Shown piece by piece: positions 1-64,000 of a stretch of 64,000 nt of DNA (the stretch's first letter is position 1; the number at the start of each line of letters is the position of its first letter). A model generated the notes under the pieces. That model did not search any database, was not told the DNA's origin, and was given only the letters and a program-made list of their open reading frames with translations. Both the position numbers and the translations under genes were made by a program. The DNA is from Lysinibacillus sp. ZYM-1. Its GTDB lineage: Bacteria > Bacillota > Bacilli > Bacillales_A > Planococcaceae. The stretch is taken from the NCBI RefSeq assembly GCF_001308875.1, contig NZ_KQ465108.1, forward strand, positions 124,001 to 188,000, written 5' to 3'.

Positions 1-30
1 AGTTGGGTAGTCTATGAAAAAGATGTATAA
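1..30 (+). CDS. possible 3' end of an upstream gene
   Basis: Frame 1 reads SWVVYEKDV followed by TAA at 28-30, just before the next gene. It may be the C-terminus of a gene cut by the window edge. Nothing beyond the open frame supports it. Confidence 0.25.
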   Translation, partial: SWVVYEKDV

Positions 31-59
31 AAATTTGGTCGTTTATAGGGGACATCATT

Positions 60-878
60 ATGCGTAATGTGATTATTATTACACTTTCTTCCATTATAGT
101 GGCCTTTGCTTATAATTTTTTGTTAATTCCTCATGAAATTTTAAGTGGTGGATTAAGCGGTATTGCCATTATGCTTGGTATTATTACCCCCCTGAATACT
201 GGGGTGTTAAATTTACTTCTGAACTTGCCTTTACTGATTTTAGGTGTGATGAAGCTTGGTAAGCGATTTATCAGCTATACAATCCTATCTGTGGCTGTTT
301 TATCAGTGAGTTTATATATCATTCCAATTTACAAGGCGACACAAGAGCCAATTCTTGCGTCATTATTTGGTGGAGTCATCGTAGGTGTTGCGATGGGGAT
401 GATTTTCCGAGCAGCTGGCTCATCTGGTGGATTTGATATTATTGCCATGCTACTAAGCCGTAAACGTGATTTTCCGCTTGGTACTTTACTTGCTGCCATG
501 AATGGTGTGGTAGTAGCAGCTTCTGGCTTTGTCTTTAGCTGGGATGCGGCTTTATTAACGCTTGTTTCCATTTATGCAACGGGAAAAGTAGTTGATACGA
601 TTCATACAAGCCATATCAAATTAACACTCATGATTATTACGAGTAAAGGCGATGAGGTCAAACAGCAGTTGTTAGAAAAGCTTCATCGTGGAGTAACTAT
701 TATCGATGCGAAAGGAGCCTATTCTGGCGAAGGTCGTAAAGTGTTAATTACGGTTATTACACGCTATCAACTGGCTGATGTGAAAAGTACAATTAAGGAA
801 ACCGATCCTAAGTCGTTTGTGAATATTTTGCAAACAACAGAGGTGATGGGGATGTTCGACCGAGGTACAAGTAAATAA
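60..878 (+). CDS. YitT family membrane protein (DUF161/DUF2179)
   Basis: This 272-residue protein has about five or six hydrophobic segments in its first 200 residues, including a glycine-rich FRAAGSSGGFDIIA stretch typical of the YitT family. A soluble C-terminal domain of about 80 residues follows (VTIIDAKGAYSGEGRKVLI), matching DUF2179. The length fits the family (about 270-290 aa). It is an integral membrane protein of unknown substrate. An intrinsic terminator follows directly, so it is probably the last gene of its transcript. Family assignment is firm and the function is unknown. Confidence 0.9.
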   Translation: MRNVIIITLSSIIVAFAYNFLLIPHEILSGGLSGIAIMLGIITPLNTGVLNLLLNLPLLILGVMKLGKRFISYTILSVAVLSVSLYIIPIYKATQEPILASLFGGVIVGVAMGMIFRAAGSSGGFDIIAMLLSRKRDFPLGTLLAAMNGVVVAASGFVFSWDAALLTLVSIYATGKVVDTIHTSHIKLTLMIITSKGDEVKQQLLEKLHRGVTIIDAKGAYSGEGRKVLITVITRYQLADVKSTIKETDPKSFVNILQTTEVMGMFDRGTSK

Positions 879-889
879 CGCTATTCGTA

Positions 890-937
890 ACACACGTTTT
901 GCATTATACTAACTATAATCGAACGTGTGTTTTTTTA
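890..937 (+). terminator. intrinsic terminator after the yitT-like gene
   Basis: Arms ACACACGTT (890-898) and AACGTGTGT (922-930) pair perfectly and are followed by seven Ts. The loop is long (23 nt). Confidence 0.7.
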
Positions 938-991
938 TTTTATAGCGTACCTCTAGAGGGGTAAATAGTTGATCTTGGAAGGGGAATGGAA

Positions 992-1351
992 ATGGAAAAG
1001 GAAACGATTCATGCATATTGTCTTCAGCTGCAAGGAACAACGTATGACTATAAGGAAGAATGGCAAGCAGATCGCTATCATATTGGTGGGAAGATGTATG
1101 CCATGATTGGGGGAAATGCCACAGGTAGGCCGGTACTAACGTTAAAATGCGAGCCTGTGCGAGCAGAGGAATTACGAGAAGCCTATGCCAGCATTATACC
1201 TGGCTATTATATGAATAAAACGCATTGGAACTCTATTTATATGGATGCTGAGGATGTCCCTATGGATTTAGTAGAGAATCTTATCAAGCATTCATACGAG
1301 CTTGTTTACAGTAAATTAACGAAAAAAGCGCAGCAGGAAATCTGTGACTAA
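992..1351 (+). CDS. MmcQ/YjbR family protein
   Basis: This small cytosolic protein (119 aa from the ATG at 992) has the YjbR (DUF419) layout. An early YDYKEEWQADRYHIGGKMYA segment is followed by LTLKCEP, then the GYYMNKTHWNSI motif that is the family hallmark. The family has a CyaY-like fold and is often annotated as DNA-binding, but its biochemical role is not established. I preferred the ATG at 992 over the one at 986 because GGAAGGGG then lies about 8 nt upstream. Confidence 0.85.
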   Translation: MEKETIHAYCLQLQGTTYDYKEEWQADRYHIGGKMYAMIGGNATGRPVLTLKCEPVRAEELREAYASIIPGYYMNKTHWNSIYMDAEDVPMDLVENLIKHSYELVYSKLTKKAQQEICD

Positions 1352-1732
1352 ACGATCGGTTGGTTTACATAACTTTCATTTTTGGTTGGCTAATAATATC
1401 CATAAACCTGTTATACATGAGAGTGTTTTGGCTTTCAGTACTAGTTAATTGAAAAAACTTACTATTCAATGACATTACTTTAACGAATGATTGTGAAACT
1501 CTTAGCTTCAGGACTTGTACCAAAAAGGGAACTTCTGGGATTTGAGTTCGGTATTCTATTTATTGTCTCTCAAATTAATATAAAAAGTTGTTTTATGATA
1601 AAGGTAAAGGATGTTTTCATATTCTTTACCTTTTGTATTGGGCTATATGGATATTAAAGGAAATAAAGCTATAAAAGCATATCCAATTAGATTAAAAAAC
1701 AGTTATTTAGATTGTTATAGGGTGGGTGAAAT
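1352..1732. other. 381-bp intergenic region with one inverted repeat
   Basis: I see no convincing gene. An inverted repeat at about 1600-1633 (AAAGGTAAAG with CTTTACCTTT, about 14-nt loop) could be a weak terminator, but no long T-run follows. Confidence 0.4.
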
Positions 1733-2278
1733 ATGAAAAAAATCTTGTTACTAATTATAGTTATTTTAAGTGTTTTATTATTTCTATCAGGGTATCGCCA
1801 TACGGCATCAAGCGCTGCAAAAGCAAATTTTTTTATGACACCTGAGTATAAGAATGTTGAAAAGATTCAAGAAGGAAACGATATTTTTTATTTGTTTAAG
1901 AGTGATAAAAAAGAAATCTATCAAACTGTTTTGGTACAAAAAAACGTACTTCTATATAAAAGGGTATATGCTACGAGTATCGCTTCCACGAATGATTCTT
2001 TAGAAACAATAGGAGGCATGAGCTATCGTTTGCATCATGAAGGAACTTTGTTTGTAGTATTATCTCATGATGAAAATGCCTCATATATAACAATTAACAC
2101 GAAGCAAGGAATTATCAAAAAATCCATTGAACATGGCAAAATAGTTTCGTTTTATATACCTTATGCGCAGCAAATTGATTTATTAGAAGCTGTTGCTTAT
2201 GATAAGAACGATCGTCCAATCTATTATTATGGCTATGATGATGCTGATAATTTGAGATGGAATCGTGTGGATGAATAA
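1733..2278 (+). CDS. secreted or membrane-anchored hypothetical protein
   Basis: I do not recognise a family. The 181-aa protein begins with MKK and a strongly hydrophobic stretch (about residues 4-20), consistent with a signal peptide or N-terminal anchor. No lipobox cysteine is present. The rest is a soluble, Tyr-rich domain with alternating beta-like segments. A good Shine-Dalgarno (GGGTGGG) precedes the start. The sparse flanks, with about 380 bp upstream, suggest a single-gene unit. Confidence 0.7.
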   Translation: MKKILLLIIVILSVLLFLSGYRHTASSAAKANFFMTPEYKNVEKIQEGNDIFYLFKSDKKEIYQTVLVQKNVLLYKRVYATSIASTNDSLETIGGMSYRLHHEGTLFVVLSHDENASYITINTKQGIIKKSIEHGKIVSFYIPYAQQIDLLEAVAYDKNDRPIYYYGYDDADNLRWNRVDE

Positions 2279-2282
2279 AAAA

Positions 2283-2330
2283 ATAGCTGAGGGAACTGTT
2301 AAATTTTCATTTGCTTGTTCACTCAGCTAT
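2283..2330. terminator. long-loop inverted repeat between converging genes
   Basis: ATAGCTGAG (2283-2291) pairs with CTCAGCTAT (2322-2330) between two convergent genes. The loop is 30 nt and there is no clear T-tract, so bidirectional terminator function is only a guess. Confidence 0.35.
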
Positions 2331-2344
2331 CTATTGGATAAATA

Positions 2345-2689
2345 CTAAGAATTATAACCACGCTCACCATAAGGATTTAGCATGTCTAGCCATTTTTGTT
2401 CTAGCTTTTCAAGCTCTTTTTTGGCATCGAAATAACCTTCTTCCTTCTTCTTTAAATACTCAACGATTTTCACCTCGAAAGCATCTTGACCAAATAAATT
2501 GTAATCTGCCTGAAGCTCCTTATTCGTATGTGTATTAGTTTTGAGCATAAATTGAAAGCCATTTAATCGTTTCAAATTATTAAAGCTACCGACAAATACT
2601 TTATCTGTTTGTAAATTCGTCATTGTAAAAACGCCCGCTTCAATTTTCATGTCCTTATACATTTCTTTTAGCTCTTTTTTATGATCCAT
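2345..2689 (-). CDS. GIY-YIG nuclease-family protein
   Basis: This 114-aa protein carries a degenerate GIY-YIG core. GVFTMTNLQTDKVFVGS stands where GIY...KxYIGqS is expected. LKTNTHTNKELQADYNLFGQDAFEVKIVE follows, matching the H-N-x-L-Q-x-x-W...G...F-x-F pattern of the family. The C-terminal half (EGYFDAKKELEKLEQKWLDM) is a charged helix seen in the small Bacillus members. Tyr/Ile changes in the core motif mean nuclease activity cannot be assumed. It lies 17 nt downstream of the DUF2087 regulator on the same strand and is probably cotranscribed. Confidence 0.75.
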   Translation of the reverse strand: MDHKKELKEMYKDMKIEAGVFTMTNLQTDKVFVGSFNNLKRLNGFQFMLKTNTHTNKELQADYNLFGQDAFEVKIVEYLKKKEEGYFDAKKELEKLEQKWLDMLNPYGERGYNS

Positions 2690-2706
2690 TTTAATTACCT
2701 GCCTTC

Positions 2707-3462
2707 TTATTTTTTAACCCAGTAAGCACTACCATCAGCTTGGCGGTCCAGAAAACCGTATTCAATTAAGTAGCGGCGTATATGAACATAGTCTTCATAC
2801 ATTGGTTTGATGATTTCATTCAATTCTTTTTCTGTATATTGCTTTTCTTTGTCAAAAAGCATAGTGATGGCACGAAGTACTACAATTTTTTGTTTTTCAC
2901 GCTTAGGAAAACGAACTAACTCCTTGCCAACACCGTATGGAAATAATTTCGCCAATAATTGTTGTTCTTCTGAGAGAGTGACGTTATAGCGATCATCAAC
3001 CATTGTAGCTGTTTTATGAATAGGCACAAATTTTTCCTCCTTTTGGTCTTGTTCCTTCAGTAATTCCATCATCACCAACAATGTTTTGGCTTGGCGTTCC
3101 TTTTCTTTTAAGGCAAAACGGTGGTGACGAATGGTCGTGGCACTACCAATCTCTAATTCCTCTTTTATTTCCTGATCTGATTTGCCTTCATAAAATAAAC
3201 GTAAAATATGACTTTGATGCTCTGTTAAGCCTGTCATTTTTTTATTGAGACCATTTAAATAATGAAAAACAGATTGGTGTGCCTTCGTAATATGCTGCTG
3301 CATCATTTTTTCAGCTTCATACAGTAAGCCTTCATATGGATAAATAATTCCTTTTTCTATCTTTTCACTACATAGCAGACAAGTGAAATGTGTCGTATCG
3401 TCAATGTAACCTTTTTTGAGATCGTCGATTGGCGCTTGCCAAAATAGTTCATTTACATCCAT
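2707..3462 (-). CDS. HTH regulator with C-terminal DUF2087 domain
   Basis: The 251-aa protein has an N-terminal Cys pair (CLLCSEK). A LuxR/sigma-like helix-turn-helix sits at about residues 78-110 (LTEHQSHILRLFYEGKSDQEI). The C-terminal DUF2087 domain spans about 165-248 (LVRFPKREKQKIVVLRAI... YVHIRRYLIEYGFLDR). DUF2087 proteins are presumed transcription regulators. It probably forms a two-gene unit with the GIY-YIG gene below it. The GGAGG upstream of its ATG is clear. Confidence 0.8.
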   Translation of the reverse strand: MDVNELFWQAPIDDLKKGYIDDTTHFTCLLCSEKIEKGIIYPYEGLLYEAEKMMQQHITKAHQSVFHYLNGLNKKMTGLTEHQSHILRLFYEGKSDQEIKEELEIGSATTIRHHRFALKEKERQAKTLLVMMELLKEQDQKEEKFVPIHKTATMVDDRYNVTLSEEQQLLAKLFPYGVGKELVRFPKREKQKIVVLRAITMLFDKEKQYTEKELNEIIKPMYEDYVHIRRYLIEYGFLDRQADGSAYWVKK

Positions 3463-3552
3463 TGGGAATCCTCCGATTAAACAAACGATTTTTATTTTTG
3501 TTTATTAATTTATATTTAAAATAACAAATTGTTTGCTATAAAGCAATAAAAA

Positions 3553-3577
3553 ACACATCGTTTTCTAAACGATGTGT
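3553..3577 (-). terminator. terminator downstream of the ABC transporter operon
   Basis: ACACATCGTTT and AAACGATGTGT form an 11-bp stem with a 3-nt loop. Read on the minus strand it is followed by TTTTTTATT, so it ends the operon finishing at 3597. Confidence 0.85.
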
Positions 3578-3596
3578 AAATATGTTGGCAAAAAAT

Positions 3597-4472
3597 TTAT
3601 TTATATTTTCTTTTAAACAGTAGGATGGATACTATTGCTAGTACGAGAATTGTACCAACGATAACAATAATACTTGTTGAGGTACTGAGGATATTTCCTT
3701 GTAGCTCGTAGACAATGCCAAAATTGATTTTGTAGTCTTCTACATAGGAAGCGGGTACATCTTTAAAGACATTTGCTATGGAGCTTTCCATAAATGTGTT
3801 TCGTAATAGTACTGTGGTATGACTGATTGGGAAATACATAATTAAATTCTGAGCAAAGCCTGGTAGTGCACCAAGAGGGACATAGACACCGCATAAAAAT
3901 CCGAGTACTGTACCGACAATTGTTCCTAATGTTGAGAAGGCATTTTGTGTCGACACAAATAACGAAAGAAATAAATTAAAGACACTCGCGAGTAGGACAG
4001 ATAGAAATAAAATGCCAAGTACCTGAACAAAATGCTCTAGACTTAGAAGTTTCCCACCCGTTGCTACAATAAAAATTTCACAGCCAATTAGTGCGATAAA
4101 GGAAAAAACACTACCGATTATCAAGGCATTGAGTACATAGCTCATTTGTATAGTTGCACGGGAAAGGGGGGCAGTTAAAAAATCTGCCTGTGCTTTTGTT
4201 TCCTGGTCCTTTATGGCAATGCCATATGCACCAAGTGTTGTAGTAACGGCAATCATCGATAGTAAACCTGCTACAAGCCATTCGTTAACCATTGTGATCA
4301 GTTCAGGCGTAGCTACAGTTATACGTTCAATCGCATCTACCTGCATTTTTTGGAGAAAGACGGCATAAAGCACTATGACTATAATGACCGACAGTAGAGA
4401 GAAGAACACTTGTGTTTTATCTCGCCTAAATACTTTACTATTTCGTTGTACTAAGCTCATTAAGGCTTCCAC
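3597..4472 (-). CDS. ABC-2 type transporter permease
   Basis: The 291-aa integral membrane protein has about six hydrophobic segments, the first near residues 22-42. A conserved-looking LLSMIAVTTTLGAYGIAIKDQE region is followed by a second membrane block. This matches the ABC-2 (drug/export) permease fold. It overlaps the ATPase gene upstream by one nucleotide, so the two are translationally coupled and form one exporter. The substrate is unknown. The LytTR/DUF3021 context is common for exporters that respond to membrane-active compounds. Confidence 0.88.
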   Translation of the reverse strand: MEALMSLVQRNSKVFRRDKTQVFFSLLSVIIVIVLYAVFLQKMQVDAIERITVATPELITMVNEWLVAGLLSMIAVTTTLGAYGIAIKDQETKAQADFLTAPLSRATIQMSYVLNALIIGSVFSFIALIGCEIFIVATGGKLLSLEHFVQVLGILFLSVLLASVFNLFLSLFVSTQNAFSTLGTIVGTVLGFLCGVYVPLGALPGFAQNLIMYFPISHTTVLLRNTFMESSIANVFKDVPASYVEDYKINFGIVYELQGNILSTSTSIIVIVGTILVLAIVSILLFKRKYK

Positions 4473-5392
4473 TATGCTACACCTTCCTCTGCCATTATAT
4501 GAAGAAAGACATCATCCATAGTTCCTTTTATTACTTCAAAGGAGGCAATGAGTGGCTCAGCCTTTTTTAATAGTAAGAGCGCATGGAGGGTAGAATCCAA
4601 ACGGATTGTATAGATCTCCTGTTTTACAGTATAGGAGATTGCATGGTCTTCAAGCCATTTGACACCATCTATATTATTATTGAAAACAAGGGCCATAGAG
4701 TCATAGGCATACTTTGTTTTCAATGCATCAGGTGTACCCTGTGCGACAATTTTCCCTTGCTTTAAAACAATGACTTGGTGTGCGACCGCTGCTTCCTCCA
4801 TATAATGGGTCGTTAAAAAAACAGTCATATTGGTTTCTTGTTGAAGCTGCTTAATGGCCTGCCAAACAAATTGTCGCGTTTGTGGATCTAACCCGGTTGT
4901 AGGTTCATCTAGAAATAAAATAGTTGGACGATGAATAAGTGCACGTGCGATATCAGCTCGTCTTTTTTGACCGCCTGATAATGTGCCGTATTTTTGCTTT
5001 TCAATATCATCTAAATGCAAATACGAAGACACAAATTGATAGTTTTCAGCAAGTTGTGTTTTCGATAATCCATATGTTCTGCCACGGTGTAGAATGTTTT
5101 CGCGCACTGTTAATCGTGTATCTAATAAACTTTGTTGGAAAACGACGCCGATGGATTTGCGGATCTCTGCATTATCATTGCTTACGTCAAGTTTGAAGCC
5201 ATTTATGGTCACATTGCCACTAGATTTTTTTAGTAATGTACAAAGGATTTCAATCGTTGTCGATTTACCAGCACCGTTCGCCCCTAAAAAAGCAAAGAGA
5301 GTGCCCTGTTCAACCGTAAATGAAATACCATTAACAGCATGATGTACACCATATTGTTTACATAAATTTTCAACTTTTATCGCGAAGGTCAT
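4472..5392 (-). CDS. ABC transporter ATP-binding protein (DrrA/CcmA type)
   Basis: This 306-aa ATPase energises the adjacent permease. Walker A is GANGAGKST (about residues 36-44), the signature is LSGGQKRRADIARAL (about 137-151), and Walker B is ILFLDEPTTGLDP. An H-loop (TTHYMEEA) follows. The last ~80 residues form the DUF4162-like C-terminal extension of drug-export ATPases. It sits six bases after the DUF3021 gene and overlaps the permease start by one base. Confidence 0.92.
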   Translation of the reverse strand: MTFAIKVENLCKQYGVHHAVNGISFTVEQGTLFAFLGANGAGKSTTIEILCTLLKKSSGNVTINGFKLDVSNDNAEIRKSIGVVFQQSLLDTRLTVRENILHRGRTYGLSKTQLAENYQFVSSYLHLDDIEKQKYGTLSGGQKRRADIARALIHRPTILFLDEPTTGLDPQTRQFVWQAIKQLQQETNMTVFLTTHYMEEAAVAHQVIVLKQGKIVAQGTPDALKTKYAYDSMALVFNNNIDGVKWLEDHAISYTVKQEIYTIRLDSTLHALLLLKKAEPLIASFEVIKGTMDDVFLHIMAEEGVA

Positions 5393-5397
5393 TCTGA

Positions 5398-5802
5398 TTA
5401 TTCCTTTCTCTTTTGAATTTCTCGATTCATTTTTTCAATATCGTTTAATTGAAGGATATAAAGAATACACCAAACTATGAAGTAAATAATGGCTTCAGAT
5501 ATTAGCACATATTTCACACCTGCATGCTTAAACCAGCCACCAAAATAGCCAGCAATCAAGACACAAATTGTCACAGCGATTAAATGCAAAAGAAGCTGCA
5601 CCATAAAAGGAAGTGGTTCAATATCAAAAATGAAGGAGACGAGTCCGATAGCAATACCAAGAATGGCTGCGATAATAATTTGCTCCAATAATTCTGTTCC
5701 TGACGCCACCGCATTATTTGAAAGGACGCTAAGTGTCACTAAGAAATAAGAAGAGCTAAGGGAAATGAGTAACCCGATAATCATCATGCGTAAATATTTC
5801 AT
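5398..5802 (-). CDS. DUF3021 family membrane protein
   Basis: This 134-aa protein (start at 5802, GGGAGGG about 10 nt upstream) has four hydrophobic segments. Its layout, with a C-terminal charged tail (LNDIEKMNREIQKRKE), is typical of DUF3021. Such proteins are almost always encoded next to a LytTR regulator, as here, and are thought to modulate it at the membrane. An alternative in-frame start at 5820 would overlap the LytTR gene and has a poorer ribosome-binding site. Confidence 0.85.
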   Translation of the reverse strand: MKYLRMMIIGLLISLSSSYFLVTLSVLSNNAVASGTELLEQIIIAAILGIAIGLVSFIFDIEPLPFMVQLLLHLIAVTICVLIAGYFGGWFKHAGVKYVLISEAIIYFIVWCILYILQLNDIEKMNREIQKRKE

Positions 5803-5803
5803 G

Positions 5804-6253
5804 CTATAAATCCCTCCCAATACCCAAGTGTCGCTTCAGTTCTTTTATATATTTACGACTGACATGAATAGTGACATCATTTTCAAGTAGTAATTGTGTT
5901 GTACCGATTTTGCCCATTTGAATAGAGGCGATTTTATGGATATTGACTAGTGTAGATTTACTTACTCGTACAAAGTCTTTCGCTAACTGTGCCTCTAGTT
6001 CATATAATTTTCTTTTAGACTCAAACTCTTGCTCATCCGTTTGCAAAAATACTTTGGCATCCTCTGCATAGATGGAATAAATATCAGAAATTTTTAGAAG
6101 ATGAATTTCTTGTTGAAAATAACCATCTAGCATGGTTGTTTGGGATGCTTGTAATTGCTGCATCAGTCTTTCAATTTGTTCGTTGTATTCTTTAGCATGT
6201 ATATGAACCTCTGTTTCTTCAAGTTCATGATGGATCGTTAAATGAATTTTCAT
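5804..6253 (-). CDS. LytTR family transcriptional regulator
   Basis: The 149-aa protein has an N-terminal beta/helix segment and a C-terminal LytTR DNA-binding domain from about residue 48. Recognisable blocks are IYSIYAEDAKVFLQT, FVRVSKSTLVNIHKI and VSRKYIKELKRHLG. There is no receiver domain, as usual for the stand-alone LytTR/DUF3021 class. As first gene of the four-gene operon it probably regulates its own ABC exporter. Confidence 0.9.
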   Translation of the reverse strand: MKIHLTIHHELEETEVHIHAKEYNEQIERLMQQLQASQTTMLDGYFQQEIHLLKISDIYSIYAEDAKVFLQTDEQEFESKRKLYELEAQLAKDFVRVSKSTLVNIHKIASIQMGKIGTTQLLLENDVTIHVSRKYIKELKRHLGIGRDL

Positions 6254-6476
6254 GGGAGGCCTCCTTTACTTTCTCCATAAGAGGAAAAACACTGAATCAG
6301 GTAATAATAATGTAGCATAGAAAATTTTAGCAAAGGGAAATTGTTGGGTAAGAGGTTCAATTTCGTCAATAACAGGTTCTTTTTTAGCGATAGCATACAA
6401 TACAAAAGTCGCTTCAATAGAAAAAAAGGTTAAGAAACGTCATAATATAGTAATCTAGTCAAAAGGGGTTGCTAGT

Positions 6477-7505
6477 ATGTTTGTTTTGAGTAAGCATATG
6501 TTAATCACATTATGCATTGGCCTAATAGGTGCTGTCGTTTTTCAACTATTACATATACCTATGCCTTGGTTACTAGGCGCGATTACAGCAGTACTTATCG
6601 TGCAATTGTCAACCAACGTACAATTGAGATGGCACTCTTCCTTCCGTAATTTTGGCTTAATCGCAGCGGGCTACTCTATTGGCTTTGCCTTTACACCAGA
6701 GGCAGTACAAGGTATTAAGCATTTCTTAGGGAGTATTGTCGTTTTAAATGTGATATTTATTTTATTATTTTTTGGTGTCAGTTATTTAATAGCCAAACGT
6801 ACAGATTTGGATTTTGCAACGGCATTGACATGCTGTGTACCTGGTGGCATGGCACAGGTTATGGCCTTTGCTGAGGAGCAAGGCGATATGGATATGGTGG
6901 TCATTACGTTCTTTCAAATCCTCCGTGTTCTTTTAATCGTCGGCTTTGTCCCGCTAATGTTGACAGATGTTGGTGGAAACAGCCCTATGAACGATGGAAT
7001 ATATACATGGGGTCTTGTTGGTATACTAATCGTTTGTGGCTTAGCAGGGTGGCTTGCTCAGAAGATTAAAATTCCAACAGGTTATATGCTTGGCCCAGTA
7101 TTTTTATTGATGGGAATTAATATGGTGGGGATAGAAGTGCCTAGAATACCCATATCCCTTCTACATATTGCTCAATTGATGATTGGAATCCATATCGGGT
7201 TATTGTTGAAAAAAGAAGATCTACATTTATCGAAGAGGCATATTTTTTATGCATTTGTATCAGCTGGCATTTATATCGGTGCAGCGTATGGTTTATCATT
7301 TTTGATGAAAAGCCTATACAGTCTCGACTTTAGGACAGGCTTTTTAAGTATTGTACCTGGGGGACTTGATCAAATGGGGATTATTGCGGCTTCTGTACAT
7401 GCCAATGTGACAATCGTCACAGCTTTCCAACTCTTCCGAATCCTTGTGATCTCAATTTTCCTTGTGCCTGTGGTCAAAATGTTTGTGAAAAAAGTGAAAA
7501 CATGA
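6477..7505 (+). CDS. AbrB family membrane protein (putative transporter)
   Basis: The 342-aa protein has about ten hydrophobic segments arranged as two homologous halves. Each half carries the family signature, MPWLLGAI early in half one and PTGYMLGPV in half two, with CCVPGGMAQVMAFA and SIVPGGLDQMGIIA as the paired re-entrant motifs. This is the AbrB (formerly AmoA-like) membrane family, distinct from the DNA-binding AbrB regulator. The substrate is unknown. It is a single gene ended by a terminator that overlaps its stop codon. Confidence 0.88.
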   Translation: MFVLSKHMLITLCIGLIGAVVFQLLHIPMPWLLGAITAVLIVQLSTNVQLRWHSSFRNFGLIAAGYSIGFAFTPEAVQGIKHFLGSIVVLNVIFILLFFGVSYLIAKRTDLDFATALTCCVPGGMAQVMAFAEEQGDMDMVVITFFQILRVLLIVGFVPLMLTDVGGNSPMNDGIYTWGLVGILIVCGLAGWLAQKIKIPTGYMLGPVFLLMGINMVGIEVPRIPISLLHIAQLMIGIHIGLLLKKEDLHLSKRHIFYAFVSAGIYIGAAYGLSFLMKSLYSLDFRTGFLSIVPGGLDQMGIIAASVHANVTIVTAFQLFRILVISIFLVPVVKMFVKKVKT

Positions 7506-7528
7506 GGGACAATCCCTCATGTTTTTTT
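7501..7528 (+). terminator. intrinsic terminator overlapping a stop codon
   Basis: CATGAGGGA and TCCCTCATG pair perfectly over a 3-nt loop, followed by seven Ts. The TGA stop of the upstream gene lies inside the left arm. Confidence 0.92.
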
Positions 7529-7538
7529 GCTACTTATT

Positions 7539-9233
7539 TTAATATTTAAATTGATGGATCAAATCTTGCAATGTTTCGGCATTCATTGTTAGCTGTGACG
7601 CTGCTTGATTAATATCATCCATTGATAGTAGATTCGTTTCAGCAATTTGTGTGACGACTTTAGATTGTTCTCGGGCATCCATGGCAATTTCGGCCATAAT
7701 CTGTGTTGAAGCATTAGCCTGTTCAATTCTTGCATACAACTCTTCTGCTATGCCTGAAACCTCTTGAATTTTAATTGTCACAAGTGACACCTTTGTTGTA
7801 ATATCTTCAAAAGCCTTGCTTGTTGTGTAGACAACCTCAGCGCTTGTAGTGGCTTCTTGTTTACTTTGTTGCATATGCACCCGTGCTTCCTTAGATAGTT
7901 GTTGCATAGTTTGAATCGTCTCTGTAATTTCTGCTGCGGAGGTTTTGGATTGTTCAGCAAGTTTACGAACCTCTTCTGCAACTACCGCGAAACCTTTGCC
8001 ATGTTCACCAGCCCGTGCTGCTTCTATCGATGCATTGAGGGCTAATAAATTCGTTTGATCAGCAATAGCATGAATAACCTCCACAATCTCATCTATTTTA
8101 ATTGCATGTGTATCAAGTGCAGCAATGGCATCCGCACTTTCTTGAACGGCTATAGTCATGGCACGCATTTGCAGTTGCATATTTTGTGCCGCTTCCTCAC
8201 CATGCTTAGCTGTATCAAAGGCATCCGAAGCAAAGGAAGATACCTCACTATTAGTTTCTGTGACCAGTTGAATTCCACCAGCAATATCTTCCATAGCTTC
8301 GGCATTTTCATTAGCACTATGTTTTTGTGTACTTGCGCCACTTGCTAATTCTTGCATATTGGCTGTTAATTGTTCCGTCGTTGTTGTGGTAGAACCTGCT
8401 GTTGCGGATAATTCGAGTGAGGATGCGGAAACTTGGTTGGCTGTTGCATCTACTTGGTGCATCATACTACGTAAAGTTGCCAGCATAGCATTATACGACT
8501 CAGCAACATGGCCGATTTCATTTTTTGAATGAACCTGAAGCTGCTGTGTTAAATCACCTTGCCCAGTTGAAATCGTTTCTAGCTGATTATTTAACTGTTT
8601 TAAAGGTTTGACAATCCCACGAACGAAGAGCATGCCTGCAATCACTGCAATAATGGCTGAGATTACGGCTAGAATACCCGTTTTTAGCAACATTTTTTGT
8701 GCGACTACATCAATGTCAGTAGAAGGTACCCCAGCAAAGATCATGCCAATTGTTTCACCATTTTTGTTTATAATTGGCTTGTATTTTGTAAAATAGGGTT
8801 TGTCCACTACATCGGCGGTACCAGAGTATGTTTTTCCTTGCTTTAAAACAATGTCTGCTACTTTTGGATCGACAGTTGTTCCAATAGCACGTTGCCCATC
8901 TACGACAATATTGGTATTAATACGTGTTTCGCCAACGAATATCGTAATGGCAGCCTGTGACAATTCTCCTAATGTGTCAATAAGCGCAGTTTCATTTGCT
9001 ATGTTTACATTCCCCTTGTAAAGCTCGCCATTTTTTAATTGCCAATCACCAGGTAGTGCTTGGTCGAGGTTATGTATACTTAAATCTAAAATTTGATGGA
9101 GCCTTGTATTGTACTCATCTCGTAATGTTTTTTTCATTTCACTTGTATTCATTAAACCTATAGCAATGAGTACAAATCCAATGATGACCACAATTAATAA
9201 GCTCATTTTCTTTTGCATAGTTAGCTTTTTCAT
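7539..9233 (-). CDS. methyl-accepting chemotaxis protein
   Basis: This 564-aa transmembrane chemoreceptor has one membrane helix at about 10-30. A periplasmic-side single-Cache-like domain (about 40-175; [24 protein letters not shown]) and a second helix (about 185-205) follow. HAMP comes next, then the MCP signalling domain with the hairpin tip [21 protein letters not shown]. It would relay ligand binding to CheA/CheW. The start at 9233 has GGAGGG 8 nt upstream, better than the ATG eleven codons earlier. The ligand is unknown. Confidence 0.93.
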
Positions 9234-9400
9234 GATATGTCCCTCCACATTTTTTGCTACATCCATATTCTCCGTGAAAACCCATTACCAATCACCTAAA
9301 TATTCATATAATTTGGTAAATGATTCATATTTTTTATTAGTATATAACTAGAATGCCGTTTTGTATATTTATAAAATAAAATGACTGTTAAATTTATCCC

Positions 9401-9429
9401 TTTCCAAATAATCTGAAAAGTGGTATCAT
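9401..9429 (+). promoter_or_regulatory. SigA-type promoter for the ABC-F leader transcript
   Basis: TTTCCA (9401-9406), a 17-nt spacer and TATCAT (9424-9429) with a TGG extension before the -10 form a plausible extended -10 promoter. It lies about 30 nt upstream of the leader ribosome-binding site. Confidence 0.55.
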
Positions 9430-9462
9430 ACATGTAACTATGATGAACGGAGGTGAAAAGGA

Positions 9463-9603
9463 ATGAATAAAAACGCTACGAAAACATGTGTAAAAGTGGA
9501 TACAGCTATGTATTTTGCACGTGTAATTACTTTCGATTTTGCGAACAACGGGATAGGTCTGTCCATTTTTAAGCAAAATCAAATAACAAACGTAGCGAAT
9601 TAA
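9463..9603 (+). CDS. 46-aa leader peptide upstream of the ABC-F gene
   Basis: A short open frame begins MNKNATKTCVKVD and ends IFKQNQITNVAN. Its GGAGGTG ribosome-binding site lies 7-8 nt before the ATG. It sits between a plausible promoter and a strong intrinsic terminator, all ahead of an ABC-F ATPase. Short upstream ORFs of this kind control several antibiotic-resistance ABC-F genes. A drug-stalled ribosome on the leader stops the terminator forming. The peptide sequence itself is not one I recognise. Its role is inferred from architecture. Confidence 0.6.
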   Translation: MNKNATKTCVKVDTAMYFARVITFDFANNGIGLSIFKQNQITNVAN

Positions 9604-9633
9604 CCATTCTTTTTCACACATTTTTATGAGAAG

Positions 9634-9663
9634 AAGACTGCTTGTTAATAAGCAGTCTTTTTT
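9634..9663 (+). terminator. intrinsic terminator (attenuator) before the ABC-F gene
   Basis: AAGACTGCTT and AAGCAGTCTT pair perfectly over a 6-nt loop, followed by TTTT. It lies 30 nt after the leader ORF stop and 45 nt before the ABC-F start, so uninduced transcription should mostly end here. Confidence 0.85.
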
Positions 9664-9707
9664 GTGTTTTAGAGATGTTTTCGCGCGTTTCATTGGAGGA
9701 AAAAACG

Positions 9708-11510
9708 ATGCAAATGAAAGCTGAGCAAATACAAAAAATTATGGGTGGTCGTATATTATTTGAGAATTTACAGCTTGAGGTAAATAGAGGCGAACATGTG
9801 TCTATTGTTGGCGTAAATGGTAGTGGTAAAACAACTTTATTGCAGCTACTATCTGGCATAGATATGCCTGATCAGGGGCGTATCATAAAAAGTAAAGATG
9901 CCACGATTGGCTATTTACACCAAATTCCAGACTATCCGGAACATTCAGTAAAGAAAGTATTAGAAGAAGCCTTTGCGGATATTTATGCATTAAAAGCTAA
10001 AATGATGGTACTTGAGCAAGAAATGCAGTCAACCGTGACGGATAAAATTTTATGGCAATATGGGCAAGTACAGGAGCAGTTCATGTTACAAGGGGGCTAT
10101 GAGGTGGAAGCCCAGTTGGCGATGATTGCTAATGGACTTGGTATTACGGAGATGTTGGCGCAACCGTTTAGTAGTTTAAGTGGTGGAGAAAAGACGAAAG
10201 TGATGCTGGGGCAAATTTTATTGAGCCAGCCATCCATTTTATTGTTAGATGAACCGACGAACCATCTTGATATGCAGGCAATCGAATGGCTTGAAAATTA
10301 TGTACGCAACTTTGAGGGTATTGTCATTGTCGTATCTCATGACCGACATTTCATGAATCAGGTCGCGCATAAAATTATTGAAATTGAGGATGGAGAGGCC
10401 TTTACGTATAGCGGTAATTACGATGCATTTATGGCACAAAAAGAGGCGAAGATTGAACAACAATTTTCTGATTATGAAGAGCAGCAAAAGAAAATTAAAA
10501 AAATGCAAGAAACGATTAAACGCTTAAAACAATGGGCCAACGAAGCGAATCCACCAAATGCTTCTATGCATAGACGTGCAAAAAGTATGGAAAAAGCATT
10601 AGCACGTATCGAACGGGTGAAAAAACCTCTCACAAAGAAGAAAATGAATCTTGCTTTAACGATGGCTGAACGCAGTGGTAAAGAGGTAGTGCAGTTGCTA
10701 GACATTCACCACGGCTATGACAAACCTTTATTGAAAGACAGTAACCTAGCTGTTTACTTTGGTGAAAGGCTTGCAATTGTTGGGAGTAATGGTAGTGGGA
10801 AATCAACATTACTAAAAATGATGCTAGGGGAAATCGTTCCTAATCGTGGTGTTTGCCATGTGGGTAGTAATGTGAAATTTGGCTACCTATCTCAACAGTT
10901 TGAACATAAAAATCCAGCTGTCCGACTAATTGATGCCTTTCGTGAAAATGTTCCCGTGTCTGAAGCTGAAGCCCGTCATATACTCGCACGATTTTTGTTC
11001 TATGGTTATGATGTCTTTAAAAAAGTGAAGGATTTAAGCGGCGGGGAAAAGATGCGTCTTCGATTAGCTCAATTAATGCATGAGGATATTAATGTACTGA
11101 TTTTGGATGAACCAACCAATCATTTAGATATTGAAGCGAGAGAGGTACTGGAAGATACGCTGGAATCCTTTGAAGGAACCATTATTGGTGTGTCACATGA
11201 CCGCTATTTCTTACAAAAGATTTTTACAAAGACAGCATGGATAGAGGATCAAACCATTCATGTTTTTGAAGGGGATTATGAGTGGGCTAGACAAAAGCGA
11301 CAGGAATTCTCGAAGAAAAAAGTGGTTGAAAATGAACCAGCTCCTAAAATACTACCTGTCAAAAAAGAGCTATCGATTGAACAACAAATTGAAAAATTAG
11401 AGGCAAAACTACAAGAACCTTCACTTGCTAAAGAACAACGACAAAAGCTCGAACAGCAAATAGGGGAATTATATGAAAAATGGATGGAAGAGGGAACGGA
11501 ACATGCTTAA
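9708..11510 (+). CDS. ABC-F family ATPase (likely ribosome protection)
   Basis: This 600-aa soluble protein carries two ABC ATPase domains and no membrane segments. Walker A motifs are GVNGSGKTT (about residue 38) and GSNGSGKST (about 361). Signatures LSGGEKTKVML and LSGGEKMRLRL and two DEPTNHLD Walker B motifs are present. Between the domains lies the long helical ABC-F linker. A Lys/Glu-rich C-terminal coiled coil follows the second domain. ABC-F proteins bind the ribosomal E site, and one branch displaces antibiotics. The attenuator-like leader favours the resistance branch over the housekeeping branch, but the sequence alone does not settle this. The start at 9708 has GGAGG 8 nt upstream. 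Confidence 0.88.
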   Translation: MQMKAEQIQKIMGGRILFENLQLEVNRGEHVSIVGVNGSGKTTLLQLLSGIDMPDQGRIIKSKDATIGYLHQIPDYPEHSVKKVLEEAFADIYALKAKMMVLEQEMQSTVTDKILWQYGQVQEQFMLQGGYEVEAQLAMIANGLGITEMLAQPFSSLSGGEKTKVMLGQILLSQPSILLLDEPTNHLDMQAIEWLENYVRNFEGIVIVVSHDRHFMNQVAHKIIEIEDGEAFTYSGNYDAFMAQKEAKIEQQFSDYEEQQKKIKKMQETIKRLKQWANEANPPNASMHRRAKSMEKALARIERVKKPLTKKKMNLALTMAERSGKEVVQLLDIHHGYDKPLLKDSNLAVYFGERLAIVGSNGSGKSTLLKMMLGEIVPNRGVCHVGSNVKFGYLSQQFEHKNPAVRLIDAFRENVPVSEAEARHILARFLFYGYDVFKKVKDLSGGEKMRLRLAQLMHEDINVLILDEPTNHLDIEAREVLEDTLESFEGTIIGVSHDRYFLQKIFTKTAWIEDQTIHVFEGDYEWARQKRQEFSKKKVVENEPAPKILPVKKELSIEQQIEKLEAKLQEPSLAKEQRQKLEQQIGELYEKWMEEGTEHA

Positions 11511-12294
11511 TTTAGAACGCATTGTGCAACTTGATATTGATTATATAAAGAGTTTTAGTGAGATGGAGGCATGTGAAGAAGGAGTTTTATTTTACAATAA
11601 GGCGATCCCAACCTATTATGATGCCAATCATGCGCATGTTTGGCGAAAGATTGAAAAGCCTGATCTGTTTTTACGAGAAATGAAAGTGTTCTATCAATCT
11701 AAGTCTCTTATCCCACGGTTATATTTATACAATCTTGGGGAAAATCAAATATGTATCGAGGCTTTAGGGATGCATGGCTTTCAATATGAGCAGTTTGTAA
11801 ATGAAATCCAGTGTTGGAATGGTGAATTTACGAAACTTCCACCTCAATCAGCCATTCAAATTGAACGCGTAACAGATGCGAATGTGGACGAAGCCTTGGC
11901 AGTGGAAATGAGCATTTCAGCTTTTGGAGATCCAGCATTAATTAAAAAGGCATTTGAGCAAACCTATCATTTGCCAAGCTTTACGTACTATTTGTTGAAA
12001 CTAGATGGGGTGGCATGCTGTTCGGCCAGTATTTTTGTGTCAGGAAATCAAGGAAGGATCGAGAGTGTAGCAACAATTGAAAGTTATCGAGGACGTGGTT
12101 TAATCGGCTATATGTTGCAGCATATCCAACAACAGTCAATGAATCAGAAGCTCGAGCATCTTTGGATATGGCCGATTAACGATCAGGTTGCCAAAGTCTA
12201 TGACAAGGCAAATTTTAAATCGGTAGGCTCCATTGCATCTATCCATGCATTTACAGAAGGGAAAAGTATTCAAGACATACGACAAAACTCTTAA
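11503..12294 (+). CDS. GNAT family N-acetyltransferase
   Basis: This 263-aa protein has a C-terminal GNAT fold. GRIESVATIESYRGRGLIGYML carries the acetyl-CoA-binding RGRG loop, and a Y-D-K-A-N-F end motif follows. The N-terminal ~120 residues form a divergent half-domain. Its ATG at 11503 overlaps the ABC-F stop by 8 nt, so the two genes are translationally coupled and would share the attenuator. That pairing suggests, but does not prove, a second detoxifying or stress function. Confidence 0.82.
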   Translation: MLNLERIVQLDIDYIKSFSEMEACEEGVLFYNKAIPTYYDANHAHVWRKIEKPDLFLREMKVFYQSKSLIPRLYLYNLGENQICIEALGMHGFQYEQFVNEIQCWNGEFTKLPPQSAIQIERVTDANVDEALAVEMSISAFGDPALIKKAFEQTYHLPSFTYYLLKLDGVACCSASIFVSGNQGRIESVATIESYRGRGLIGYMLQHIQQQSMNQKLEHLWIWPINDQVAKVYDKANFKSVGSIASIHAFTEGKSIQDIRQNS

Positions 12295-12310
12295 ACTAAG
12301 ATAACTATAA

Positions 12311-12350
12311 AATCCGCCAAATTCCTGTTAGGTTTTGGCGGATTTTTTTT
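12311..12350. terminator. bidirectional terminator
   Basis: AATCCGCCAAA (12311-12321) pairs with TTTGGCGGATT (12334-12344), followed by a T-run. It separates convergent genes. Confidence 0.85.
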
Positions 12351-13911
12351 AGAACTGTACTTGCCAATTATGATTACATGTTGGTTGGATAGTGGGATGT
12401 TTTAATATATAATCGGCAATTAACTCGGTCATATCAATCTGAATCTCTTTTACAACAGATCGATTCCTTAAAAAATCAAAATTTCCTGCACCGGTGGCAC
12501 GATAGCTGCTCATCACGACATCGAATTCTTCATCCATTTTGACAGCCACACCACGATACATAAGTTTTGTGACACGTTCACCAATAGGCTTTGAAATGTC
12601 AAAGATATACTCAATACCTTCCCACATATCATAATTATAAGGTTGTGCCTTTGGAAAAAGGAAAGACTCTGCCACCTGCAATTGACCTGTCTCGACCGTA
12701 AAATAGCTAGCTGACTGTTCAAGGGCAAGTAAAATGTCCTGTCCTGAGAGTCGAAGTACCTTTAATGTATTAGCATAAATATAGTTTGTGACAATGTCAC
12801 GCATCGTGACCGCTTCCTTTAGGCCACCTCGTTCATCATGAAAAAGAGCTGTACAAGAAATGGAAGCCCCAGACACAGCCATTTGAATGCGGTTAATAAA
12901 TTCTATATATGGATGCTCCTGAACGCGCGCTAGAAATGGATTTTCAATTTGTAAATCTCCATGGATCATACCGATTGTTTCATCTAACCATGCTTCGGTT
13001 TTTTCATAGGTAGGTGAAATGATATGGCAAACAGATGCAAGAGGTACCGTATGTTCTGAACTATAAATGAGAGATGGTTTATGCCCAATGGATTGGATCT
13101 TATTTTGATTATCCAACTCAATTTCTAGCTCTATTTTAGCGATACAAACGCCCTTAGTACCAGGTTGAATGACTGTTTTCCCCATGATGGTTGTGCTAAT
13201 TTCACGATGTTGGTGGCCAGAAATAATAATATCTACTTCTTCTATTTCTGTACACATGCGATACCCTTGGTTTTCTCCATCCTCAGCTTCAAGTAATTCT
13301 CCAGTTTCAAGATTACGTTCAAATCCGCCGTGATAACAAAGAATTACAACGTCAATTTGTTCATTGGCACGAATCCATTTTGCCCAGTAGCTAGCACTCC
13401 AAAAGGCATCTTCAAAATGAAGCCCTGTGATATGTAGAGGTTCCTCCCACTTTGTAACAAAGTGTGTTGTCACACCTAAAAGGGCTATTCGAATGCCATC
13501 TATTTCTTTGATGATATATGGCTTTGTAAATGGCTTACCATCCTCGGTAACGATATTTGCTCCTAGCCATGGAAATTGTGATTGATGAATCACCGATTGA
13601 AGCGTTTGAAGGCCATAATTAAATTCGTGATTTCCGAATACTATAGCATCATATTGAAGCTCATTGGCGACCTGAATCAAAGGATTTGGTTCCTGCGCTT
13701 GAAATTTTTGATGATAGAAGGTCATAGGACTCCCCTGAATAAAATCACCATTATCAATTAAAATGGTTGGCATTTCAAGCCGTTTTTCTTCAATTATTGT
13801 CGCGAGTTTTGCCAACCCGAGAGCTTCATTACGATCATTTCTGAAAGTGGTGGGCATTATATAGCCGTGAATATCACTAGTTGCAAGTATTTGAATGGTT
13901 TTGGTAGACAT
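12349..13911 (-). CDS. bifunctional metallophosphatase/5'-nucleotidase
   Basis: This 520-aa protein has an N-terminal calcineurin-like metallophosphoesterase domain. Its motifs are ATSDIHG, DNGDFIQGSP, FGNHEFNYG and SGHQHRE. The C-terminal 5'-nucleotidase substrate domain lies at about residues 315-490 (YANTLKVLRLSGQDI...). It should hydrolyse nucleotides or cyclic nucleotide phosphates with divalent metals. There is no signal peptide when translation starts at 13911 (GGAGGATC upstream), so it is predicted to be cytosolic, like YunD-type relatives. Confidence 0.88.
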   Translation of the reverse strand: MSTKTIQILATSDIHGYIMPTTFRNDRNEALGLAKLATIIEEKRLEMPTILIDNGDFIQGSPMTFYHQKFQAQEPNPLIQVANELQYDAIVFGNHEFNYGLQTLQSVIHQSQFPWLGANIVTEDGKPFTKPYIIKEIDGIRIALLGVTTHFVTKWEEPLHITGLHFEDAFWSASYWAKWIRANEQIDVVILCYHGGFERNLETGELLEAEDGENQGYRMCTEIEEVDIIISGHQHREISTTIMGKTVIQPGTKGVCIAKIELEIELDNQNKIQSIGHKPSLIYSSEHTVPLASVCHIISPTYEKTEAWLDETIGMIHGDLQIENPFLARVQEHPYIEFINRIQMAVSGASISCTALFHDERGGLKEAVTMRDIVTNYIYANTLKVLRLSGQDILLALEQSASYFTVETGQLQVAESFLFPKAQPYNYDMWEGIEYIFDISKPIGERVTKLMYRGVAVKMDEEFDVVMSSYRATGAGNFDFLRNRSVVKEIQIDMTELIADYILKHPTIQPTCNHNWQVQF

Positions 13912-14092
13912 AAGAGATCCTCCGATCATTAGTATATCCATAGTATATAAAGTAATTTCGTGTGGAGTTAGCGTATTTACAATATCAAAATATTATTTTA
14001 CGAACTAGAAACATTTATTTACGCGCTATTAACACTAGGAAAATATTTACTGTATATACTGAGGAAGCATTTCAAAAAGGGAGGATATTACT

Positions 14093-15160
14093 TTGAAGAA
14101 ATTACTACTTTTAACATTAACATGCATGCTTGCTGTGTTCCTGATGGCATGTGGAAATGAAGCGTCAAACACATCAAAGGAAGATAAAAAGGTAGATGTG
14201 GAGGCAAGTGGCAATGAGTCTGTAGATAAACTATCGATTGGTTTTGTACCTTCACGTAATCCAGATGAAATTATTACGGCAACAGAGCCCTTAAAAGGTT
14301 TACTAAAGGATGAGCTTGCGAAATTAGGTTTTGATGTAGGTGAAATTGATATTACAGTAGGCACTAATTTTGAAGCAGTAGGGGAAGCCTTATCCGCAGG
14401 TACTACAGATATTGGCTTAATTCCTGGAGGGACATACGTGCTATATGATGATGGTGCAGAAGTGATTTTAACAGCTACACGTGCTGGCTTAAACAATGAT
14501 TCTGATAATCCAGTGGATTGGAATAAAAATAAGCCAACAGCACCAACAACAACACAGGCTACATCTTATAGAGCCATTTTAGTGGCAGGACCATCTGAAA
14601 AAGGTAAAGCATTAGCAGCGAAAGTGAATAATGGTGAGAAATTAACGTTTGAAGATTTAAATAATGTGACTTGGAACGTTATGTCTTCTTCTTCACCAGC
14701 AGGCTATATTTACCCTACATTATGGTTGCATGAGAATTTTGATAAGACGATTCCTGATTTAGCGAAAGTTGTTCAAGCTGATTCGTATGGTAATGCTTTT
14801 GGACGTTTAGCTGCTGGTCAAACGGATGTGTTGGTGACTTATGCTGACGCACGTCGTGATTATGAGGAAAGCTGGCAAGGAGAATTCGGACGCTCTGCTT
14901 CCATTTGGGATGAAACAGATTTAATCGGGGTAATGCCTGCCATTTATAACGACACAATTAGCGTGAGTAAAAATTCCAAGATCATGACGGATGACTTAAA
15001 AAAGGCAGTTCAGCAAGCCTTCATTAATATTGGCAACACAGATAAAGGTAAAGAAGTAATCGCTATCTATAGTCATGAAGGCTATCAGGAAGCAAAAGAT
15101 AGTGACTATGATAATGAGCGTAAGGCACAGGAATTAGTGCAAAACCTCGGTTCGAAATAA
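14093..15160 (+). CDS. phnD: phosphate/phosphite/phosphonate ABC transporter substrate-binding lipoprotein (PhnD family)
   Basis: This 355-aa lipoprotein has a signal peptide ending in the lipobox LMAC, so Cys20 should be lipidated. The mature part matches the PhnD family: LSIGFVPSRNPDEI, the GTTDIGLIPGGTYVL region, SYRAILVAGP, the SSSPAGYIYP loop and TDVLVTYADARRD. The start codon is TTG with GGGAGG 8 nt upstream. It is the first gene of a four-gene importer operon. Whether the ligand is phosphonate, phosphite or phosphate cannot be told from sequence alone. Confidence 0.9.
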   Translation: MKKLLLLTLTCMLAVFLMACGNEASNTSKEDKKVDVEASGNESVDKLSIGFVPSRNPDEIITATEPLKGLLKDELAKLGFDVGEIDITVGTNFEAVGEALSAGTTDIGLIPGGTYVLYDDGAEVILTATRAGLNNDSDNPVDWNKNKPTAPTTTQATSYRAILVAGPSEKGKALAAKVNNGEKLTFEDLNNVTWNVMSSSSPAGYIYPTLWLHENFDKTIPDLAKVVQADSYGNAFGRLAAGQTDVLVTYADARRDYEESWQGEFGRSASIWDETDLIGVMPAIYNDTISVSKNSKIMTDDLKKAVQQAFINIGNTDKGKEVIAIYSHEGYQEAKDSDYDNERKAQELVQNLGSK

Positions 15161-15166
15161 TGTAGT

Positions 15167-15217
15167 GAAGAATCTGCGTGGCCTGCGGTTTACCCGCAGA
15201 AAGCAGATTCTTCTTTT
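15167..15217 (+). terminator. strong hairpin between phnD and phnC
   Basis: GAAGAATCTGC (15167-15177) pairs with GCAGATTCTTC (15203-15213), with an inner CTGCGG/CCGCAG stem and a T-rich tail. Partial termination or 3'-end protection here would leave phnD mRNA in excess of the permease genes. Confidence 0.75.
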
Positions 15218-15252
15218 ATTAGAGTATAGTTTTCTAGAAATGGAGCGGTTCA

Positions 15253-16056
15253 ATGATTGAGTTTAAAGAGGTAGAAAAACGTTATCCAAATGGCTTTCTC
15301 GCCTTAAATCAAATTAATCTACAAATTGAGCAGGGCGAGTTCGTTGCCATCATCGGTTTATCGGGTGCTGGGAAATCAACGTTATTGCGCTGTATCAATA
15401 AAATGCATGACATTACTGAAGGGACATTGTGTGTCAATGAAGTTGACGTGCAACAACTAAAGGGCAAGGGAATTCGCGACCTACGCCGTAATATTGGGAT
15501 GATTTTTCAATCTTTTAACCTCGTTACACGAGTGTCAGTTTTGAAAAATGTGCTTGTATCTTTTGTTCCGAATATGCCTGTTTGGCGAAAAATCCTTGGC
15601 ATATTTACGCAAGAAGAGAAGCGTCTAGCATTAATGGCGCTCGACCAAGTCGGAATTTTAGATAAGGCTTATGTACGTGTCGATCAGTTATCTGGGGGAC
15701 AACAACAGCGTGTGGCGCTAGCTCGTACTCTAGCACAAAATCCACAAATCATTTTGGCGGACGAGCCTGTAGCATCACTTGACCCTGTAACAGCTAAACA
15801 GGTCATGGAGGATTTTAAACGGATAAATCAAGAGTTAAACATGACCATTATTATTAACATTCACCACGTCGATCTGGCATTAGCCTATGCTACACGTGTG
15901 ATTGGTGTGCGCAGCGGTGAAATTGTATTTGATGGACAAGCGAGTGAAATAACAGAGGAGACGCTTGCATTCATCTATAACAATACGAACCAAGAGAGAG
16001 GCGAAACGGAACATGCAATGGAAGCTACTATCACCGAAGAAAATAGTATTGCCTAA
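15253..16056 (+). CDS. phnC: phosphonate-type ABC transporter ATP-binding protein
   Basis: This 267-aa ATPase has Walker A GLSGAGKST (about residues 36-44), signature LSGGQQQRVALARTLAQNP and Walker B ILADEPVASLDP. A family-typical insertion (FVPNMPVWRKILGIF) lies between them. PhnC proteins power uptake of phosphonates or phosphite. It is followed by two permease genes, the first overlapping its 3' end. Confidence 0.92.
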   Translation: MIEFKEVEKRYPNGFLALNQINLQIEQGEFVAIIGLSGAGKSTLLRCINKMHDITEGTLCVNEVDVQQLKGKGIRDLRRNIGMIFQSFNLVTRVSVLKNVLVSFVPNMPVWRKILGIFTQEEKRLALMALDQVGILDKAYVRVDQLSGGQQQRVALARTLAQNPQIILADEPVASLDPVTAKQVMEDFKRINQELNMTIIINIHHVDLALAYATRVIGVRSGEIVFDGQASEITEETLAFIYNNTNQERGETEHAMEATITEENSIA

Positions 16057-16828
16057 TGGAAAAGAAGTGTTGGAGAAACGTTCCATCCAGCCTATCTTGT
16101 GGCTCATAATACTTGTATTACTCTTTTTTTCTATTCGTATAACGGGCTTTAGCTTGGAGGTTCTTGTCAACCGAATTCAAGAGTTTTTTGTCATCTTACA
16201 ACAGATGATACCACCAAACTGGGACTATCTATCAAAGCTATGGCAACCGTTATTTGATACGATTAAAATGTCCTTATTTGGCTCTGTAGCAGGTGCTATA
16301 GTTGCTTTACCTATTGCCATACTTGCAGCAACTAATATCACGAAAAATAAAGGAATTGCAATGGTGAGCAAATTTATACTAAGCCTGCTGCGGACAATGC
16401 CGACTTTGATTGTCGCCCTTATTGCGACGTTTATTTTTGGGCTAGGAACGATGGCTGGTACTGTGGCGATTTTTTTATTTACCATAGCATATGTGGGGAA
16501 ACTATTATACGAACAAATAGAAAATGCCAATATGGAGGCATATGAGGCGATGCATTCAATGGGACTCACGACCATTCAAGCATTTCGTTATGCAATTTTG
16601 CCGCAAATACTACCTAATTACTTATCGACATCGTTATTTTGCTTTGAGGGAAATGTACGTTATGCGTCCATTTTAGGGTATGTAGGAGCAGGGGGAATTG
16701 GTCTGCTTCTTAATGAAAGTTTAGGGTGGAGAAGCTATGAGAATGTGGGCATGATTCTTCTCATGCTTGTCTGTACAGTTTTTTTAATTGAAACAACTAG
16801 CGAATATTTCCGCAAAAAATTAATGTAG
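16013..16828 (+). CDS. phnE: phosphonate-type ABC transporter permease 1
   Basis: This 271-aa membrane protein has about six helices. The EAA-type loop for ATPase contact is EAYEAMHSMGLTTIQAFRYAILPQILP, and a GYVGAGGIGLLL motif is typical of PhnE. Starting at the ATG at 16013 gives a 44-nt overlap with phnC, and this start has an AGAGAGG about 10 nt upstream. Together with the next permease it forms a heterodimeric channel. Confidence 0.88.
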   Translation: MQWKLLSPKKIVLPNGKEVLEKRSIQPILWLIILVLLFFSIRITGFSLEVLVNRIQEFFVILQQMIPPNWDYLSKLWQPLFDTIKMSLFGSVAGAIVALPIAILAATNITKNKGIAMVSKFILSLLRTMPTLIVALIATFIFGLGTMAGTVAIFLFTIAYVGKLLYEQIENANMEAYEAMHSMGLTTIQAFRYAILPQILPNYLSTSLFCFEGNVRYASILGYVGAGGIGLLLNESLGWRSYENVGMILLMLVCTVFLIETTSEYFRKKLM

Positions 16829-16838
16829 AGGTGATGTT

Positions 16839-17645
16839 ATGAATGCTATCGAAAAACAATTACAACAACAACCAAATCGACGCATGTCATACATCATGAC
16901 AATGATCATACTTAGTTTATTGTTTATTTGGTCTGTAACGGCAATTCATTTCGATAATGTTTCGGCAAGTGGTGCGAAAATCGCAAAAAATATATTTGTA
17001 GGATTGCTGAATCCTGATTGGTCATTAGTTGTGAATGTGACAACTGAGGGCATACCATATTTATTAATTGAGACAATGGCCATAGCGTTTTTGGGTACGA
17101 TTGTAGGGGCGTTGCTTGCCATTCCTTTAGCCTTTTTGTCTGCTTCAAATATTGTGCCAAAGCCTATTGCATTTATTGTTCGTTTTCTATTAATTATAAT
17201 CCGTACAATACCTGCCATAGTTTATGGCCTGATGTTCATTCGCGTAACAGGTCCTGGACCATTTGCGGGTGTATTGACAATGTCTTTAACCTCCATAGGA
17301 ATGTTGTCAAAACTATATGTGGATGTTATTGAGGATTTAGATAAAAGTATATTAGAGTCGATGGAGGCTATTGGTTGTACGTTAATGGAGAAAATTCGTT
17401 TTGGCATATGGCCACAGCTCACGGCTTTATTTTCATCTATTGTGATCTATCGCTTCGATATGAATTTGCGAGATGCAACAGTACTTGGCTTAGTTGGAGC
17501 AGGTGGAATCGGTGCACCACTTATTTTCGCCATGAACTCGTACAAATGGTCAGAGGTAGGTGCCATTTTATTGGGGCTTGTTGTACTTATTTTACTGGTG
17601 GAGTATGTTTCGAATCGCGTAAGGACTAAATTGGTCAAAGGATAA
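16839..17645 (+). CDS. phnE: phosphonate-type ABC transporter permease 2
   Basis: The second PhnE-like permease (268 aa) lies 10 nt after the first. It has about six helices, the coupling loop ESMEAIGCTLMEKIRFGIWPQL and LGLVGAGGIGAPL. Two consecutive phnE genes are common in Bacillaceae phn/ptx-type importers. A long perfect terminator follows, closing the operon. No C-P lyase or phosphite dehydrogenase gene is present in this window. Confidence 0.88.
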   Translation: MNAIEKQLQQQPNRRMSYIMTMIILSLLFIWSVTAIHFDNVSASGAKIAKNIFVGLLNPDWSLVVNVTTEGIPYLLIETMAIAFLGTIVGALLAIPLAFLSASNIVPKPIAFIVRFLLIIIRTIPAIVYGLMFIRVTGPGPFAGVLTMSLTSIGMLSKLYVDVIEDLDKSILESMEAIGCTLMEKIRFGIWPQLTALFSSIVIYRFDMNLRDATVLGLVGAGGIGAPLIFAMNSYKWSEVGAILLGLVVLILLVEYVSNRVRTKLVKG

Positions 17646-17670
17646 ATTTTTTTGGTGATGAAAACTAGTA

Positions 17671-17706
17671 AAATCCTGAATAGTATCGACTATTCAGGAT
17701 TTTTGA
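17671..17706 (+). terminator. terminator of the phn operon
   Basis: A 14-bp perfect stem (AAATCCTGAATAGT with its complement) over a 4-nt loop, followed by Ts. Confidence 0.92.
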
Positions 17707-17819
17707 TTTATTCTTATAAAAGAGGGATTTTCATTGATTAAAAGTTTTTTACTTGAAAAAATACCGTATTCGATTTATTGTCTTTAGAGATACTTGTTTA
17801 TGGACTTGGAGGATATGGA

Positions 17820-18554
17820 ATGCACGGAATTTATATACGCTATAATGACTCAAAAGAAACCCCAGTAGCAAAATGGCCCAAAAAAATGGATGCATTTGCG
17901 TATGTTCAACGAGAAAAACCACAACAAGACAATGACAACTTGCTGTCAACAGAAGAGCTAAAAAACCATGCTATTCGCTATATAAAAAGCTTAAAAGACA
18001 ATGCAAGTGTACATTTAGTAGAGCAACGCAACGGCGAAATTGAACATTTTGATCGCCGCTATATGGAATCCTTAAAAGTAAAAGAAAGCATCGATTCACA
18101 ACTGATTAATCTAGAAGAAATCCGTTTATTATTGCAATTAATGAATGTTCTAAATTTATCGCATGCCTTCGGAGAAAATGCTGGAAAGCTCTTACGTCAA
18201 ATTACCCCATATGCAAAAGAGGTAGAGCATCCAACATTCCAAACTACTCGTGTTGAGCGACATTTTTATTCGGAATTAATCGAACAAATTGAAGTAGTTT
18301 TTGCGCGAATTATGCGCCAACACAACCCGTCAACAACGGAAATGCAACATTCTGAAAAGCTCTGGACAACAGTCTGTGAGCAAGCGATTGAAAAGGTAGA
18401 AGCCCGAATTGAACGGTTATCTTCTATCAAATTAAAACATGAGAAAAATTTATTAGAGTTTAGTCATTTAAAACAACAAAATATCGAGGCAAAGGAACGC
18501 CTCGATTTAGCTGTTCATGAGTTGGATGAAATTTTAAATGTACTAGAATCCTAA
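17820..18554 (+). CDS. hypothetical protein, helical
   Basis: I do not recognise a family. The 244-aa protein starts MHGIYIRYNDSKETP and is mostly charged helix. The C-terminal third has coiled-coil character (KVEARIERLSSIKLKHEKNLLEF, LDLAVHELDEIL). There is no signal peptide or membrane segment. I chose the ATG at 17820 because a GGAGG lies 7 nt upstream. A TTG at 17778 would add 14 residues but has no good ribosome-binding site. It is monocistronic, between two terminators. Confidence 0.7.
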   Translation: MHGIYIRYNDSKETPVAKWPKKMDAFAYVQREKPQQDNDNLLSTEELKNHAIRYIKSLKDNASVHLVEQRNGEIEHFDRRYMESLKVKESIDSQLINLEEIRLLLQLMNVLNLSHAFGENAGKLLRQITPYAKEVEHPTFQTTRVERHFYSELIEQIEVVFARIMRQHNPSTTEMQHSEKLWTTVCEQAIEKVEARIERLSSIKLKHEKNLLEFSHLKQQNIEAKERLDLAVHELDEILNVLES

Positions 18555-18600
18555 AAAAGCATGTCTACCGATTGGAATGCCAGTCGGTGACATGCTTTTT
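18554..18600 (+). terminator. intrinsic terminator
   Basis: AAAAAGCATGTC (18554-18565) pairs with GACATGCTTTTT, with an inner ACCGA/TCGGT stem. Confidence 0.85.
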
Positions 18601-18607
18601 ATGTTAT

Positions 18608-18676
18608 AGATGGATAGAAACCTCAAATTGACGGATAGAAATCAGAAAGTGACGGATTGAGCCATAAAAGTGACGG
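18608..18676. repeat. 21-bp-period imperfect repeats with TGACGG core
   Basis: TGACGG occurs at 18629, 18650 and 18671, exactly 21 bp apart, with a weaker unit before the first. The units share a following AT-rich part (ATAGAAA, ATTGAG). It lies between two unrelated genes. Its function is unknown. Confidence 0.6.
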
Positions 18677-18693
18677 TTACCACTAACCGTGCT

Positions 18694-19065
18694 TTACTTT
18701 TCCTCATTTTGATCGCGTTTGGCTTGGCGTGAAATACGAAGTAAATCAAACCCCAACAACACAACAATCATATAGAAAAGGGGGCTCGTAAACGATAAAC
18801 CGATTTGCGACTGGCCACCAAGCAAGGTTAAAACAATCCATAACCCAACTGTATACAGAGTCAAGCCAATATAGGCCTTTTTAGACATTCTTTTATATCT
18901 ACCTTTATCTTGGGCTAGCTGTATGATAACTAGTACGACTAATATGAGAAGAATAATTTTTTTAGTCAAAACCGCTGCAATAGTTGTGTCAGGGAAGAAA
19001 TCATTAACGAATAATAATGTGAAAAATACTAGAATACAGAAATTTAAGATCGTCGAGAGCTTCAT
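18694..19065 (-). CDS. small integral membrane protein, unknown function
   Basis: The 123-aa protein has four hydrophobic segments (about residues 5-25, 33-51, 64-82, 89-107) and a charged C-terminus (ISRQAKRDQNEEK). No family is recognised. It is the last clearly chromosomal gene before the phage-derived block. Confidence 0.7.
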   Translation of the reverse strand: MKLSTILNFCILVFFTLLFVNDFFPDTTIAAVLTKKIILLILVVLVIIQLAQDKGRYKRMSKKAYIGLTLYTVGLWIVLTLLGGQSQIGLSFTSPLFYMIVVLLGFDLLRISRQAKRDQNEEK

Positions 19066-19175
19066 GCTATATCTCCTTAGTTGCCAGAATTCCTTACTAT
19101 TGTAACATGGTTCTATTAGATGGAAATGAATTTATGTTATATGGAAGAGAAATTTATGTATGGAGTAAGAAAAAT

Positions 19176-19859
19176 TTAATTTTTGTTTAATGAATCATGG
19201 TATCTTTTGAGCATCGTTGCAAATTGTTCGCGTGTTAAGAAATTTTGAGGATTAGAGCCATCGGTTATCCCTTTATTTCTTAACCATTCCCATGTAGTAT
19301 TATGTATTTTAGCAGCTTTTCTAGAAGGAATAATAGCTTGTTTTGTTTTTAATGTTTCTTCAAGTTCTTTAATTTTATTCAGTAATTCTGTATATTGTGA
19401 CATCGTCAACTCTCCTTTGCTAATTAAATTAGTATTTGCTTCATTCGTTAATGAAATATATTTCATAGGATCTATTGCATTTGGCTGGCCTTTATCCCAT
19501 TTTCCGTTATGTATTTCATAATGCAGATGTATACCAAATGCTCTGCCACTGTTACCCATTATCCCAATTTGTTGGCCTTGCTTCACACTTTGACCAACAC
19601 GAACACAATAAGAGTCTAAATGTGCATAATTCGTTTCGTATGTTTTGCCGTTAACGATATGTTTAATCATCACTACTTTTCCATAGCTACTTAAGACCTG
19701 GGCGCGACTTATTACACCAGCAGCACTAGCGTAAATTGGAACTTTTCCTGTTGAAGCAAGATCGACACCTTGATGCCACTCATTGCCATATCCGATATTT
19801 CTCCACCCAAATTTGCTCGTTAATCTTGCATTTTTTACTGGACAAATAAAATCTAGCAT
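19176..19859 (-). CDS. endolysin, M23 family metallopeptidase with C-terminal SLH-like segment
   Basis: The 227-aa protein has an M23 (lysostaphin-type) domain at about residues 5-130. The zinc-binding motifs are visible as WHQGVDLA (HxxxD) and HLHYEIHNG (HxH). A linker (MSQYTELLNKIKELEETLK) leads to a C-terminal segment, TTWEWLRNKGITDGSNPQNF, resembling the SLH-like wall-attachment end of Bacillus phage lysins. It should cut peptidoglycan cross-bridges when released by the holin, whose gene overlaps its start by 1 nt. It is the last gene of the late operon. Confidence 0.9.
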   Translation of the reverse strand: MLDFICPVKNARLTSKFGWRNIGYGNEWHQGVDLASTGKVPIYASAAGVISRAQVLSSYGKVVMIKHIVNGKTYETNYAHLDSYCVRVGQSVKQGQQIGIMGNSGRAFGIHLHYEIHNGKWDKGQPNAIDPMKYISLTNEANTNLISKGELTMSQYTELLNKIKELEETLKTKQAIIPSRKAAKIHNTTWEWLRNKGITDGSNPQNFLTREQFATMLKRYHDSLNKN

Positions 19860-20140
19860 TATTGATCATCTCGTTTCGGTTTTTTATACATTAAAGCGTG
19901 TGATGAATCACTTAAGCTAGCAGTAGTTGGATCTAAAACGGCATTATATGTACTTACAGCCATTAAGGCGATTACATATGGATTTGAAGCGGCGTTGACG
20001 AGTAGGGTCTTTACACTCGACCAGGTGGTTAAATCGGCGCCTGTAATACCGTAGTAGGCAAATAGGGGGGTAATAATCGATAATCCGACTGTAATCCAAA
20101 ATTGAGGATTATGGATGCGAACTTTCCAATTGATTTTCAT
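19859..20140 (-). CDS. phage holin (BhlB/SPP1-type)
   Basis: This 93-aa membrane protein has the phage_holin_1 pattern. An N-terminal KINWKVRIHNPQFWITV block leads into a first hydrophobic segment, a second follows (about 50-68), and a basic tail ends the protein (KKPKRDDQ). It would open the membrane for lysin release. The ATG at 20140 is preferred (AAAGGA about 10 nt upstream) over a TTG three codons earlier. It overlaps the endolysin gene by one base. Confidence 0.9.
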   Translation of the reverse strand: MKINWKVRIHNPQFWITVGLSIITPLFAYYGITGADLTTWSSVKTLLVNAASNPYVIALMAVSTYNAVLDPTTASLSDSSHALMYKKPKRDDQ

Positions 20141-20157
20141 AAAGATCAAATCCTTTC

Positions 20158-20571
20158 TTAGAGACCTAATTTAAATAATATCCATGCACTTAAAACTATT
20201 GTTGGCAGTAAAATCCACCATATAAGATACTTATACATAATTTCATTGAATGAAATTGTCCCCTTGCTTGTTTCGGTTTTTAAATCTTCCTCGATTCCAT
20301 CAACACGGTTACTAATATTTTTTACATTATTTTGTAATTCATCCTGAGACAAATTCAATTTAGTTAGGTTTAAATTTATGTTATTAAAAGTTTTATCCAT
20401 TTTATTTAATTGTATTTGTTGATTTTTATTCATTTCTTGCTGTTGTTCAGATACAATTGTTAAGCGGTAAAGTAACTCTTTATCTTTTTCTAAGTTAGTG
20501 AGTTTATTACCTTGATTTTTTAACTCTGTTTCTATACTTGCTAATCGTTCTCCAATTTTTTCATTCTCCAA
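20158..20571 (-). CDS. coiled-coil membrane protein of the lysis cassette (XhlA-like architecture)
   Basis: The 137-aa protein is a long coiled coil (about residues 1-105, heptads such as LASIETELKNQGNKLTNLEK) ended by one membrane helix (IWWILLPTIVLSAWILF). This layout resembles XhlA-type holin-associated proteins or tail-accessory proteins. It lies 17 nt before the holin gene and downstream of a terminator-like hairpin, so holin, endolysin and this gene form a discrete lysis cassette. Homology to XhlA is not certain. Confidence 0.7.
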   Translation of the reverse strand: MENEKIGERLASIETELKNQGNKLTNLEKDKELLYRLTIVSEQQQEMNKNQQIQLNKMDKTFNNINLNLTKLNLSQDELQNNVKNISNRVDGIEEDLKTETSKGTISFNEIMYKYLIWWILLPTIVLSAWILFKLGL

Positions 20572-20589
20572 TGTATCACCAACTTTTAT

Positions 20590-20645
20590 TAAAATAATAA
20601 AAGAGTAGGGGAGAATGAACTCACCTACTCAAAAATGAAATTTAG
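20590..20645 (-). terminator. terminator between fibre genes and lysis cassette
   Basis: On the minus strand GAGTAGG (20640-20634) and CCTACTC (20609-20603) pair, followed by TTTTATTATTTT. Full termination would cut off lysis genes from the fibre operon, so it is either leaky or the lysis cassette has its own promoter. Confidence 0.6.
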
Positions 20646-20961
20646 GGTTTATTAAAATTTATGTGCTTTATAAACCTTTTAGACTATTCTTAAATCAAAC
20701 ATTATTTATACTAGTGGATTACCGAGAGAGTCTGGTTTAACCTCTAATTTCTCAATAATAGCTTTTGCTAGTGATTCGATTGAATTTACTATAATTAACA
20801 TAACGCTCAATTTCTTTTTTTTAAAATTAGACTTTCCATTATTTACTGAACAATATGGAACTCAGTATCTACATATCTATAAATGTTGATATATCAGCAA
20901 TTATCAGCAAAGCGTTTTATCTACAAATGTTCAGTAAAAATCAGAATAAAAAAGCACCGCA
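20646..20961. other. degenerate region upstream of the lysis cassette
   Basis: I see no intact gene. A 31-codon minus-strand frame at 20706-20801 (MLIIVNSIESLAKAIIEKL...) looks like a leftover C-terminus. A 16-bp near-palindrome, TGTTGATATATCAGCA, lies at 20884-20899 and could be a regulator site for the lysis genes. Confidence 0.4.
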
Positions 20962-21125
20962 TTAACGGCGCTTTCTTTCCTCTTTGATTCTTTCGAGTTC
21001 CTTTTGATCTTCAATGAACTCTTTCATTTGCTGCTTAACCCATGGCGATACTTTGATGTCATGCTTAGCAGCATACTTGCATCCTCATATACTTCTGCTT
21101 CAAGTGTGATATTGTGTCGTGTCAT
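20962..21125 (-). pseudogene. frameshifted small phage gene remnant
   Basis: From an ATG at 21125 the frame reads MTRHNITLEAEVYEDA. Continuity then requires a shift to a second frame reading KYAAKHDIKVSPWVKQQM...KEERKRR and a stop at 20962. Both halves have coding character on the minus strand, so a small indel near 21076 is likely. The intact product would be about 54 aa and basic at its end. I do not recognise it. Confidence 0.55.
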
Positions 21126-21201
21126 TGCAGCCAATGTAGTCACTATATTGTCATAGGATGATATCAACACACATTCATACATATCGCACGATATGGAGCT
21201 T

Positions 21202-21366
21202 TTAAATACCTACTTCAGCCAATAGGATATTATCCTCGACAGCAATACAATAATCTTGATTTGTAATGTCATCAATAACATACACTTTTTCTGTTTTTGG
21301 ATTAAGACCACCTTTCAAAATACGTTCAGCTACAATTTTTACTCCTACTTGATTAACTGTATTCAT
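21202..21366 (-). CDS. small fibre-cassette protein, copy 1
   Basis: This 54-aa protein (MNTVNQVGVKIVAERILKGG...) begins at an ATG overlapping the previous stop by one base (TAATG), which implies translational coupling. It is a close paralogue of the 52-aa protein at 24668-24826. The shared core is GGLNPKTEKVYVIDDITNQD. The function is unknown. Its strict position after each fibre/partner pair suggests a fibre-linked role. Confidence 0.7.
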   Translation of the reverse strand: MNTVNQVGVKIVAERILKGGLNPKTEKVYVIDDITNQDYCIAVEDNILLAEVGI

Positions 21367-21656
21367 TATAAAATCCCTCCAATTTCATTGTCTGTTTGAA
21401 GCAATAAAGTATCTTCAAGTTCTCGAATACGTTTTTGTTCATCTGTTTCTTGTAAAGAGATTGTTTCAATGATGGCATTACCGTCACTGTCAATACCTTT
21501 AATAAGGTGAGTTATCGGGTCAAATTCATCAAACGGAATGTCAACAAACACTAACAGCTCTTTTGACCTCTCTAAAGCATCTCCTTCCATACGATGAAGA
21601 ACAGTAACGACATTCTTACTATTTTCTTCGTATATAATCCGTGTACCTACCTTCAT
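21366..21656 (-). CDS. fibre partner protein, copy 1 (possible fibre chaperone)
   Basis: The 96-aa protein starts MKVGTRIIYEENSKN and ends RIRELEDTLLLQTDNEIGGIL. The end is nearly identical to that of the 97-aa protein at 24826-25119. The middle is diverged. Small proteins of this kind encoded just after a fibre gene often assist fibre folding or assembly, but that role is inferred. The start at 21656 has AAAGGAGG upstream. Its first codons lie after the end of the fibre gene ending at 21676. Confidence 0.7.
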   Translation of the reverse strand: MKVGTRIIYEENSKNVVTVLHRMEGDALERSKELLVFVDIPFDEFDPITHLIKGIDSDGNAIIETISLQETDEQKRIRELEDTLLLQTDNEIGGIL

Positions 21657-21675
21657 ATGCTCGCTACCTCCTTTA

Positions 21676-23082
21676 TTATCCAAATGCGAACCAACGATAG
21701 GCACCTTCTGACCTACTGTTGTATGTCATAGACACAGTCATTTCAAAGCCTAGATAGTTGGAAACAAATGCTGGACTAGCAGCTAATAGACTACCTGTTT
21801 CGTTGTACGTGAAAAAATTTATATAAGCGTTAGCATTATTACTGAAGAATACATTCGACGGTGCCCATATAGACTTAAACTCGTTATTATTATTGTTTTC
21901 TTTAGATATGAATATAGCTGTCGGATTGAATGATAGCCCTGTCACAATAATTCTTGCCCTCCCTGAAACATTGGAAGCATAAGCAATCCCGCTAGCTTCT
22001 TTACGACCTTTAGGAATAAGACGGATATTGTTTGCCATATTCAGAAACGTTTCAACTGGCGAGGTATAAATATCCATGTCAGAGATGGCACTCGCCACTA
22101 ATGTCTTTCCATCACTGACAGAGGACTTTAAATCTTGAATTGTAAACCAAGCGTTATCATGTCCAACGAACCTAATGTCTTTCTGACCTAGTAATTGCAT
22201 CACAGGTTTTTGATCTAGGTCAAGGGAAACACCAAAGTTATTAGCTCCTGCTGCATTGTAGTACATTTCAAAGTATTTAGTTGCATCAGGCGTGCTTAAA
22301 GTTGGTGTCAGAGTAACTTTAGGAATACTTTTATTTATCTTTAAGTCTCCTGTCATCGTGTCACCTGACGCTTTTATAAATGATGCCCTCTGCGGAGTCC
22401 ACGGATAGCCTAGTTCAGTTGCAGAACCTGTGTCAACAATTTCGTGCGTTGCTTGACTTACTGCTTGGAACATATCGCTGCCAGTAGTACCGCATATCTC
22501 AATTTTTATAGATACTGGGTTTTTTGCGTCAGGAGCTTTAAAGATAGGTATAGCTATAGCTGTATCATTGTGAACGATGTCTCTTATAAAATATAATTTT
22601 GCAAAATCATTTGAAATGACTTGAATGTTCTTTTCGTAATACGTCATAGTATTTCCTGACTTACGAAGGCTGTGGACTACGATTGCACCTCCAACAGCCT
22701 TAGAGTTAACCCACTCAGAAGTGTAAGTAACTTTAATAATTCCAGAGAAGTTAGTAAAAGGAAAAGTTACTTGCCAAAATTCCGCAGTGTTAATTGTATA
22801 CCAGTCATTAGTGTCAATGTAGTACACTACCTCTACTGATGTGGCACCTAAGTTAGTAATATTAGTATCATTATAAGTACTTTTTTGCCATGAGTTATCA
22901 ATTTTAGGTTTCATTTGTTCTGATTGTTCAGAAACTTCAGACTGTAATGTAGTTAAATTATCACTTATTATATTCACATCATTAGTATCAGCTTTTTCAG
23001 CAACTTGATTTTCTAAATTTATGAATTTCTGTTTCATACTTTCATTTAAATTACCATAAGTAATTTTATTACCATTATACAC
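21676..23082 (-). CDS. tail fibre/receptor-binding protein, cassette copy 1
   Basis: The 468-aa protein starts at GTG with AAAGGAG 8 nt upstream. Residues 1-65 (MYNGNKITYGNLNESMKQKF, then a coiled coil) are almost the same as in the 482-aa fibre. The middle (FWQVTFPFTNFSGIIKVTYTS...) and an SVSDGKTLVASAIS...NMANNI block are diverged versions of domains in the 482- and 1158-aa fibres. The C-terminal ~120 residues are beta-rich and unique. It would trimerise through the N-terminal coil and bind a cell-surface receptor through its tip. Confidence 0.8.
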   Translation of the reverse strand: MYNGNKITYGNLNESMKQKFINLENQVAEKADTNDVNIISDNLTTLQSEVSEQSEQMKPKIDNSWQKSTYNDTNITNLGATSVEVVYYIDTNDWYTINTAEFWQVTFPFTNFSGIIKVTYTSEWVNSKAVGGAIVVHSLRKSGNTMTYYEKNIQVISNDFAKLYFIRDIVHNDTAIAIPIFKAPDAKNPVSIKIEICGTTGSDMFQAVSQATHEIVDTGSATELGYPWTPQRASFIKASGDTMTGDLKINKSIPKVTLTPTLSTPDATKYFEMYYNAAGANNFGVSLDLDQKPVMQLLGQKDIRFVGHDNAWFTIQDLKSSVSDGKTLVASAISDMDIYTSPVETFLNMANNIRLIPKGRKEASGIAYASNVSGRARIIVTGLSFNPTAIFISKENNNNNEFKSIWAPSNVFFSNNANAYINFFTYNETGSLLAASPAFVSNYLGFEMTVSMTYNSRSEGAYRWFAFG

Positions 23083-23143
23083 ATCATCAACTCCTTTAAA
23101 AACATGCTACCAAATATGAGTAGAGTTTAAATAAAATGACACT
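22890..23143 (-). repeat. duplicated 5' fibre segment with leader, copy 1
   Basis: This stretch (fibre codons 1 to about 64 plus ribosome-binding site and about 60 bp of leader) is highly similar to 26388-26641 in the same orientation. The two copies are about 3.5 kb apart. It includes a shared GTG start and identical ribosome-binding site. Confidence 0.75.
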
Positions 23144-23144
23144 T

Positions 23145-23321
23145 TTAATCATTTACTAATGTAGAAATCTCACGCTCTGAAATCTCTAACTCTACATAAT
23201 GTTGCAACTTAGTTGGTTTAACATCCGCAACCGTCCGAACTTCTCCCATTACACTTGTAGCATAAGCTTTAACCAATCGTTTTTGGACTAATGTCAATCC
23301 TTCAAGATGTGCTTCTGTCAT
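23145..23321 (-). CDS. small tail-operon protein (58 aa)
   Basis: MTEAHLEGLTLVQKRLVKAY opens a 58-aa frame whose ATG overlaps the previous gene's TGA (ATGA). Small proteins in this position (XkdX-like or CD1375-like) follow fibre genes in many Gram-positive phages. I cannot assign a family with confidence. Confidence 0.6.
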   Translation of the reverse strand: MTEAHLEGLTLVQKRLVKAYATSVMGEVRTVADVKPTKLQHYVELEISEREISTLVND

Positions 23322-23641
23322 TGTATAACCTCCAGTTCTGTAAGCATAGTCACTATCTTAATTTCTAGCTCTGCATTAGCAATTTCGTTCGGTGAAGGCT
23401 TTAATGATTCTAGTAATTGTTGTGCTTCACGTTCGTTTTTTTCTTCTTCTGTTTCACCTTCAATCCACTGTGTACCATCCCATTTTATTTTCTGGAATGG
23501 CAACTGGTGACCCAATTCGTTGGTAGGCAGTGGTTTTCCTACATATATTCCATCATCTGGAGTTAGTTCATCTTCCAGTAGGAATATTTCTTCTCCATAT
23601 AGCATAAACCCATTTTCATCTATTTTATATAATGTCCTCAT
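23318..23641 (-). CDS. fibre partner protein (107 aa)
   Basis: The 107-aa acidic protein begins MRTLYKIDENGFMLYGEEIF. It contains PLPTNELGHQLPFQKIKWDGTQWIEGETEEEK, a pattern resembling XkdW/YomR-type small tail proteins (W-D-G-x-x-W). The rest is charged helix. It follows the 317-aa fibre by 14 nt and is translationally coupled to the 58-aa gene. It is probably the assembly partner of that fibre, which is inferred from position. Confidence 0.65.
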   Translation of the reverse strand: MRTLYKIDENGFMLYGEEIFLLEDELTPDDGIYVGKPLPTNELGHQLPFQKIKWDGTQWIEGETEEEKNEREAQQLLESLKPSPNEIANAELEIKIVTMLTELEVIQ

Positions 23642-23655
23642 AAGAAAATCACCCC

Positions 23656-24609
23656 TTATTTGAATGATGAGGCAATAAAGATGTTGTGTTGAATATTGGA
23701 CGATGTTATATATATATCGCCACTACCATATATCGATATTACTGCCCCTTGCGGACTTACAGACCCAGATGCTGTAGTTACAACTCCGAAGTACATAGAA
23801 TATGTTTGAACTGGTCTATATCCAGCTGGTATCGTTCCTATTTTTGTTCCACCTGTCCTAGTGCCACCATAGATATCTAAATACAGTGTCAACATGTTAT
23901 TGTCTTCCCTCGTTATCTGTGCAAGCCCTTGCCACCCAGATATTAATGGAATATTGATTGTATATACATCCTTGGTTGATTTGCTATCAACTTGCGTCTG
24001 CAATGCCGCAACTTTGGCATCTACCTTACCAACAGCACCATATGATGGGAGAATATATGGATTGTTCGCCAAATCTGTTCCACCCTCGTACGAGGAAACC
24101 CATTGGACGCCTATTACTGTGAAATATAGACCGTCATATACCAGTTGATATACACGACCACCCTGTAATTCACCAGCGTTTTGGACCGCAGCTGCATATG
24201 TTTGGAATATAAAACTTTTTACACCCATGCCATTGATATTTAGGCTAGCCGCACCTTGTTTATTGTTCTCCAATAATTTTAATAATATTGTAAGTCCAGG
24301 TTTATATGCTGTCACATCTGGGATGTTCACATCATATGTTGTAGTTCCAGCAGTCTGTCTAGCTTCGACGTAGTATGAAGTGGACGCCACTGCAGACGCT
24401 ATGCCAGTTGCTGGGTCAACTTTAATTGTCTTACCATCTGGCTTGATATGACCTAAATTTTCAGTAGTTGCAATTTTAGCCAAATGTTCAGTAACTTCTG
24501 TTTTATTGTTTGTGACTGTTTGCCTTATCCCTGATAAATCTGTATCTATTTTCTGTTGCAAGGATGGGGACAGCTTATCCCACGTTGTTTGATTTCCTTT
24601 ATAAGTCAA
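23656..24609 (-). CDS. tail fibre protein (317 aa)
   Basis: The N-terminus (MTYKGNQTTWDKLSPSLQQKID) is an analogue of the MYNGNKITY start in the paralogous fibres. It is followed by a short coiled coil. NIPDVTAYKPGLTILLKLLENNKQGAASLNINGMGVKSF resembles domains of receptor-binding proteins. The last ~110 residues are beta-rich (GGTRTGGTKIGTIPAGYRPVQT), typical of phage tip domains. It is a fourth, distinct fibre, probably of different specificity. Confidence 0.78.
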   Translation of the reverse strand: MTYKGNQTTWDKLSPSLQQKIDTDLSGIRQTVTNNKTEVTEHLAKIATTENLGHIKPDGKTIKVDPATGIASAVASTSYYVEARQTAGTTTYDVNIPDVTAYKPGLTILLKLLENNKQGAASLNINGMGVKSFIFQTYAAAVQNAGELQGGRVYQLVYDGLYFTVIGVQWVSSYEGGTDLANNPYILPSYGAVGKVDAKVAALQTQVDSKSTKDVYTINIPLISGWQGLAQITREDNNMLTLYLDIYGGTRTGGTKIGTIPAGYRPVQTYSMYFGVVTTASGSVSPQGAVISIYGSGDIYITSSNIQHNIFIASSFK

Positions 24610-24667
24610 TGTATTATTCTCCTTTCATGCAAAATAAAAAGCATCCTATTAAGTTAGGACACTTGTT

Positions 24668-24826
24668 TTATACGCCTACAGTATTTGCTAGGATATAATC
24701 ATCGACAGCAACACGGTAATCTTGATTTGTGATGTCATCAATAACATACACTTTTTCAGTTTTTGGATTAAGACCACCATTTAAAATACGTACAGCCGCA
24801 ATTTTTACCACTACTTGATTTACCAT
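24668..24826 (-). CDS. small fibre-cassette protein, copy 2
   Basis: This 52-aa protein (MVNQVVVKIAAVRILNGG...) is a paralogue of the 54-aa protein at 21202-21366 and is coupled to the previous gene in the same way (TAATG). Nucleotide identity between the copies is high across the middle 100 bp. The function is unknown. Confidence 0.7.
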   Translation of the reverse strand: MVNQVVVKIAAVRILNGGLNPKTEKVYVIDDITNQDYRVAVDDYILANTVGV

Positions 24827-25119
24827 TATAATATCCCTCCAATTTCTGTATCTGTTTGCAATAATAAAGTATCCTCTAATTCACGGATGCGTCTTTGTTC
24901 CTCTGTTTCTGTATTAATTTCCTCAAGCACAGGCTCCTGTGTTTCTATATCAACGCTAAAAATTTTATGTTTTTTAAAATCAATAGCGCCATACTTTAGG
25001 TCGATGCTACTTAGTTTTTTTATTTCTTTGCGTTCTAGCACATTACCCCTCATCTCACCCAAGATGTGTATGATTTCACCGTCTTGGTCGAATATTATTC
25101 TACACCCTACTTGATTCAT
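24826..25119 (-). CDS. fibre partner protein, copy 2 (possible fibre chaperone)
   Basis: The 97-aa protein (MNQVGCRIIFDQDGEIIHI...) ends in RIRELEDTLLLQTDTEIGGIL, matching the partner protein at 21366-21656. The middle is diverged, so it probably co-varies with its own fibre. It follows the 482-aa fibre by 11 nt. Confidence 0.7.
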   Translation of the reverse strand: MNQVGCRIIFDQDGEIIHILGEMRGNVLERKEIKKLSSIDLKYGAIDFKKHKIFSVDIETQEPVLEEINTETEEQRRIRELEDTLLLQTDTEIGGIL

Positions 25120-25130
25120 TATTTCACATC

Positions 25131-26579
25131 CTATTCATACGCTTGATACTCATATAATACACTGCCATTGTCGTCTGTTTGTAACCAGAAAGAACTACCA
25201 TCCCATGCGCTACCACCTGCTGAATATACAGTATTGTACATTCCTTTATAAAATTTAAGGTCATTACCTACCACACCGATTTCTGCATAGACTGACCACC
25301 AATCATAGTTCCTGCGCTTACATAATACTGTACGTGGCTGAAACCCCAATCCTGTTAATCTAATAAAACTCCCTACATAACCAGGTCGATTAGTCACAGA
25401 ATATGCGTCACCTTCTGCAAATTTCTTACCTGTACTAACCTTACCAATATTAGCAGCCATCGTCGCAAACTCTGTTGTTGCCGATGTTGGCACACCTTTT
25501 TGGGTAATGGCGTTTGCGACTTGAGATTTACCATTACTTACAGATTGAAAAAGCAAAATAGGGGAAATCTCAACCCACGCACCCCATGTACCATCAATTT
25601 TTCTTCTTTCGTACTCTCTGTTATCGCCATTACCTGCAAAGGAAATGACCTTTTGAACTATCCATAGCTCGTTATGAACTATGTTGAACCCCATATGCCA
25701 TGTAGTTGTAGGTGCATTAGGAGTGTTTTCACCGCCCATGTACATACCGTTCTTTGTAAGAGTGTTCCAATCAGAGACGCCAACACATGCATCAGCAAAA
25801 CGTGAAAACAGACTACTATTCGTGGAGTTCCACTTATCTAAATCTGCACCTGTAGGTATTCTACTTGTCTGTGGTGTCCACGGGTATCCGTTAGCTGTAG
25901 GATCACCTTTATCCCAAACAGTTATATGTGCTTCATTCAACACTTGGAAAGCACTTTTATTAGAGAATGTATATCCTTGAAATTCTAACTTAATAATAAA
26001 AGGATTGTTTGCGGCTGGAGATCGGTTTAACATTAAAGCAATAGTACCGTTTTCAGGATTTATATACGGTTTGTGTATATAAAAGTCTTTAGCAAATGCA
26101 GGTGTTACTGTTTCTAGTACATAGTCGTTAAGTTTTTCTCCTTGACCCACGTAATTAGCTATCCTATATAATACAGTAGCTCCACCGTTGGATTCTGAAC
26201 CGCCCCAATAGGATGTGTAAGTAGCTCTTATTAATCCTGAAAAACCACTACCTACAGGAATAACTATATCTAATTGTTCAACGTTACCTGTATTCTTCCA
26301 GTCTGATTGATTGACAAGTAATACCTTTTCTGCTGTAAAGTTACCCATGTTACTGATTGTTACGTTATTTTCTTTGTTTCTTTGCCATGAGTTATCAATT
26401 TTAGGATTCATTACTGTCAATTGTTCAGTAACTTCAGACTGTAATGTATTTAAATTATCACTTACTATTTTCACATCATTAGTGTCAGCCTTTTCAGCAA
26501 TTTGATTTTCTAAATTTGTGAATTTCTGTTTTGTACTTTCATTTAAATTATCATAAGTAATTTTATTACCATTATACAC
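25131..26579 (-). CDS. tail fibre with pyocin-knob-like domain, cassette copy 2
   Basis: The 482-aa protein starts at GTG. Residues 1-65 match the 468-aa fibre, and the next ~170 residues share the beta domain found in all three large fibres. At about 250-335 a pyocin-knob-like segment occurs (SDWNTLTKNGMYMGGENTP ... WHMGFNIVH ... RRKIDGTWGAWVEI). An NGKSQVANAITQKGVPT block and a unique C-terminal tip follow. Knob domains occur in R/F-pyocin and phage fibres. It would mediate receptor binding. Confidence 0.82.
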   Translation of the reverse strand: MYNGNKITYDNLNESTKQKFTNLENQIAEKADTNDVKIVSDNLNTLQSEVTEQLTVMNPKIDNSWQRNKENNVTISNMGNFTAEKVLLVNQSDWKNTGNVEQLDIVIPVGSGFSGLIRATYTSYWGGSESNGGATVLYRIANYVGQGEKLNDYVLETVTPAFAKDFYIHKPYINPENGTIALMLNRSPAANNPFIIKLEFQGYTFSNKSAFQVLNEAHITVWDKGDPTANGYPWTPQTSRIPTGADLDKWNSTNSSLFSRFADACVGVSDWNTLTKNGMYMGGENTPNAPTTTWHMGFNIVHNELWIVQKVISFAGNGDNREYERRKIDGTWGAWVEISPILLFQSVSNGKSQVANAITQKGVPTSATTEFATMAANIGKVSTGKKFAEGDAYSVTNRPGYVGSFIRLTGLGFQPRTVLCKRRNYDWWSVYAEIGVVGNDLKFYKGMYNTVYSAGGSAWDGSSFWLQTDDNGSVLYEYQAYE

Positions 26580-26641
26580 ATCATCAACTCCTTTAATAAC
26601 GCGCTACTAAATATGAGAAGAGCTTAAATAAAATGACACTA
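26388..26641 (-). repeat. duplicated 5' fibre segment with leader, copy 2
   Basis: Partner of 22890-23143, in the same orientation, covering the shared fibre N-terminus, GTG start, ribosome-binding site and leader. Direct repeats of this size could recombine and delete the DNA between them. Confidence 0.75.
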
Positions 26642-26893
26642 TTATTTGCATCTGTCTAATAAAAGATTATCTTCTTCTAATTGTTTAATGCGAAGTGGCA
26701 CTTCTGTTGGCTGTGTAGGATACGCCTAGAAAACAGGCTCTTTCGTTTCAGGATTGATTGAAGCTATGAAATACTTCATAGGGTAATAGGACTTCACTTC
26801 TAAGTCTACATAATCAACCTGACCTGTTTCCCATAGTTTTACACCTGTTTTAGAGTCGTAAAATACTCTGTTCCCTAAATGATAAACTGTCAT
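26642..26893 (-). pseudogene. fibre partner gene interrupted by an amber codon
   Basis: The frame starts MTVYHLGNRVFYDSKTGVKL at 26893 and runs 55 codons to a TAG at 26726-26728. The same frame then continues with convincing coding sequence (AYPTQPTEVPLRIKQLEEDN) to a TAA at 26642. The uninterrupted protein would be 83 aa and sits right after the 1158-aa fibre, the place of a partner gene. One base change explains it. A shortened 55-aa product may still be made. Confidence 0.6.
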
Positions 26894-26906
26894 AGAATTT
26901 CCCTCC

Positions 26907-29900
26907 TTATGAGCTACCGAAAGCCCTAACCATAAACGTAGAATTTGAGTTTTGAACTGGAATATCTAAAGTCCATGAATTACTTGAATTCGATATAGGA
27001 GTTTTTACATTAAACGTTGAAACTGGAACGGTATTTTTATTCCAAAATGCTATCTTAGTAGTGTCAGGTATACCGTTTAACTGTTCTGCAAAATACGTTG
27101 ACGTCCAAATGTTAGTACCATTTGTTTGCCACACTTCTACAATTTGCGGTTTAAACCCAAAAGTGACACTAACTCTAGGGAATTGATACGATAAAGTACC
27201 ATCAGCATAATAATACTGAATAGCATTTGTTGAAGAATTTACAGTACCTGAATAATAAGGAATACCTGTTTTAATAGCGTTGATATTAGCAATCATCGTG
27301 CTAAACGGTGCGTTTTTGTCAGTCGGTACACCTTTACCAGTAATAGCGACTGACAATCCGTCTTTACTATTACCTACATGTGTAAAAATCGACTGTTGTA
27401 TTGGGTTAGAAATGATTGAACTTAGAGGATAGACGCCTCCTAGTATGATCTTTGTAGTATCTTCAGTGTTCAAACCTCTACCACTTATTCTGAATGATGC
27501 TTCAACGGTTAAGGGGTTGTTAATCTTCCTCTTATAAATAGGTATTACAAAGGCTTTACTACCTGCCACAGAAACTAATTCACCTACGTAGAAGTTTTCT
27601 GCAAAAGTAGGAGCCATTGAGACAATATTCATATCCTGATAGATTAAAGTACCTTCAGGTGTTAAACATAAATTGAAAATGATAAATGCTCCACCAGACG
27701 CATTACTGTTAGCGTATGTGCTAGCTAACTTCAACTCCACTGTACCTGAAAATGCGTTTGCAAAAGGTATTATCAGTTCTACAGCCTCTGATACGTCATT
27801 ACGATCAAACACAGTCTCTCCAAAGTTTTTAGTGAATTGATACCTACTCAAATTAGTCATAACATTAGTGCTGTCAAGAGTATTCTTTTGCATCTTTTTG
27901 TCCGTTTCAGTCTTTAAAATTTTCACAGTTTCAGCAGAGGCTGCCTTAGTAGCTCCGCCTGTTGTAAAGTCGTTGACTATATCGGTGCTGTCTAAAACTT
28001 TAGTCCATTCGCCCTTTTCAGTAATGTTACCATTTTCATCAAAATACCATGTTGTCTTGTATATAGGGTTAGGTAGAAATGTAGTAGCACCTTTAATAAT
28101 CATTGTTTTAATTACAATATTCTCAACTAAAATGACTTCGAGTTCTACAAATACATTACCTTTATTATGATAATCTGGTAGATCTGGAATAGTTCCGTTC
28201 ACATCATAATCTACATAATAAGTTCCAGCCTCATTTAATAATACTATTTCATCAAACTTTAAAGTTTTAAGGAAATCACCTAAACCGTGATCTTTCGCCC
28301 ATTGTTTAACACCATCACCACTTGCATTATTAATAGCGTTCTGAACGTCTTGACCTAACTTAGATAGACCTACTGAGCCATTGGTTAATCGTATCCCTGA
28401 AATGTCTGTACCATCAGGGATTGAGGGTAGGTTGCGTAAGACAACGATAATAACATTGTTATCTTCGATAGTAGTTTCAGGATTATCAGGAATACTCACC
28501 TGATAGCCTGTAGCTGCATCACCTGTCAATGTCCAAGACTCTTTATCTAAAAGCCCTGTATTGTGATACAGCAACATCGTGTCTGTCTCTGCATCATAAG
28601 TGTCTACAGGAACGTCCCATGATTTTTGAGACTCAATAGTTGTGGGTAGTGTATAGGCATTAAAATAAGCATTACCTAAGCCACCACCTGATTTAATGAC
28701 TTCCTGCACTTCTTGAGAAAGCTTTTCTATTGTAATCGTTCCATCTTCTAACAAATTACCACTGAAGCGTTCAGTACCATCAGTAGGTAGATTTTTTAAA
28801 ATAATAATATTAACATGATTGTCTTCAATCAATACCATGGGATTATCAGGTATATTCAACATATATCCATTTAATTTATCTCCTGAAATATTCCATGAAT
28901 CCGATGGTAGATAAACTACATTGTGAAACACAATAATACTGTCATTATAGGCATCATAAGAATTAGTAGGCAATTTCCATGATTTTTGATTTTCTACTGT
29001 AGTAGGCAAGAAATAGGGAATTGCTTTAGTAAAACCACCGCCAGTACCATTCCCTAACCCTCCGCCTTCAATCCAACTAGAATCATTGATAATTACATTT
29101 AAAACTTTTGTACGTGATCGAGTGTAAGTTTTACCAGTAGATTTAGATATAGCAAAGTAAAACTCAGTAACTTCGTCATTTTTTTTACTGTAACCAACGT
29201 ATGTATGGTAGTCTTCTGTTTCATCTGGCATTGTATTGTCGCCTTTTTGATGAATAACATTGTAGAATCCTGATTCACTTAAATTAAATAATTCTGATGG
29301 AGGCGTAATATCTTTAGCACTAGAAGTTCCAATCCCATGTTCATTAATAAAAGAAAGGAGGGTGTTCTCTGAGTTATTCAGTTCTGATTGTGTTATAGCG
29401 CCAATATCTTGAGCAGATAGGGGAACATTACCGTCAACATCTGGTGAAACTCCGTTCACTGTAGCTACGGAACCTGTTCCATCTATACCTCTCTGAGCAA
29501 CTAATCTCCAATATGTATTTTCTCTAATAGGTAAAATAGGAAGGGGATTATTAATTGTATCTTGTAATGCAATCCAAGTAGAACCATTGCTAAGAACAGT
29601 GTTGTTTTTCTTATACTGTTTAGATATAACAAAATCACCAACAGATCTAGCTTCATTAATCAATAATTGTGCATTAGCAGTAGTTTGAACAGCTTCATCA
29701 ATAGCACTATTAATATTGCTAATAGATTGGTTAGCAGTTTTGATAGTATTATCAACTTCTAATAAAGCCTCATTTACTTCATTTAGTTTTGTATCAGTAG
29801 TAAGTAGTTTATCATCCAGTATTACGATTTTATCATCTAGCTTATTTACCTTTGAATTAGCGTCTACAATGACTTGTTCGCCTCTATAAATGACATCCTT

Positions 29901-30383
29901 AGTGTCATTTGTTGCAGTAATAGCATTATTTGTTGCTTGTGTAACTTCATCTAGTTTTTCATTCAAAGCTCCAAGTGCATCTAATGCATTTTTACCACCT
30001 TCAACAATATCTCCGAGGGTTTCAATAACAGTATCTTCTTCTAATTTTGTATAAATAGAGTGAGGGCTATAAAAATGATTTCCTTCTCCTAAATATTTAA
30101 AATGCAGTTGTTTTCCTACATGAATTGTATTAAAAGTTACAAGTTTGTTTATGTAGTCAACCTTAAATCCATTCTCAGGAATTTTTCCATCTTTTATTTC
30201 AAACCAAGTAATTTCTTCGTCAGAGGTAACTATAACTTTATTTAATTCATTAGGAATTTCAGATAATAAAACTTTTCCATCATCTGTAACAACAAGTGAC
30301 TCATTCATTTTGCAGAAAGGGGAGTCAGGTGTACCTTTTCTTCGTTCAATAACCACAGCAGGACTACCTTCGTATCTTTTCAT
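26907..30383 (-). CDS. large baseplate/tail fibre protein (1158 aa)
   Basis: Residues 1-120 form an N-terminal attachment domain, as in Bacillus baseplate upper proteins (SPAVVIERRKGTPDSPFCKMN). A long coiled coil follows (about 130-250). A WRLVAQRGIDGTG...VNGVSPDVDGNVPL linker comes next, then two tandem ~115-residue repeats (about 450-690). The C-terminal third carries the same beta domain (IPFANAFSGTVELKLAS) and GKGVPTDKNAPFSTMIANI block as the two shorter fibres. It is the first fibre gene after Tal and probably the main structural fibre. Confidence 0.82.
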   Translation of the reverse strand: MKRYEGSPAVVIERRKGTPDSPFCKMNESLVVTDDGKVLLSEIPNELNKVIVTSDEEITWFEIKDGKIPENGFKVDYINKLVTFNTIHVGKQLHFKYLGEGNHFYSPHSIYTKLEEDTVIETLGDIVEGGKNALDALGALNEKLDEVTQATNNAITATNDTKDVIYRGEQVIVDANSKVNKLDDKIVILDDKLLTTDTKLNEVNEALLEVDNTIKTANQSISNINSAIDEAVQTTANAQLLINEARSVGDFVISKQYKKNNTVLSNGSTWIALQDTINNPLPILPIRENTYWRLVAQRGIDGTGSVATVNGVSPDVDGNVPLSAQDIGAITQSELNNSENTLLSFINEHGIGTSSAKDITPPSELFNLSESGFYNVIHQKGDNTMPDETEDYHTYVGYSKKNDEVTEFYFAISKSTGKTYTRSRTKVLNVIINDSSWIEGGGLGNGTGGGFTKAIPYFLPTTVENQKSWKLPTNSYDAYNDSIIVFHNVVYLPSDSWNISGDKLNGYMLNIPDNPMVLIEDNHVNIIILKNLPTDGTERFSGNLLEDGTITIEKLSQEVQEVIKSGGGLGNAYFNAYTLPTTIESQKSWDVPVDTYDAETDTMLLYHNTGLLDKESWTLTGDAATGYQVSIPDNPETTIEDNNVIIVVLRNLPSIPDGTDISGIRLTNGSVGLSKLGQDVQNAINNASGDGVKQWAKDHGLGDFLKTLKFDEIVLLNEAGTYYVDYDVNGTIPDLPDYHNKGNVFVELEVILVENIVIKTMIIKGATTFLPNPIYKTTWYFDENGNITEKGEWTKVLDSTDIVNDFTTGGATKAASAETVKILKTETDKKMQKNTLDSTNVMTNLSRYQFTKNFGETVFDRNDVSEAVELIIPFANAFSGTVELKLASTYANSNASGGAFIIFNLCLTPEGTLIYQDMNIVSMAPTFAENFYVGELVSVAGSKAFVIPIYKRKINNPLTVEASFRISGRGLNTEDTTKIILGGVYPLSSIISNPIQQSIFTHVGNSKDGLSVAITGKGVPTDKNAPFSTMIANINAIKTGIPYYSGTVNSSTNAIQYYYADGTLSYQFPRVSVTFGFKPQIVEVWQTNGTNIWTSTYFAEQLNGIPDTTKIAFWNKNTVPVSTFNVKTPISNSSNSWTLDIPVQNSNSTFMVRAFGSS

Positions 30384-30404
30384 AATTTACCTCCTATATA
30401 AAAT

Positions 30405-30440
30405 AAAAAGGTATCTAATTCTCTATTAATTAGATACTTT
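30405..30440 (-). terminator. hairpin between the 58-aa gene and the large fibre
   Basis: On the minus strand AGTATCTAAT and ATTAGATACC pair over a short loop and are followed by TTTTTATTTT. It overlaps the stop of the 58-aa gene. It should act as a partial terminator in the operon. Confidence 0.65.
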
Positions 30441-30602
30441 GTGAATGCATTCGATATGATGTTTATTAACAATTATGTCTCCGATTTGTACAATGACACT
30501 TTCAGAATCGCTAATTGATTTTGTTAATTCTAATGCATCATAAGATTCAACTTGTGTTTCAAACTCTTTGTTATTTTGTAAAATCACTTTAATTGTATCC
30601 AT
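30426..30602 (-). CDS. small tail-operon protein (58 aa)
   Basis: MDTIKVILQNNKEFETQVESYD opens a 58-aa acidic frame with CGGAGG before its ATG. It lies between Tal and the large fibre. No family is recognised. The good ribosome-binding site and tight spacing support a real gene. Confidence 0.65.
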   Translation of the reverse strand: MDTIKVILQNNKEFETQVESYDALELTKSISDSESVIVQIGDIIVNKHHIECIHKVSN

Positions 30603-30643
30603 AGCTTCCTCCGTTTAAATAATATTTATATTTTATTAAATAA

Positions 30644-33463
30644 TTAGGTATTGTATCCCATTAATGCCTGAACAAAAACAGTTGCATCTATTCTTCCTAG
30701 TTGACTACTATACAAATCAATAGTATTCCACTGACCTTTGTTTAAGTAAGGTGTAATATTCAAGTCGTGTCTATCTACATTAAACTTTCCTCCCAACTCA
30801 TAATCTCGATTCACACCGTTAATATGTACAGATAGTTGTCTAGCATATGTACTTTTATAAATACCATGTTGAATAGGGTGAGAGTGAGCAGGTACTGAAA
30901 ATGAATGAGAATGAGATGGAACATTAACCGTATGATCGTGCGATGGAACATTGAATGAATGAGAGTGAGCAGGTACTGAAAATGAATGAGTGTGATTAGG
31001 TATTTCGATTTCATGGCTATGCTTAATTACATATCTGTACTGGTGACTATGTCCAGTTGAGTTTGGCTCAGTTGTTCCGTATGCGTATTCAACGTTTATT
31101 CCTCTATCTAATGTAGGTTGCACTATTCCTCCGCCACTTTCAGTAGTTTTTGATACTCCACCATCACTTAATGTCGAGCCATATGTACCTCCACCTGAAC
31201 TTGTAGACGTATAAGCACCACCACCTCCATCAGTAGACGAGTATGTGCCACCTCCACTTTCAGTAGTTTGACTATATGCTCTAAATTGTAAGAGTTTGAA
31301 ACGTAACATTACCTTTTTTATAGACAGTGTTTCTTGTGGGATGAAGACTTCCAAAGTAAGTGGATTGTAACCATCTACATTGTCAACTGAATTTTGTTGC
31401 CAAGTTTGTAACATTCCATTTTCATCTAAAATAGTTTGATTTCCAGTTTTATCAAATAACTGAAGACCGTATACCCCTTTTGTATATTCGCCTAGTTTAA
31501 CTCGTGGCTTTTGGTTTAAATCTTGAATGGTCAATAAGTTACCATTGATTGTGAATGTGCCATTACTATCACCAATAATTAATTTCTCACCAAGTAGGAG
31601 TTTACCAATTATTCTTTCACCAATAATTCCTTCAGGTGTAATGGCATGCTTAAATGTATTTCCTCCATCATTGGATAACCCGACTACTCCATGCTGCATA
31701 ACTAATAATCGTTTAGGGTCGTTAGGATCAGTAATTACAATACCTTTTCTAGATATATCTACGCTTTCATTAACTCCTGCTTTTATTTCTCTATCAATAG
31801 CAGACCAAGTATCATTAAGTATTTGACCAATTTCATGTGTATTTTTAGTTGTTTCATCCCATTTAAACTTAGACATATCAAGAGTAGTTGAGCTAGACAC
31901 AGTACGATTAAATAACTCTTTAAGTGTCATAAATCCATTCTTAATATCATGAGCATTTGCTATTTCAATACTTAAACTATTACTGTCTTCAGCATGTTTG
32001 ATAGATATAATTTTTGCTAGTATGTCTATACCGAAATTAGGGTACTTAATGGTTACCAAATCACCTAAAACCAACTTATCCCAATCTCTTTGACATTTTG
32101 TTACGTTTAAAAAGTCCACCATATCAATAGAGTAGGAGATACGAGGTTGACTTACTTTTAGTAATTCTTTTTTACCTTCTTCATATAAATCATCAACCTC
32201 AAAAATACTTGTATTTGACCAAACTAATTCATTTGCAAATTTTTCACGTTCAATAATTTGATCACGAGTAAAGTTATTTTCAATCGCTATTGTATTTTTT
32301 AATACAGTAATTTCATTATCAATACTCTGTAAAGAGTTTTTAACGGTATCTATTTCAGTATTCTTACTTGCAATCTCAGCTAGTTTATTTATTTTCTGTG
32401 TTATGAGAGCATCTGTAGGCTTCATTGTCGCATTTGCTACAGCTAATTCATCTTCAATAGTATTTAATTGAGTTTGTAGTACAAATAACCCATTTTGCTT
32501 TGCTTGTAAGTTTTCTTGAAGAGGCTTTTTACGTTCTAGCATATTTGTAAATTCACCTTGTTTGCTATCTAATAAAGCATTGTAATCAAGAATGGCATGA
32601 CAAAGAGAGTCAGTCATATAATTAGAATGAGATACTATTTCTCTGGTAATATCATCACGTTTAAAAGGGTACATGTAGAAATCAAATGATTCTATAAATG
32701 GAACGCCAGTAGGATTTACACTTGCAAAAGAGATTCCTTCATTACCATATACATATAATCTTGTAACTACTGAATCGAAGTCAGGATTTTCTTCTAATGA
32801 TTTTAAATACTTTCCATGTTCAATAGATAGTCCTTTATTTGTACCAATGTCTTCATTCTTGTAGAAGTTAATTTTCTTATTAGTGGTATCCCATATGATT
32901 ACAGCGTCATACAAGTCAGATAAATCACCAATAAACTCGATTAAACCTTGTTGGCTAACATCAAATGTACGATGTTTTAGAGCAATATCTACATCAATAT
33001 AGCCAACTGACCAATCAGATTTAGTAAGTAAAGTTTCATTTAAAACACCTTCTGACCCAACATCAGCGTATAAGGGTTTCGTACCACTGAATTCACGAAT
33101 AATCTTTTTATTAAGCTCATAGGGAAGTAAATAGCATTGAACATTCTTGACTTCCACACCATTATTAGTAGTGTTTTTAGGATTAGTGATGATAAAATAT
33201 TCTTTTTCATTTCCACGTTCATATCGAACTAAGTAATGTCCACGAATCAAATCAACATTCTTATTTCGCACATATTTATGATTACGATTTACCAGATAGG
33301 GAATATCAAATGACAATTCATGAATTCCATTGTAATTAGTTGACAGGTTTTTATTATAAGCTTCAGTTAATTCAGCAATTGTTGTTCTGTCTGGTTTACA
33401 TAAATATAATCGTGATTTTTCGGGCTTTTTATATCTATCAATTATTCCTAACAGGGTAGACAC
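30644..33463 (-). CDS. tail-associated lysin/baseplate hub (Tal, prophage endopeptidase tail family)
   Basis: The 939-aa protein starts at GTG. Residues 1-380 match the prophage endopeptidase tail (Tal/gp27-like hub) family (LTEAYNKNLSTNYNGIHELSFDIPYL; DVDIALKHRTFDVSQQGLIEFI). A coiled coil follows at about 300-400 and the KLDW-like linker QRDWDKLVLGDLVTIKYP after it. The C-terminal half has an RLLVMQHGVVGLSNDGG block, a Gly/Ser/Thr-rich stretch, then repeated HxH motifs (HSH, HTH, HDH) at about 815-875. The HxH repeats suggest a metal-stabilised trimeric tip, as in other phage fibres. Confidence 0.85.
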   Translation of the reverse strand: MSTLLGIIDRYKKPEKSRLYLCKPDRTTIAELTEAYNKNLSTNYNGIHELSFDIPYLVNRNHKYVRNKNVDLIRGHYLVRYERGNEKEYFIITNPKNTTNNGVEVKNVQCYLLPYELNKKIIREFSGTKPLYADVGSEGVLNETLLTKSDWSVGYIDVDIALKHRTFDVSQQGLIEFIGDLSDLYDAVIIWDTTNKKINFYKNEDIGTNKGLSIEHGKYLKSLEENPDFDSVVTRLYVYGNEGISFASVNPTGVPFIESFDFYMYPFKRDDITREIVSHSNYMTDSLCHAILDYNALLDSKQGEFTNMLERKKPLQENLQAKQNGLFVLQTQLNTIEDELAVANATMKPTDALITQKINKLAEIASKNTEIDTVKNSLQSIDNEITVLKNTIAIENNFTRDQIIEREKFANELVWSNTSIFEVDDLYEEGKKELLKVSQPRISYSIDMVDFLNVTKCQRDWDKLVLGDLVTIKYPNFGIDILAKIISIKHAEDSNSLSIEIANAHDIKNGFMTLKELFNRTVSSSTTLDMSKFKWDETTKNTHEIGQILNDTWSAIDREIKAGVNESVDISRKGIVITDPNDPKRLLVMQHGVVGLSNDGGNTFKHAITPEGIIGERIIGKLLLGEKLIIGDSNGTFTINGNLLTIQDLNQKPRVKLGEYTKGVYGLQLFDKTGNQTILDENGMLQTWQQNSVDNVDGYNPLTLEVFIPQETLSIKKVMLRFKLLQFRAYSQTTESGGGTYSSTDGGGGAYTSTSSGGGTYGSTLSDGGVSKTTESGGGIVQPTLDRGINVEYAYGTTEPNSTGHSHQYRYVIKHSHEIEIPNHTHSFSVPAHSHSFNVPSHDHTVNVPSHSHSFSVPAHSHPIQHGIYKSTYARQLSVHINGVNRDYELGGKFNVDRHDLNITPYLNKGQWNTIDLYSSQLGRIDATVFVQALMGYNT

Positions 33464-33468
33464 CTCCT

Positions 33469-34236
33469 TTATCCTTTGATGTGGTATTGATACCTAAATG
33501 TTAAACTACATGCACCTGTTATTTCTAATCTATTTATACCTCTTACTAACTCAAGGTAGTTATTATTGAAGTTATCATAGCGATAAGTGAGGGGAATATC
33601 TGTTGCAATATGATGATGTTCATTGTCTACATAAATTGTTTCTCCATTAGCGATATTTATAAATTTAAAATCTTTACCACCATTAGATAGGTTTCTGATT
33701 TGAAAGTTACCAGCGTCTATATTGTAAATCCATATTTCCGGATAAATTACATCGTCACCAGCATTATTAAATTCAATGAGGGTAGGGAGTGTGATGTTCG
33801 TTAATTCATATCGCTTTTCTTGGATAGGTGAACGTGCGTAAGGGGAGTCATTCAGCATTGTTACTTCTATGTAGCCATCACCCATACCATTATGAGTTAA
33901 CTCTACTAACCCTTGATACTGAAAATAATAATATCGATCAGGCTCATCGTCTGTATAAAATTCTTCAAATGTAGAAGTATCTAGCCATCTAGCAACTTCT
34001 CTACGTTTCCTATCTGTCCAATATTCACCATCTACGCATGCTAGTACAAGTCTAAACTCTAATGGATCATAATCTGAGCCGAATACATATGGTATATTGT
34101 TTCCTGCAATCTTTTCAGACAGTATTTTCTTATTCGACAAATAATTTGTCTGATGCAATCCACCATTAAGGCTTACCATACAGACACCAATTTCTGAAGA
34201 ATGCCTCCCATTGTAATAAAAATGAATTGAATCCAC
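33469..34236 (-). CDS. distal tail protein (Dit, siphophage tail family)
   Basis: The 255-aa protein starts at GTG with AGGAGGTG upstream. The N-terminal half has the Dit pattern: FYYNGRHSSEIGVCMVSLNGG, the YDPLEFRLVLACVDGEYWT strand and REVARWLDTSTFEEFY. A galectin-like C-terminal beta domain follows (NAGDDVIYPEIWIYN, FKFINIANGETIYVD). Dit forms the hexameric ring joining the tail tube to Tal and fibres. Order TMP-Dit-Tal is standard. Confidence 0.9.
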   Translation of the reverse strand: MDSIHFYYNGRHSSEIGVCMVSLNGGLHQTNYLSNKKILSEKIAGNNIPYVFGSDYDPLEFRLVLACVDGEYWTDRKRREVARWLDTSTFEEFYTDDEPDRYYYFQYQGLVELTHNGMGDGYIEVTMLNDSPYARSPIQEKRYELTNITLPTLIEFNNAGDDVIYPEIWIYNIDAGNFQIRNLSNGGKDFKFINIANGETIYVDNEHHHIATDIPLTYRYDNFNNNYLELVRGINRLEITGACSLTFRYQYHIKG

Positions 34237-34261
34237 GTTGGATATACACCTCCTAAAATAT

Positions 34262-34290
34262 AAAAAGGAAAGAGTTTAAGGTCTTTCTTT
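34262..34290 (-). terminator. weak hairpin between tape measure and dit genes
   Basis: On the minus strand AAGAAAGA and TCTTTCCTT pair, followed by TTTTA. It is a candidate partial terminator. Confidence 0.45.
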
Positions 34291-34297
34291 TCATTTG

Positions 34298-37200
34298 TTA
34301 TCGCAATTTAAATCCATAAGGCTTCATTTTATCAATTAGTCTATTCATACCTTGATCAAGTAATCTTTCTATATCTAAATTAGCGTTCTGAGATACACTA
34401 TCAATAGACAGTAAATTATCAATGTGAATTGTGCTACCTTGAGGAAGTAATTTAGTAAAGTCAGGCATTACAGCCCGAATATTTGTAAACATATTAGATA
34501 TATTACTTTCCGGAACCATTAGCTCTCGTTTAAGGGCAAGCACAGTTTCTTCACTTGGTTTGGTGTTAAAAAGTTTGTGGGTAAGTTCAGTCAAACGATT
34601 TCCCTTACCACCTACAATACCACCATTATGATATTTTTTTAGATTCTTTAACGCTTCATATGAACCGTCTTGAAAGCCCCATTGTTTACGTAATTTTTCA
34701 TTTTCGTAATTTAACTGTACTTTTTCTGAATTTGATGCAGAATCCCATGCTTTTTTATTCGCTAAATATTTTTGCCAAGCATCGTCTCTTGGATATGTGT
34801 TGTTAGGTTTTGAATTATTAGTGTTTGAATTAGAAATTAATGAACCATTGTTTAAATTTAAATTTGGACTAGGTACAGATACGCTACTTAAACTTCCTTG
34901 TACTTGCGTGATTCTGTAAATTTGATTTTCTAAGTCTTGCCAACTTAAACCTAATTCTAGCAGTAGATCTTTATTCATCATTTTGAAAGTATCTAAGAAG
35001 CCACTTAATTTTGTACTCATTCCATCAACATTACCATTAATGATTTGAGAACGTAACTCTGCATAAGATTGTTCATTATTAATTAATTCTGTATACTGAT
35101 TGACAATATCTCTACGTTCTTTATCTAATCGATCCTGTGTTTCTTTATATTTTTTTTCTTCTAATTCTTTCTTTGCTTTTAAGTCATTGTTGTATAACTC
35201 TAACTGTTTGTCTAGTGTGTCTTTTGCTGCATTATAATTATTATCCTCAAGTTCTTGTATTGCTTCGTATTGAGTTTGATAGGAGTCTAATTCATCTTGT
35301 AAATTTTGCTCACGTAATTCATATTGTCTATCGCTTTGTTTCTCGGCAATTAGTTCTCGAATATCTACCAGTTCTTCTTCGAGTTTTTTACGCTGTAGTT
35401 TTGCCTCCCTTGAATCATCCATCGATAATTCATTGATTTTACCCACAATAGTGGTTTCTTCTTTTTGAAGCTTTTCAATATCCTTATTGAAACCTTCTTC
35501 AGCTCGTTGTTTTCTCGTTAATTCAAGCTGGCGATTGATAGCATCTTCAAATGCTTTAGATTCCTTTTCTAACTTATCCATCTTGTCTTTATGAGCTGTA
35601 TCAAGATCTTGCATTTGTTTTTTTATGGAATCTTCGTATGCTTCAGCTTGATCTTCAAAGTATTTTACTGTTTCTTTATAAGTGTCCTCAGCTGTTTTAA
35701 TTTCTTTGTCTTTTAATGCTAATGCATAATCACGTTGTTGACCGTATGCCTCTTTCATAGCACTAATTAACTCATCAGCTATACTTGAATTAGTTTGCAT
35801 AATTTCAGCTTGAACCTCTAGCCAAGCAGAAGATAGCTCTTTCAATCGATTCGTTTTTTGTTCCATCTCTTTATTTGATAGCTTTTCAAGTTGTAAGGAC
35901 TTACGCAATGCTTCAGCCTCAGCTTCATATGCTTTTTGCTTACTATACAATGCGGATACAATGTTCTTCTGTTCATTATTGTATTCTTTACTACCTTTAG
36001 TATATAAGCCCATTAGCGTGTTAGATTGAGAAATAGTGTCATTTAATTGTTCGATTTTTCTATCAAACTCATTAATCTTACTATTTTCAATTTTCACGTC
36101 TATACCTTCTATATTTTCCTTAATATCCCACCAAGCTAGGGAGAGTTCACTTAATTGAACTGATAATTCATCTTTAAATTCAAGGGATAGATCAGTCCGT
36201 TTAAGTTGTTCTCGAATGAAATTTGCCTCTTTATGTAATAAAGATTGTTTATATTTTTGATGTTTAGTTTCATTTTCTAATTCAGTTCGATAAGCCTGAG
36301 AATGTTCTAGTTGTTGATTAGCAAGAATATTTGACATTTTAATAGAGCGATCTATACCTGCAATAAGAGCATCATAATATGAAAGACTGCCTCTAACTTT
36401 TTCATCATATAGATCTACGAGTGAAGATTCACTAGCACGTACCTCTTTTTGTGCGTTTAAATAATTTGAAATTCCTTGGTCAATAGCTTCTTGGCTTGTA
36501 TCAAAGATAGAGATTGCTCCATTGGAACCTGCAAACTGACTGTAATATTGGTTAGCATAATCTTGTCGTTTACCAACAGCAGAACCACCTGAATGTTCAA
36601 ATAACCTTTCAAATTCTGACGCATGTTGGGAAATTGTTAAGTCATTTCGTTTGAGAGAGGTCAGAGCATTTTTTTTAGAGCCATTTAGTTCTTTCCATGC
36701 AAAATCTAATTGAACTTGAATATCATTCCAGGATTTACCTAGTGACTTTGCATATTTTTCTAAATCGATTTTACGTGAACCAAACCATTGCAATAAACCT
36801 GATGCGCCACTAGTTTTATTGACAGCGCTTGCGCTAAAGCTAGATTCCTGAGCAATATTCCCCATAATTCCAGCAATGGCATTGTCATTTAAGCCTTTAT
36901 TTCTAAAGTAATTCCATACAGTTGCTTGTGTTGAATTTCCTTGTACGCCATTTTTAGCTTGTTGGATATAATTCGAGGGATCAATCCAGCTATTTCCTGA
37001 TTTTACTCCATAATGTAGGTGAGAACCATCGCCTCTACTTTTATCAACATTTCCTGTGTTACCAATAGTACCAAGTTTAGTTCCAGCTGTTATTTGTTGA
37101 CCTTTGACAACAGCTATATCATTCATGTGAGCGTAGTAATGCTTATTGCTATTAGTATCCTCAATGATTACAAGATTTCCATATGACCCATGTTCACCAA

Positions 37201-40200
37201 TAGTATCTGCATTACCTGCTTTCAAAACTTTACCATTAATATTAGCTTCAAGAACGTCCCCAATTTTACCATCAATATCGATACCGTAGTGCACTTCAGA
37301 ACCACGTTTACCATAGCCACTAGTTATTGTACCTAACCATCCTTTAGGCTTAACCGTACCTGAAGTAGATGATTGGGTAGGGGAACTACTTGTAAGAGTA
37401 CCAGTTTTTTGAATCTTCCCAGACTCAACTTGTTTTTTTAAGGAAGCCTCTTGCTCCTTCAACACCTTTAGCTTTTCTTTCTCAAACTTAATTTGTTCAT
37501 CTAAAGCGTTTTGATATTCTTTAGAGTGCTTAGGAACTCTAGCAGCTATATGTTGTTGTTTCTCAATTTCAAAATTTAACTCTTCTAGTTTTTGCTTGTA
37601 TTTATCAGTTATGTAGATAGATTCTTTAATTGTAGCATTGGAATCTTTTAGAGCTTTAGTAGCACCTTTTTGTGTTTTAGTAACATTACTGGTCGCTTTA
37701 TCTGATTTTCCTATTGCATCAACTATACTTAAAAGAGAATCGGCATCTGATGATTGAGTACCTGCAAGGGTAGCTAGTTCAGCTTGTTTAAATTTTGTTT
37801 TATCATATGCTTGACTTGCTAATCTTTCCGCAATTAACGAGTCAGTATCATTAAAATTTTTCCCTTTATCTTCAGTGACTTTACCTCTCTTGTTGATGAT
37901 AGCAGCATGGCTAGATTGAAGTTGATCTAATGCTCTAATTTCGGCATTAATAGTGTTGATACGCTTATTAGTTTCTTCTAGATGAACCATCGTAGCTTTG
38001 CCTTCAACACTCATCTTACCAGCAGCAACTAAAGCATAAGCACTAAGCAATGCTTGATTTGCTTTATTTTCAGCTGTAATAATTGCAATAGCTTGTTCAC
38101 GCTGTTTAGACGTACCATTTAATAAGTTAGTTAATTGAGGATATAAAGCAGATAATAACTTAAGTGAATTTGCTAATGACGATTCTTGCTTTTCGGTACG
38201 TTCCGACACATTACCTAAAAACTCAATAACAGTTATTGAATCTGAAACTGCTTTAGTTTGGGCGGCAGATACACCTACTATTTGCTCTTGAGCCGATGAG
38301 AGTTCTTTTAATTTCTTGACTTGTTTTTCGAGTGCATTTGTAGCTTCGTCAGCTGATTGTGAGAATTTATCTGTACCTTCACTACCATCTTTAGTACTTG
38401 CAATGTACTGATCTATACTCATTCCAGCTTTTTTAGCTTCTTCACCAAGTCGCTTTTGTTCATCTACAGCTTTTTGATGAGCATTATTTAGTACATTTAT
38501 AACAGCAGCTCTATCTTCTTCATTTTTAATAACATCTTTTAATAGAGATGGTAAATCTTCTAATATTTTTTTTGCATTTTCAGATGCCTTGTTGAACCCT
38601 TCTTCACTTGTAGCTTGAGATAAACTACTAAATGCAGTTGTAATATCTCCAACAATTTTATTAGCATCCTCCGATAAATTCTCAGAAAACATGGTAGAGA
38701 GGGCATCTTTTACATCTGATAAACCATCCACATCTGACAACTTAATTAGACTGGCAGATAATGTTTGACTAAGAACTTTTTCACTATCACTTAACTCGTT
38801 ATTTTTTAGAATAATAGCTTCAACTGAATCTATATAATCTAATTTTAATTTTGATACATATTCAATTTCTTGAGATGAAACAGCCTCAAGATCTTTTAAA
38901 TGAGTTCTAAAAGTTCCTTCTAACCTACTATAGTATTTAGCTAAATCAGTGTCGCCATTTTGTTCAGCGGTCTTTCTTTTATTCGTAACATCTTCTAATT
39001 TTTTCTCTATTTTTTCTACAGTGTTAAAGGCAGGATTACCCTCATTATCAACAATATCAATTATATATTCTGCACCTATACCATGATGATATAGGTTATT
39101 AGTCATTTTTACTCTACTCTCAACTTTATCAAATAATTTATTTTTTTCTTTAGAAATATCTACTAGTTCTTTTTCGTTTACAACGATTCTTTTATCACGT
39201 TTATTTGTTTCTTCAATATCCTTTTTCTCTTTTTCAATTTCTAATTGCTCTCTAAGTAATTCAAGTTTTACTTTTAATGCATCAGATGAACCGATTACTT
39301 TGTTACCAAATTCATCTTCCCCAGCAGCCAGAGAAGGGAGAAGATTAGCTATTTCATTTTGAATATTATGATATTCTGTCAACGTATGATTATCAGCATG
39401 TCCTTTGTTGACAATTTCACTTAATCTCTCATATTTTGGAATCAATTCATCAAGTGTATCTGAATTTTGTCCATAGGATTCAAGCATCTGTTGATTTGCA
39501 ATTTCAATCTCCTGAGCAAATTGCTTTGCCTCGGCTCTGGCATTCATAAATTGATTTATCAGCCATTCTCCTGCAAGTAATCCAGCTCCAACCCCGGTAG
39601 TGGCAAGAAGCCCTTTTCCAAATGCTGCAAGGCCGCCAACTGCTGATCCACCAGAACCACCATTATTTGTTGTGGTTTCTTCCACAGCCGTAGGTCTAAT
39701 TTTATTAATTAATTCTGTTAATTCTACTGCCCTAGCAGTTCCATCAATAATTGAGGTTAAGAAGTTAGTAGAACTTTTTGCCGCTGCATTAGCGTTGCTC
39801 CCAAATGCGATAATATCTTGGTTCATCTTCTCTAACTGGCTTGATATATCGGATATGCCTGCAATGCTTAAGCCTTTACCAAGCTGGATATTGGTAAGTT
39901 GGTTGTTTAATTCAGCGACTTGGGCTGTTAGTTGTTCAAAGCTGGACGTGTCTATATATGATGTTTGTAGCTCATAAATACTAGATAAATTGGTTTCTAG
40001 GATTTGTAGGTCTTGCTGTGCTCCCTGAATGCCGTTTAGCTTGAATTGATTAATAGCAACAGTTTCCATTTCTGTTTTGAGCTGTGTGATTAATTTACGA
40101 AGAGTTTGAAGTTCATTTGTTGGGATTTTTACGAGTTGCTTATAAAAGGAGCTTACATTTATTTTTAAATCGTCAAATGTTTCATTCAGTGTGTCTACAG

Positions 40201-40507
40201 CTTTAATCGAATCGGTCACTTGCTGTTTGACATCTTCAAAAATTACTAGGGGAGCGGAGACGTCAGTGCCAATGTTTGTTAGCTTTTCATTTAAAGTATC
40301 TACTTGCTGCTCCAATGCTTGGATTTGTTTGCCATAATCAATAAAGAGCTGGCTATTATAGCCTTTAACATCTAAGTTAATTGTTAGACTTGGTATGTTT
40401 TTTAATTGTTTAAGATATGTATGTATATTTTTTTTTGAAATTATCTCGTTGATACCAAGAGCAACCAATAGCTCAGTTGGTTTTTTCTGTTCACCACCAG
40501 TACTCAA
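34298..40507 (-). CDS. tail tape measure protein with M23 peptidase and tail-lysozyme domains
   Basis: This 2069-aa protein is the largest in the window. It starts at TTG with AGGAGG 10 nt upstream. It is rich in coiled coils and has a Gly/Ala hydrophobic stretch at about 285-320. An M23 peptidase domain lies at about 1060-1180 (SGYGKRGSEVHYGIDID, HLHYGVKSG). A phage tail lysozyme domain follows at about 1190-1320 (AIAGIMGNIAQESSFSASA). The C-terminal third is charged coiled coil (about 1480-1800). It sets tail length and may help wall penetration. At about 0.15 nm per residue the tail could be up to about 300 nm. Confidence 0.92.
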   Translation of the reverse strand: MSTGGEQKKPTELLVALGINEIISKKNIHTYLKQLKNIPSLTINLDVKGYNSQLFIDYGKQIQALEQQVDTLNEKLTNIGTDVSAPLVIFEDVKQQVTDSIKAVDTLNETFDDLKINVSSFYKQLVKIPTNELQTLRKLITQLKTEMETVAINQFKLNGIQGAQQDLQILETNLSSIYELQTSYIDTSSFEQLTAQVAELNNQLTNIQLGKGLSIAGISDISSQLEKMNQDIIAFGSNANAAAKSSTNFLTSIIDGTARAVELTELINKIRPTAVEETTTNNGGSGGSAVGGLAAFGKGLLATTGVGAGLLAGEWLINQFMNARAEAKQFAQEIEIANQQMLESYGQNSDTLDELIPKYERLSEIVNKGHADNHTLTEYHNIQNEIANLLPSLAAGEDEFGNKVIGSSDALKVKLELLREQLEIEKEKKDIEETNKRDKRIVVNEKELVDISKEKNKLFDKVESRVKMTNNLYHHGIGAEYIIDIVDNEGNPAFNTVEKIEKKLEDVTNKRKTAEQNGDTDLAKYYSRLEGTFRTHLKDLEAVSSQEIEYVSKLKLDYIDSVEAIILKNNELSDSEKVLSQTLSASLIKLSDVDGLSDVKDALSTMFSENLSEDANKIVGDITTAFSSLSQATSEEGFNKASENAKKILEDLPSLLKDVIKNEEDRAAVINVLNNAHQKAVDEQKRLGEEAKKAGMSIDQYIASTKDGSEGTDKFSQSADEATNALEKQVKKLKELSSAQEQIVGVSAAQTKAVSDSITVIEFLGNVSERTEKQESSLANSLKLLSALYPQLTNLLNGTSKQREQAIAIITAENKANQALLSAYALVAAGKMSVEGKATMVHLEETNKRINTINAEIRALDQLQSSHAAIINKRGKVTEDKGKNFNDTDSLIAERLASQAYDKTKFKQAELATLAGTQSSDADSLLSIVDAIGKSDKATSNVTKTQKGATKALKDSNATIKESIYITDKYKQKLEELNFEIEKQQHIAARVPKHSKEYQNALDEQIKFEKEKLKVLKEQEASLKKQVESGKIQKTGTLTSSSPTQSSTSGTVKPKGWLGTITSGYGKRGSEVHYGIDIDGKIGDVLEANINGKVLKAGNADTIGEHGSYGNLVIIEDTNSNKHYYAHMNDIAVVKGQQITAGTKLGTIGNTGNVDKSRGDGSHLHYGVKSGNSWIDPSNYIQQAKNGVQGNSTQATVWNYFRNKGLNDNAIAGIMGNIAQESSFSASAVNKTSGASGLLQWFGSRKIDLEKYAKSLGKSWNDIQVQLDFAWKELNGSKKNALTSLKRNDLTISQHASEFERLFEHSGGSAVGKRQDYANQYYSQFAGSNGAISIFDTSQEAIDQGISNYLNAQKEVRASESSLVDLYDEKVRGSLSYYDALIAGIDRSIKMSNILANQQLEHSQAYRTELENETKHQKYKQSLLHKEANFIREQLKRTDLSLEFKDELSVQLSELSLAWWDIKENIEGIDVKIENSKINEFDRKIEQLNDTISQSNTLMGLYTKGSKEYNNEQKNIVSALYSKQKAYEAEAEALRKSLQLEKLSNKEMEQKTNRLKELSSAWLEVQAEIMQTNSSIADELISAMKEAYGQQRDYALALKDKEIKTAEDTYKETVKYFEDQAEAYEDSIKKQMQDLDTAHKDKMDKLEKESKAFEDAINRQLELTRKQRAEEGFNKDIEKLQKEETTIVGKINELSMDDSREAKLQRKKLEEELVDIRELIAEKQSDRQYELREQNLQDELDSYQTQYEAIQELEDNNYNAAKDTLDKQLELYNNDLKAKKELEEKKYKETQDRLDKERRDIVNQYTELINNEQSYAELRSQIINGNVDGMSTKLSGFLDTFKMMNKDLLLELGLSWQDLENQIYRITQVQGSLSSVSVPSPNLNLNNGSLISNSNTNNSKPNNTYPRDDAWQKYLANKKAWDSASNSEKVQLNYENEKLRKQWGFQDGSYEALKNLKKYHNGGIVGGKGNRLTELTHKLFNTKPSEETVLALKRELMVPESNISNMFTNIRAVMPDFTKLLPQGSTIHIDNLLSIDSVSQNANLDIERLLDQGMNRLIDKMKPYGFKLR

Positions 40508-40582
40508 GCGACTTTTCCCTCCTAATTAAGACCAATGAAAATGCAGCTACGATTTGTAAACGGTAGCTAAATGGTCAATCGA

Positions 40583-41101
40583 TTAATTTTTATTTACTAA
40601 GGTTTTAACATTTGTATAGGCATTAACAGCTTGTAATTGTTGGTGCAGCTCTTTTTCAAGCTCTAAATATTTAATACTTAAATTAAGTCGTTTACTGATT
40701 TCATCTAAAGTACGAGAAACTTCGTCAAATGTGAACATCTCCAATAAAAACACCTCATACAAACCGATATCGATTAGCTGATGCATCGTAGCAAAATGTG
40801 TTTCAATGGATTTATCTTTTAATTCGGCTTGTAGGCTAGTAAAATGTTTAATTATTAAAAATAAAATATAATGATCTAATTCATGATCATTGTTGAAAAA
40901 ATCAAGCTTATGCCGCTCAACATAAGCTATTGTATGGGATAGATCATTAATTAAAATCGTTACTTTACGTTTACTAAATTTAGGATAATAGTAAATAAAT
41001 TTTTCTTGATCTTTATCTAGATAAAACTTTTGATTTGTATTAACAGATTCTGCGTTTTTTTGAATATCTGTTAATGTAAGTTTTGTTTCACGTTTTGCCA
41101 T
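40583..41101 (-). CDS. probable tape-measure chaperone-position protein
   Basis: The 172-aa helical protein begins MAKRETKLTLTDIQKNA. It lies between the major tail protein and the tape measure, where siphophages encode tail assembly chaperones. Sequence similarity to known chaperones is not evident, and I see no slippery frameshift arrangement. The start at 41101 has GGAGG 6 nt upstream, clearly better than a TTG two codons earlier. Function is inferred from position. Confidence 0.6.
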   Translation of the reverse strand: MAKRETKLTLTDIQKNAESVNTNQKFYLDKDQEKFIYYYPKFSKRKVTILINDLSHTIAYVERHKLDFFNNDHELDHYILFLIIKHFTSLQAELKDKSIETHFATMHQLIDIGLYEVFLLEMFTFDEVSRTLDEISKRLNLSIKYLELEKELHQQLQAVNAYTNVKTLVNKN

Positions 41102-41123
41102 GCTCAACCTCCGATATTAAAAT

Positions 41124-41152
41124 AAATGGGTAGAAAAAATTTCTACCCATTT
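41124..41152 (-). terminator. attenuating hairpin after the major tail protein gene
   Basis: A perfect 13-bp stem (AAATGGGTAGAAA with its complement) over a 3-nt loop. On the minus strand it is followed by ATTTTAATA. It would lower expression of genes after the abundant tube protein. Confidence 0.7.
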
Positions 41153-41165
41153 TACATTAATTTAT

Positions 41166-42164
41166 TTAAATAATATCAACAACAAGCTTTTCACTGTAAG
41201 TACCATCAGTGATTTCAATAATTGTTTGATCATTGACTGTAGCAGAAGCTCCTAAAACAACAACACCATTTGCATTTACTGTAGCAATAGCTGGGTCCTT
41301 TGATGTCCAAGTTAGCTCATTATTCTGTACAAGGACGTTGGCGTAGCCTGCACCACGAATACCTAATACTGTAATAGTTTGTGAATCGCCAGCAACAGTA
41401 GAGTCTAGAACTACATGGGAAGGGCTTGCGGCAAGTGCTGTAAACTGAACTTTTTCCTCAGATAAATTACGAAGTTTGATATAAGCATAATTTCCTTTTT
41501 TATCAGCAAGTGAGCTACCAGCTAGGGAAGAAGAAGCAACACCTTCATGTGTCATTGAAACTTCGATCGCTCCATTTGGCTTGAAGTTTGGTACTTCAAT
41601 AATTACTTCACCAGTTTTTCCACTATTAGAGCGAATATCTACATTTAGTTCCATACGTACCGCTTTCGGGAAGGAATCTGCAGAAACTTCAATTGTATCC
41701 ATCATTTCTTGCACCACATAGATAACCTGAACCTCTTTTCCAGCTAAGACAGGGACAGAAATTTCTTTACCAGTAGGTGTATATTGTGTGAAAGTACCAT
41801 TTAACTGTTCCACATGTACCTTACCTAGAGGAGTTTCAGCTAATGTACCTTTACCAGTAGCATCAAGTAAAATAATTTCATCTGTATAGTATTCAGCTAA
41901 TTGATGATTGATTTCTGTACCATTTTGTAAAGCAATGTATGCAGTATCAAAGGCTGCATCTTCAATGGAGAATGTTAATTCCTTTTGATAGTTAAGTTCA
42001 TATACTTTTTTAGAGCCTTTACCCGCATAAATAGCCTGAGTTTGAATTGCTTGTGTCATAGATGAGTTAAGTAATGTTTTACCATTTAAAATTAATTCAC
42101 CTGTTAAACGATCAAATAAACGAACATTTGCTACTGAAGTTAAAAATTGATTTTGTTGTGACAT
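41166..42164 (-). CDS. major tail (tube) protein with BIG2-like Ig domain
   Basis: The 332-aa protein starts MSQQNQFLTSVANVRLFDRL. The N-terminal ~235 residues are a beta-rich tube domain (GELILNGKTLLNSSMTQAIQ, DTIEVSADSFPKAVRMELNVD). The last ~85 residues are a BIG2-like immunoglobulin domain with the NNELTWTSKDPAIATVNANG signature. Decorative Ig domains are common on siphophage tube proteins. It is the only tube-like gene and no sheath protein is encoded, so the tail should be non-contractile. The ATG at 42164 is preferred over one four codons upstream that abuts the ribosome-binding site. Confidence 0.87.
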   Translation of the reverse strand: MSQQNQFLTSVANVRLFDRLTGELILNGKTLLNSSMTQAIQTQAIYAGKGSKKVYELNYQKELTFSIEDAAFDTAYIALQNGTEINHQLAEYYTDEIILLDATGKGTLAETPLGKVHVEQLNGTFTQYTPTGKEISVPVLAGKEVQVIYVVQEMMDTIEVSADSFPKAVRMELNVDIRSNSGKTGEVIIEVPNFKPNGAIEVSMTHEGVASSSLAGSSLADKKGNYAYIKLRNLSEEKVQFTALAASPSHVVLDSTVAGDSQTITVLGIRGAGYANVLVQNNELTWTSKDPAIATVNANGVVVLGASATVNDQTIIEITDGTYSEKLVVDII

Positions 42165-42199
42165 ATAAATTACCATCCTTTTAGTTATAATTTTATTGT

Positions 42200-42955
42200 T
42201 TAACTAGGTTCAAGACCTAGTTTTTTCATTTGTTGATCAAATGTCGATTTTGTTATAATGACATCTTCATTTTTCTTTGGTTCTTCAATATACCCTAACC
42301 AATGGGGGAGATCTTGGTCATTTTTAAATTCGATTATCCCAGAATAACGCGCATTAAGAATGGCATCGCTACTTACCATATAATCCATACGAATTAAGCC
42401 CTTATGGAATTGATATAATGTTAAATGTTCAATCTCATGGTAGGGTAACCCTGATTTACAATGATAAGCAATGATTTGTTGCTCAAAATCTGCCTGTCTT
42501 GTTTTTCTTTTAGCCATAAATGCACGCGCCTCTTGGATAGCTTTTTTTGTACCAGGATCGATAAATTCATCATCTAAATCAATAAGATTTTGTTCACTAA
42601 TAATGGTTTTGATTTTATCGAAATCACGCTCATTTAAAGTGACGCCATCGACAATCATAAATACCATACCTTTTTCATTCGTTGAAATTTGAATTTCCTC
42701 AGTTTTAAAAACTAAACGGTATAATGAAATTAATTTATCTAGTATTCCATGTCCACCATCATTTTGAGAGATAGATAGTAAAAAAAAGAGGTAAGACATT
42801 CTAATGATTTCCGGCTGTTGAAAATCGTTTTTTGGTAAAAGTAAGCACTGTACAGCATCATAAAATTCGTCCGCGTCCTTCATTTTTACAGGATAAATAT
42901 TTAACCCTTTATATAAAAGAGGTTTTCCAAAAGCCTTTTTGGTGGTGATGTTCAT
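42200..42955 (-). CDS. hypothetical tail-module protein (251 aa)
   Basis: The protein opens MNITTKKAFGKPLLYKGLNI and is mostly helical with charged segments. No catalytic motif is visible. It overlaps the upstream gene by 4 nt and precedes the tube protein. Its size, helical nature and position are compatible with a tail assembly factor. No family is recognised. Confidence 0.65.
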   Translation of the reverse strand: MNITTKKAFGKPLLYKGLNIYPVKMKDADEFYDAVQCLLLPKNDFQQPEIIRMSYLFFLLSISQNDGGHGILDKLISLYRLVFKTEEIQISTNEKGMVFMIVDGVTLNERDFDKIKTIISEQNLIDLDDEFIDPGTKKAIQEARAFMAKRKTRQADFEQQIIAYHCKSGLPYHEIEHLTLYQFHKGLIRMDYMVSSDAILNARYSGIIEFKNDQDLPHWLGYIEEPKKNEDVIITKSTFDQQMKKLGLEPS

Positions 42956-43494
42956 GATCTATAACCTGTAGGTTGTTGTCCTGAGGGCATAATGTAACTC
43001 CAGCGATAACCAACAAAACCTTTTGGTAAATTGGTGATGGGGAGTCCACTATGGAATCTTAAATCCCCAAATTCTTCAATATCCTCTTGAAACAACACCT
43101 CATTTAGCACTTCACCAAGCCAATCAATACGAAAATCAATATTATTGACAGAATCAGGTGTATAAATATCAAAAATATATTGCTGAGTGCTTGAGTAGGG
43201 ATTATCCGTAAATTGATTGATGTTTTTTATATAATTTTTTTGGGGCAACCGAGGTCCTGTATATAAACAAATTCTACAAAAGTTTGTTTCTAGCGATAAA
43301 TCACTAGGTTTATCACCAATAACGATTAAATTTTTAAGTATATGTTCTTTCTCGGGTAATTGAGAGACATCCAATTTTGATTCGTCTAGTGGATCATCGA
43401 ATTGATCTTTTGGTATGTAGTACAGCAAACGCAGAAGTTTTTCATTATTTATTAATGAGTGATAAAATTCAGTTATATTTTTTACAATGTTCAT
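42952..43494 (-). CDS. probable tail-terminator/connector-like protein (180 aa)
   Basis: The protein starts MNIVKNITEFYHSLINNEKL and has LLYYIPKDQFDDPLDE and DWLGEVLNEVLFQ segments. These recall small head-tail connector or tail terminator proteins that open with an N-in-helix LLRLLxY...DDPL pattern. In transcription order it is the first structural gene before the tube protein, the normal place for a tail terminator. The assignment is by resemblance and position, not proven. Confidence 0.6.
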   Translation of the reverse strand: MNIVKNITEFYHSLINNEKLLRLLYYIPKDQFDDPLDESKLDVSQLPEKEHILKNLIVIGDKPSDLSLETNFCRICLYTGPRLPQKNYIKNINQFTDNPYSSTQQYIFDIYTPDSVNNIDFRIDWLGEVLNEVLFQEDIEEFGDLRFHSGLPITNLPKGFVGYRWSYIMPSGQQPTGYRS

Positions 43495-43582
43495 TCTCCT
43501 TTATCGCCTCCAAAAAAGAGTGTAATTTTGAAGGTTTCATCATTAAAAATACTTTACATTCATTTATCCATACAATAGGCAT
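43469..43582 (-). CDS. possible small overlapping gene (37 aa)
   Basis: MPIVWINECKVFLMMKPSKL begins after an AAGGTG and the frame ends 26 nt inside the next gene. The frame is short and basic and has no known match, so it may be chance. It is given because it fills part of an otherwise empty 260-bp gap. Confidence 0.35.
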   Translation of the reverse strand: MPIVWINECKVFLMMKPSKLHSFLEAIKENEHCKKYN

Positions 43583-43680
43583 CACCTTCTTTCATTTATT
43601 TATAAGGATTCATACTAGCTTATTTAAACTGTGTGCATTAAAAGTCTAAGCAACTTAATTATGAAGATGAAACCTTCATG

Positions 43681-43713
43681 ATAGGTCTGTATAAGGAAGA
43701 AATACAGACCTAT
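43681..43713. other. perfect inverted repeat in the 43.5-43.75 kb gap
   Basis: ATAGGTCTGTAT (43681-43692) and ATACAGACCTAT (43702-43713) pair over a 9-nt loop. No T-run follows on either strand, so mRNA stability or protein binding is as likely as termination. Confidence 0.5.
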
Positions 43714-43754
43714 TAGAAAATTTCATTTTTAATATGTATTTTAAATTAATTCAC

Positions 43755-44234
43755 TTATTGAATGGACTCTTCATCTAAATCCTCAATGCCAAGTGCAAGA
43801 GCTTCAAAATATGAGGTATTTGAAAATGTATTATGTCTGTTAGATCCTTTTTTTATTTCTTTCTGTTTATAATGGGAGAGTACGTAATTATCTTGTAATC
43901 GATGCGGTGTACTTTGATTATTAAGTAATTTTGCTAATTCTCTCCGCCTTTTATTCCGCTTTTTAGCTTCCTTAATATATTTTAAATTTTCTTCCTCTAA
44001 TAAAAGCTCTTCTCTAGTAAAATATCCTTTGGTCATATAATACCCAAGCATATCCAATAAAACGATCGTATGATGAGCTTGTGAGGTAATATTTAAATAT
44101 ATTTCTAAAGAGATCTCTTCGCCTCCATAAACGATTTTCTCATTTTCTAATATTGATTGTATGTATTGAACTCGCTCTTCTATTGGAAGCTCTAGATTTA
44201 ATTCAATTATCGTATGTGGTAATTGTATTTTCAT
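43755..44234 (-). CDS. hypothetical late-operon protein (159 aa)
   Basis: The second gene of the late operon begins MKIQLPHTIIELNLELPIEE. It is helical, with a basic patch (KYIKEAKKRNKRRRELAKLL) at about 95-115 and a polar C-terminal tail. The basic patch could bind nucleic acid. No family is recognised. GAAGGAGAA precedes the start. Confidence 0.65.
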   Translation of the reverse strand: MKIQLPHTIIELNLELPIEERVQYIQSILENEKIVYGGEEISLEIYLNITSQAHHTIVLLDMLGYYMTKGYFTREELLLEEENLKYIKEAKKRNKRRRELAKLLNNQSTPHRLQDNYVLSHYKQKEIKKGSNRHNTFSNTSYFEALALGIEDLDEESIQ

Positions 44235-44310
44235 ATTAATTCTCCTTCTACTTATTAGGGTGACTAGTGTAGGTTATAATCTAAGTTTTTCGCCCAAACG
44301 TATGATGTAT

Positions 44311-44814
44311 TTATTTTTTACATTTTTTACATTGGGAATGGAACAAATCTCTACTGCTGCTATTCAAACTAAAAAATTCATCTGTAGCAGGAAGAATATC
44401 ATGACATTTACTACATTTTTTTGTTTTTAATCTTAATTTATTAATATAAGTTACTTTTCTCCATTGTCTATCATTCTCTTGTTTAATTTTTAGACAGATT
44501 GTATTAAATCTACTTCCAACAGTTTTAACGGGAATTCCTAAGATTTTCGCGATGGTATAATAGGAGTAGTCTTTAGTAATATAAGATAGTAGCTTAATTT
44601 GTTCTTCATTCAATGATTTTTTAATTAATTTATCTAAATCCGCAAATAGACTGATGACATCTGTGTTCATTTTTAAAGAATTTGTTGCACAAGCACCTTG
44701 ATTAAAATTTGTATCATCAATCGATCCTCTAAAAGTTAACAGCTCTTTTATAACTGTTATATCAGATAATACTAACTGATTATATTTCGTATCCTTACTT
44801 GTTTGAAAAGCCAT
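44311..44814 (-). CDS. sigma-region-4-like regulator with C-terminal zinc ribbon
   Basis: The 167-aa first gene of the late operon has a helix-turn-helix at about 75-110 (LLSYITKDYSYYTIAKILGI) resembling sigma region 4 or ArpU-type regulators. A C-terminal treble-clef/zinc-ribbon Cys set follows: CSKC at about 134-137 and CKKCKK at the end. Its place directly behind the main promoter fits a late-gene activator, perhaps autoregulatory. No full sigma factor domains are present. Confidence 0.65.
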   Translation of the reverse strand: MAFQTSKDTKYNQLVLSDITVIKELLTFRGSIDDTNFNQGACATNSLKMNTDVISLFADLDKLIKKSLNEEQIKLLSYITKDYSYYTIAKILGIPVKTVGSRFNTICLKIKQENDRQWRKVTYINKLRLKTKKCSKCHDILPATDEFFSLNSSSRDLFHSQCKKCKK

Positions 44815-44857
44815 GCCATATCCATCCCCTTTTGTTTTTCCATATTTATGCTTTTAT

Positions 44858-44885
44858 ATTATAATCCTATTATAAAATAAATCAA
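44858..44885 (-). promoter_or_regulatory. SigA-type promoter of the tail late operon
   Basis: On the minus strand TTGATT (-35) and consensus TATAAT (-10) are separated by 16 nt, about 45 nt before the regulator start. It is the only good promoter I see for the 25-kb operon. Confidence 0.65.
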
Positions 44886-44943
44886 TATTTTAAATTAATT
44901 AATTTATTGAAGGGGATTTTATAAGAGCTGGTTTTTGATAATT

Positions 44944-44956
44944 TAATTGGATTAAT
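44944..44956. repeat. 13-bp element, copy A, in the divergent control region
   Basis: TAATTGGATTAAT occurs here and again at 47473-47485, each at a promoter. Here it overlaps the presumed -35 of the plus-strand regulator operon. It is a candidate operator for the MrpR-like repressor. Confidence 0.5.
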
Positions 44957-44976
44957 TAATTTAAAAATATTATAAT
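44947..44976 (+). promoter_or_regulatory. promoter of the yopQ/yopR-like operon
   Basis: A weak -35 TTGGAT (44947-44952), an 18-nt spacer and a consensus TATAAT (44971-44976) lie 65 nt before the start of the DGQHR gene. Confidence 0.55.
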
Positions 44977-44985
44977 GAAAATTAT

Positions 44986-45013
44986 CATGGATTACTATTA
45001 AAGTAAATCCATG
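44986..45013. promoter_or_regulatory. inverted repeat just after the regulator promoter (operator candidate)
   Basis: CATGGATT (44986-44993) and AATCCATG (45006-45013) are perfect 8-bp arms with 12 bp between. The inner ACT/AGT bases also pair. It lies just past the -10, over the expected transcription start, the usual place for an autoregulatory operator. Confidence 0.6.
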
Positions 45014-45041
45014 TAATAGGAATAAAGAGGAGGAAAGAGTA

Positions 45042-46358
45042 TTGAAGGTTGGGAAAACTAAAGAATTATTAATAGAAGAGATTAAAACAAAAATTCCTTT
45101 GTTGGTTCAAAACGATTTAAAATTGGATGAAATTTCTGCACAACTACATAAACATCATATAAGCATTGGTAATATTCTTGAATTAATTAATGACGAGAGT
45201 AGGCTATATGAAGCAAACTTACAGGAACTTTTACTACTAGGGGAACAGCTTCATTTAAAATTTAATGATACTGATGATGATTGGTTAGTGAAATGGCTAA
45301 ATACATCAGAGGTCAAAGAGCTGAGGTTGTACATAAAGGAATCACCGTATGAAGAAACTATTACATTGCCATATACTTTCGAGAATACTCTTAAAACTGG
45401 TCACAATGAGTATGTGTCTGTAATCCCTAATTCAATGATTGGTAAACTTTGGATGAGTGGTATTACTATGTATAATCCAAATATTCAAAGGCAGGCAAAA
45501 AAGAAAAAGATTAAAAATGGAATTATAGAGGTTATGAATTTAAATCCAAAATCTTTACGAGATATTGAAAAACAAGCGCTGGAAGGAGATTTAATAACCT
45601 CTACTTTGCGCTATAATGCTAAAGTCGGTTCTGGAGAAAATGGAATTGAATTTATTTATGACGATCGTGATAAATCCCTTACCTTATTGGAGGGATCGTC
45701 ATTAGATGTTTTAGATGGCGCACATCGAACTTTTTCTATTTATAATGCCTATATGAAAAAAGTTGATTTAGAAGGTGCTATGGTAGTTATTTTTTCTAAT
45801 ATGACGGAAGCCCAATGTAAACGAGTTCAGGTAGATATGGCTAAAGCAAATCCAATACCAAAACCTCGCTTACAAGAATTAGCTAAAGATAAATTATCTG
45901 ATGAGGTTGTCATTGAATTAAAAGCTGAGGGAGAGTTAAAAGGGAGAATTACATCGAACTCCAATGTTAAATATTCATATGGTGAAGTAGTAACTTTTTC
46001 TGAATTATCAAATGCGATCGATAATAGCTTTTCGATAGAAAGTCGTCTCGAAATTATTAATATAGCTAAAATCATCAACGAATATATGATGTACCTCTTT
46101 GCTCACCATAAGGCAAACTTAATGGATAAACATTCATTAATGTTTAAGAGTAGAATGTTTATAGGACACATAGAATTGGCTGCTAGAATGTATGAGCATA
46201 GTATCCCATTTGAGAATTTAAAAAAGGTCTTAGAGCAAATAGATTTCTCAATTAATAATACTTTATGGGAGGAAATCGGAATTCTTAAATATGGTAATAT
46301 AAGTTCTCGTAATAGAATGAAAATCCAAAAAATATTTCAACAATTAATTTTAGAATGA
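45042..46358 (+). CDS. DGQHR/DndB-like protein, YopQ-like
   Basis: The 438-aa protein starts at TTG with GAGGAGG upstream. A DGQHR-type motif is seen as LDGAHRTFSIY at about residue 226. A following MTEAQCKRVQVDMAKANPIPKPRL block matches the F-x-N...N-x-x-K part of DndB-like proteins. The N-terminus is helical. In SPbeta, YopQ, of similar size, is encoded beside the repressor YopR. This pairing, recalled rather than searched, is the main basis for the name. DndB family members are DNA-binding regulators. Here it may modulate the adjacent repressor. Confidence 0.7.
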   Translation: MKVGKTKELLIEEIKTKIPLLVQNDLKLDEISAQLHKHHISIGNILELINDESRLYEANLQELLLLGEQLHLKFNDTDDDWLVKWLNTSEVKELRLYIKESPYEETITLPYTFENTLKTGHNEYVSVIPNSMIGKLWMSGITMYNPNIQRQAKKKKIKNGIIEVMNLNPKSLRDIEKQALEGDLITSTLRYNAKVGSGENGIEFIYDDRDKSLTLLEGSSLDVLDGAHRTFSIYNAYMKKVDLEGAMVVIFSNMTEAQCKRVQVDMAKANPIPKPRLQELAKDKLSDEVVIELKAEGELKGRITSNSNVKYSYGEVVTFSELSNAIDNSFSIESRLEIINIAKIINEYMMYLFAHHKANLMDKHSLMFKSRMFIGHIELAARMYEHSIPFENLKKVLEQIDFSINNTLWEEIGILKYGNISSRNRMKIQKIFQQLILE

Positions 46359-46367
46359 GGTGTAAAG

Positions 46368-47354
46368 GTGCTTAAAGAAAATGTATTAAATAAAGATATT
46401 AAGGAATGGTATCTAAAATCATTAGATATACAAGATAACAGTCTTACTACTTATTTATCGCTATTTAATAAGGCAACATTACTAGAAAATCAAAAAAACA
46501 AAGACATATTTAACATGAATAAAGTAGAGTTGGAAGAGTTGTTTTATAGTTTAAAGTCGCCTAGTCCCCAATCCATCAGTGCATCTATCGGTTTTATTGG
46601 GAGATATATAGATTGGGCTATAATGAACGGCTACACTGATAATCGATCACAGAGACTACCAAGTATTATTGATATGGAATACTGTAGTAGATTTATCTAT
46701 AAAGCATCCATTGTACGTTATACAAGAGAACAATTATTAACATATATGCAGTTATTTGAAGATCAAAGACATGCAGTATTTCTACTATGTTTATTTGAAG
46801 GAATAAAAGGCGAGGGCTATAGTGAAATTTTGAATTTAAAGATGGAAGATTTAAAAGATGATAACGGGGTCTTCCTAGCAAAATTGACGAATAATAAGGG
46901 CTATAATCGAATCATTGAAATAACAGAAGAATTATATTGGCGGTTAGACAGGTTAGATAAAATATCTTCAACAAGTTTACAGCCTAAGCAAGGCCAAAAA
47001 TATTTTTCGGATAGCACTTTTATTTTTAAGAAAGCAAATGCAAAAGGAGAAGATCTTCAGCTTAGGGCATCATTTGGAAATAGAGCTTTGGATTTAGCAA
47101 AATCAATTTTTGACAACAGTAATTTGATAGCTAGTACAATTCAAGTTTCAGGGATGATGTGGTATATATGGGAGTTACTGAAACATAATGAAGAAAAGGT
47201 ACTTAATAAAGAAATTTTAGAGAAAGTTGCTAGTAAATATGATACTGGATATGTAAATAAAGATAGCAAGTATGTTAGTTATTCTATCCTCCAGCATAAA
47301 CTAGATTTTGATTTTATAAAAACAAATTATGGTTTTATCAATATGGGATTATAG
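46368..47354 (+). CDS. integrase-fold phage repressor, MrpR(YopR)-like
   Basis: The 328-aa protein starts at GTG 9 nt after the upstream stop. An N-terminal SAM-like domain (residues 1-90) precedes a tyrosine-recombinase-like fold (YTREQLLTYMQLFEDQRHAVFLLCLFEGIKGEGYSEILNL). The conserved R-H-R-Y catalytic set is not intact. The region after DSKYVSYSILQHKL lacks the nucleophilic Tyr context. The master repressor MrpR of SPbeta is this kind of inactive integrase. It is therefore read as the lysogeny-type repressor of the element rather than its recombinase. Confidence 0.72.
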   Translation: MLKENVLNKDIKEWYLKSLDIQDNSLTTYLSLFNKATLLENQKNKDIFNMNKVELEELFYSLKSPSPQSISASIGFIGRYIDWAIMNGYTDNRSQRLPSIIDMEYCSRFIYKASIVRYTREQLLTYMQLFEDQRHAVFLLCLFEGIKGEGYSEILNLKMEDLKDDNGVFLAKLTNNKGYNRIIEITEELYWRLDRLDKISSTSLQPKQGQKYFSDSTFIFKKANAKGEDLQLRASFGNRALDLAKSIFDNSNLIASTIQVSGMMWYIWELLKHNEEKVLNKEILEKVASKYDTGYVNKDSKYVSYSILQHKLDFDFIKTNYGFINMGL

Positions 47355-47377
47355 AACTGGTGTATACCAGTTTTTTT
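47355..47377 (+). terminator. terminator after the repressor-like gene
   Basis: AACTGGT and ACCAGTT pair over GTAT, followed by TTTTT. Confidence 0.85.
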
Positions 47378-47432
47378 ATTTGGGGAAAAATACTAAAAGA
47401 TTTAAATTTGTAAATATTCTCTAGTAAATCGC

Positions 47433-47462
47433 TTGAAAACGAACGTCTGTTCGTGTTAATAT
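47433..47462 (+). promoter_or_regulatory. SOS promoter with LexA box at 47440-47453
   Basis: A -35 TTGAAA (47433-47438) and an extended -10 TGTTAATAT (TAATAT at 47457-47462) flank the sequence CGAACGTCTGTTCG. This is an exact CGAAC-N4-GTTCG, the Gram-positive LexA (DinR) operator. Its position between -35 and -10 would block RNA polymerase until DNA damage. Confidence 0.85.
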
Positions 47463-47472
47463 AAAAATAATA

Positions 47473-47485
47473 TAATTGGATTAAT
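47473..47485. repeat. 13-bp element, copy B, downstream of the SOS promoter
   Basis: Second exact copy of TAATTGGATTAAT, just past the predicted transcription start of the LexA-controlled gene. Sharing it with the regulator promoter suggests a common binding protein. Confidence 0.5.
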
Positions 47486-47508
47486 CTTCGAAATAAGGAG
47501 AGATTTAA

Positions 47509-47973
47509 ATGAATGATAAGGAGACAACAGCAATATTGGAGCTTGTTATTTATAAAGATAGTGATATTTCTTTAGAGTTAATGAATAATTTCTATGGTAG
47601 TATTTCCAATGTAATTTTAAATGACGAAGGAGGAAATGCTTTAACATGTGAATGTATGGATAGCTCACTTTCTAGTTTAATTCTTATGGATAAATGGAAT
47701 GATGATGAGGTGGAGCTTATTAAGGGGATTGGTGATACAAAATTTATCTATAAAAAATCGCAGGAAATAGATATCCATTATGATAGTTTAGTGCAGTTAG
47801 ATGATCATAAAGATAATATTTATTGTGTTGTAGAATTCCAAAATATTGTTTATTTATATAATGGGTATCAAAGAAAATCCATTATCGAAAATAATATTAC
47901 CTGTCTGAAGAGTCTTAAAGATTATTTGAATCGTAACTATCCAAAACACAAGATTTTAGAAAGAATGAATTAA
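47509..47973 (+). CDS. SOS-controlled acidic protein, candidate anti-repressor
   Basis: The 154-aa protein has many acidic residues and no visible catalytic motif or membrane segment. It begins MNDKETTAILELVIYKDSD. AAGGAGAG precedes the ATG. The only strong clue is control: the promoter carries a perfect LexA box and a copy of the element-specific 13-mer. An SOS-induced gene beside a non-LexA repressor is the expected place of an anti-repressor. No family is recognised and the function is inferred. Confidence 0.7.
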   Translation: MNDKETTAILELVIYKDSDISLELMNNFYGSISNVILNDEGGNALTCECMDSSLSSLILMDKWNDDEVELIKGIGDTKFIYKKSQEIDIHYDSLVQLDDHKDNIYCVVEFQNIVYLYNGYQRKSIIENNITCLKSLKDYLNRNYPKHKILERMN

Positions 47974-48024
47974 GTTGGATCATAGTTATTAATAGATTGA
48001 TTAATGAAAAAAAGAGGTGTTTTA

Positions 48025-48198
48025 ATGGAGGAGTATTTAGTTAAAGAGTTTGCATCTGAGATAGTTGAAAAATCGAGAGGGAGAATAAGCATGATAGATG
48101 CTGAAGCATTAGCGATTGTTTATATAGCAAAGATGAAATCTATCTATCCACCCTTTAGTTTAAGAAAAATCTTTCAAAAGTTTGTTAATGATCTTTAG
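48025..48198 (+). CDS. small element protein (57 aa)
   Basis: MEEYLVKEFASEIVEKSRGR opens a 57-aa frame with GAGGTG 6 nt upstream. An ATG seven codons earlier lacks a ribosome-binding site. The protein is helical and otherwise unrecognised. It is probably cotranscribed with the SOS gene. Confidence 0.6.
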   Translation: MEEYLVKEFASEIVEKSRGRISMIDAEALAIVYIAKMKSIYPPFSLRKIFQKFVNDL

Positions 48199-48231
48199 TA
48201 CATGTTTTACATAAAAAAAGGGGGGTTACAT

Positions 48232-48468
48232 ATGATGGAAGTCGTAAAAGAAGAAACAGTATGTACTAATTTAGATGAAATTTTTTGTATGATTAATCAA
48301 GGTAGGGTTGTTGAAAATGAACAAAATTTAAGGGAATGTATAAATAAGTGTATAAAGCTCCAAGAAGGATTATTGAATTCTATTAAACTTATTGAACGGA
48401 CATATCTAGAATTACATAATAAAAGTGACCAAACTCATTTAGCATTAAATGCTGAATCTAATATTTAA
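48232..48468 (+). CDS. small helical element protein (78 aa)
   Basis: The protein starts MMEVVKEETVCTNLDEIFCM after GGGGGG. It is helical and contains five Cys residues. After its TAA the same frame continues 17 codons with coding-like sequence (KLLQLIKDSIHLMKGMS), so a longer ancestral C-terminus is likely. No family is recognised. Confidence 0.55.
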   Translation: MMEVVKEETVCTNLDEIFCMINQGRVVENEQNLRECINKCIKLQEGLLNSIKLIERTYLELHNKSDQTHLALNAESNI

Positions 48469-48522
48469 AAGCTGTTACAACTAATTAAAGATTCTATTCA
48501 TTTAATGAAGGGAATGAGTTAA

Positions 48523-48708
48523 ATGAACATAGTAAAAAATGATAGAAAACTTGCTTTGAAGGTTGATAGCTATGCTATGGCATTAGGTTATCAAGAGATG
48601 GGGGAATTAAATCTACGTATTTCAATGGAGATGGATCATTTAGAATGGGAGGCGCATAGAATTATAGAAGGCTTATTAAAAAGGGTAAATGTAATGGATG
48701 TTTATTAA
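48523..48708 (+). CDS. small element protein (61 aa)
   Basis: MNIVKNDRKLALKVDSYAMA opens a 61-aa, mostly helical frame preceded by AAGGGAATGAG. It is the last gene of the right-hand plus-strand set. No family is recognised. Confidence 0.55.
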   Translation: MNIVKNDRKLALKVDSYAMALGYQEMGELNLRISMEMDHLEWEAHRIIEGLLKRVNVMDVY

Positions 48709-48817
48709 TAGTATATATAGCAATACTTGAGGTGAAAAATAGCGTTATCAAGGAACAATTTGAATACCCAGTCTTTACTTAAACATACAATGTAAATTGT
48801 TTTATACATAATATTAT

Positions 48818-48850
48818 GGAGCATAGTACATCTATGCTCCACTTTTTATT
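48818..48850 (+). terminator. terminator at the right end of the element
   Basis: GGAGCATAG and CTATGCTCC form a perfect 9-bp stem over TACAT, followed by ACTTTTTATTT. It insulates the element from the NfeD/flotillin operon. Confidence 0.85.
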
Positions 48851-48869
48851 TGAAAAATGTGAAAAATTT

Positions 48870-48898
48870 TGAAACTTTTCCTGTTGGGCATCCGTATA
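48870..48898 (+). promoter_or_regulatory. SigW-type promoter of the nfeD-floT operon
   Basis: TGAAAC (48870-48875), 17 nt, then CGTATA (48893-48898) match the SigW consensus exactly. The B. subtilis yuaF-floT operon is a known SigW target. Confidence 0.85.
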
Positions 48899-48929
48899 GT
48901 AGGTAATATGATGAAAAGGGGTGAGCAAC

Positions 48930-49460
48930 TTGACGCTATTTGGCTATTCACTCGAACAAATCTTTTTGGTGGTTTTGATTTTCGCTGGCCTTGCCACAAT
49001 ACTAGTTATGTTTTTTGGTGATGCAGTCGAAGGTATTGGGGAAGGACTGCCCATTTTTAATCCGAGTGTCATTCTTTCTTTCATTACGTTGATGTCAGCA
49101 GCAGGATTTATTTTAGAAAAACTAGCCTGGTTCTCTAGCGTTTGGAACATTATTGCTGCATGTATCATCGGCGCTATTTTAAGTACTATGTTTTATTTAT
49201 TCGTTCTCGTTCCGCTTCGGTCGGCTGATGTTTCATTAGCTTATACGGAGGAATCACTAGGTGGGCAATTGGGGAAAGTTATTGTACCAATTCCCGTAGA
49301 TGGCTTTGGAGAGGTTGTTATCGAAACGACAAGTGGCATGATTTCGAAACGGGCAACAGGCTATGATAATGAAGCCATTGACTATGATGAGACTGTACTT
49401 GTTGTGGATGTGAAGGACGGCACACTTTTTGTTAGAACGTATGAGAAAAAATTTGTCTAA
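48930..49460 (+). CDS. NfeD family protein (YuaF-like)
   Basis: The 176-aa membrane protein has three or four hydrophobic segments in its first 100 residues. A soluble OB-fold domain at about 110-172 follows (GQLGKVIVPIPVDGFGEVVIET... VLVVDVKDGTLFVRTY), as in YuaF. It partners flotillin in membrane microdomains. The TTG at 48930 (AAGGGG 8 nt upstream) is preferred over a GTG three codons before that abuts the ribosome-binding site. Confidence 0.88.
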   Translation: MTLFGYSLEQIFLVVLIFAGLATILVMFFGDAVEGIGEGLPIFNPSVILSFITLMSAAGFILEKLAWFSSVWNIIAACIIGAILSTMFYLFVLVPLRSADVSLAYTEESLGGQLGKVIVPIPVDGFGEVVIETTSGMISKRATGYDNEAIDYDETVLVVDVKDGTLFVRTYEKKFV

Positions 49461-49475
49461 AGGGGAGATATGTCT

Positions 49476-51029
49476 ATGTCAACCGATATTTTAATTGTTT
49501 TAGGAATTGTAGCGTTTGTATTAATTGCACTAGTGGGCTTATATGTCACAAAGTATCGTACGGCGGGTCCTGATGAAGCACTGATTGTGACAGGTAGCTA
49601 TCTCGGCTCCAAAAATGTACATAAAGATGAGTCGGGAAATCGCATTAAAATAATTCGTGGGGGCGGTACATTTGTATTCCCTATCTTCCAACAAGCACAG
49701 CCATTAAGTTTGTTATCTAGCAAACTAGAAGTGACAACGCCTGAAGTGTATACAGAACAGGGCGTGCCTGTTATGGCTGATGGTACAGCCATTATTAAAA
49801 TTGGCGGTTCCATTTCTGAAATTGCGACAGCAGCAGAGCAGTTTTTAGGAAAGCAGAAGGCGGAGCGTGAAGCTGAAGCACGTGAAGTTTTAGAAGGTCA
49901 TTTGCGTTCAATTTTAGGCTCTATGACAGTTGAGGAGATCTACAAAAACCGTGATAAATTCTCACAGGAGGTTCAACGTGTTGCTTCTCAGGATCTAGCT
50001 AAAATGGGTCTTATCATTGTTTCCTTTACGATCAAGGATGTACGTGATAAAAATGGCTATTTAGATTCACTCGGTAAACCGAGAATTGCACAGGTAAAAC
50101 GAGATGCTGATATTGCGACAGCGGATGCGGAAAAAGAAACACGTATTAAACGTGCAGAAGCATCGAAAGAAGCGCAAAAGGCAGAACTAGAGCGTGCGAC
50201 AGAAATTGCGGAAGCGGAAAAAGAAAATCAATTAAAGGTTGCTGAATTCCGTCGTGAGCAAGATATTGCCAAAGCCCGTGCTGACCAAGCCTATGAGCTC
50301 GAAACAGCTCGTGCTAAACAGGAAGTAACGGAGCAAGAAATGCAAATTCGCATTATTGAGCGTCAAAAGCAAATTGAATTAGAAGAAAAAGAGATTTTAC
50401 GTCGTGAGAAGCAATATGATTCTGAGGTGAAGAAAAAGGCTGACGCTGATCGTTATGCGGTGGAACAAAATGCTGCTGCCGAAAAAATGCGAGAGCTTGC
50501 ACAAGCAGATGCAGAAAAATACCGTATTGAATCTTTAGCAAAAGCGGAAGCGGAAAAAATAAGATTAGATGGTCTTGCCAAAGCGGATGCAGAACGAGCA
50601 CAAGGGGAGACAGAGGCAGATATTATTCGCCTTCGTGGTCTTGCGGAAGCTGAAGCTAAACGTAAAATTGCGGAAGCCTTTGAATATTATGGTCAAGCAG
50701 CTGTACTGGATATGGTTGTGCGCATGATGCCAGAATATGCAAAAGAGCTAGCGAGCCCACTTGGTAATATCGATAAGATTACAGTCGTTGATACTGGTGG
50801 TGGAGAAGGTAGTGGCGCGAATAAAGTAACGTCTTATGCCACTAATTTAATGTCTACGCTACAAGAAACGTTAAAAGAAACCTCTGGTATTGATGTGAAG
50901 GAACTGATTGAAAGCTATGCTGGTAAGCATACATTGCGTCCAGAATTAGAGCAAATTGCTCTAGGGCTTGAAAAAAAACAAACAGCGGTTGAAGCTGAAG
51001 AAACGAAAGAAACCGTAGAACAACCATAA
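49476..51029 (+). CDS. floT: flotillin
   Basis: The 517-aa protein has an N-terminal membrane hairpin (about 5-25) and an SPFH/PHB domain at about 35-210 (YRTAGPDEALIVTGSYLG; VEEIYKNRDKFSQEVQRVAS). A long Glu/Lys/Ala coiled coil with EAEK-type repeats (about 215-400) and a C-terminal region follow. It organises lipid microdomains and membrane fluidity, including in cell-envelope stress. It is cotranscribed with the NfeD gene from a SigW promoter. Confidence 0.95.
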   Translation: MSTDILIVLGIVAFVLIALVGLYVTKYRTAGPDEALIVTGSYLGSKNVHKDESGNRIKIIRGGGTFVFPIFQQAQPLSLLSSKLEVTTPEVYTEQGVPVMADGTAIIKIGGSISEIATAAEQFLGKQKAEREAEAREVLEGHLRSILGSMTVEEIYKNRDKFSQEVQRVASQDLAKMGLIIVSFTIKDVRDKNGYLDSLGKPRIAQVKRDADIATADAEKETRIKRAEASKEAQKAELERATEIAEAEKENQLKVAEFRREQDIAKARADQAYELETARAKQEVTEQEMQIRIIERQKQIELEEKEILRREKQYDSEVKKKADADRYAVEQNAAAEKMRELAQADAEKYRIESLAKAEAEKIRLDGLAKADAERAQGETEADIIRLRGLAEAEAKRKIAEAFEYYGQAAVLDMVVRMMPEYAKELASPLGNIDKITVVDTGGGEGSGANKVTSYATNLMSTLQETLKETSGIDVKELIESYAGKHTLRPELEQIALGLEKKQTAVEAEETKETVEQP

Positions 51030-51032
51030 ATA

Positions 51033-51070
51033 AAAGCGACCTGATGATTCATGCATCAGGTCGCTTTGTT
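51033..51070. terminator. bidirectional terminator after floT
   Basis: A 14-bp perfect stem (AAAGCGACCTGATG with its complement) over 7 nt. It serves the convergent floT and GNAT genes. Confidence 0.85.
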
Positions 51071-51614
51071 ATTTTTGTTGCTGCCACTCACTGAGAAGCA
51101 TGCCATATACAACATGATCTACATAATGATCATACAGCCATTCTGCTGCTCGCAGGGTGCCCTCTTTTATAAAGCCGAGGCGCTCTGGGATAGCGCTACT
51201 TTTTACATTGCCAACAGCCACTCGAATTTCTACTTTATGAAGGTATAATGTTTCAAAGGCATATTGTAATAGAGCTTTTACAGTTTTGGTCATAATGCCA
51301 TGCCCCTGTGCACCTTCACTAAGCCAGTAGCCGATCGTGCCTATTTTATTAGTAGGATTAATGGTATTAAAGCCAGCGATGCCGACAATCTCATTTTTAA
51401 AGAGAATGACAAGAGAAAGGCTATTATTAGCTTCATATCCCTTGATACAGCCTTCAATATAGGCGATTGTATCTGCTACTTCCTTTGTATAATCCAACCA
51501 TGGTAGCCATTCCTTTAAATGCTTTCTTGAAGCATCGGTACATGCAAAAACTGCCTCTGCATCCTCTAGGGTAATTGTACGTAAAGATAAATCATCGTTA
51601 ATGTAAATATCCAT
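51069..51614 (-). CDS. GNAT acetyltransferase, RimJ/RimL (YdaF-like) family
   Basis: The 181-aa protein has the RimL-type layout. SLRTITLEDAEAVFACTDASRKHLKEWLPW comes early and IGTIGYWLSEGAQGHGIMTKTVKALL (acetyl-CoA loop) at about 90-115. KVEIRVAVGNVKSSAIPERLGF follows near the end. It would acetylate an N-terminal amine or small substrate. In B. subtilis a GNAT (YuaI) follows floT on the same strand. Here the neighbour is convergent, so it is not clearly the same gene. Confidence 0.88.
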   Translation of the reverse strand: MDIYINDDLSLRTITLEDAEAVFACTDASRKHLKEWLPWLDYTKEVADTIAYIEGCIKGYEANNSLSLVILFKNEIVGIAGFNTINPTNKIGTIGYWLSEGAQGHGIMTKTVKALLQYAFETLYLHKVEIRVAVGNVKSSAIPERLGFIKEGTLRAAEWLYDHYVDHVVYGMLLSEWQQQK

Positions 51615-51629
51615 CTCATCACCTCATTA

Positions 51630-52454
51630 TTATTTTAGGGCATCATGCATGAAGCCTTTCATCTCTCGGCTAAGCACTGTCAGCTCTTCAATAATTTCGC
51701 TAAAATCTTGTACGAGCTGTGCTTGTTCATTCGTTGCATCATTGATTTGGCCCATATTTTGTTTTAAATTTTCAAGATTTCTATTAATATTTCGTAAGGA
51801 AGCTTCGATATTTTCGGTTGCGCTAGACGTCTCAAAGGACAATTTCCGAACCTCCTGTGCCACGATATTAAAGCCAGCTCCATGTTGCCCAGCTCTAGCT
51901 GCCTCAATGGAAGCATTTAAACCGAGTAAATTGGTTTGGCGAGAAATACTTTTAATTAGATCAGTCACGTCATTTGTTTTTTCTGAATCCTCTAATGCAT
52001 GTTGTGCCTGCTTATTAATTTCCTCACTAGTAGCCGCTAATTCCTCTGAATGGGAAGCGATTGTATGTACTTTATCCTGAAGATTGTTGACGATATTGTC
52101 CATTGTACTCATATAATCTTCGAGTTTTAGTTCATTATCAATAGGTAGTCCGAAAGCCAATGCCCCTACGACTTGACCGTTTTCACGAATGGGGAAAGAA
52201 AAAGCATTGATGGCTACGCCGTATACATCCTTAGGAATGACCACATCTGCATTTTGTCCAGTAAAGGCAATGTAAACATTTTGATCATTAGCATTTACTT
52301 TTTGTCCATCCTGGTAGCCTGAATCCACACGTTTACCTGCTAAATATTTGATGACTGTTTCACTTTCCTTTTCAATGACAGCAACAATAGCTTCTTGTTT
52401 TAATGCTAGATGAATATAAGGTGCTGAAAGGGCTAAAGCTTCAATAATTTTCAT
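51630..52454 (-). CDS. soluble methyl-accepting chemotaxis-like protein
   Basis: The 274-aa cytosolic protein has an N-terminal PAS/Cache-like sensor (about 1-110; [22 protein letters not shown]). A shortened MCP signalling hairpin with the tip [22 protein letters not shown] follows. There is no membrane segment or HAMP. It may sense a cytoplasmic signal and couple to the CheA array. Start at 52454 (GGAGGAAATTTT) is preferred. Confidence 0.85.
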
Positions 52455-52748
52455 AAAATTTCCTCCAAGTCTAGTCAATGAAAAATGGTTGGCTCATCTG
52501 TTTTCATTATGACAATGGTGCTAGATGATTACTTTTAATGTAGCACAATATTTGCCAAGTCAAAATAGCAAATTCTATTTTTATTTTTTGTTGAATCTAG
52601 AAAATGTCTCTTTTTTATTGTCAATGAAAATTAGTCATTTAGTGGGAAAATGTAGGGGGAGTTTGTCCATTTTTTGACGGAAGGGTCGTGTCTTTTATGG
52701 AATATTGTATTAGAATAATAGATGTGTAGAAATGAAGGAGAGATTTTC

Positions 52749-53951
52749 ATGGAATATATACAAAAGGGGACGAAGTCATTTCACAAAGCTAATTGGGCTT
52801 TGTTTTTAGCAGGCTTTATTACGTTTGCAAATTTATATAGTACGCAACCATTATTGCCAACTTTCGCAGAAGTGTTCAAAGTATCGCCAGCGGTTGCTAG
52901 TTTATCTCTCTCTGTAACTACCTTTGCTTTAGCGTTGAGTTTAGTCATTGTTGGTTCATTATCAGAGGCATGGGGCAGGAAATCGTTAATGACCATTTCT
53001 ATTTTTGCTGCTTCTATCTTTACACTTGCACTAGCATTTTCTCCAAATTTTGAATCAATAATTGTGCTACGTGTTCTGCAGGGTATTGTTTTTGCGGGAT
53101 TACCTGCCATCGCTATGGCCTATTTGGGAGAAGAAATGGAGCCATCAAGTTTAGGGGTTGCCATGGGTTTATATATCAGTGGAAATTGAGTAGGGGGGCT
53201 TAGTGGCCGAGTGATTATCGGTACATTAACAGACCACTATAATTGGCATATAGGAATGATTGTATTAGGGGGAATTAGCTTACTTGTAAGTGTGTTATTC
53301 GTCTGGATGCTCCCAGGCTCAAAACATTTTAGTCCCCGGCCATTACAAATAAAAGCATTAACGAAAACCCTTTTTCAACATATGAAGGACCCTTCGATGC
53401 TGTGTCTATATGGAATTAGCTTTGTTTTAATGGGGAGCTTTGTCACGCTTTATAACTATATAGGCTTTAAATTAATGGCACCTCCCTATAATCTGAGTGC
53501 AACAATTGTTGGCTGGATTTTTGTTATTTACTTAGTTGGTACGTTTAGCTCAGCGTGGTTCGGCAGTTTAGCTGATCGTTATGGGCGACAACGAATGCTA
53601 TTACTGGCGATTGCCATTATGTTAGTTGGTGCCATTTTGACGCTCAATGATCTACTTTCTTTAAAAATAATTGGAATTACGGTTTTTACCTTTGGCTTTT
53701 TTGCAGCGCATTCAATTGCTAGTGGTTGGGTGAGCAAGCGGGCATCTCACGATAAAGCACAAGCGTCATCCCTCTATTTATTTTTTTATTATTTTGGCTC
53801 TAGTGTAGGAGGAACTGTAGGTGGGGTATTTTGGATGAAATATGGCTGGATAGGTGTGATAACGATGATTGCCGTATTTTTATTGATTGCTTGTGTCCTA
53901 TCATTCTTATTAAAGACAATCATTGCTAAACAAAAAATTGTAACTACTTAA
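52749..53951 (+). pseudogene. MFS transporter interrupted by an in-frame TGA
   Basis: From the ATG at 52749 (AAGGAGAG upstream) the frame encodes an MFS exporter, with FITFANLYSTQPLLPTFAE near the start and SEAWGRKSLM as the loop-2/3 motif. A TGA at 53187-53189 stops it at codon 147, after LGVAMGLYISGN. The same frame continues without shift as VGGLSGRVIIGTLTDHYNWH to 53951 (400 codons in all). The gene is otherwise intact, so it is a very recent nonsense mutation or a sequencing error. Family: AraJ/YnfM-like MFS. Confidence 0.88.
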
Positions 53952-53968
53952 TGATGTGAGGTGTTGTT

Positions 53969-54697
53969 TTGCTAGAATTAGCCTTTTATTTTTTTATTAT
54001 ACTAACTGCAGCCATTTTGCAAACAAGTACTGGATTTGGCTTCTCTATTATGGCTACACCGTTTTTATTGTTGCTTTTTTCACCACAACAAGCGATGCAA
54101 TTGAATATAATACTATCCCTTGTTATTTCATTTTCGTTGCTATGGAAGGTTAAAAAGGATATTGAGTTCGCGTTGCTCAAAAAGGTAATGATAGGAAGTG
54201 TTGTAGGGGCACCTTTTGGTAGTCTGTTATTTGCTTACGTGGATGTTACAACATTTAAATTGATCATAGCGGTCCTTTTAATCGGGTTAACGATTGTGCT
54301 CATGAAAAACCTCTCCATTCAACAAACAAATAGAAGAGATTATGGTGTTGGCTTTATTTCAGGAATATTCACCACGAGTATTGGGATGGCTGGACCTCCA
54401 CTGCTCCTATATTTTGCTAGCACGCACAAAAGGAAAGAAACGATTAGGGCAACATCACTTGCTTATTATATTTTTATTTATCTGATTAGCTTACTATCTC
54501 AACTAACGATCGAAGGTACTAATAAAACCGTTTGGCTCTATAGTTTGTATGCCTTGCCAATTGTTTTGATCGGTCTTATTTTAGGACAAAGGTTATTTAA
54601 AAAGCTCAATCAAAAGTTATTCCTACAATTTATTTATTTTCTATTAGTAGCTGCAGGTCTTATGCTTCTTATACAATCCATTTGGGCATTGCTATAA
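53969..54697 (+). CDS. sulfite exporter TauE/SafE family protein
   Basis: The 242-aa protein starts at TTG with GAGGTG upstream. It has about seven or eight hydrophobic segments and the duplicated family motifs. FIILTAAILQTSTGFGFSIMA opens half one and GFISGIFTTSIGMAGPPLLLYF half two. The family exports or imports sulfur-containing anions; the substrate is not determinable. It lies 18 nt after the broken MFS gene and may have been its partner. Confidence 0.88.
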   Translation: MLELAFYFFIILTAAILQTSTGFGFSIMATPFLLLLFSPQQAMQLNIILSLVISFSLLWKVKKDIEFALLKKVMIGSVVGAPFGSLLFAYVDVTTFKLIIAVLLIGLTIVLMKNLSIQQTNRRDYGVGFISGIFTTSIGMAGPPLLLYFASTHKRKETIRATSLAYYIFIYLISLLSQLTIEGTNKTVWLYSLYALPIVLIGLILGQRLFKKLNQKLFLQFIYFLLVAAGLMLLIQSIWALL

Positions 54698-54704
54698 ACG
54701 ATAA

Positions 54705-54740
54705 AAAGTATGGAAGAGAGCTAGTCTTCCATACTTTTTT
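54705..54740. terminator. bidirectional terminator
   Basis: AAAGTATGGAAGA and TCTTCCATACTTT pair over 7 nt, with T-runs, between converging genes. Confidence 0.88.
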
Positions 54741-54741
54741 A

Positions 54742-55524
54742 TTAACCCATAATATTGTAGCCAGCGTCGATGTAAATAGTTTCTCCAGTGACACCACGTG
54801 ATAGATGAGAGAGCATAACAATTGTCATATCGGCAACTTCATCTTGTTGAACATTACGTTTTAATGGAGCCGTTTCCTCGATTTTGTGTAAAATTGTGTT
54901 AAAGGAAGGGACACCTTTTGCGGCAAGTGTACGAATAGCACCAGCTGAAATGGCATTTACACGAATGTTATCTTGACCGATATCAGCAGCAAGGTAGCGC
55001 ATAGAAGCTTCTAATGCAGCCTTTGCTACGCCCATCACATTGTAACCATCAAGCACTCGTTCCGCACCTAAGTAACTCATTGTGACAATTGAGCCACCCT
55101 CTGTCATATACGGATGAGCTGCTTTTGCTGTGGAAATTAGAGAATAGGCACTTGTATCTTGTGCGAATGCATAGCCTTCACGCGTTGTTTCTAGGAAGCG
55201 ATTGTGTAAATCTTCTGCATGAGCAAAAGCTACTGAGTGGACAATACCATGAATAACGCCAACCTTTGAGCCAATTTCTTCGAAAGCTGCTTTTGTACTG
55301 TCATCACTGTTAACATCACATTGAACAACAAGGGAATCAGATTGTCCAACATTGTCTAATTGCTTTTGTAACTTTTTCAATGAGCGTTCTTGGCGATAAG
55401 TGAAAATAACATTTGCGCCTACATCAAATAAACGTTTTGCAATGCCCCATGCGATACTACGATCATTCGCCACACCCATGACAACAATATTCTTATCTTT
55501 TAATTGTAATAAATTATCCATCAT
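54742..55524 (-). CDS. fabI: enoyl-ACP reductase (NADH) FabI
   Basis: The 260-aa SDR-family enzyme catalyses the last reduction in each fatty acid elongation cycle. The nucleotide-binding segment is VVMGVANDRSIAWGIA. The catalytic Tyr-x6-Lys is seen in YNVMGVAK, and the substrate-binding region is NAISAGAIRTLAAKGV. It is FabI-type, with no FabL-like features. AAAGGAG precedes tandem ATGs at 55524 and 55521. A FapR operator lies just upstream. Confidence 0.95.
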   Translation of the reverse strand: MMDNLLQLKDKNIVVMGVANDRSIAWGIAKRLFDVGANVIFTYRQERSLKKLQKQLDNVGQSDSLVVQCDVNSDDSTKAAFEEIGSKVGVIHGIVHSVAFAHAEDLHNRFLETTREGYAFAQDTSAYSLISTAKAAHPYMTEGGSIVTMSYLGAERVLDGYNVMGVAKAALEASMRYLAADIGQDNIRVNAISAGAIRTLAAKGVPSFNTILHKIEETAPLKRNVQQDEVADMTIVMLSHLSRGVTGETIYIDAGYNIMG

Positions 55525-55558
55525 TATGAAGAACTCCTTTGTGAGATAATATCTGTTA

Positions 55559-55575
55559 TTAGTACCAACTACTAA
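55559..55575. promoter_or_regulatory. FapR operator upstream of fabI
   Basis: TTAGTACCAACTACTAA is an exact TTAGTA-N5-TACTAA, the FapR consensus. FapR represses fatty-acid synthesis genes and is released by malonyl-CoA. Confidence 0.9.
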
Positions 55576-55627
55576 AATCTTATCATACATAAAAAACTGT
55601 TGCAATAGAGTAGCCGTTTATCAAGCA

Positions 55628-55660
55628 AAAAAAATTCATCTCTTACAGTGAGAGACGAAT
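55628..55660 (-). terminator. terminator downstream of the 197-aa hypothetical gene
   Basis: On the minus strand an imperfect stem (ATTCGTCTCT / AGAGATGAAT) is followed by TTTTTTTT. Confidence 0.7.
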
Positions 55661-55671
55661 TAAACGGTGTA

Positions 55672-56265
55672 CTATTTAGCTACATAATCTTCATACATAT
55701 CTACTGCCCGATAAACAGCACTATTTATAGTGATTCTAAAGCAATTTTGGCTACGAATTGTGTGGGCAAGAATTTTGATGGCTCTTGTTTGATCTCTATG
55801 GAAGGGAGTGGTGTCCGTTTGAAAATCATCATCTAAATAAGCAAGAAAATAAGGTTTCTCCTCTTGAGGGTCTAATAAATCAGCCTCAGTACTTTTTTCA
55901 ACGGTCTTATAAACCCATAAATCGATTGCATTCCCTAATTGAAACGCAGCGAAGTATAGAAAATCATCATTATCACAATGAATCATTTTTTGAATTATTT
56001 GAATTTTTTTAAGCTCATCCAGCAAAAATGTATTGATAGAGTAGTAAATGGCTTTAGAAGGATTGAGAATGAGTTCATCGGTATGATGAGATTTTAAAAA
56101 AACCCAACTATTTAGAACGATGGCCCATGAATCCAGTGTATTCAAACATTTCGCATAAACCTGTGGGAAAATCATTTGCCATTTTGCAGCAAGATTTTTA
56201 AATTGAACCATATGGTCTTGATCGATATGAAATAAACTATGCTCTACTTGTAACTGCTCAAACAT
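55672..56265 (-). CDS. hypothetical protein (197 aa)
   Basis: The protein begins MFEQLQVEHSLFHIDQDHMV and is mostly helical, with no membrane segment or known motif. Three consecutive ATGs (56271, 56268, 56265) lie behind a GGAGG. The last is best spaced. I do not recognise the family. It stands between fabI and ferredoxin as a single gene with its own terminator. Confidence 0.65.
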   Translation of the reverse strand: MFEQLQVEHSLFHIDQDHMVQFKNLAAKWQMIFPQVYAKCLNTLDSWAIVLNSWVFLKSHHTDELILNPSKAIYYSINTFLLDELKKIQIIQKMIHCDNDDFLYFAAFQLGNAIDLWVYKTVEKSTEADLLDPQEEKPYFLAYLDDDFQTDTTPFHRDQTRAIKILAHTIRSQNCFRITINSAVYRAVDMYEDYVAK

Positions 56266-56400
56266 CATCATTCCTCCAATAGATTGGTATGTATAGAAAA
56301 GAGCCATATGATTGATCGTCTTGATGCAAAAGTTAGCAATATATTTCAGGTATTAAGAAGGCACCCATTGAAGGATGCCTTAGTACATACAAATTGAAGA

Positions 56401-57784
<1,384 letters not shown>

Positions 57785-59227
57785 ATGGAACTGGAAGAAC
57801 TATTGTACAAACATTTTGGTTACTCATCATTTCGACCAGGACAACGAGAAGTCATTGAAGCTATACTACAAGAGAAAGATGTTATGGCCTTATTGCCAAC
57901 AGGAATGGGGAAATCACTTTGCTATCAGCTCCCAGCTTACATTTTACAAAAGCCTGTGCTGATTGTTTCTCCCTTGCTTTCTTTAATGCAAGATCAAGTA
58001 GAAGAATTGAAACGTTTTGGGGAAAAGAGGGTTGTCGCTTTAAATTCCTTTTTATCCATCACAGAAAAACGCAATGTGTTACATTATTTAGAGCAATACC
58101 GTTTTATTTTTACCTCGCCAGAGATGCTACTACAACAGCAGGTGCAAGAGAAACTAGCGCAAATGAAGTTAGGCTTAATTGTAGTGGACGAGGCGCATTG
58201 TATTTCGCAATGGGGCTTTGATTTTCGACCAGATTATTTACGTATAGGTGAGTGGCTATCAAGGCTAAATCGCCCGCCATTGTTAGCACTATCTGCTACT
58301 GCAACGAGTAAGGTCAAGCAAGATATTCGGGAAACATTATCGTTACAGGCACCATTTGAATTTATGTATAATGTTGATCGGCCAAATATTCATTTAGGAC
58401 GTATAGTTCTAGGGGATAAGGCAGATAAAGCAAGTTGGCTTATGCGCTATGTCAAAGAAACTGCTGGCCCAGGTATATTGTATGTTTCCTCTCGCAAACG
58501 AGCGCAACAGTATAGTGAGGCGTTTTTACAAGCTGGTATTCGCACTGCAGCGTATCATGCAGGCTATGGTGCTGAGGATCGCCAATTTATTCAGCAGCAG
58601 TTTATAGATGGCGAATTGGATTGGATAGTGGCAACGAATGCTTTTGGTATGGGGATCAATAAACAAGATATACGTCAGGTCATTCATGAATCAATGCCTG
58701 CTAATATCGCAAATTATATGCAAGAGATTGGTCGAGCAGGTCGAGATGGTGAGTCTGCGCTTGCCATTTTACTCTATAGTGATGGTGATGAAGAACTGGC
58801 GAAGTTTGTTGTCACAGGTGATCTTCCGACGCCACAGCATGTTGATCGCTATCAAGAGCTACTTTCCCAGCAGGTACTACCAGCACAGATGTTGAAAAAT
58901 GGGGAATTGGGTGAGACGGCATTTCGTGTGTTGGACTATTGGATGCAACAAGAAACTACGGAGCAAGTAAGGGCTCGGCTAAATCATTTAGCCCTAGAAA
59001 AATACCGTGCAGTCGATGAAATGTTAAAGATTATACAGACAAAAGACTGTATTCGTGAACATCTTGTCGGGTATTTTGGGCAAAAATTGCAGAAAAAACC
59101 GGAAAACTGTTGTGAAAATTGTGGAATCCATTATGATGAAATCAAGAAAGTACGCTTAAACGAAGAGAAAAAAATAGAAATGGTTTTGTGGGAAAGTCGA
59201 TTACAGCAACTTTTATTGGGTAATTAG
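57785..59227 (+). CDS. RecQ-type ATP-dependent DNA helicase (RecS-like)
   Basis: The 480-aa SF2 helicase has Walker A LLPTGMGKSLCYQLP (about residues 35-50), DEAH box VVDEAHCISQWGFDFRPDY, SATATSKV (motif III) and motif VI GRAGRDGES. The C-terminal zinc-binding Cys cluster (ENCCENCGIHYDE) is present. Winged-helix and HRDC domains seem reduced or absent, which fits the short RecS-type. It acts in DNA repair and fork processing. Confidence 0.92.
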   Translation: MELEELLYKHFGYSSFRPGQREVIEAILQEKDVMALLPTGMGKSLCYQLPAYILQKPVLIVSPLLSLMQDQVEELKRFGEKRVVALNSFLSITEKRNVLHYLEQYRFIFTSPEMLLQQQVQEKLAQMKLGLIVVDEAHCISQWGFDFRPDYLRIGEWLSRLNRPPLLALSATATSKVKQDIRETLSLQAPFEFMYNVDRPNIHLGRIVLGDKADKASWLMRYVKETAGPGILYVSSRKRAQQYSEAFLQAGIRTAAYHAGYGAEDRQFIQQQFIDGELDWIVATNAFGMGINKQDIRQVIHESMPANIANYMQEIGRAGRDGESALAILLYSDGDEELAKFVVTGDLPTPQHVDRYQELLSQQVLPAQMLKNGELGETAFRVLDYWMQQETTEQVRARLNHLALEKYRAVDEMLKIIQTKDCIREHLVGYFGQKLQKKPENCCENCGIHYDEIKKVRLNEEKKIEMVLWESRLQQLLLGN

Positions 59228-59313
59228 ACTAAAACTGACGGTCATTTACTTTTTTCGTAAAATTCGTCATAATAGAATGAAAGAAAGCGTAGTAAGGTTT
59301 GGGGGAAAGACGA

Positions 59314-60042
59314 ATGAGTAAAGAAGATTATCGCGATAAAATAGAAGAGCATCGTCAATCATTTGAAGATGAGCAAAACGAACAGCAAACCTTGTCGAGA
59401 GTTTCCAGAATGAATAAAGATGGGAATAAAAATAAAAAGCCAAAAAATACAAAACGGAAAACACCGTTAATGACGATACTTTTTGTTATTTTTATCCTTA
59501 TTCCATTAACTGTTCTTGTTTATTTTTGGAAGTTTTACGAACCTGGGAAAACAATAGAGCAAGCTGAGAAGGATTCAGCTGAACAGGTCGTCGAAATAGA
59601 TCCTTCAGAGGCATCACCGTCTGATAAAGACAAAAATAAAGACAAAGGCGATCAAGCGGATCAGAAATCAGATGATTCATCTCAAAAAGATGCTGAAAAA
59701 GTAGCGGCTGATCAAAAAGCTGCTGAAGAAACGAAAAAAGCACAAGAGGCTAAAAAGGCAGAAGACGCAAGAAAGGCAGAAGAAGCACGCAAAGCCGAGG
59801 AAGCAAGAATAGCTCAACAACAAGCTGAGGCTGCAAAAAAAGCAGAAGAGGCTAGAAAAGCTGAAGAAGCAAAACTAAATGCTAAAGCAAGTACACATAC
59901 TGTCCAAGCAAATGAGAACTTATTCCGAATTGCATTAAATCATTATGGAGATGGCAGTGAAGCGACTTTAGCTAAAATTCGTGCTGCCAATGGCATGTCT
60001 TCAAACACCGTTATGGTCGGGCAAGTAATTAAACTTCCTTAA
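59314..60042 (+). CDS. LysM domain membrane protein (YpbE-like)
   Basis: The 242-aa protein has a charged cytosolic N-terminus (about 1-55) and one membrane helix (about 55-77). An Asp/Lys-rich linker and a long Ala/Glu/Lys coiled region with EARKAEEA repeats follow. A C-terminal LysM domain ends the protein (HTVQANENLFRIALNHYGDG ... MVGQVIKLP). It should bind peptidoglycan outside the membrane. Position after recQ matches B. subtilis ypbE. Confidence 0.9.
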   Translation: MSKEDYRDKIEEHRQSFEDEQNEQQTLSRVSRMNKDGNKNKKPKNTKRKTPLMTILFVIFILIPLTVLVYFWKFYEPGKTIEQAEKDSAEQVVEIDPSEASPSDKDKNKDKGDQADQKSDDSSQKDAEKVAADQKAAEETKKAQEAKKAEDARKAEEARKAEEARIAQQQAEAAKKAEEARKAEEAKLNAKASTHTVQANENLFRIALNHYGDGSEATLAKIRAANGMSSNTVMVGQVIKLP

Positions 60043-60125
60043 TAAGAACCATTTAATGGTCATATAGTTTAACTAGTATAAAATAAAGGACAAACGTTCA
60101 CACCAAAACGTACGTCTGATTTAGT

Positions 60126-60163
60126 AAAAAGGCGATTCTTCATAAGAAACGAATCGTCTTTTT
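60126..60163 (+). terminator. terminator before the phosphoesterase gene
   Basis: AAAAAGGCGATTC pairs with GAATCGTCTTTTT over a 12-nt loop, ending in Ts. Confidence 0.8.
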
Positions 60164-60187
60164 GCTGTCGTAAGGAGAAGTGAGGAA

Positions 60188-60943
60188 ATGCTATATATAG
60201 GGCTATTGCTTTTCGTAGTGGTCGCCTTTCTGCTTTATATGTGGAAGGTGGCGCATGAGAACAATGTTTTACATCACCAGCTACTATTACAAGGAGCACC
60301 AGAAAAGATACGATTATTTTTTATTTCAGATGTTCATTTGCGTAAAGTTAATAAAAAAATGATGGCACAGTTAACAGGTCGCTTTGATGCTGTCATAATT
60401 GGTGGCGATTTAGCAGATAGCCGCACACCAATTCCCCGTATTCATGAAAATTTACAATTACTAACCTCGATTGGCCCCACTTATTTTGTGTGGGGAAATA
60501 ATGACAGAGAAGTGGGAGAAGAGAGGCTGAAGAGCATTTTACAACAGCATCATATTCAAATCATTGTTAATGACGCAATACTACTACCTACGAAAAATCG
60601 CTTCTGGCTTAGTGCAATCGAGGATACAACAATCAAAGAATATAGCATCGAAAAAGCCTTTGCCAAAGTAGGAGAACATGATCTTGTTGTTTTTATTGCA
60701 CATAATCCTGGTGTTTTTTCGAAAGTTCGTGCAAAGTACCGTGCCGATTTAATGATGGGTGGTCACTTACATGGAGGGCAGATTCGGTTTGGCCAATATG
60801 GTGTCCATCCCAATGGTTCTTATCGAGCGCGCGATGGTGTCATGACTTTAGTGAGTAATGGTTATGGTACTACATTATTGCCTATGCGACTTGGTGCAAA
60901 ACCACAATGTCATATTATCGACATTGATATTTCAAGTAAATAA
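60188..60943 (+). CDS. calcineurin-like metallophosphoesterase (YpbG-like)
   Basis: The 251-aa protein has an N-terminal membrane anchor (about 3-20). Metal-binding motifs FISDVHL, IIGGDLADS, WGNNDRE, IAHNPG and MGGHLHGGQ follow in order. It is predicted to face the cytosol or membrane surface and hydrolyse an unknown phosphoester. Context matches B. subtilis ypbG. Confidence 0.88.
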   Translation: MLYIGLLLFVVVAFLLYMWKVAHENNVLHHQLLLQGAPEKIRLFFISDVHLRKVNKKMMAQLTGRFDAVIIGGDLADSRTPIPRIHENLQLLTSIGPTYFVWGNNDREVGEERLKSILQQHHIQIIVNDAILLPTKNRFWLSAIEDTTIKEYSIEKAFAKVGEHDLVVFIAHNPGVFSKVRAKYRADLMMGGHLHGGQIRFGQYGVHPNGSYRARDGVMTLVSNGYGTTLLPMRLGAKPQCHIIDIDISSK

Positions 60944-61056
60944 ACAACCAAAACTTGCTAGAAGGCGTATAATAAAAAGATATCGTCTATTCTATGAATA
61001 CACGAAAGCAAGGAACAGCAAATAACGCTGTCCAAATTCGATTGGAGTGTCAAGAA

Positions 61057-62022
61057 ATGCAGCAAGCAGATGCCATTATTGTTGGAGGAGGCCCATGTGG
61101 TTTAGCAGCAGCAATAGCTTTGCAAAATATTGGATTAAAGCCCATAGTGATTGAAAAGGGAAATATCGTAAATGCCATTTATCATTATCCAACACATCAA
61201 ACTTTTTTTAGTACGAGTGAACGATTAGGGATTGGTGATGTGCCATTTATTATTGAAGGACGTAAACCTAAGCGAAATCAAGCCCTTGTATATTATCGAG
61301 AAGTTGTACGATTAAAAAATATTCAAGTGAACCGCTTCGAAAAAGTGCAAAGTGTCGTGAAACATAATCATATGTTTACAGTTACATCAGATAAGGATTG
61401 TTATGAAACGCCTAATGTCATCATTGCAACAGGTTATTATGATCATCCTAATTTCCTAAATATCACAGGTGAACAATTACCGAAAGTTTTCCATTACTTT
61501 AAAGAAGGACATGAATTTTTTGATACAGATGTTCTTGTTATTGGAGGCAAAAATTCGGCTGTGGATGCAGCGTTAGAATTAAATAAAGCGGGTGCTCGCG
61601 TAACAGTTGCCTATCGAGGAAGTGAATACTCTTCAAGTATTAAGCCATGGGTATTACCTGAATTTGAGGGGGTAGTCAAAACGGGAGAAGTCGATATGCA
61701 TTTTAATACAAATGTGTTAGAAATACGTGAGCATGAAGTAGTCTTAGAAATAGATGGCCAGGAAAAGGTCATGAAAAATGATTTTGTTTTTGCTATGACT
61801 GGCTACCATCCTGATCATTCCTTTATCAAAGCCATGGGTGTTGACATTGATGAGGAAACGGGTCGCCCTTATTTTACACCCGAAACGATGGAAACAAATG
61901 TGGAAGGCTTGTTCATTGCAGGTGTGATTGCAGCAGGGAATAATGCCAACGAAATTTTTATTGAAAACGGGCGTTTCCATGGGGAATGTATCGCTCAAAC
62001 TATTGCTCAAAGAAAAGAATAG
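61057..62022 (+). CDS. YpdA family bacillithiol disulfide reductase (Bdr)
   Basis: The 321-aa FAD/NAD(P)-dependent oxidoreductase has an FAD-binding GGGPCGLAAAIAL with the YpdA-type Cys. IEKGNIVNAIYHYPTHQTFFS and the NADPH-binding VIGGKNSAVDAALEL follow, and NNANEIFIENGRFHG lies near the end. YpdA enzymes reduce bacillithiol disulfide or bacillithiolated proteins. Start at 61057 has GGAGTG 8 nt upstream and matches family length. The upstream ATG at 60994 would add 21 unrelated residues. Confidence 0.9.
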   Translation: MQQADAIIVGGGPCGLAAAIALQNIGLKPIVIEKGNIVNAIYHYPTHQTFFSTSERLGIGDVPFIIEGRKPKRNQALVYYREVVRLKNIQVNRFEKVQSVVKHNHMFTVTSDKDCYETPNVIIATGYYDHPNFLNITGEQLPKVFHYFKEGHEFFDTDVLVIGGKNSAVDAALELNKAGARVTVAYRGSEYSSSIKPWVLPEFEGVVKTGEVDMHFNTNVLEIREHEVVLEIDGQEKVMKNDFVFAMTGYHPDHSFIKAMGVDIDEETGRPYFTPETMETNVEGLFIAGVIAAGNNANEIFIENGRFHGECIAQTIAQRKE

Positions 62023-62027
62023 TGGTG

Positions 62028-62062
62028 AGGCTGTATAGGCATGTTGCTTATACAGCCTTTTT
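62028..62062 (+). terminator. intrinsic terminator after the ypdA-like gene
   Basis: AGGCTGTATA and TATACAGCCT pair over 11 nt, followed by TTTT. Confidence 0.82.
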
Positions 62063-62079
62063 AGCAAGGAGGAATATTA

Positions 62080-62640
62080 TTGATTGGTTTGTACTGGCTC
62101 TTCAGTTATATAATAGGAAACTTCATGACAGCATTTTTCGTTGGAAAGATATACGGTGTCAACTTGCAGGAAGAGCGTAGTAAAAATTTAGGCGCGCGTA
62201 ATGCAGGAAGTGTTCTTGGTAAAGCAGCCTTTCTTGGGACATTTCTAGGAGATGCCATGAAAGGTGTGCTAGTGGTCGGCTTAGGGCGTTTGTGGCATCT
62301 TGAAGAATGGGTCATTGTTAGTGGAGCAGCCTGGGTGATTGCAGGTCATTTATTTCCTGTATGGCTGAAATTTAAGGGTGGAAAAGGTGTCGCCACTTTT
62401 ATTGGGGTTGGTCTCGCTCTCTCACCATGCTTGTTCTTATGGATGATTGTTGGAACAGCGGCCGCGCTTGTTTTGACAAGGAGCTTAACATTAGGCATGG
62501 TCGGTGGTTTTATTGTTTATGTGGGCGCCATCATACAAGCGGGAGAATTAGAGCTCTATGCTTTTCTGATCATTGCAATCATGTGTATGCTCATGAGGCA
62601 TATGTCTAATATTAGGGAGTCATGGAAAAGAGGGAAGTGA
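62080..62640 (+). CDS. glycerol-3-phosphate acyltransferase PlsY family
   Basis: The 186-aa membrane protein starts at TTG with AAGGAGG upstream. It has five hydrophobic segments and PlsY loops: ERSKNLGARNAGSVLG (loop 1, usually SGNPGATN), LGDAMKGVLVV, and GHLFPVWLKFKGGKGVA (loop 2). PlsY transfers acyl groups from acyl phosphate to glycerol 3-phosphate. The altered first motif suggests a second, divergent paralogue rather than the housekeeping enzyme. Confidence 0.82.
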   Translation: MIGLYWLFSYIIGNFMTAFFVGKIYGVNLQEERSKNLGARNAGSVLGKAAFLGTFLGDAMKGVLVVGLGRLWHLEEWVIVSGAAWVIAGHLFPVWLKFKGGKGVATFIGVGLALSPCLFLWMIVGTAAALVLTRSLTLGMVGGFIVYVGAIIQAGELELYAFLIIAIMCMLMRHMSNIRESWKRGK

Positions 62641-62644
62641 AGAG

Positions 62645-64000
62645 ATGTATTGGTGTAAAATAGCTCAAACAAATGAAGAGTATGAGGCGATTGCGCGATT
62701 AAATTATGAGACATTTGTGGAAGAAATTCCACAGCACGAGCCAAGTATGACAAGAAAAAAAGTTGACAGATTCCATCAGGAAAATACATATATAGTTGTG
62801 TATAAGGAAACAGAACTAATAGGAATGGTGGCTTTTAGAGATCAACGGCCGTTTTCTATTGACGAAAAAATTGGTAAGGTAGAGCAATTTTTACCGAAGG
62901 AATGGTGTGGCAAGGTTTGCGAAATACGTTTACTTGCTGTGAAAAAAAATTATCGGGCGGGGCGAGTCCTGTTGAAGCTCACACAAGCATTAAATACATT
63001 TGCCTATGAAAAAGGCTATACGGCTGCAGTCATTTCAGGGACAACGCGTGAAGAAAAGCTATATAAGCAAATGGGTTTTCAACAGTTTGCACCAGCTGTA
63101 GGAACAGAGAATGCTCAATTTTTACCGATGGTTCTAACTAGGCATGAATTTGAACAGTCCTTACAACGAAGGCTCTCAAAGGATGACTATACTTTTTATC
63201 CAGGTCCTGTAAAGCAATTGGAGATAATGGGCTATACCAATTTATCCCATCGCTCGTTAAGTTTTAAGGCACTCTATGAACGCGTACATCAAAAGCTGTT
63301 ACATTTATCAAATGCCAATCATATGGGGGTAATCGTTGGTACAGGAACATTGGCCAATGAAGTGATGCTTGCTCAACTAAAGGCACAGCAATTAGGAAAA
63401 GGCCTTATTCTTACGAATGGTGAATTTGGTGAACGGTTACGAAAACAAGCGGTCCGTTGGTCATTAGATTTTGATGTAGTGGAACAAGAATGGGGAACTA
63501 TGTTTGATTGTAAGGAATTGGAGTTGTTGCTAGGAACAGGGGCTTATCAGTGGATGTTGGCAGTGCATGGGGAAACCTCCACAGGGACTTGTAATGACTT
63601 AGAAGACCTTAGCCAATTGGCAAAGTGTTATGATGTGAAGCTATGTGTAGATAGTATCAGTACGTTCGGTGCAATGCCATTTTCATTACAGGACTGTTAT
63701 TTGGCTACCGCAGTAAGTGGTAAAGCAATTGGGGCAATGAGTGGGCTAGCATTTGTATTTTCACAATATTTGGCACCATCAACGACTTCATTACCTGCTT
63801 ACTTGGACTTAGCGAATTATCAAGAAGGTGCGATTCCATTTACGCTTCCTGCCGTGTTACTTGGTAATTTGGATGTGTCCCTACAGGCTTATCCTGTACG
63901 CTATGAGCAGCTACAGCAACGTTTTGAGGCATTACTGCAGCTACCATGTATGCACTATCAATTACCAACAACTCAGTATCCAATGCTTCTAACCATTAAA
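62645..64000 (+). CDS. GNAT-like/class V aminotransferase fusion protein, cut by window end
   Basis: At least 452 codons are present. Residues 1-170 form an N-acyltransferase-like domain (YIVVYKETELIGMVAFRD; VCEIRLLAVKKNYRAGRVLL). From about 180 a class V aminotransferase starts (TFYPGPVK, SHRSLSFKALYERV, GTGTLANEVMLAQL). The PLP lysine context VSGKAIGAMSGLAFVF lies near residue 360. The two domains are in one open frame. Substrate is unknown; the aminotransferase part resembles the serine/alanine-glyoxylate and aminoethylphosphonate group. Confidence 0.85.
   Translation, partial: MYWCKIAQTNEEYEAIARLNYETFVEEIPQHEPSMTRKKVDRFHQENTYIVVYKETELIGMVAFRDQRPFSIDEKIGKVEQFLPKEWCGKVCEIRLLAVKKNYRAGRVLLKLTQALNTFAYEKGYTAAVISGTTREEKLYKQMGFQQFAPAVGTENAQFLPMVLTRHEFEQSLQRRLSKDDYTFYPGPVKQLEIMGYTNLSHRSLSFKALYERVHQKLLHLSNANHMGVIVGTGTLANEVMLAQLKAQQLGKGLILTNGEFGERLRKQAVRWSLDFDVVEQEWGTMFDCKELELLLGTGAYQWMLAVHGETSTGTCNDLEDLSQLAKCYDVKLCVDSISTFGAMPFSLQDCYLATAVSGKAIGAMSGLAFVFSQYLAPSTTSLPAYLDLANYQEGAIPFTLPAVLLGNLDVSLQAYPVRYEQLQQRFEALLQLPCMHYQLPTTQYPMLLTIK

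Follow-up and report, generated by a model that had tools for sequence, protein, structure and literature searches.

We analyzed a window of 64,000 nucleotides from Lysinibacillus sp. ZYM-1 (the whole stretch presented above), in which the leftward genes from 19176 to 44814 form one 25.6-kb block running from an endolysin to a sigma-like regulator, with a holin, fibers, Tal, Dit, tape measure and tail tube between them. A rightward lysogeny pair of the SPbeta type and an operon headed by an SOS box face this run. The initial annotation had described a tail and lysis operon of about 25 kb, SPbeta-type regulators and an SOS promoter, and all three are present. Of the 32 genus genomes compared, 9 carry the same headless element with the same host neighbors on either side, and these copies are referred to as the nine loci. 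The features are as follows.

19176..19859, minus strand: endolysin, M23 peptidase plus C-terminal domain (PF01551, E 4e-27; omega 0.04-0.14)
19859..20149, minus: holin, Phage_holin_1 (PF04531, E 1e-21)
20158..20571, minus: XhlA-like small membrane protein of the lysis cassette (weak PF10779 match below the curated cut-off; phrog_32303)
21366..21704, minus: small fiber-associated protein, relative of 24826..25119 (phrog_1626)
21676..23082, minus: tail fiber (phrog_26419 tail fiber, weak)
23318..23641, minus: small fiber-associated protein (phrog_1766 tail fiber protein, weak, E 0.002)
23656..24609, minus: tail fiber or minor tail protein (phrog_3971, phrog_3285, weak)
24826..25119, minus: small fiber-associated protein (phrog_1626, E 7e-29)
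25131..26579, minus: tail fiber, relative of 21676..23082 (phrog_26419)
26907..30383, minus: large baseplate-proximal fiber, 1158 aa (phrog_11315, E 2e-28)
30644..33463, minus: Tal or tail hub, YomG-like (PF24049 YOMG_N, E 4e-32; PF06605 Prophage_tail, E 2e-20; phrog_6211, E 3e-208)
33469..34236, minus: Dit distal tail protein, YomH-like (phrog_33, E 2e-27)
34298..40507, minus: tape measure, 2069 aa, M23 and phage-lysozyme domains, YomI-like (PF18013, E 4e-33; PF01551, E 3e-20; phrog_4211)
40583..41107, minus: tail assembly protein in the YouA position (phrog_7383; homologue after the tube in LC76P1)
41166..42176, minus: tail tube with C-terminal Ig-like domain, YomU-like (solved-structure profile match; phrog_2729)
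42200..42955, minus: YomV-like tail protein (phrog_4051; 52% to LC76P1 homologue)
42952..43494, minus: YomW-like, possible tail terminator (phrog_9587; 47% to LC76P1 homologue, which follows the LC76P1 head module)
43495..43754, no strand: gap at the position of packaging and head genes in related phages (LC76P1 synteny), with a ATGAAACCTTCAT box at 43667-43679
43755..44234, minus: conserved protein (33% partial homologue beside the LC76P1 sigma factor)
44311..44814, minus: sigma-factor-like late regulator (phrog_5767, E 3e-17; weak Pfam and NCBIfam matches; LC76P1 homologue 32%)
44858..44966, no strand: divergent control region, candidate repressor operator (leftward promoter-like site TTGATT-16-TATAAT; inverted TTTTAAATTAATT motifs at 44888 and 44954)
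45042..46358, plus: YopQ-like lysogeny protein, DndB-like (phrog_5732, E 7e-78; 27% to SPbeta YopQ)
46368..47354, plus: MrpR-like repressor, recombinase fold (PF22822; solved YopR/MrpR chains, E 1e-11; 24% to SPbeta YopR)
47440..47453, plus: LexA/SOS box CGAACGTCTGTTCG, pattern CGAACN4GTTCG (the sole such box in the window)
47509..47973, plus: SOS-controlled protein downstream of the box, candidate antirepressor (in all nine loci)
48004-48198, 48202-48468 and 48523-48708, plus: three small ORFs, partly conserved

The tube, tape measure, Dit and Tal are of siphophage type. Family searches (Pfam, PHROG) recognized no sheath, capsid, portal, terminase or replication family among the proteins of the block, in agreement with the initial annotation, and a contractile particle was rejected for want of a sheath; an Rfam search gave 0 hits. 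A profile built from the window tube and 15 relatives matches the solved tail tube proteins 8k98 and 9jgh (E 5e-18), which settles the identity of the tube; the PHROG category "head and packaging" of phrog_2729, matched by 16 of 16 tube relatives, is a misleading label, and the predicted tube structure has moderate confidence only. The "minor head protein" PHROGs among the matches of Tal and the endolysin are potentially misleading labels as well. The product of 42952-43494, called tail-terminator-like in the initial annotation, keeps that name as a possibility, its position and its homology to YomW-type proteins being the two points in its favor. Tape measures are 2000-2153 aa long in the nine same-site versions, most pairs sharing 30-64%. 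As the SPbeta tail is given as 320 nm (in an excerpt of PMC8270828) and SPbeta YomI has 2285 aa (from coordinates), a tape measure of 2069 aa would correspond to about 290 nm; the predicted tail length is most likely about 280-300 nm, close to the earlier estimate of up to about 300 nm.

The element has its own lysis cassette of holin and M23 endolysin. The holin, accompanied by the XhlA-like protein, occurs in all nine loci, a full-length lysin homologue in six, and the C-terminal part alone was recognized in three. The M23 motifs HxxxD and HxH are present in the endolysin of the window. For the four fiber-like proteins PHROG matches are weak save for that of 26907-30383, whose N-terminus matches the same proteins in genomes G019 and G066 as SPbeta yomF does. 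The PHROG name "rhodanese-related" for the 21366-21704 protein is not believed.

A GAACN4GTTC box stands 62-97 bp ahead of the next gene in 9/9 loci, where 0.0017 would be expected per such interval. The stretches around MrpR in G066, G067, G001, G023 and G164 yielded no such box, so that an SOS link is proposed for the same-site group alone. The protein that follows it, 47509-47973, has no match in Pfam, PHROGs, NCBIfam, the PDB or 50,697 phage records; a 25% relative adjoins MrpR in the prophage of G001, and the antirepressor role is a guess. Although PHROG families named "integrase" match the MrpR-like protein, an active integrase was rejected, since the MrpR family and solved YopR were matched instead; against XerC and XerD it reaches E 0.08 and 0.006 only, and a plasmid search with it returned 6 weak matches only. 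The divergent control region contains an exact TTTAAATTAATT in six of the nine loci, with near-matches in the other three (G028, G015, G026), and the core GAAACCTTCAT of the 43667-43679 box occurs once per locus in all nine (alignment). A promoter scan found 30 sites versus 36 in shuffles, hence no excess, and the TTGATT-16-TATAAT site alone proves nothing. The YonO RNA polymerase has no match in the window genome (G000); the element has the sigma-like gene.

Two phages are among the closest known systems. The element shares with SPbeta the YopQ-YopR pair (as YopQ and MrpR homologues) and homologues of the tube, tape measure, Dit and YomG-type Tal; the SPbeta genome, however, runs to 134 kb and encodes terminase, portal, capsid and YonO, whereas the element, at about 30 kb, has none of these. 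Lysinibacillus phage LC76P1, compared over 41 kb of its 165-kb genome, has the sigma-like, 43755-like, YomW, YomV, tube (64%), YouA, tape measure, Dit and Tal genes in the same order, but it carries terminase, portal and capsid-type genes between its homologues of 43755 and 42952.

Several soil Lysinibacillus species keep headless tail genes at one fixed chromosome site. Carriers include L. macroides DSM 54, L. xylanilyticus DSM 23493 and L. sphaericus OT4b.31. The initial annotation had left room for terminase and portal genes elsewhere in the genome and for a larger prophage at the site; in all nine genomes the block is headless and has the same host neighbors, and none of the nine gave a genome-wide match to SPbeta-type terminase or portal. 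The genome-wide search covered SPbeta-type TerL and portal, and capsid was searched in IMG/VR loci and in element-free site stretches. Terminase, portal and capsid proteins of SPbeta, LC76P1 and Perkons had no match in 13.5 kb at the site in the other 23 genomes, and comparison with empty sites revealed no attachment-site repeat at the element ends. The element also makes up 23 of 33 IMG/VR loci, in which LC76P1 TerL, portal and MCP have no match (12-18 kb of each); LC76P1 TerL was found in 7 of the other 10. An intact prophage or gene-transfer agent was rejected, since no head gene was recognized and the searches for SPbeta-type terminase and portal came back empty.

The headless tail and lysis set, the repressor pair, the SOS box, the fixed site and selection on the genes together make it probable that the block encodes a tailocin, SOS-inducible and non-contractile (F-type), and derives from an SPbeta-like siphophage minus its head, packaging, replication and integration genes. 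This supports the initial reading of a tailocin candidate; induction by DNA damage and killing of related strains by the headless particle are inferred. DNA damage would remove LexA from the box at 47440, and the first product of the 47509-48708 operon would then inactivate the MrpR-like repressor. The divergent promoter would open, and the sigma-like protein would drive the tail operon. Once tails had assembled, holin and endolysin would lyse the cell; the fibers would bind related Bacilli, the tape measure, through its peptidoglycan hydrolase domains, would help to breach the wall, and membrane leakage would kill.

The locus might instead be a functionless, decaying SPbeta-like prophage remnant whose head part happened to go first, which we consider unlikely. 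Clear site remnants in three genomes (G007, G008, G025), a split YopQ-like gene in G021 and a patchy presence, with 20 of 32 genus genomes lacking any recognized trace, are what decay could leave. However, the tail and lysis set is open in all nine species (the lysin by its C-terminal part in three) and under purifying selection (omega mostly 0.01-0.3), the SOS box is conserved, and random deletion would not be expected to leave the same headless set in every copy. Less probable still is a satellite that supplies tails to the heads of a helper phage and so spreads either itself or the helper. In its favor, a repressor controls a complete set of tail genes, and the genus does contain full SPbeta-like prophages, but no active integrase, packaging or replication gene was recognized in the element, which is fixed at one site, and in the 32 genomes the SPbeta-type terminase and portal occur only in G001 and G023, never together with the element.

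Favoring the tailocin reading further, the chassis is conserved and the tape-measure/Dit/Tal/fiber cassette is swapped, as judged from identities. The window Tal is 28-31% identical to those of other loci versus 85-93% for the tube; G000 and G004 share 97% in MrpR and 98% in the sigma-like protein, yet 31% in Tal. By Tal identity, four tip cassettes sit on one chassis, and such swaps may change targets. This exchange of the target-recognition part is what weapons would show, and with the retained lysis cassette it speaks against headless tails acting as a signal, matrix or decoy for phages or for tail-tube-sensing defenses such as DSR2; we give this little credence, even though the homology of the tube to tail tube proteins of solved structure and the triggering of DSR2 by the SPR phage tail tube (abstracts of PMC10981675 and PMC11263360) count for a decoy.

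The element has probably also moved between species. Between G028 and G015, dS is 0.07-0.15 for yomV, tube, youA, Dit, holin and Tal versus 0.28-0.54 for host flanks, which suggests recent exchange rather than long separate descent. Strict vertical descent was rejected: G030 falls (weakly) with G014/G021 in a wider host-gene tree, yet is nearer G000/G004 by MrpR. XhlA is 95% identical between G030 and G000, and presence-or-remnant states need 9 changes on the host tree. The YopQ and MrpR trees set the nine same-site copies apart as a clade; the tube tree does not reject this clade (p 0.385) and alone does not set them apart.

Elsewhere, headless tails of the SPbeta type are present in G019 of the same genus, in G066/G067 of a second genus and in G513/G442/G616 of a second family. 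The tube profile matched 22 genomes, 15 of them without SPbeta-type portal (these six and the nine same-site carriers), a ratio biased upward because at least two full phages that have tubes (G465, G354) escaped the profile; the family and order-level searches both covered one set of 261 genomes. That every headless element goes back to a single origin was rejected by the tube tree with the full set of 12 family members (p-AU 8e-6) and by MrpR (p 0.005), but not by YopQ (p 0.12), in trees built without G513/G442/G616. With G019 left out, the tube gives p 0.029, and YopQ and MrpR join the window group with G066/G067 with weak support. Separate head loss is likely for G019 and possible for G066/G067.

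Among known F-type tailocins, the monocin of Listeria (ftb cluster) likewise pairs a flexible headless tail with holin and lysin in a Gram-positive host under SOS induction (here the box only), but its 18-gene cluster has rather weak homology to phage A118 (excerpt of PMC7076858); that description sets it apart from a tail and repressor of SPbeta lineage under MrpR/YopQ-type control. F-pyocin and rhizoviticin of Proteobacteria are also non-contractile headless tails with regulators, tail and lysis genes, but their producers are Gram-negative, F-pyocin shares ancestry with lambda, and MrpR control is not among the features described in excerpts of PMC10811719 and PMC12090994. The PBSX-like phage tail-like bacteriocin of Brevibacillus laterosporus, another domesticated phage-tail particle of Bacilli, is contractile, with the sheath XkdK (excerpt of PMC9406221), whereas none was recognized here. 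Our search of the open-access literature turned up no description of headless tails of the SPbeta type.

F-type tailocins are rare, F-pyocin and monocin being the only ones that one paper names before rhizoviticin (excerpt of PMC10811719). If the tailocin reading is true, the element would add a further lineage, on an SPbeta tail, in 9/32 genus genomes; its control circuit is readable, its exchanged cassettes amount to a natural experiment in target switching, and the named carrier strains allow direct testing. In the public virus database IMG/VR it is entered as short proviruses, which may inflate Lysinibacillus phage counts. In four of the other genomes with headless tails (G066, G513, G442 and G616), a gene for a YonO-like single-chain RNA polymerase is found just upstream of the tail operon. 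It is a real possibility, which we place just short of even, that SPbeta-type tails repeatedly became headless weapons across Bacilli and that some chromosomal YonO-like polymerases are dedicated engines of tailocin operons; this link would give the chromosomal YonO-like polymerases of Firmicutes a testable role.

ORF, domain and PHROG searches recovered the locus as the initial annotation had described it, a 25.6-kb leftward run of tail and lysis genes accompanied by regulator genes reading rightward. The tube was the weakest label in this run and was put to the test against solved structures: a profile of the window tube and 15 relatives matched the tail tube chains of 8k98 and 9jgh (E 5e-18), which, going by the molecule names, are probably the tail tube protein of phage SPR. 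The AlphaFold model of the tube was moderate (pLDDT 68.6, pTM 0.37) and was therefore given no weight. The tape measures of the nine loci at the window's site keep to 2000-2153 aa, and scaling from the SPbeta tail, put at 320 nm in PMC8270828, and its 2285-aa tape measure YomI gives 280-302 nm, in keeping with the earlier estimate of up to about 300 nm.

In the C-terminal third of the tail hub protein Tal (30644-33463), a run of histidine repeats of the HxH type (HSHSFSVPAHSHSFNVPSHDH...) comes after Gly-rich repeats, a pattern suggestive, by analogy, of a metal-binding trimeric needle. At 21366-26579, two related units, each a fibre gene with a small-protein gene, lie side by side and could possibly be a source of fibre switching by recombination.

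The place of the missing head module can be read from the Lysinibacillus phage LC76P1 (165 kb). The window features around that place are:

44311, sigma-like gene
43755, conserved protein gene
43667-43679, 13-bp box ATGAAACCTTCAT in the intergenic region without the head module
42952, YomW-like gene
42200, YomV-like gene

In the phage, homologues of 44311 and 43755 are followed later by terminase, portal and capsid-type genes, and then by homologues of 42952, 42200 and the tube through to Tal; in the window, 260 bp separate 43755 from 42952. The window is C3:124001-188000 of the 4.86-Mb genome G000, which gave no SPbeta-type terminase or portal match. Among 32 genus genomes, only G001 and G023 matched the LC76P1 terminase, and the same two matched the SPbeta portal family, in a search for which B. 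subtilis, as the control, gave a match; the tube was found in 12 of the 32, and the regulator MrpR in the same 12. All nine loci at the window's site have a single copy of the core of the intergenic box, GAAACCTTCAT, and five stretches from SPbeta, LC76P1 and Perkons that were searched for it have none; five of the nine loci also carry the 10-bp core of the box in inverted orientation, at a distance of about 110-175 bp. This box is a possible late-promoter element.

The chromosomal site, marked by an nfeD-like flank gene that every one of the 32 genus genomes has, was read in all of them. In the synteny comparison proposed in the initial annotation, an intact headless element occupies this site in nine (G000, the window genome, and G004, G012, G014, G015, G021, G026, G028 and G030). 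Remnants are found in three more: the lysin C-terminus is the only part recognised in G007 and G008, and G025 retains the end of the SOS operon together with lysin, holin and XhlA. No element genes were recognised at the site in the other 20. In 16 of these, 145-930 bp separate the left flank gene from nfeD; the stretches covered in G018, G019, G022 and G023 did not reveal the left flank gene. No attachment repeat was seen at the element ends. On a three-gene host tree, the genomes with the element or a remnant are dispersed and require nine changes, and this patchiness may reflect either a long-standing element that was lost many times or exchange by way of homologous flanks. Five named records carry the tube gene, all Lysinibacillus (L. 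xylanilyticus DSM 23493, L. sphaericus OT4b.31, L. parviboronicapiens BAM-582, L. macroides DSM 54 and L. cavernae). The element is also carried by 23 IMG/VR predicted proviruses of about 12-40 kb (L181-L203), for which the head-gene check covered 12-18 kb of each.

The tube profile matches 16 of 261 family genomes, of which four have a portal (G001, G023, G133, G164) and 12 do not. Three of the portal-less genomes carry the tube outside the window's site: G019, which retains yonJ/yonK- and yomM-like genes; G066, which retains YonO (47%) and has nucleoside phosphorylase genes on one side and, on the other, an apparent spoIIA/sigF operon; and G067, in whose 28.5-kb contig no portal was found. 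The profile matches 8 of 398 class genomes, two of them already counted in the family set. The other six comprise three with a portal (G367, G603, G614) and three without (G513, G442, G616), in which a YonO-like gene directly precedes the tail genes and the terminase, portal and capsid proteins of SPbeta, LC76P1 and Perkons have no match within 60 kb. The G616 tape measure is split into two ORFs, and that copy may therefore be broken.

YonO-like proteins are reported from the main genomes of many firmicutes (PMC5467207), and such genes occur in 10 of the 398 class genomes. A terminase lies downstream at 5 kb in G465 and 3 kb in G354, a working control of the head-gene search; the tube profile missed the tubes of both, so the headless share is overstated. 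In G344 (L233 5854-20138), the ORFs read after YonO comprise nothing but fibre-like genes; in G482 and G450, searched by BLAST only, reference proteins matched YonO and a yomF relative. Tube and Tal were not found in any of the three. These three loci may be a further reduced derivative or, alternatively, a repurposed polymerase-fibre locus. Their YonO-like polymerases are 95-98% identical to that of G513, and G344 and G513 have neighbouring host genes in common. Reference tail proteins had no match in 40 kb of G437.

A GAACN4GTTC box lies between the MrpR-like gene and 47509, a candidate antirepressor gene, 62-97 bp upstream of the latter, in all nine same-site loci (CGAACN4GTTCG in eight); base composition predicts 0.0017 such boxes per interval. 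In SPbeta, a looser box is found some 0.5 kb past yopR, and G133 too carries one, in its MrpR stretch. The MrpR stretches covered in G001, G023, G164, G066 and G067 yielded no GAACN4GTTC box, and the sole one in the 20 kb checked of G019 lies elsewhere. The 47509 product is encoded in all nine loci and has no match among 50,697 phage records; the full prophage in G001 has a 25% relative beside MrpR. In the divergent region, inverted TTTTAAATTAATT motifs stand beside the -35 element of a promoter-like site that points left; six of the nine loci have the exact 12-mer TTTAAATTAATT there, and G028, G015 and G026 have near-matches. A 15-bp MrpR operator has been reported (PMC10516654); we claim no match between it and the window motifs.

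In four close pairs, the tube had an omega of 0.01-0.075, the holin 0-0.27, MrpR 0.03-0.10 and YomW 0.15-0.24; the lysin, in three of the pairs, had 0.04-0.14. Within one cassette type, the tape measure had 0.22-0.33, Dit 0.04-0.10 and Tal 0.05-0.28; the values of 0.31-0.46 between G000 and G004 for these three genes compare different cassettes. dS is in many cases comparable to that of the flanking host genes; for several tail genes in the pairs G028-G015 and G014-G021 it is lower, which is suggestive of recent exchange. Chassis proteins are mostly 72-100% identical (YomW and XhlA as low as 60%, YouA 63%). Tal falls into four types: that of the window, 28-31% identical to all others; that of G004, G012, G028, G015 and G026 (73-98% among themselves); that of G014 and G021 (89%); and that of G030, 45-46% identical to the G014/G021 type. 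The window endolysin is recognised only in the C-terminal region (about 34-38%) in the lysis cassette of G028, G015 and G026, where the catalytic part seems to belong to another type. In G021 (C1:1750012-1751321), the YopQ-like gene is broken into two overlapping frames, and the tail genes found remain open.

The open-access literature covered, which took in few subscription journals and no preprints, yielded no description of an SPbeta-type headless tail locus. Standing against a tailocin are the census bias, the dS values, the control of the promoter scan and the absence of the SOS box in relatives. By sequence, the element is headless, conserved, selected and SOS-wired, and its best reading, one that we consider likely, is an F-type tailocin of SPbeta descent.
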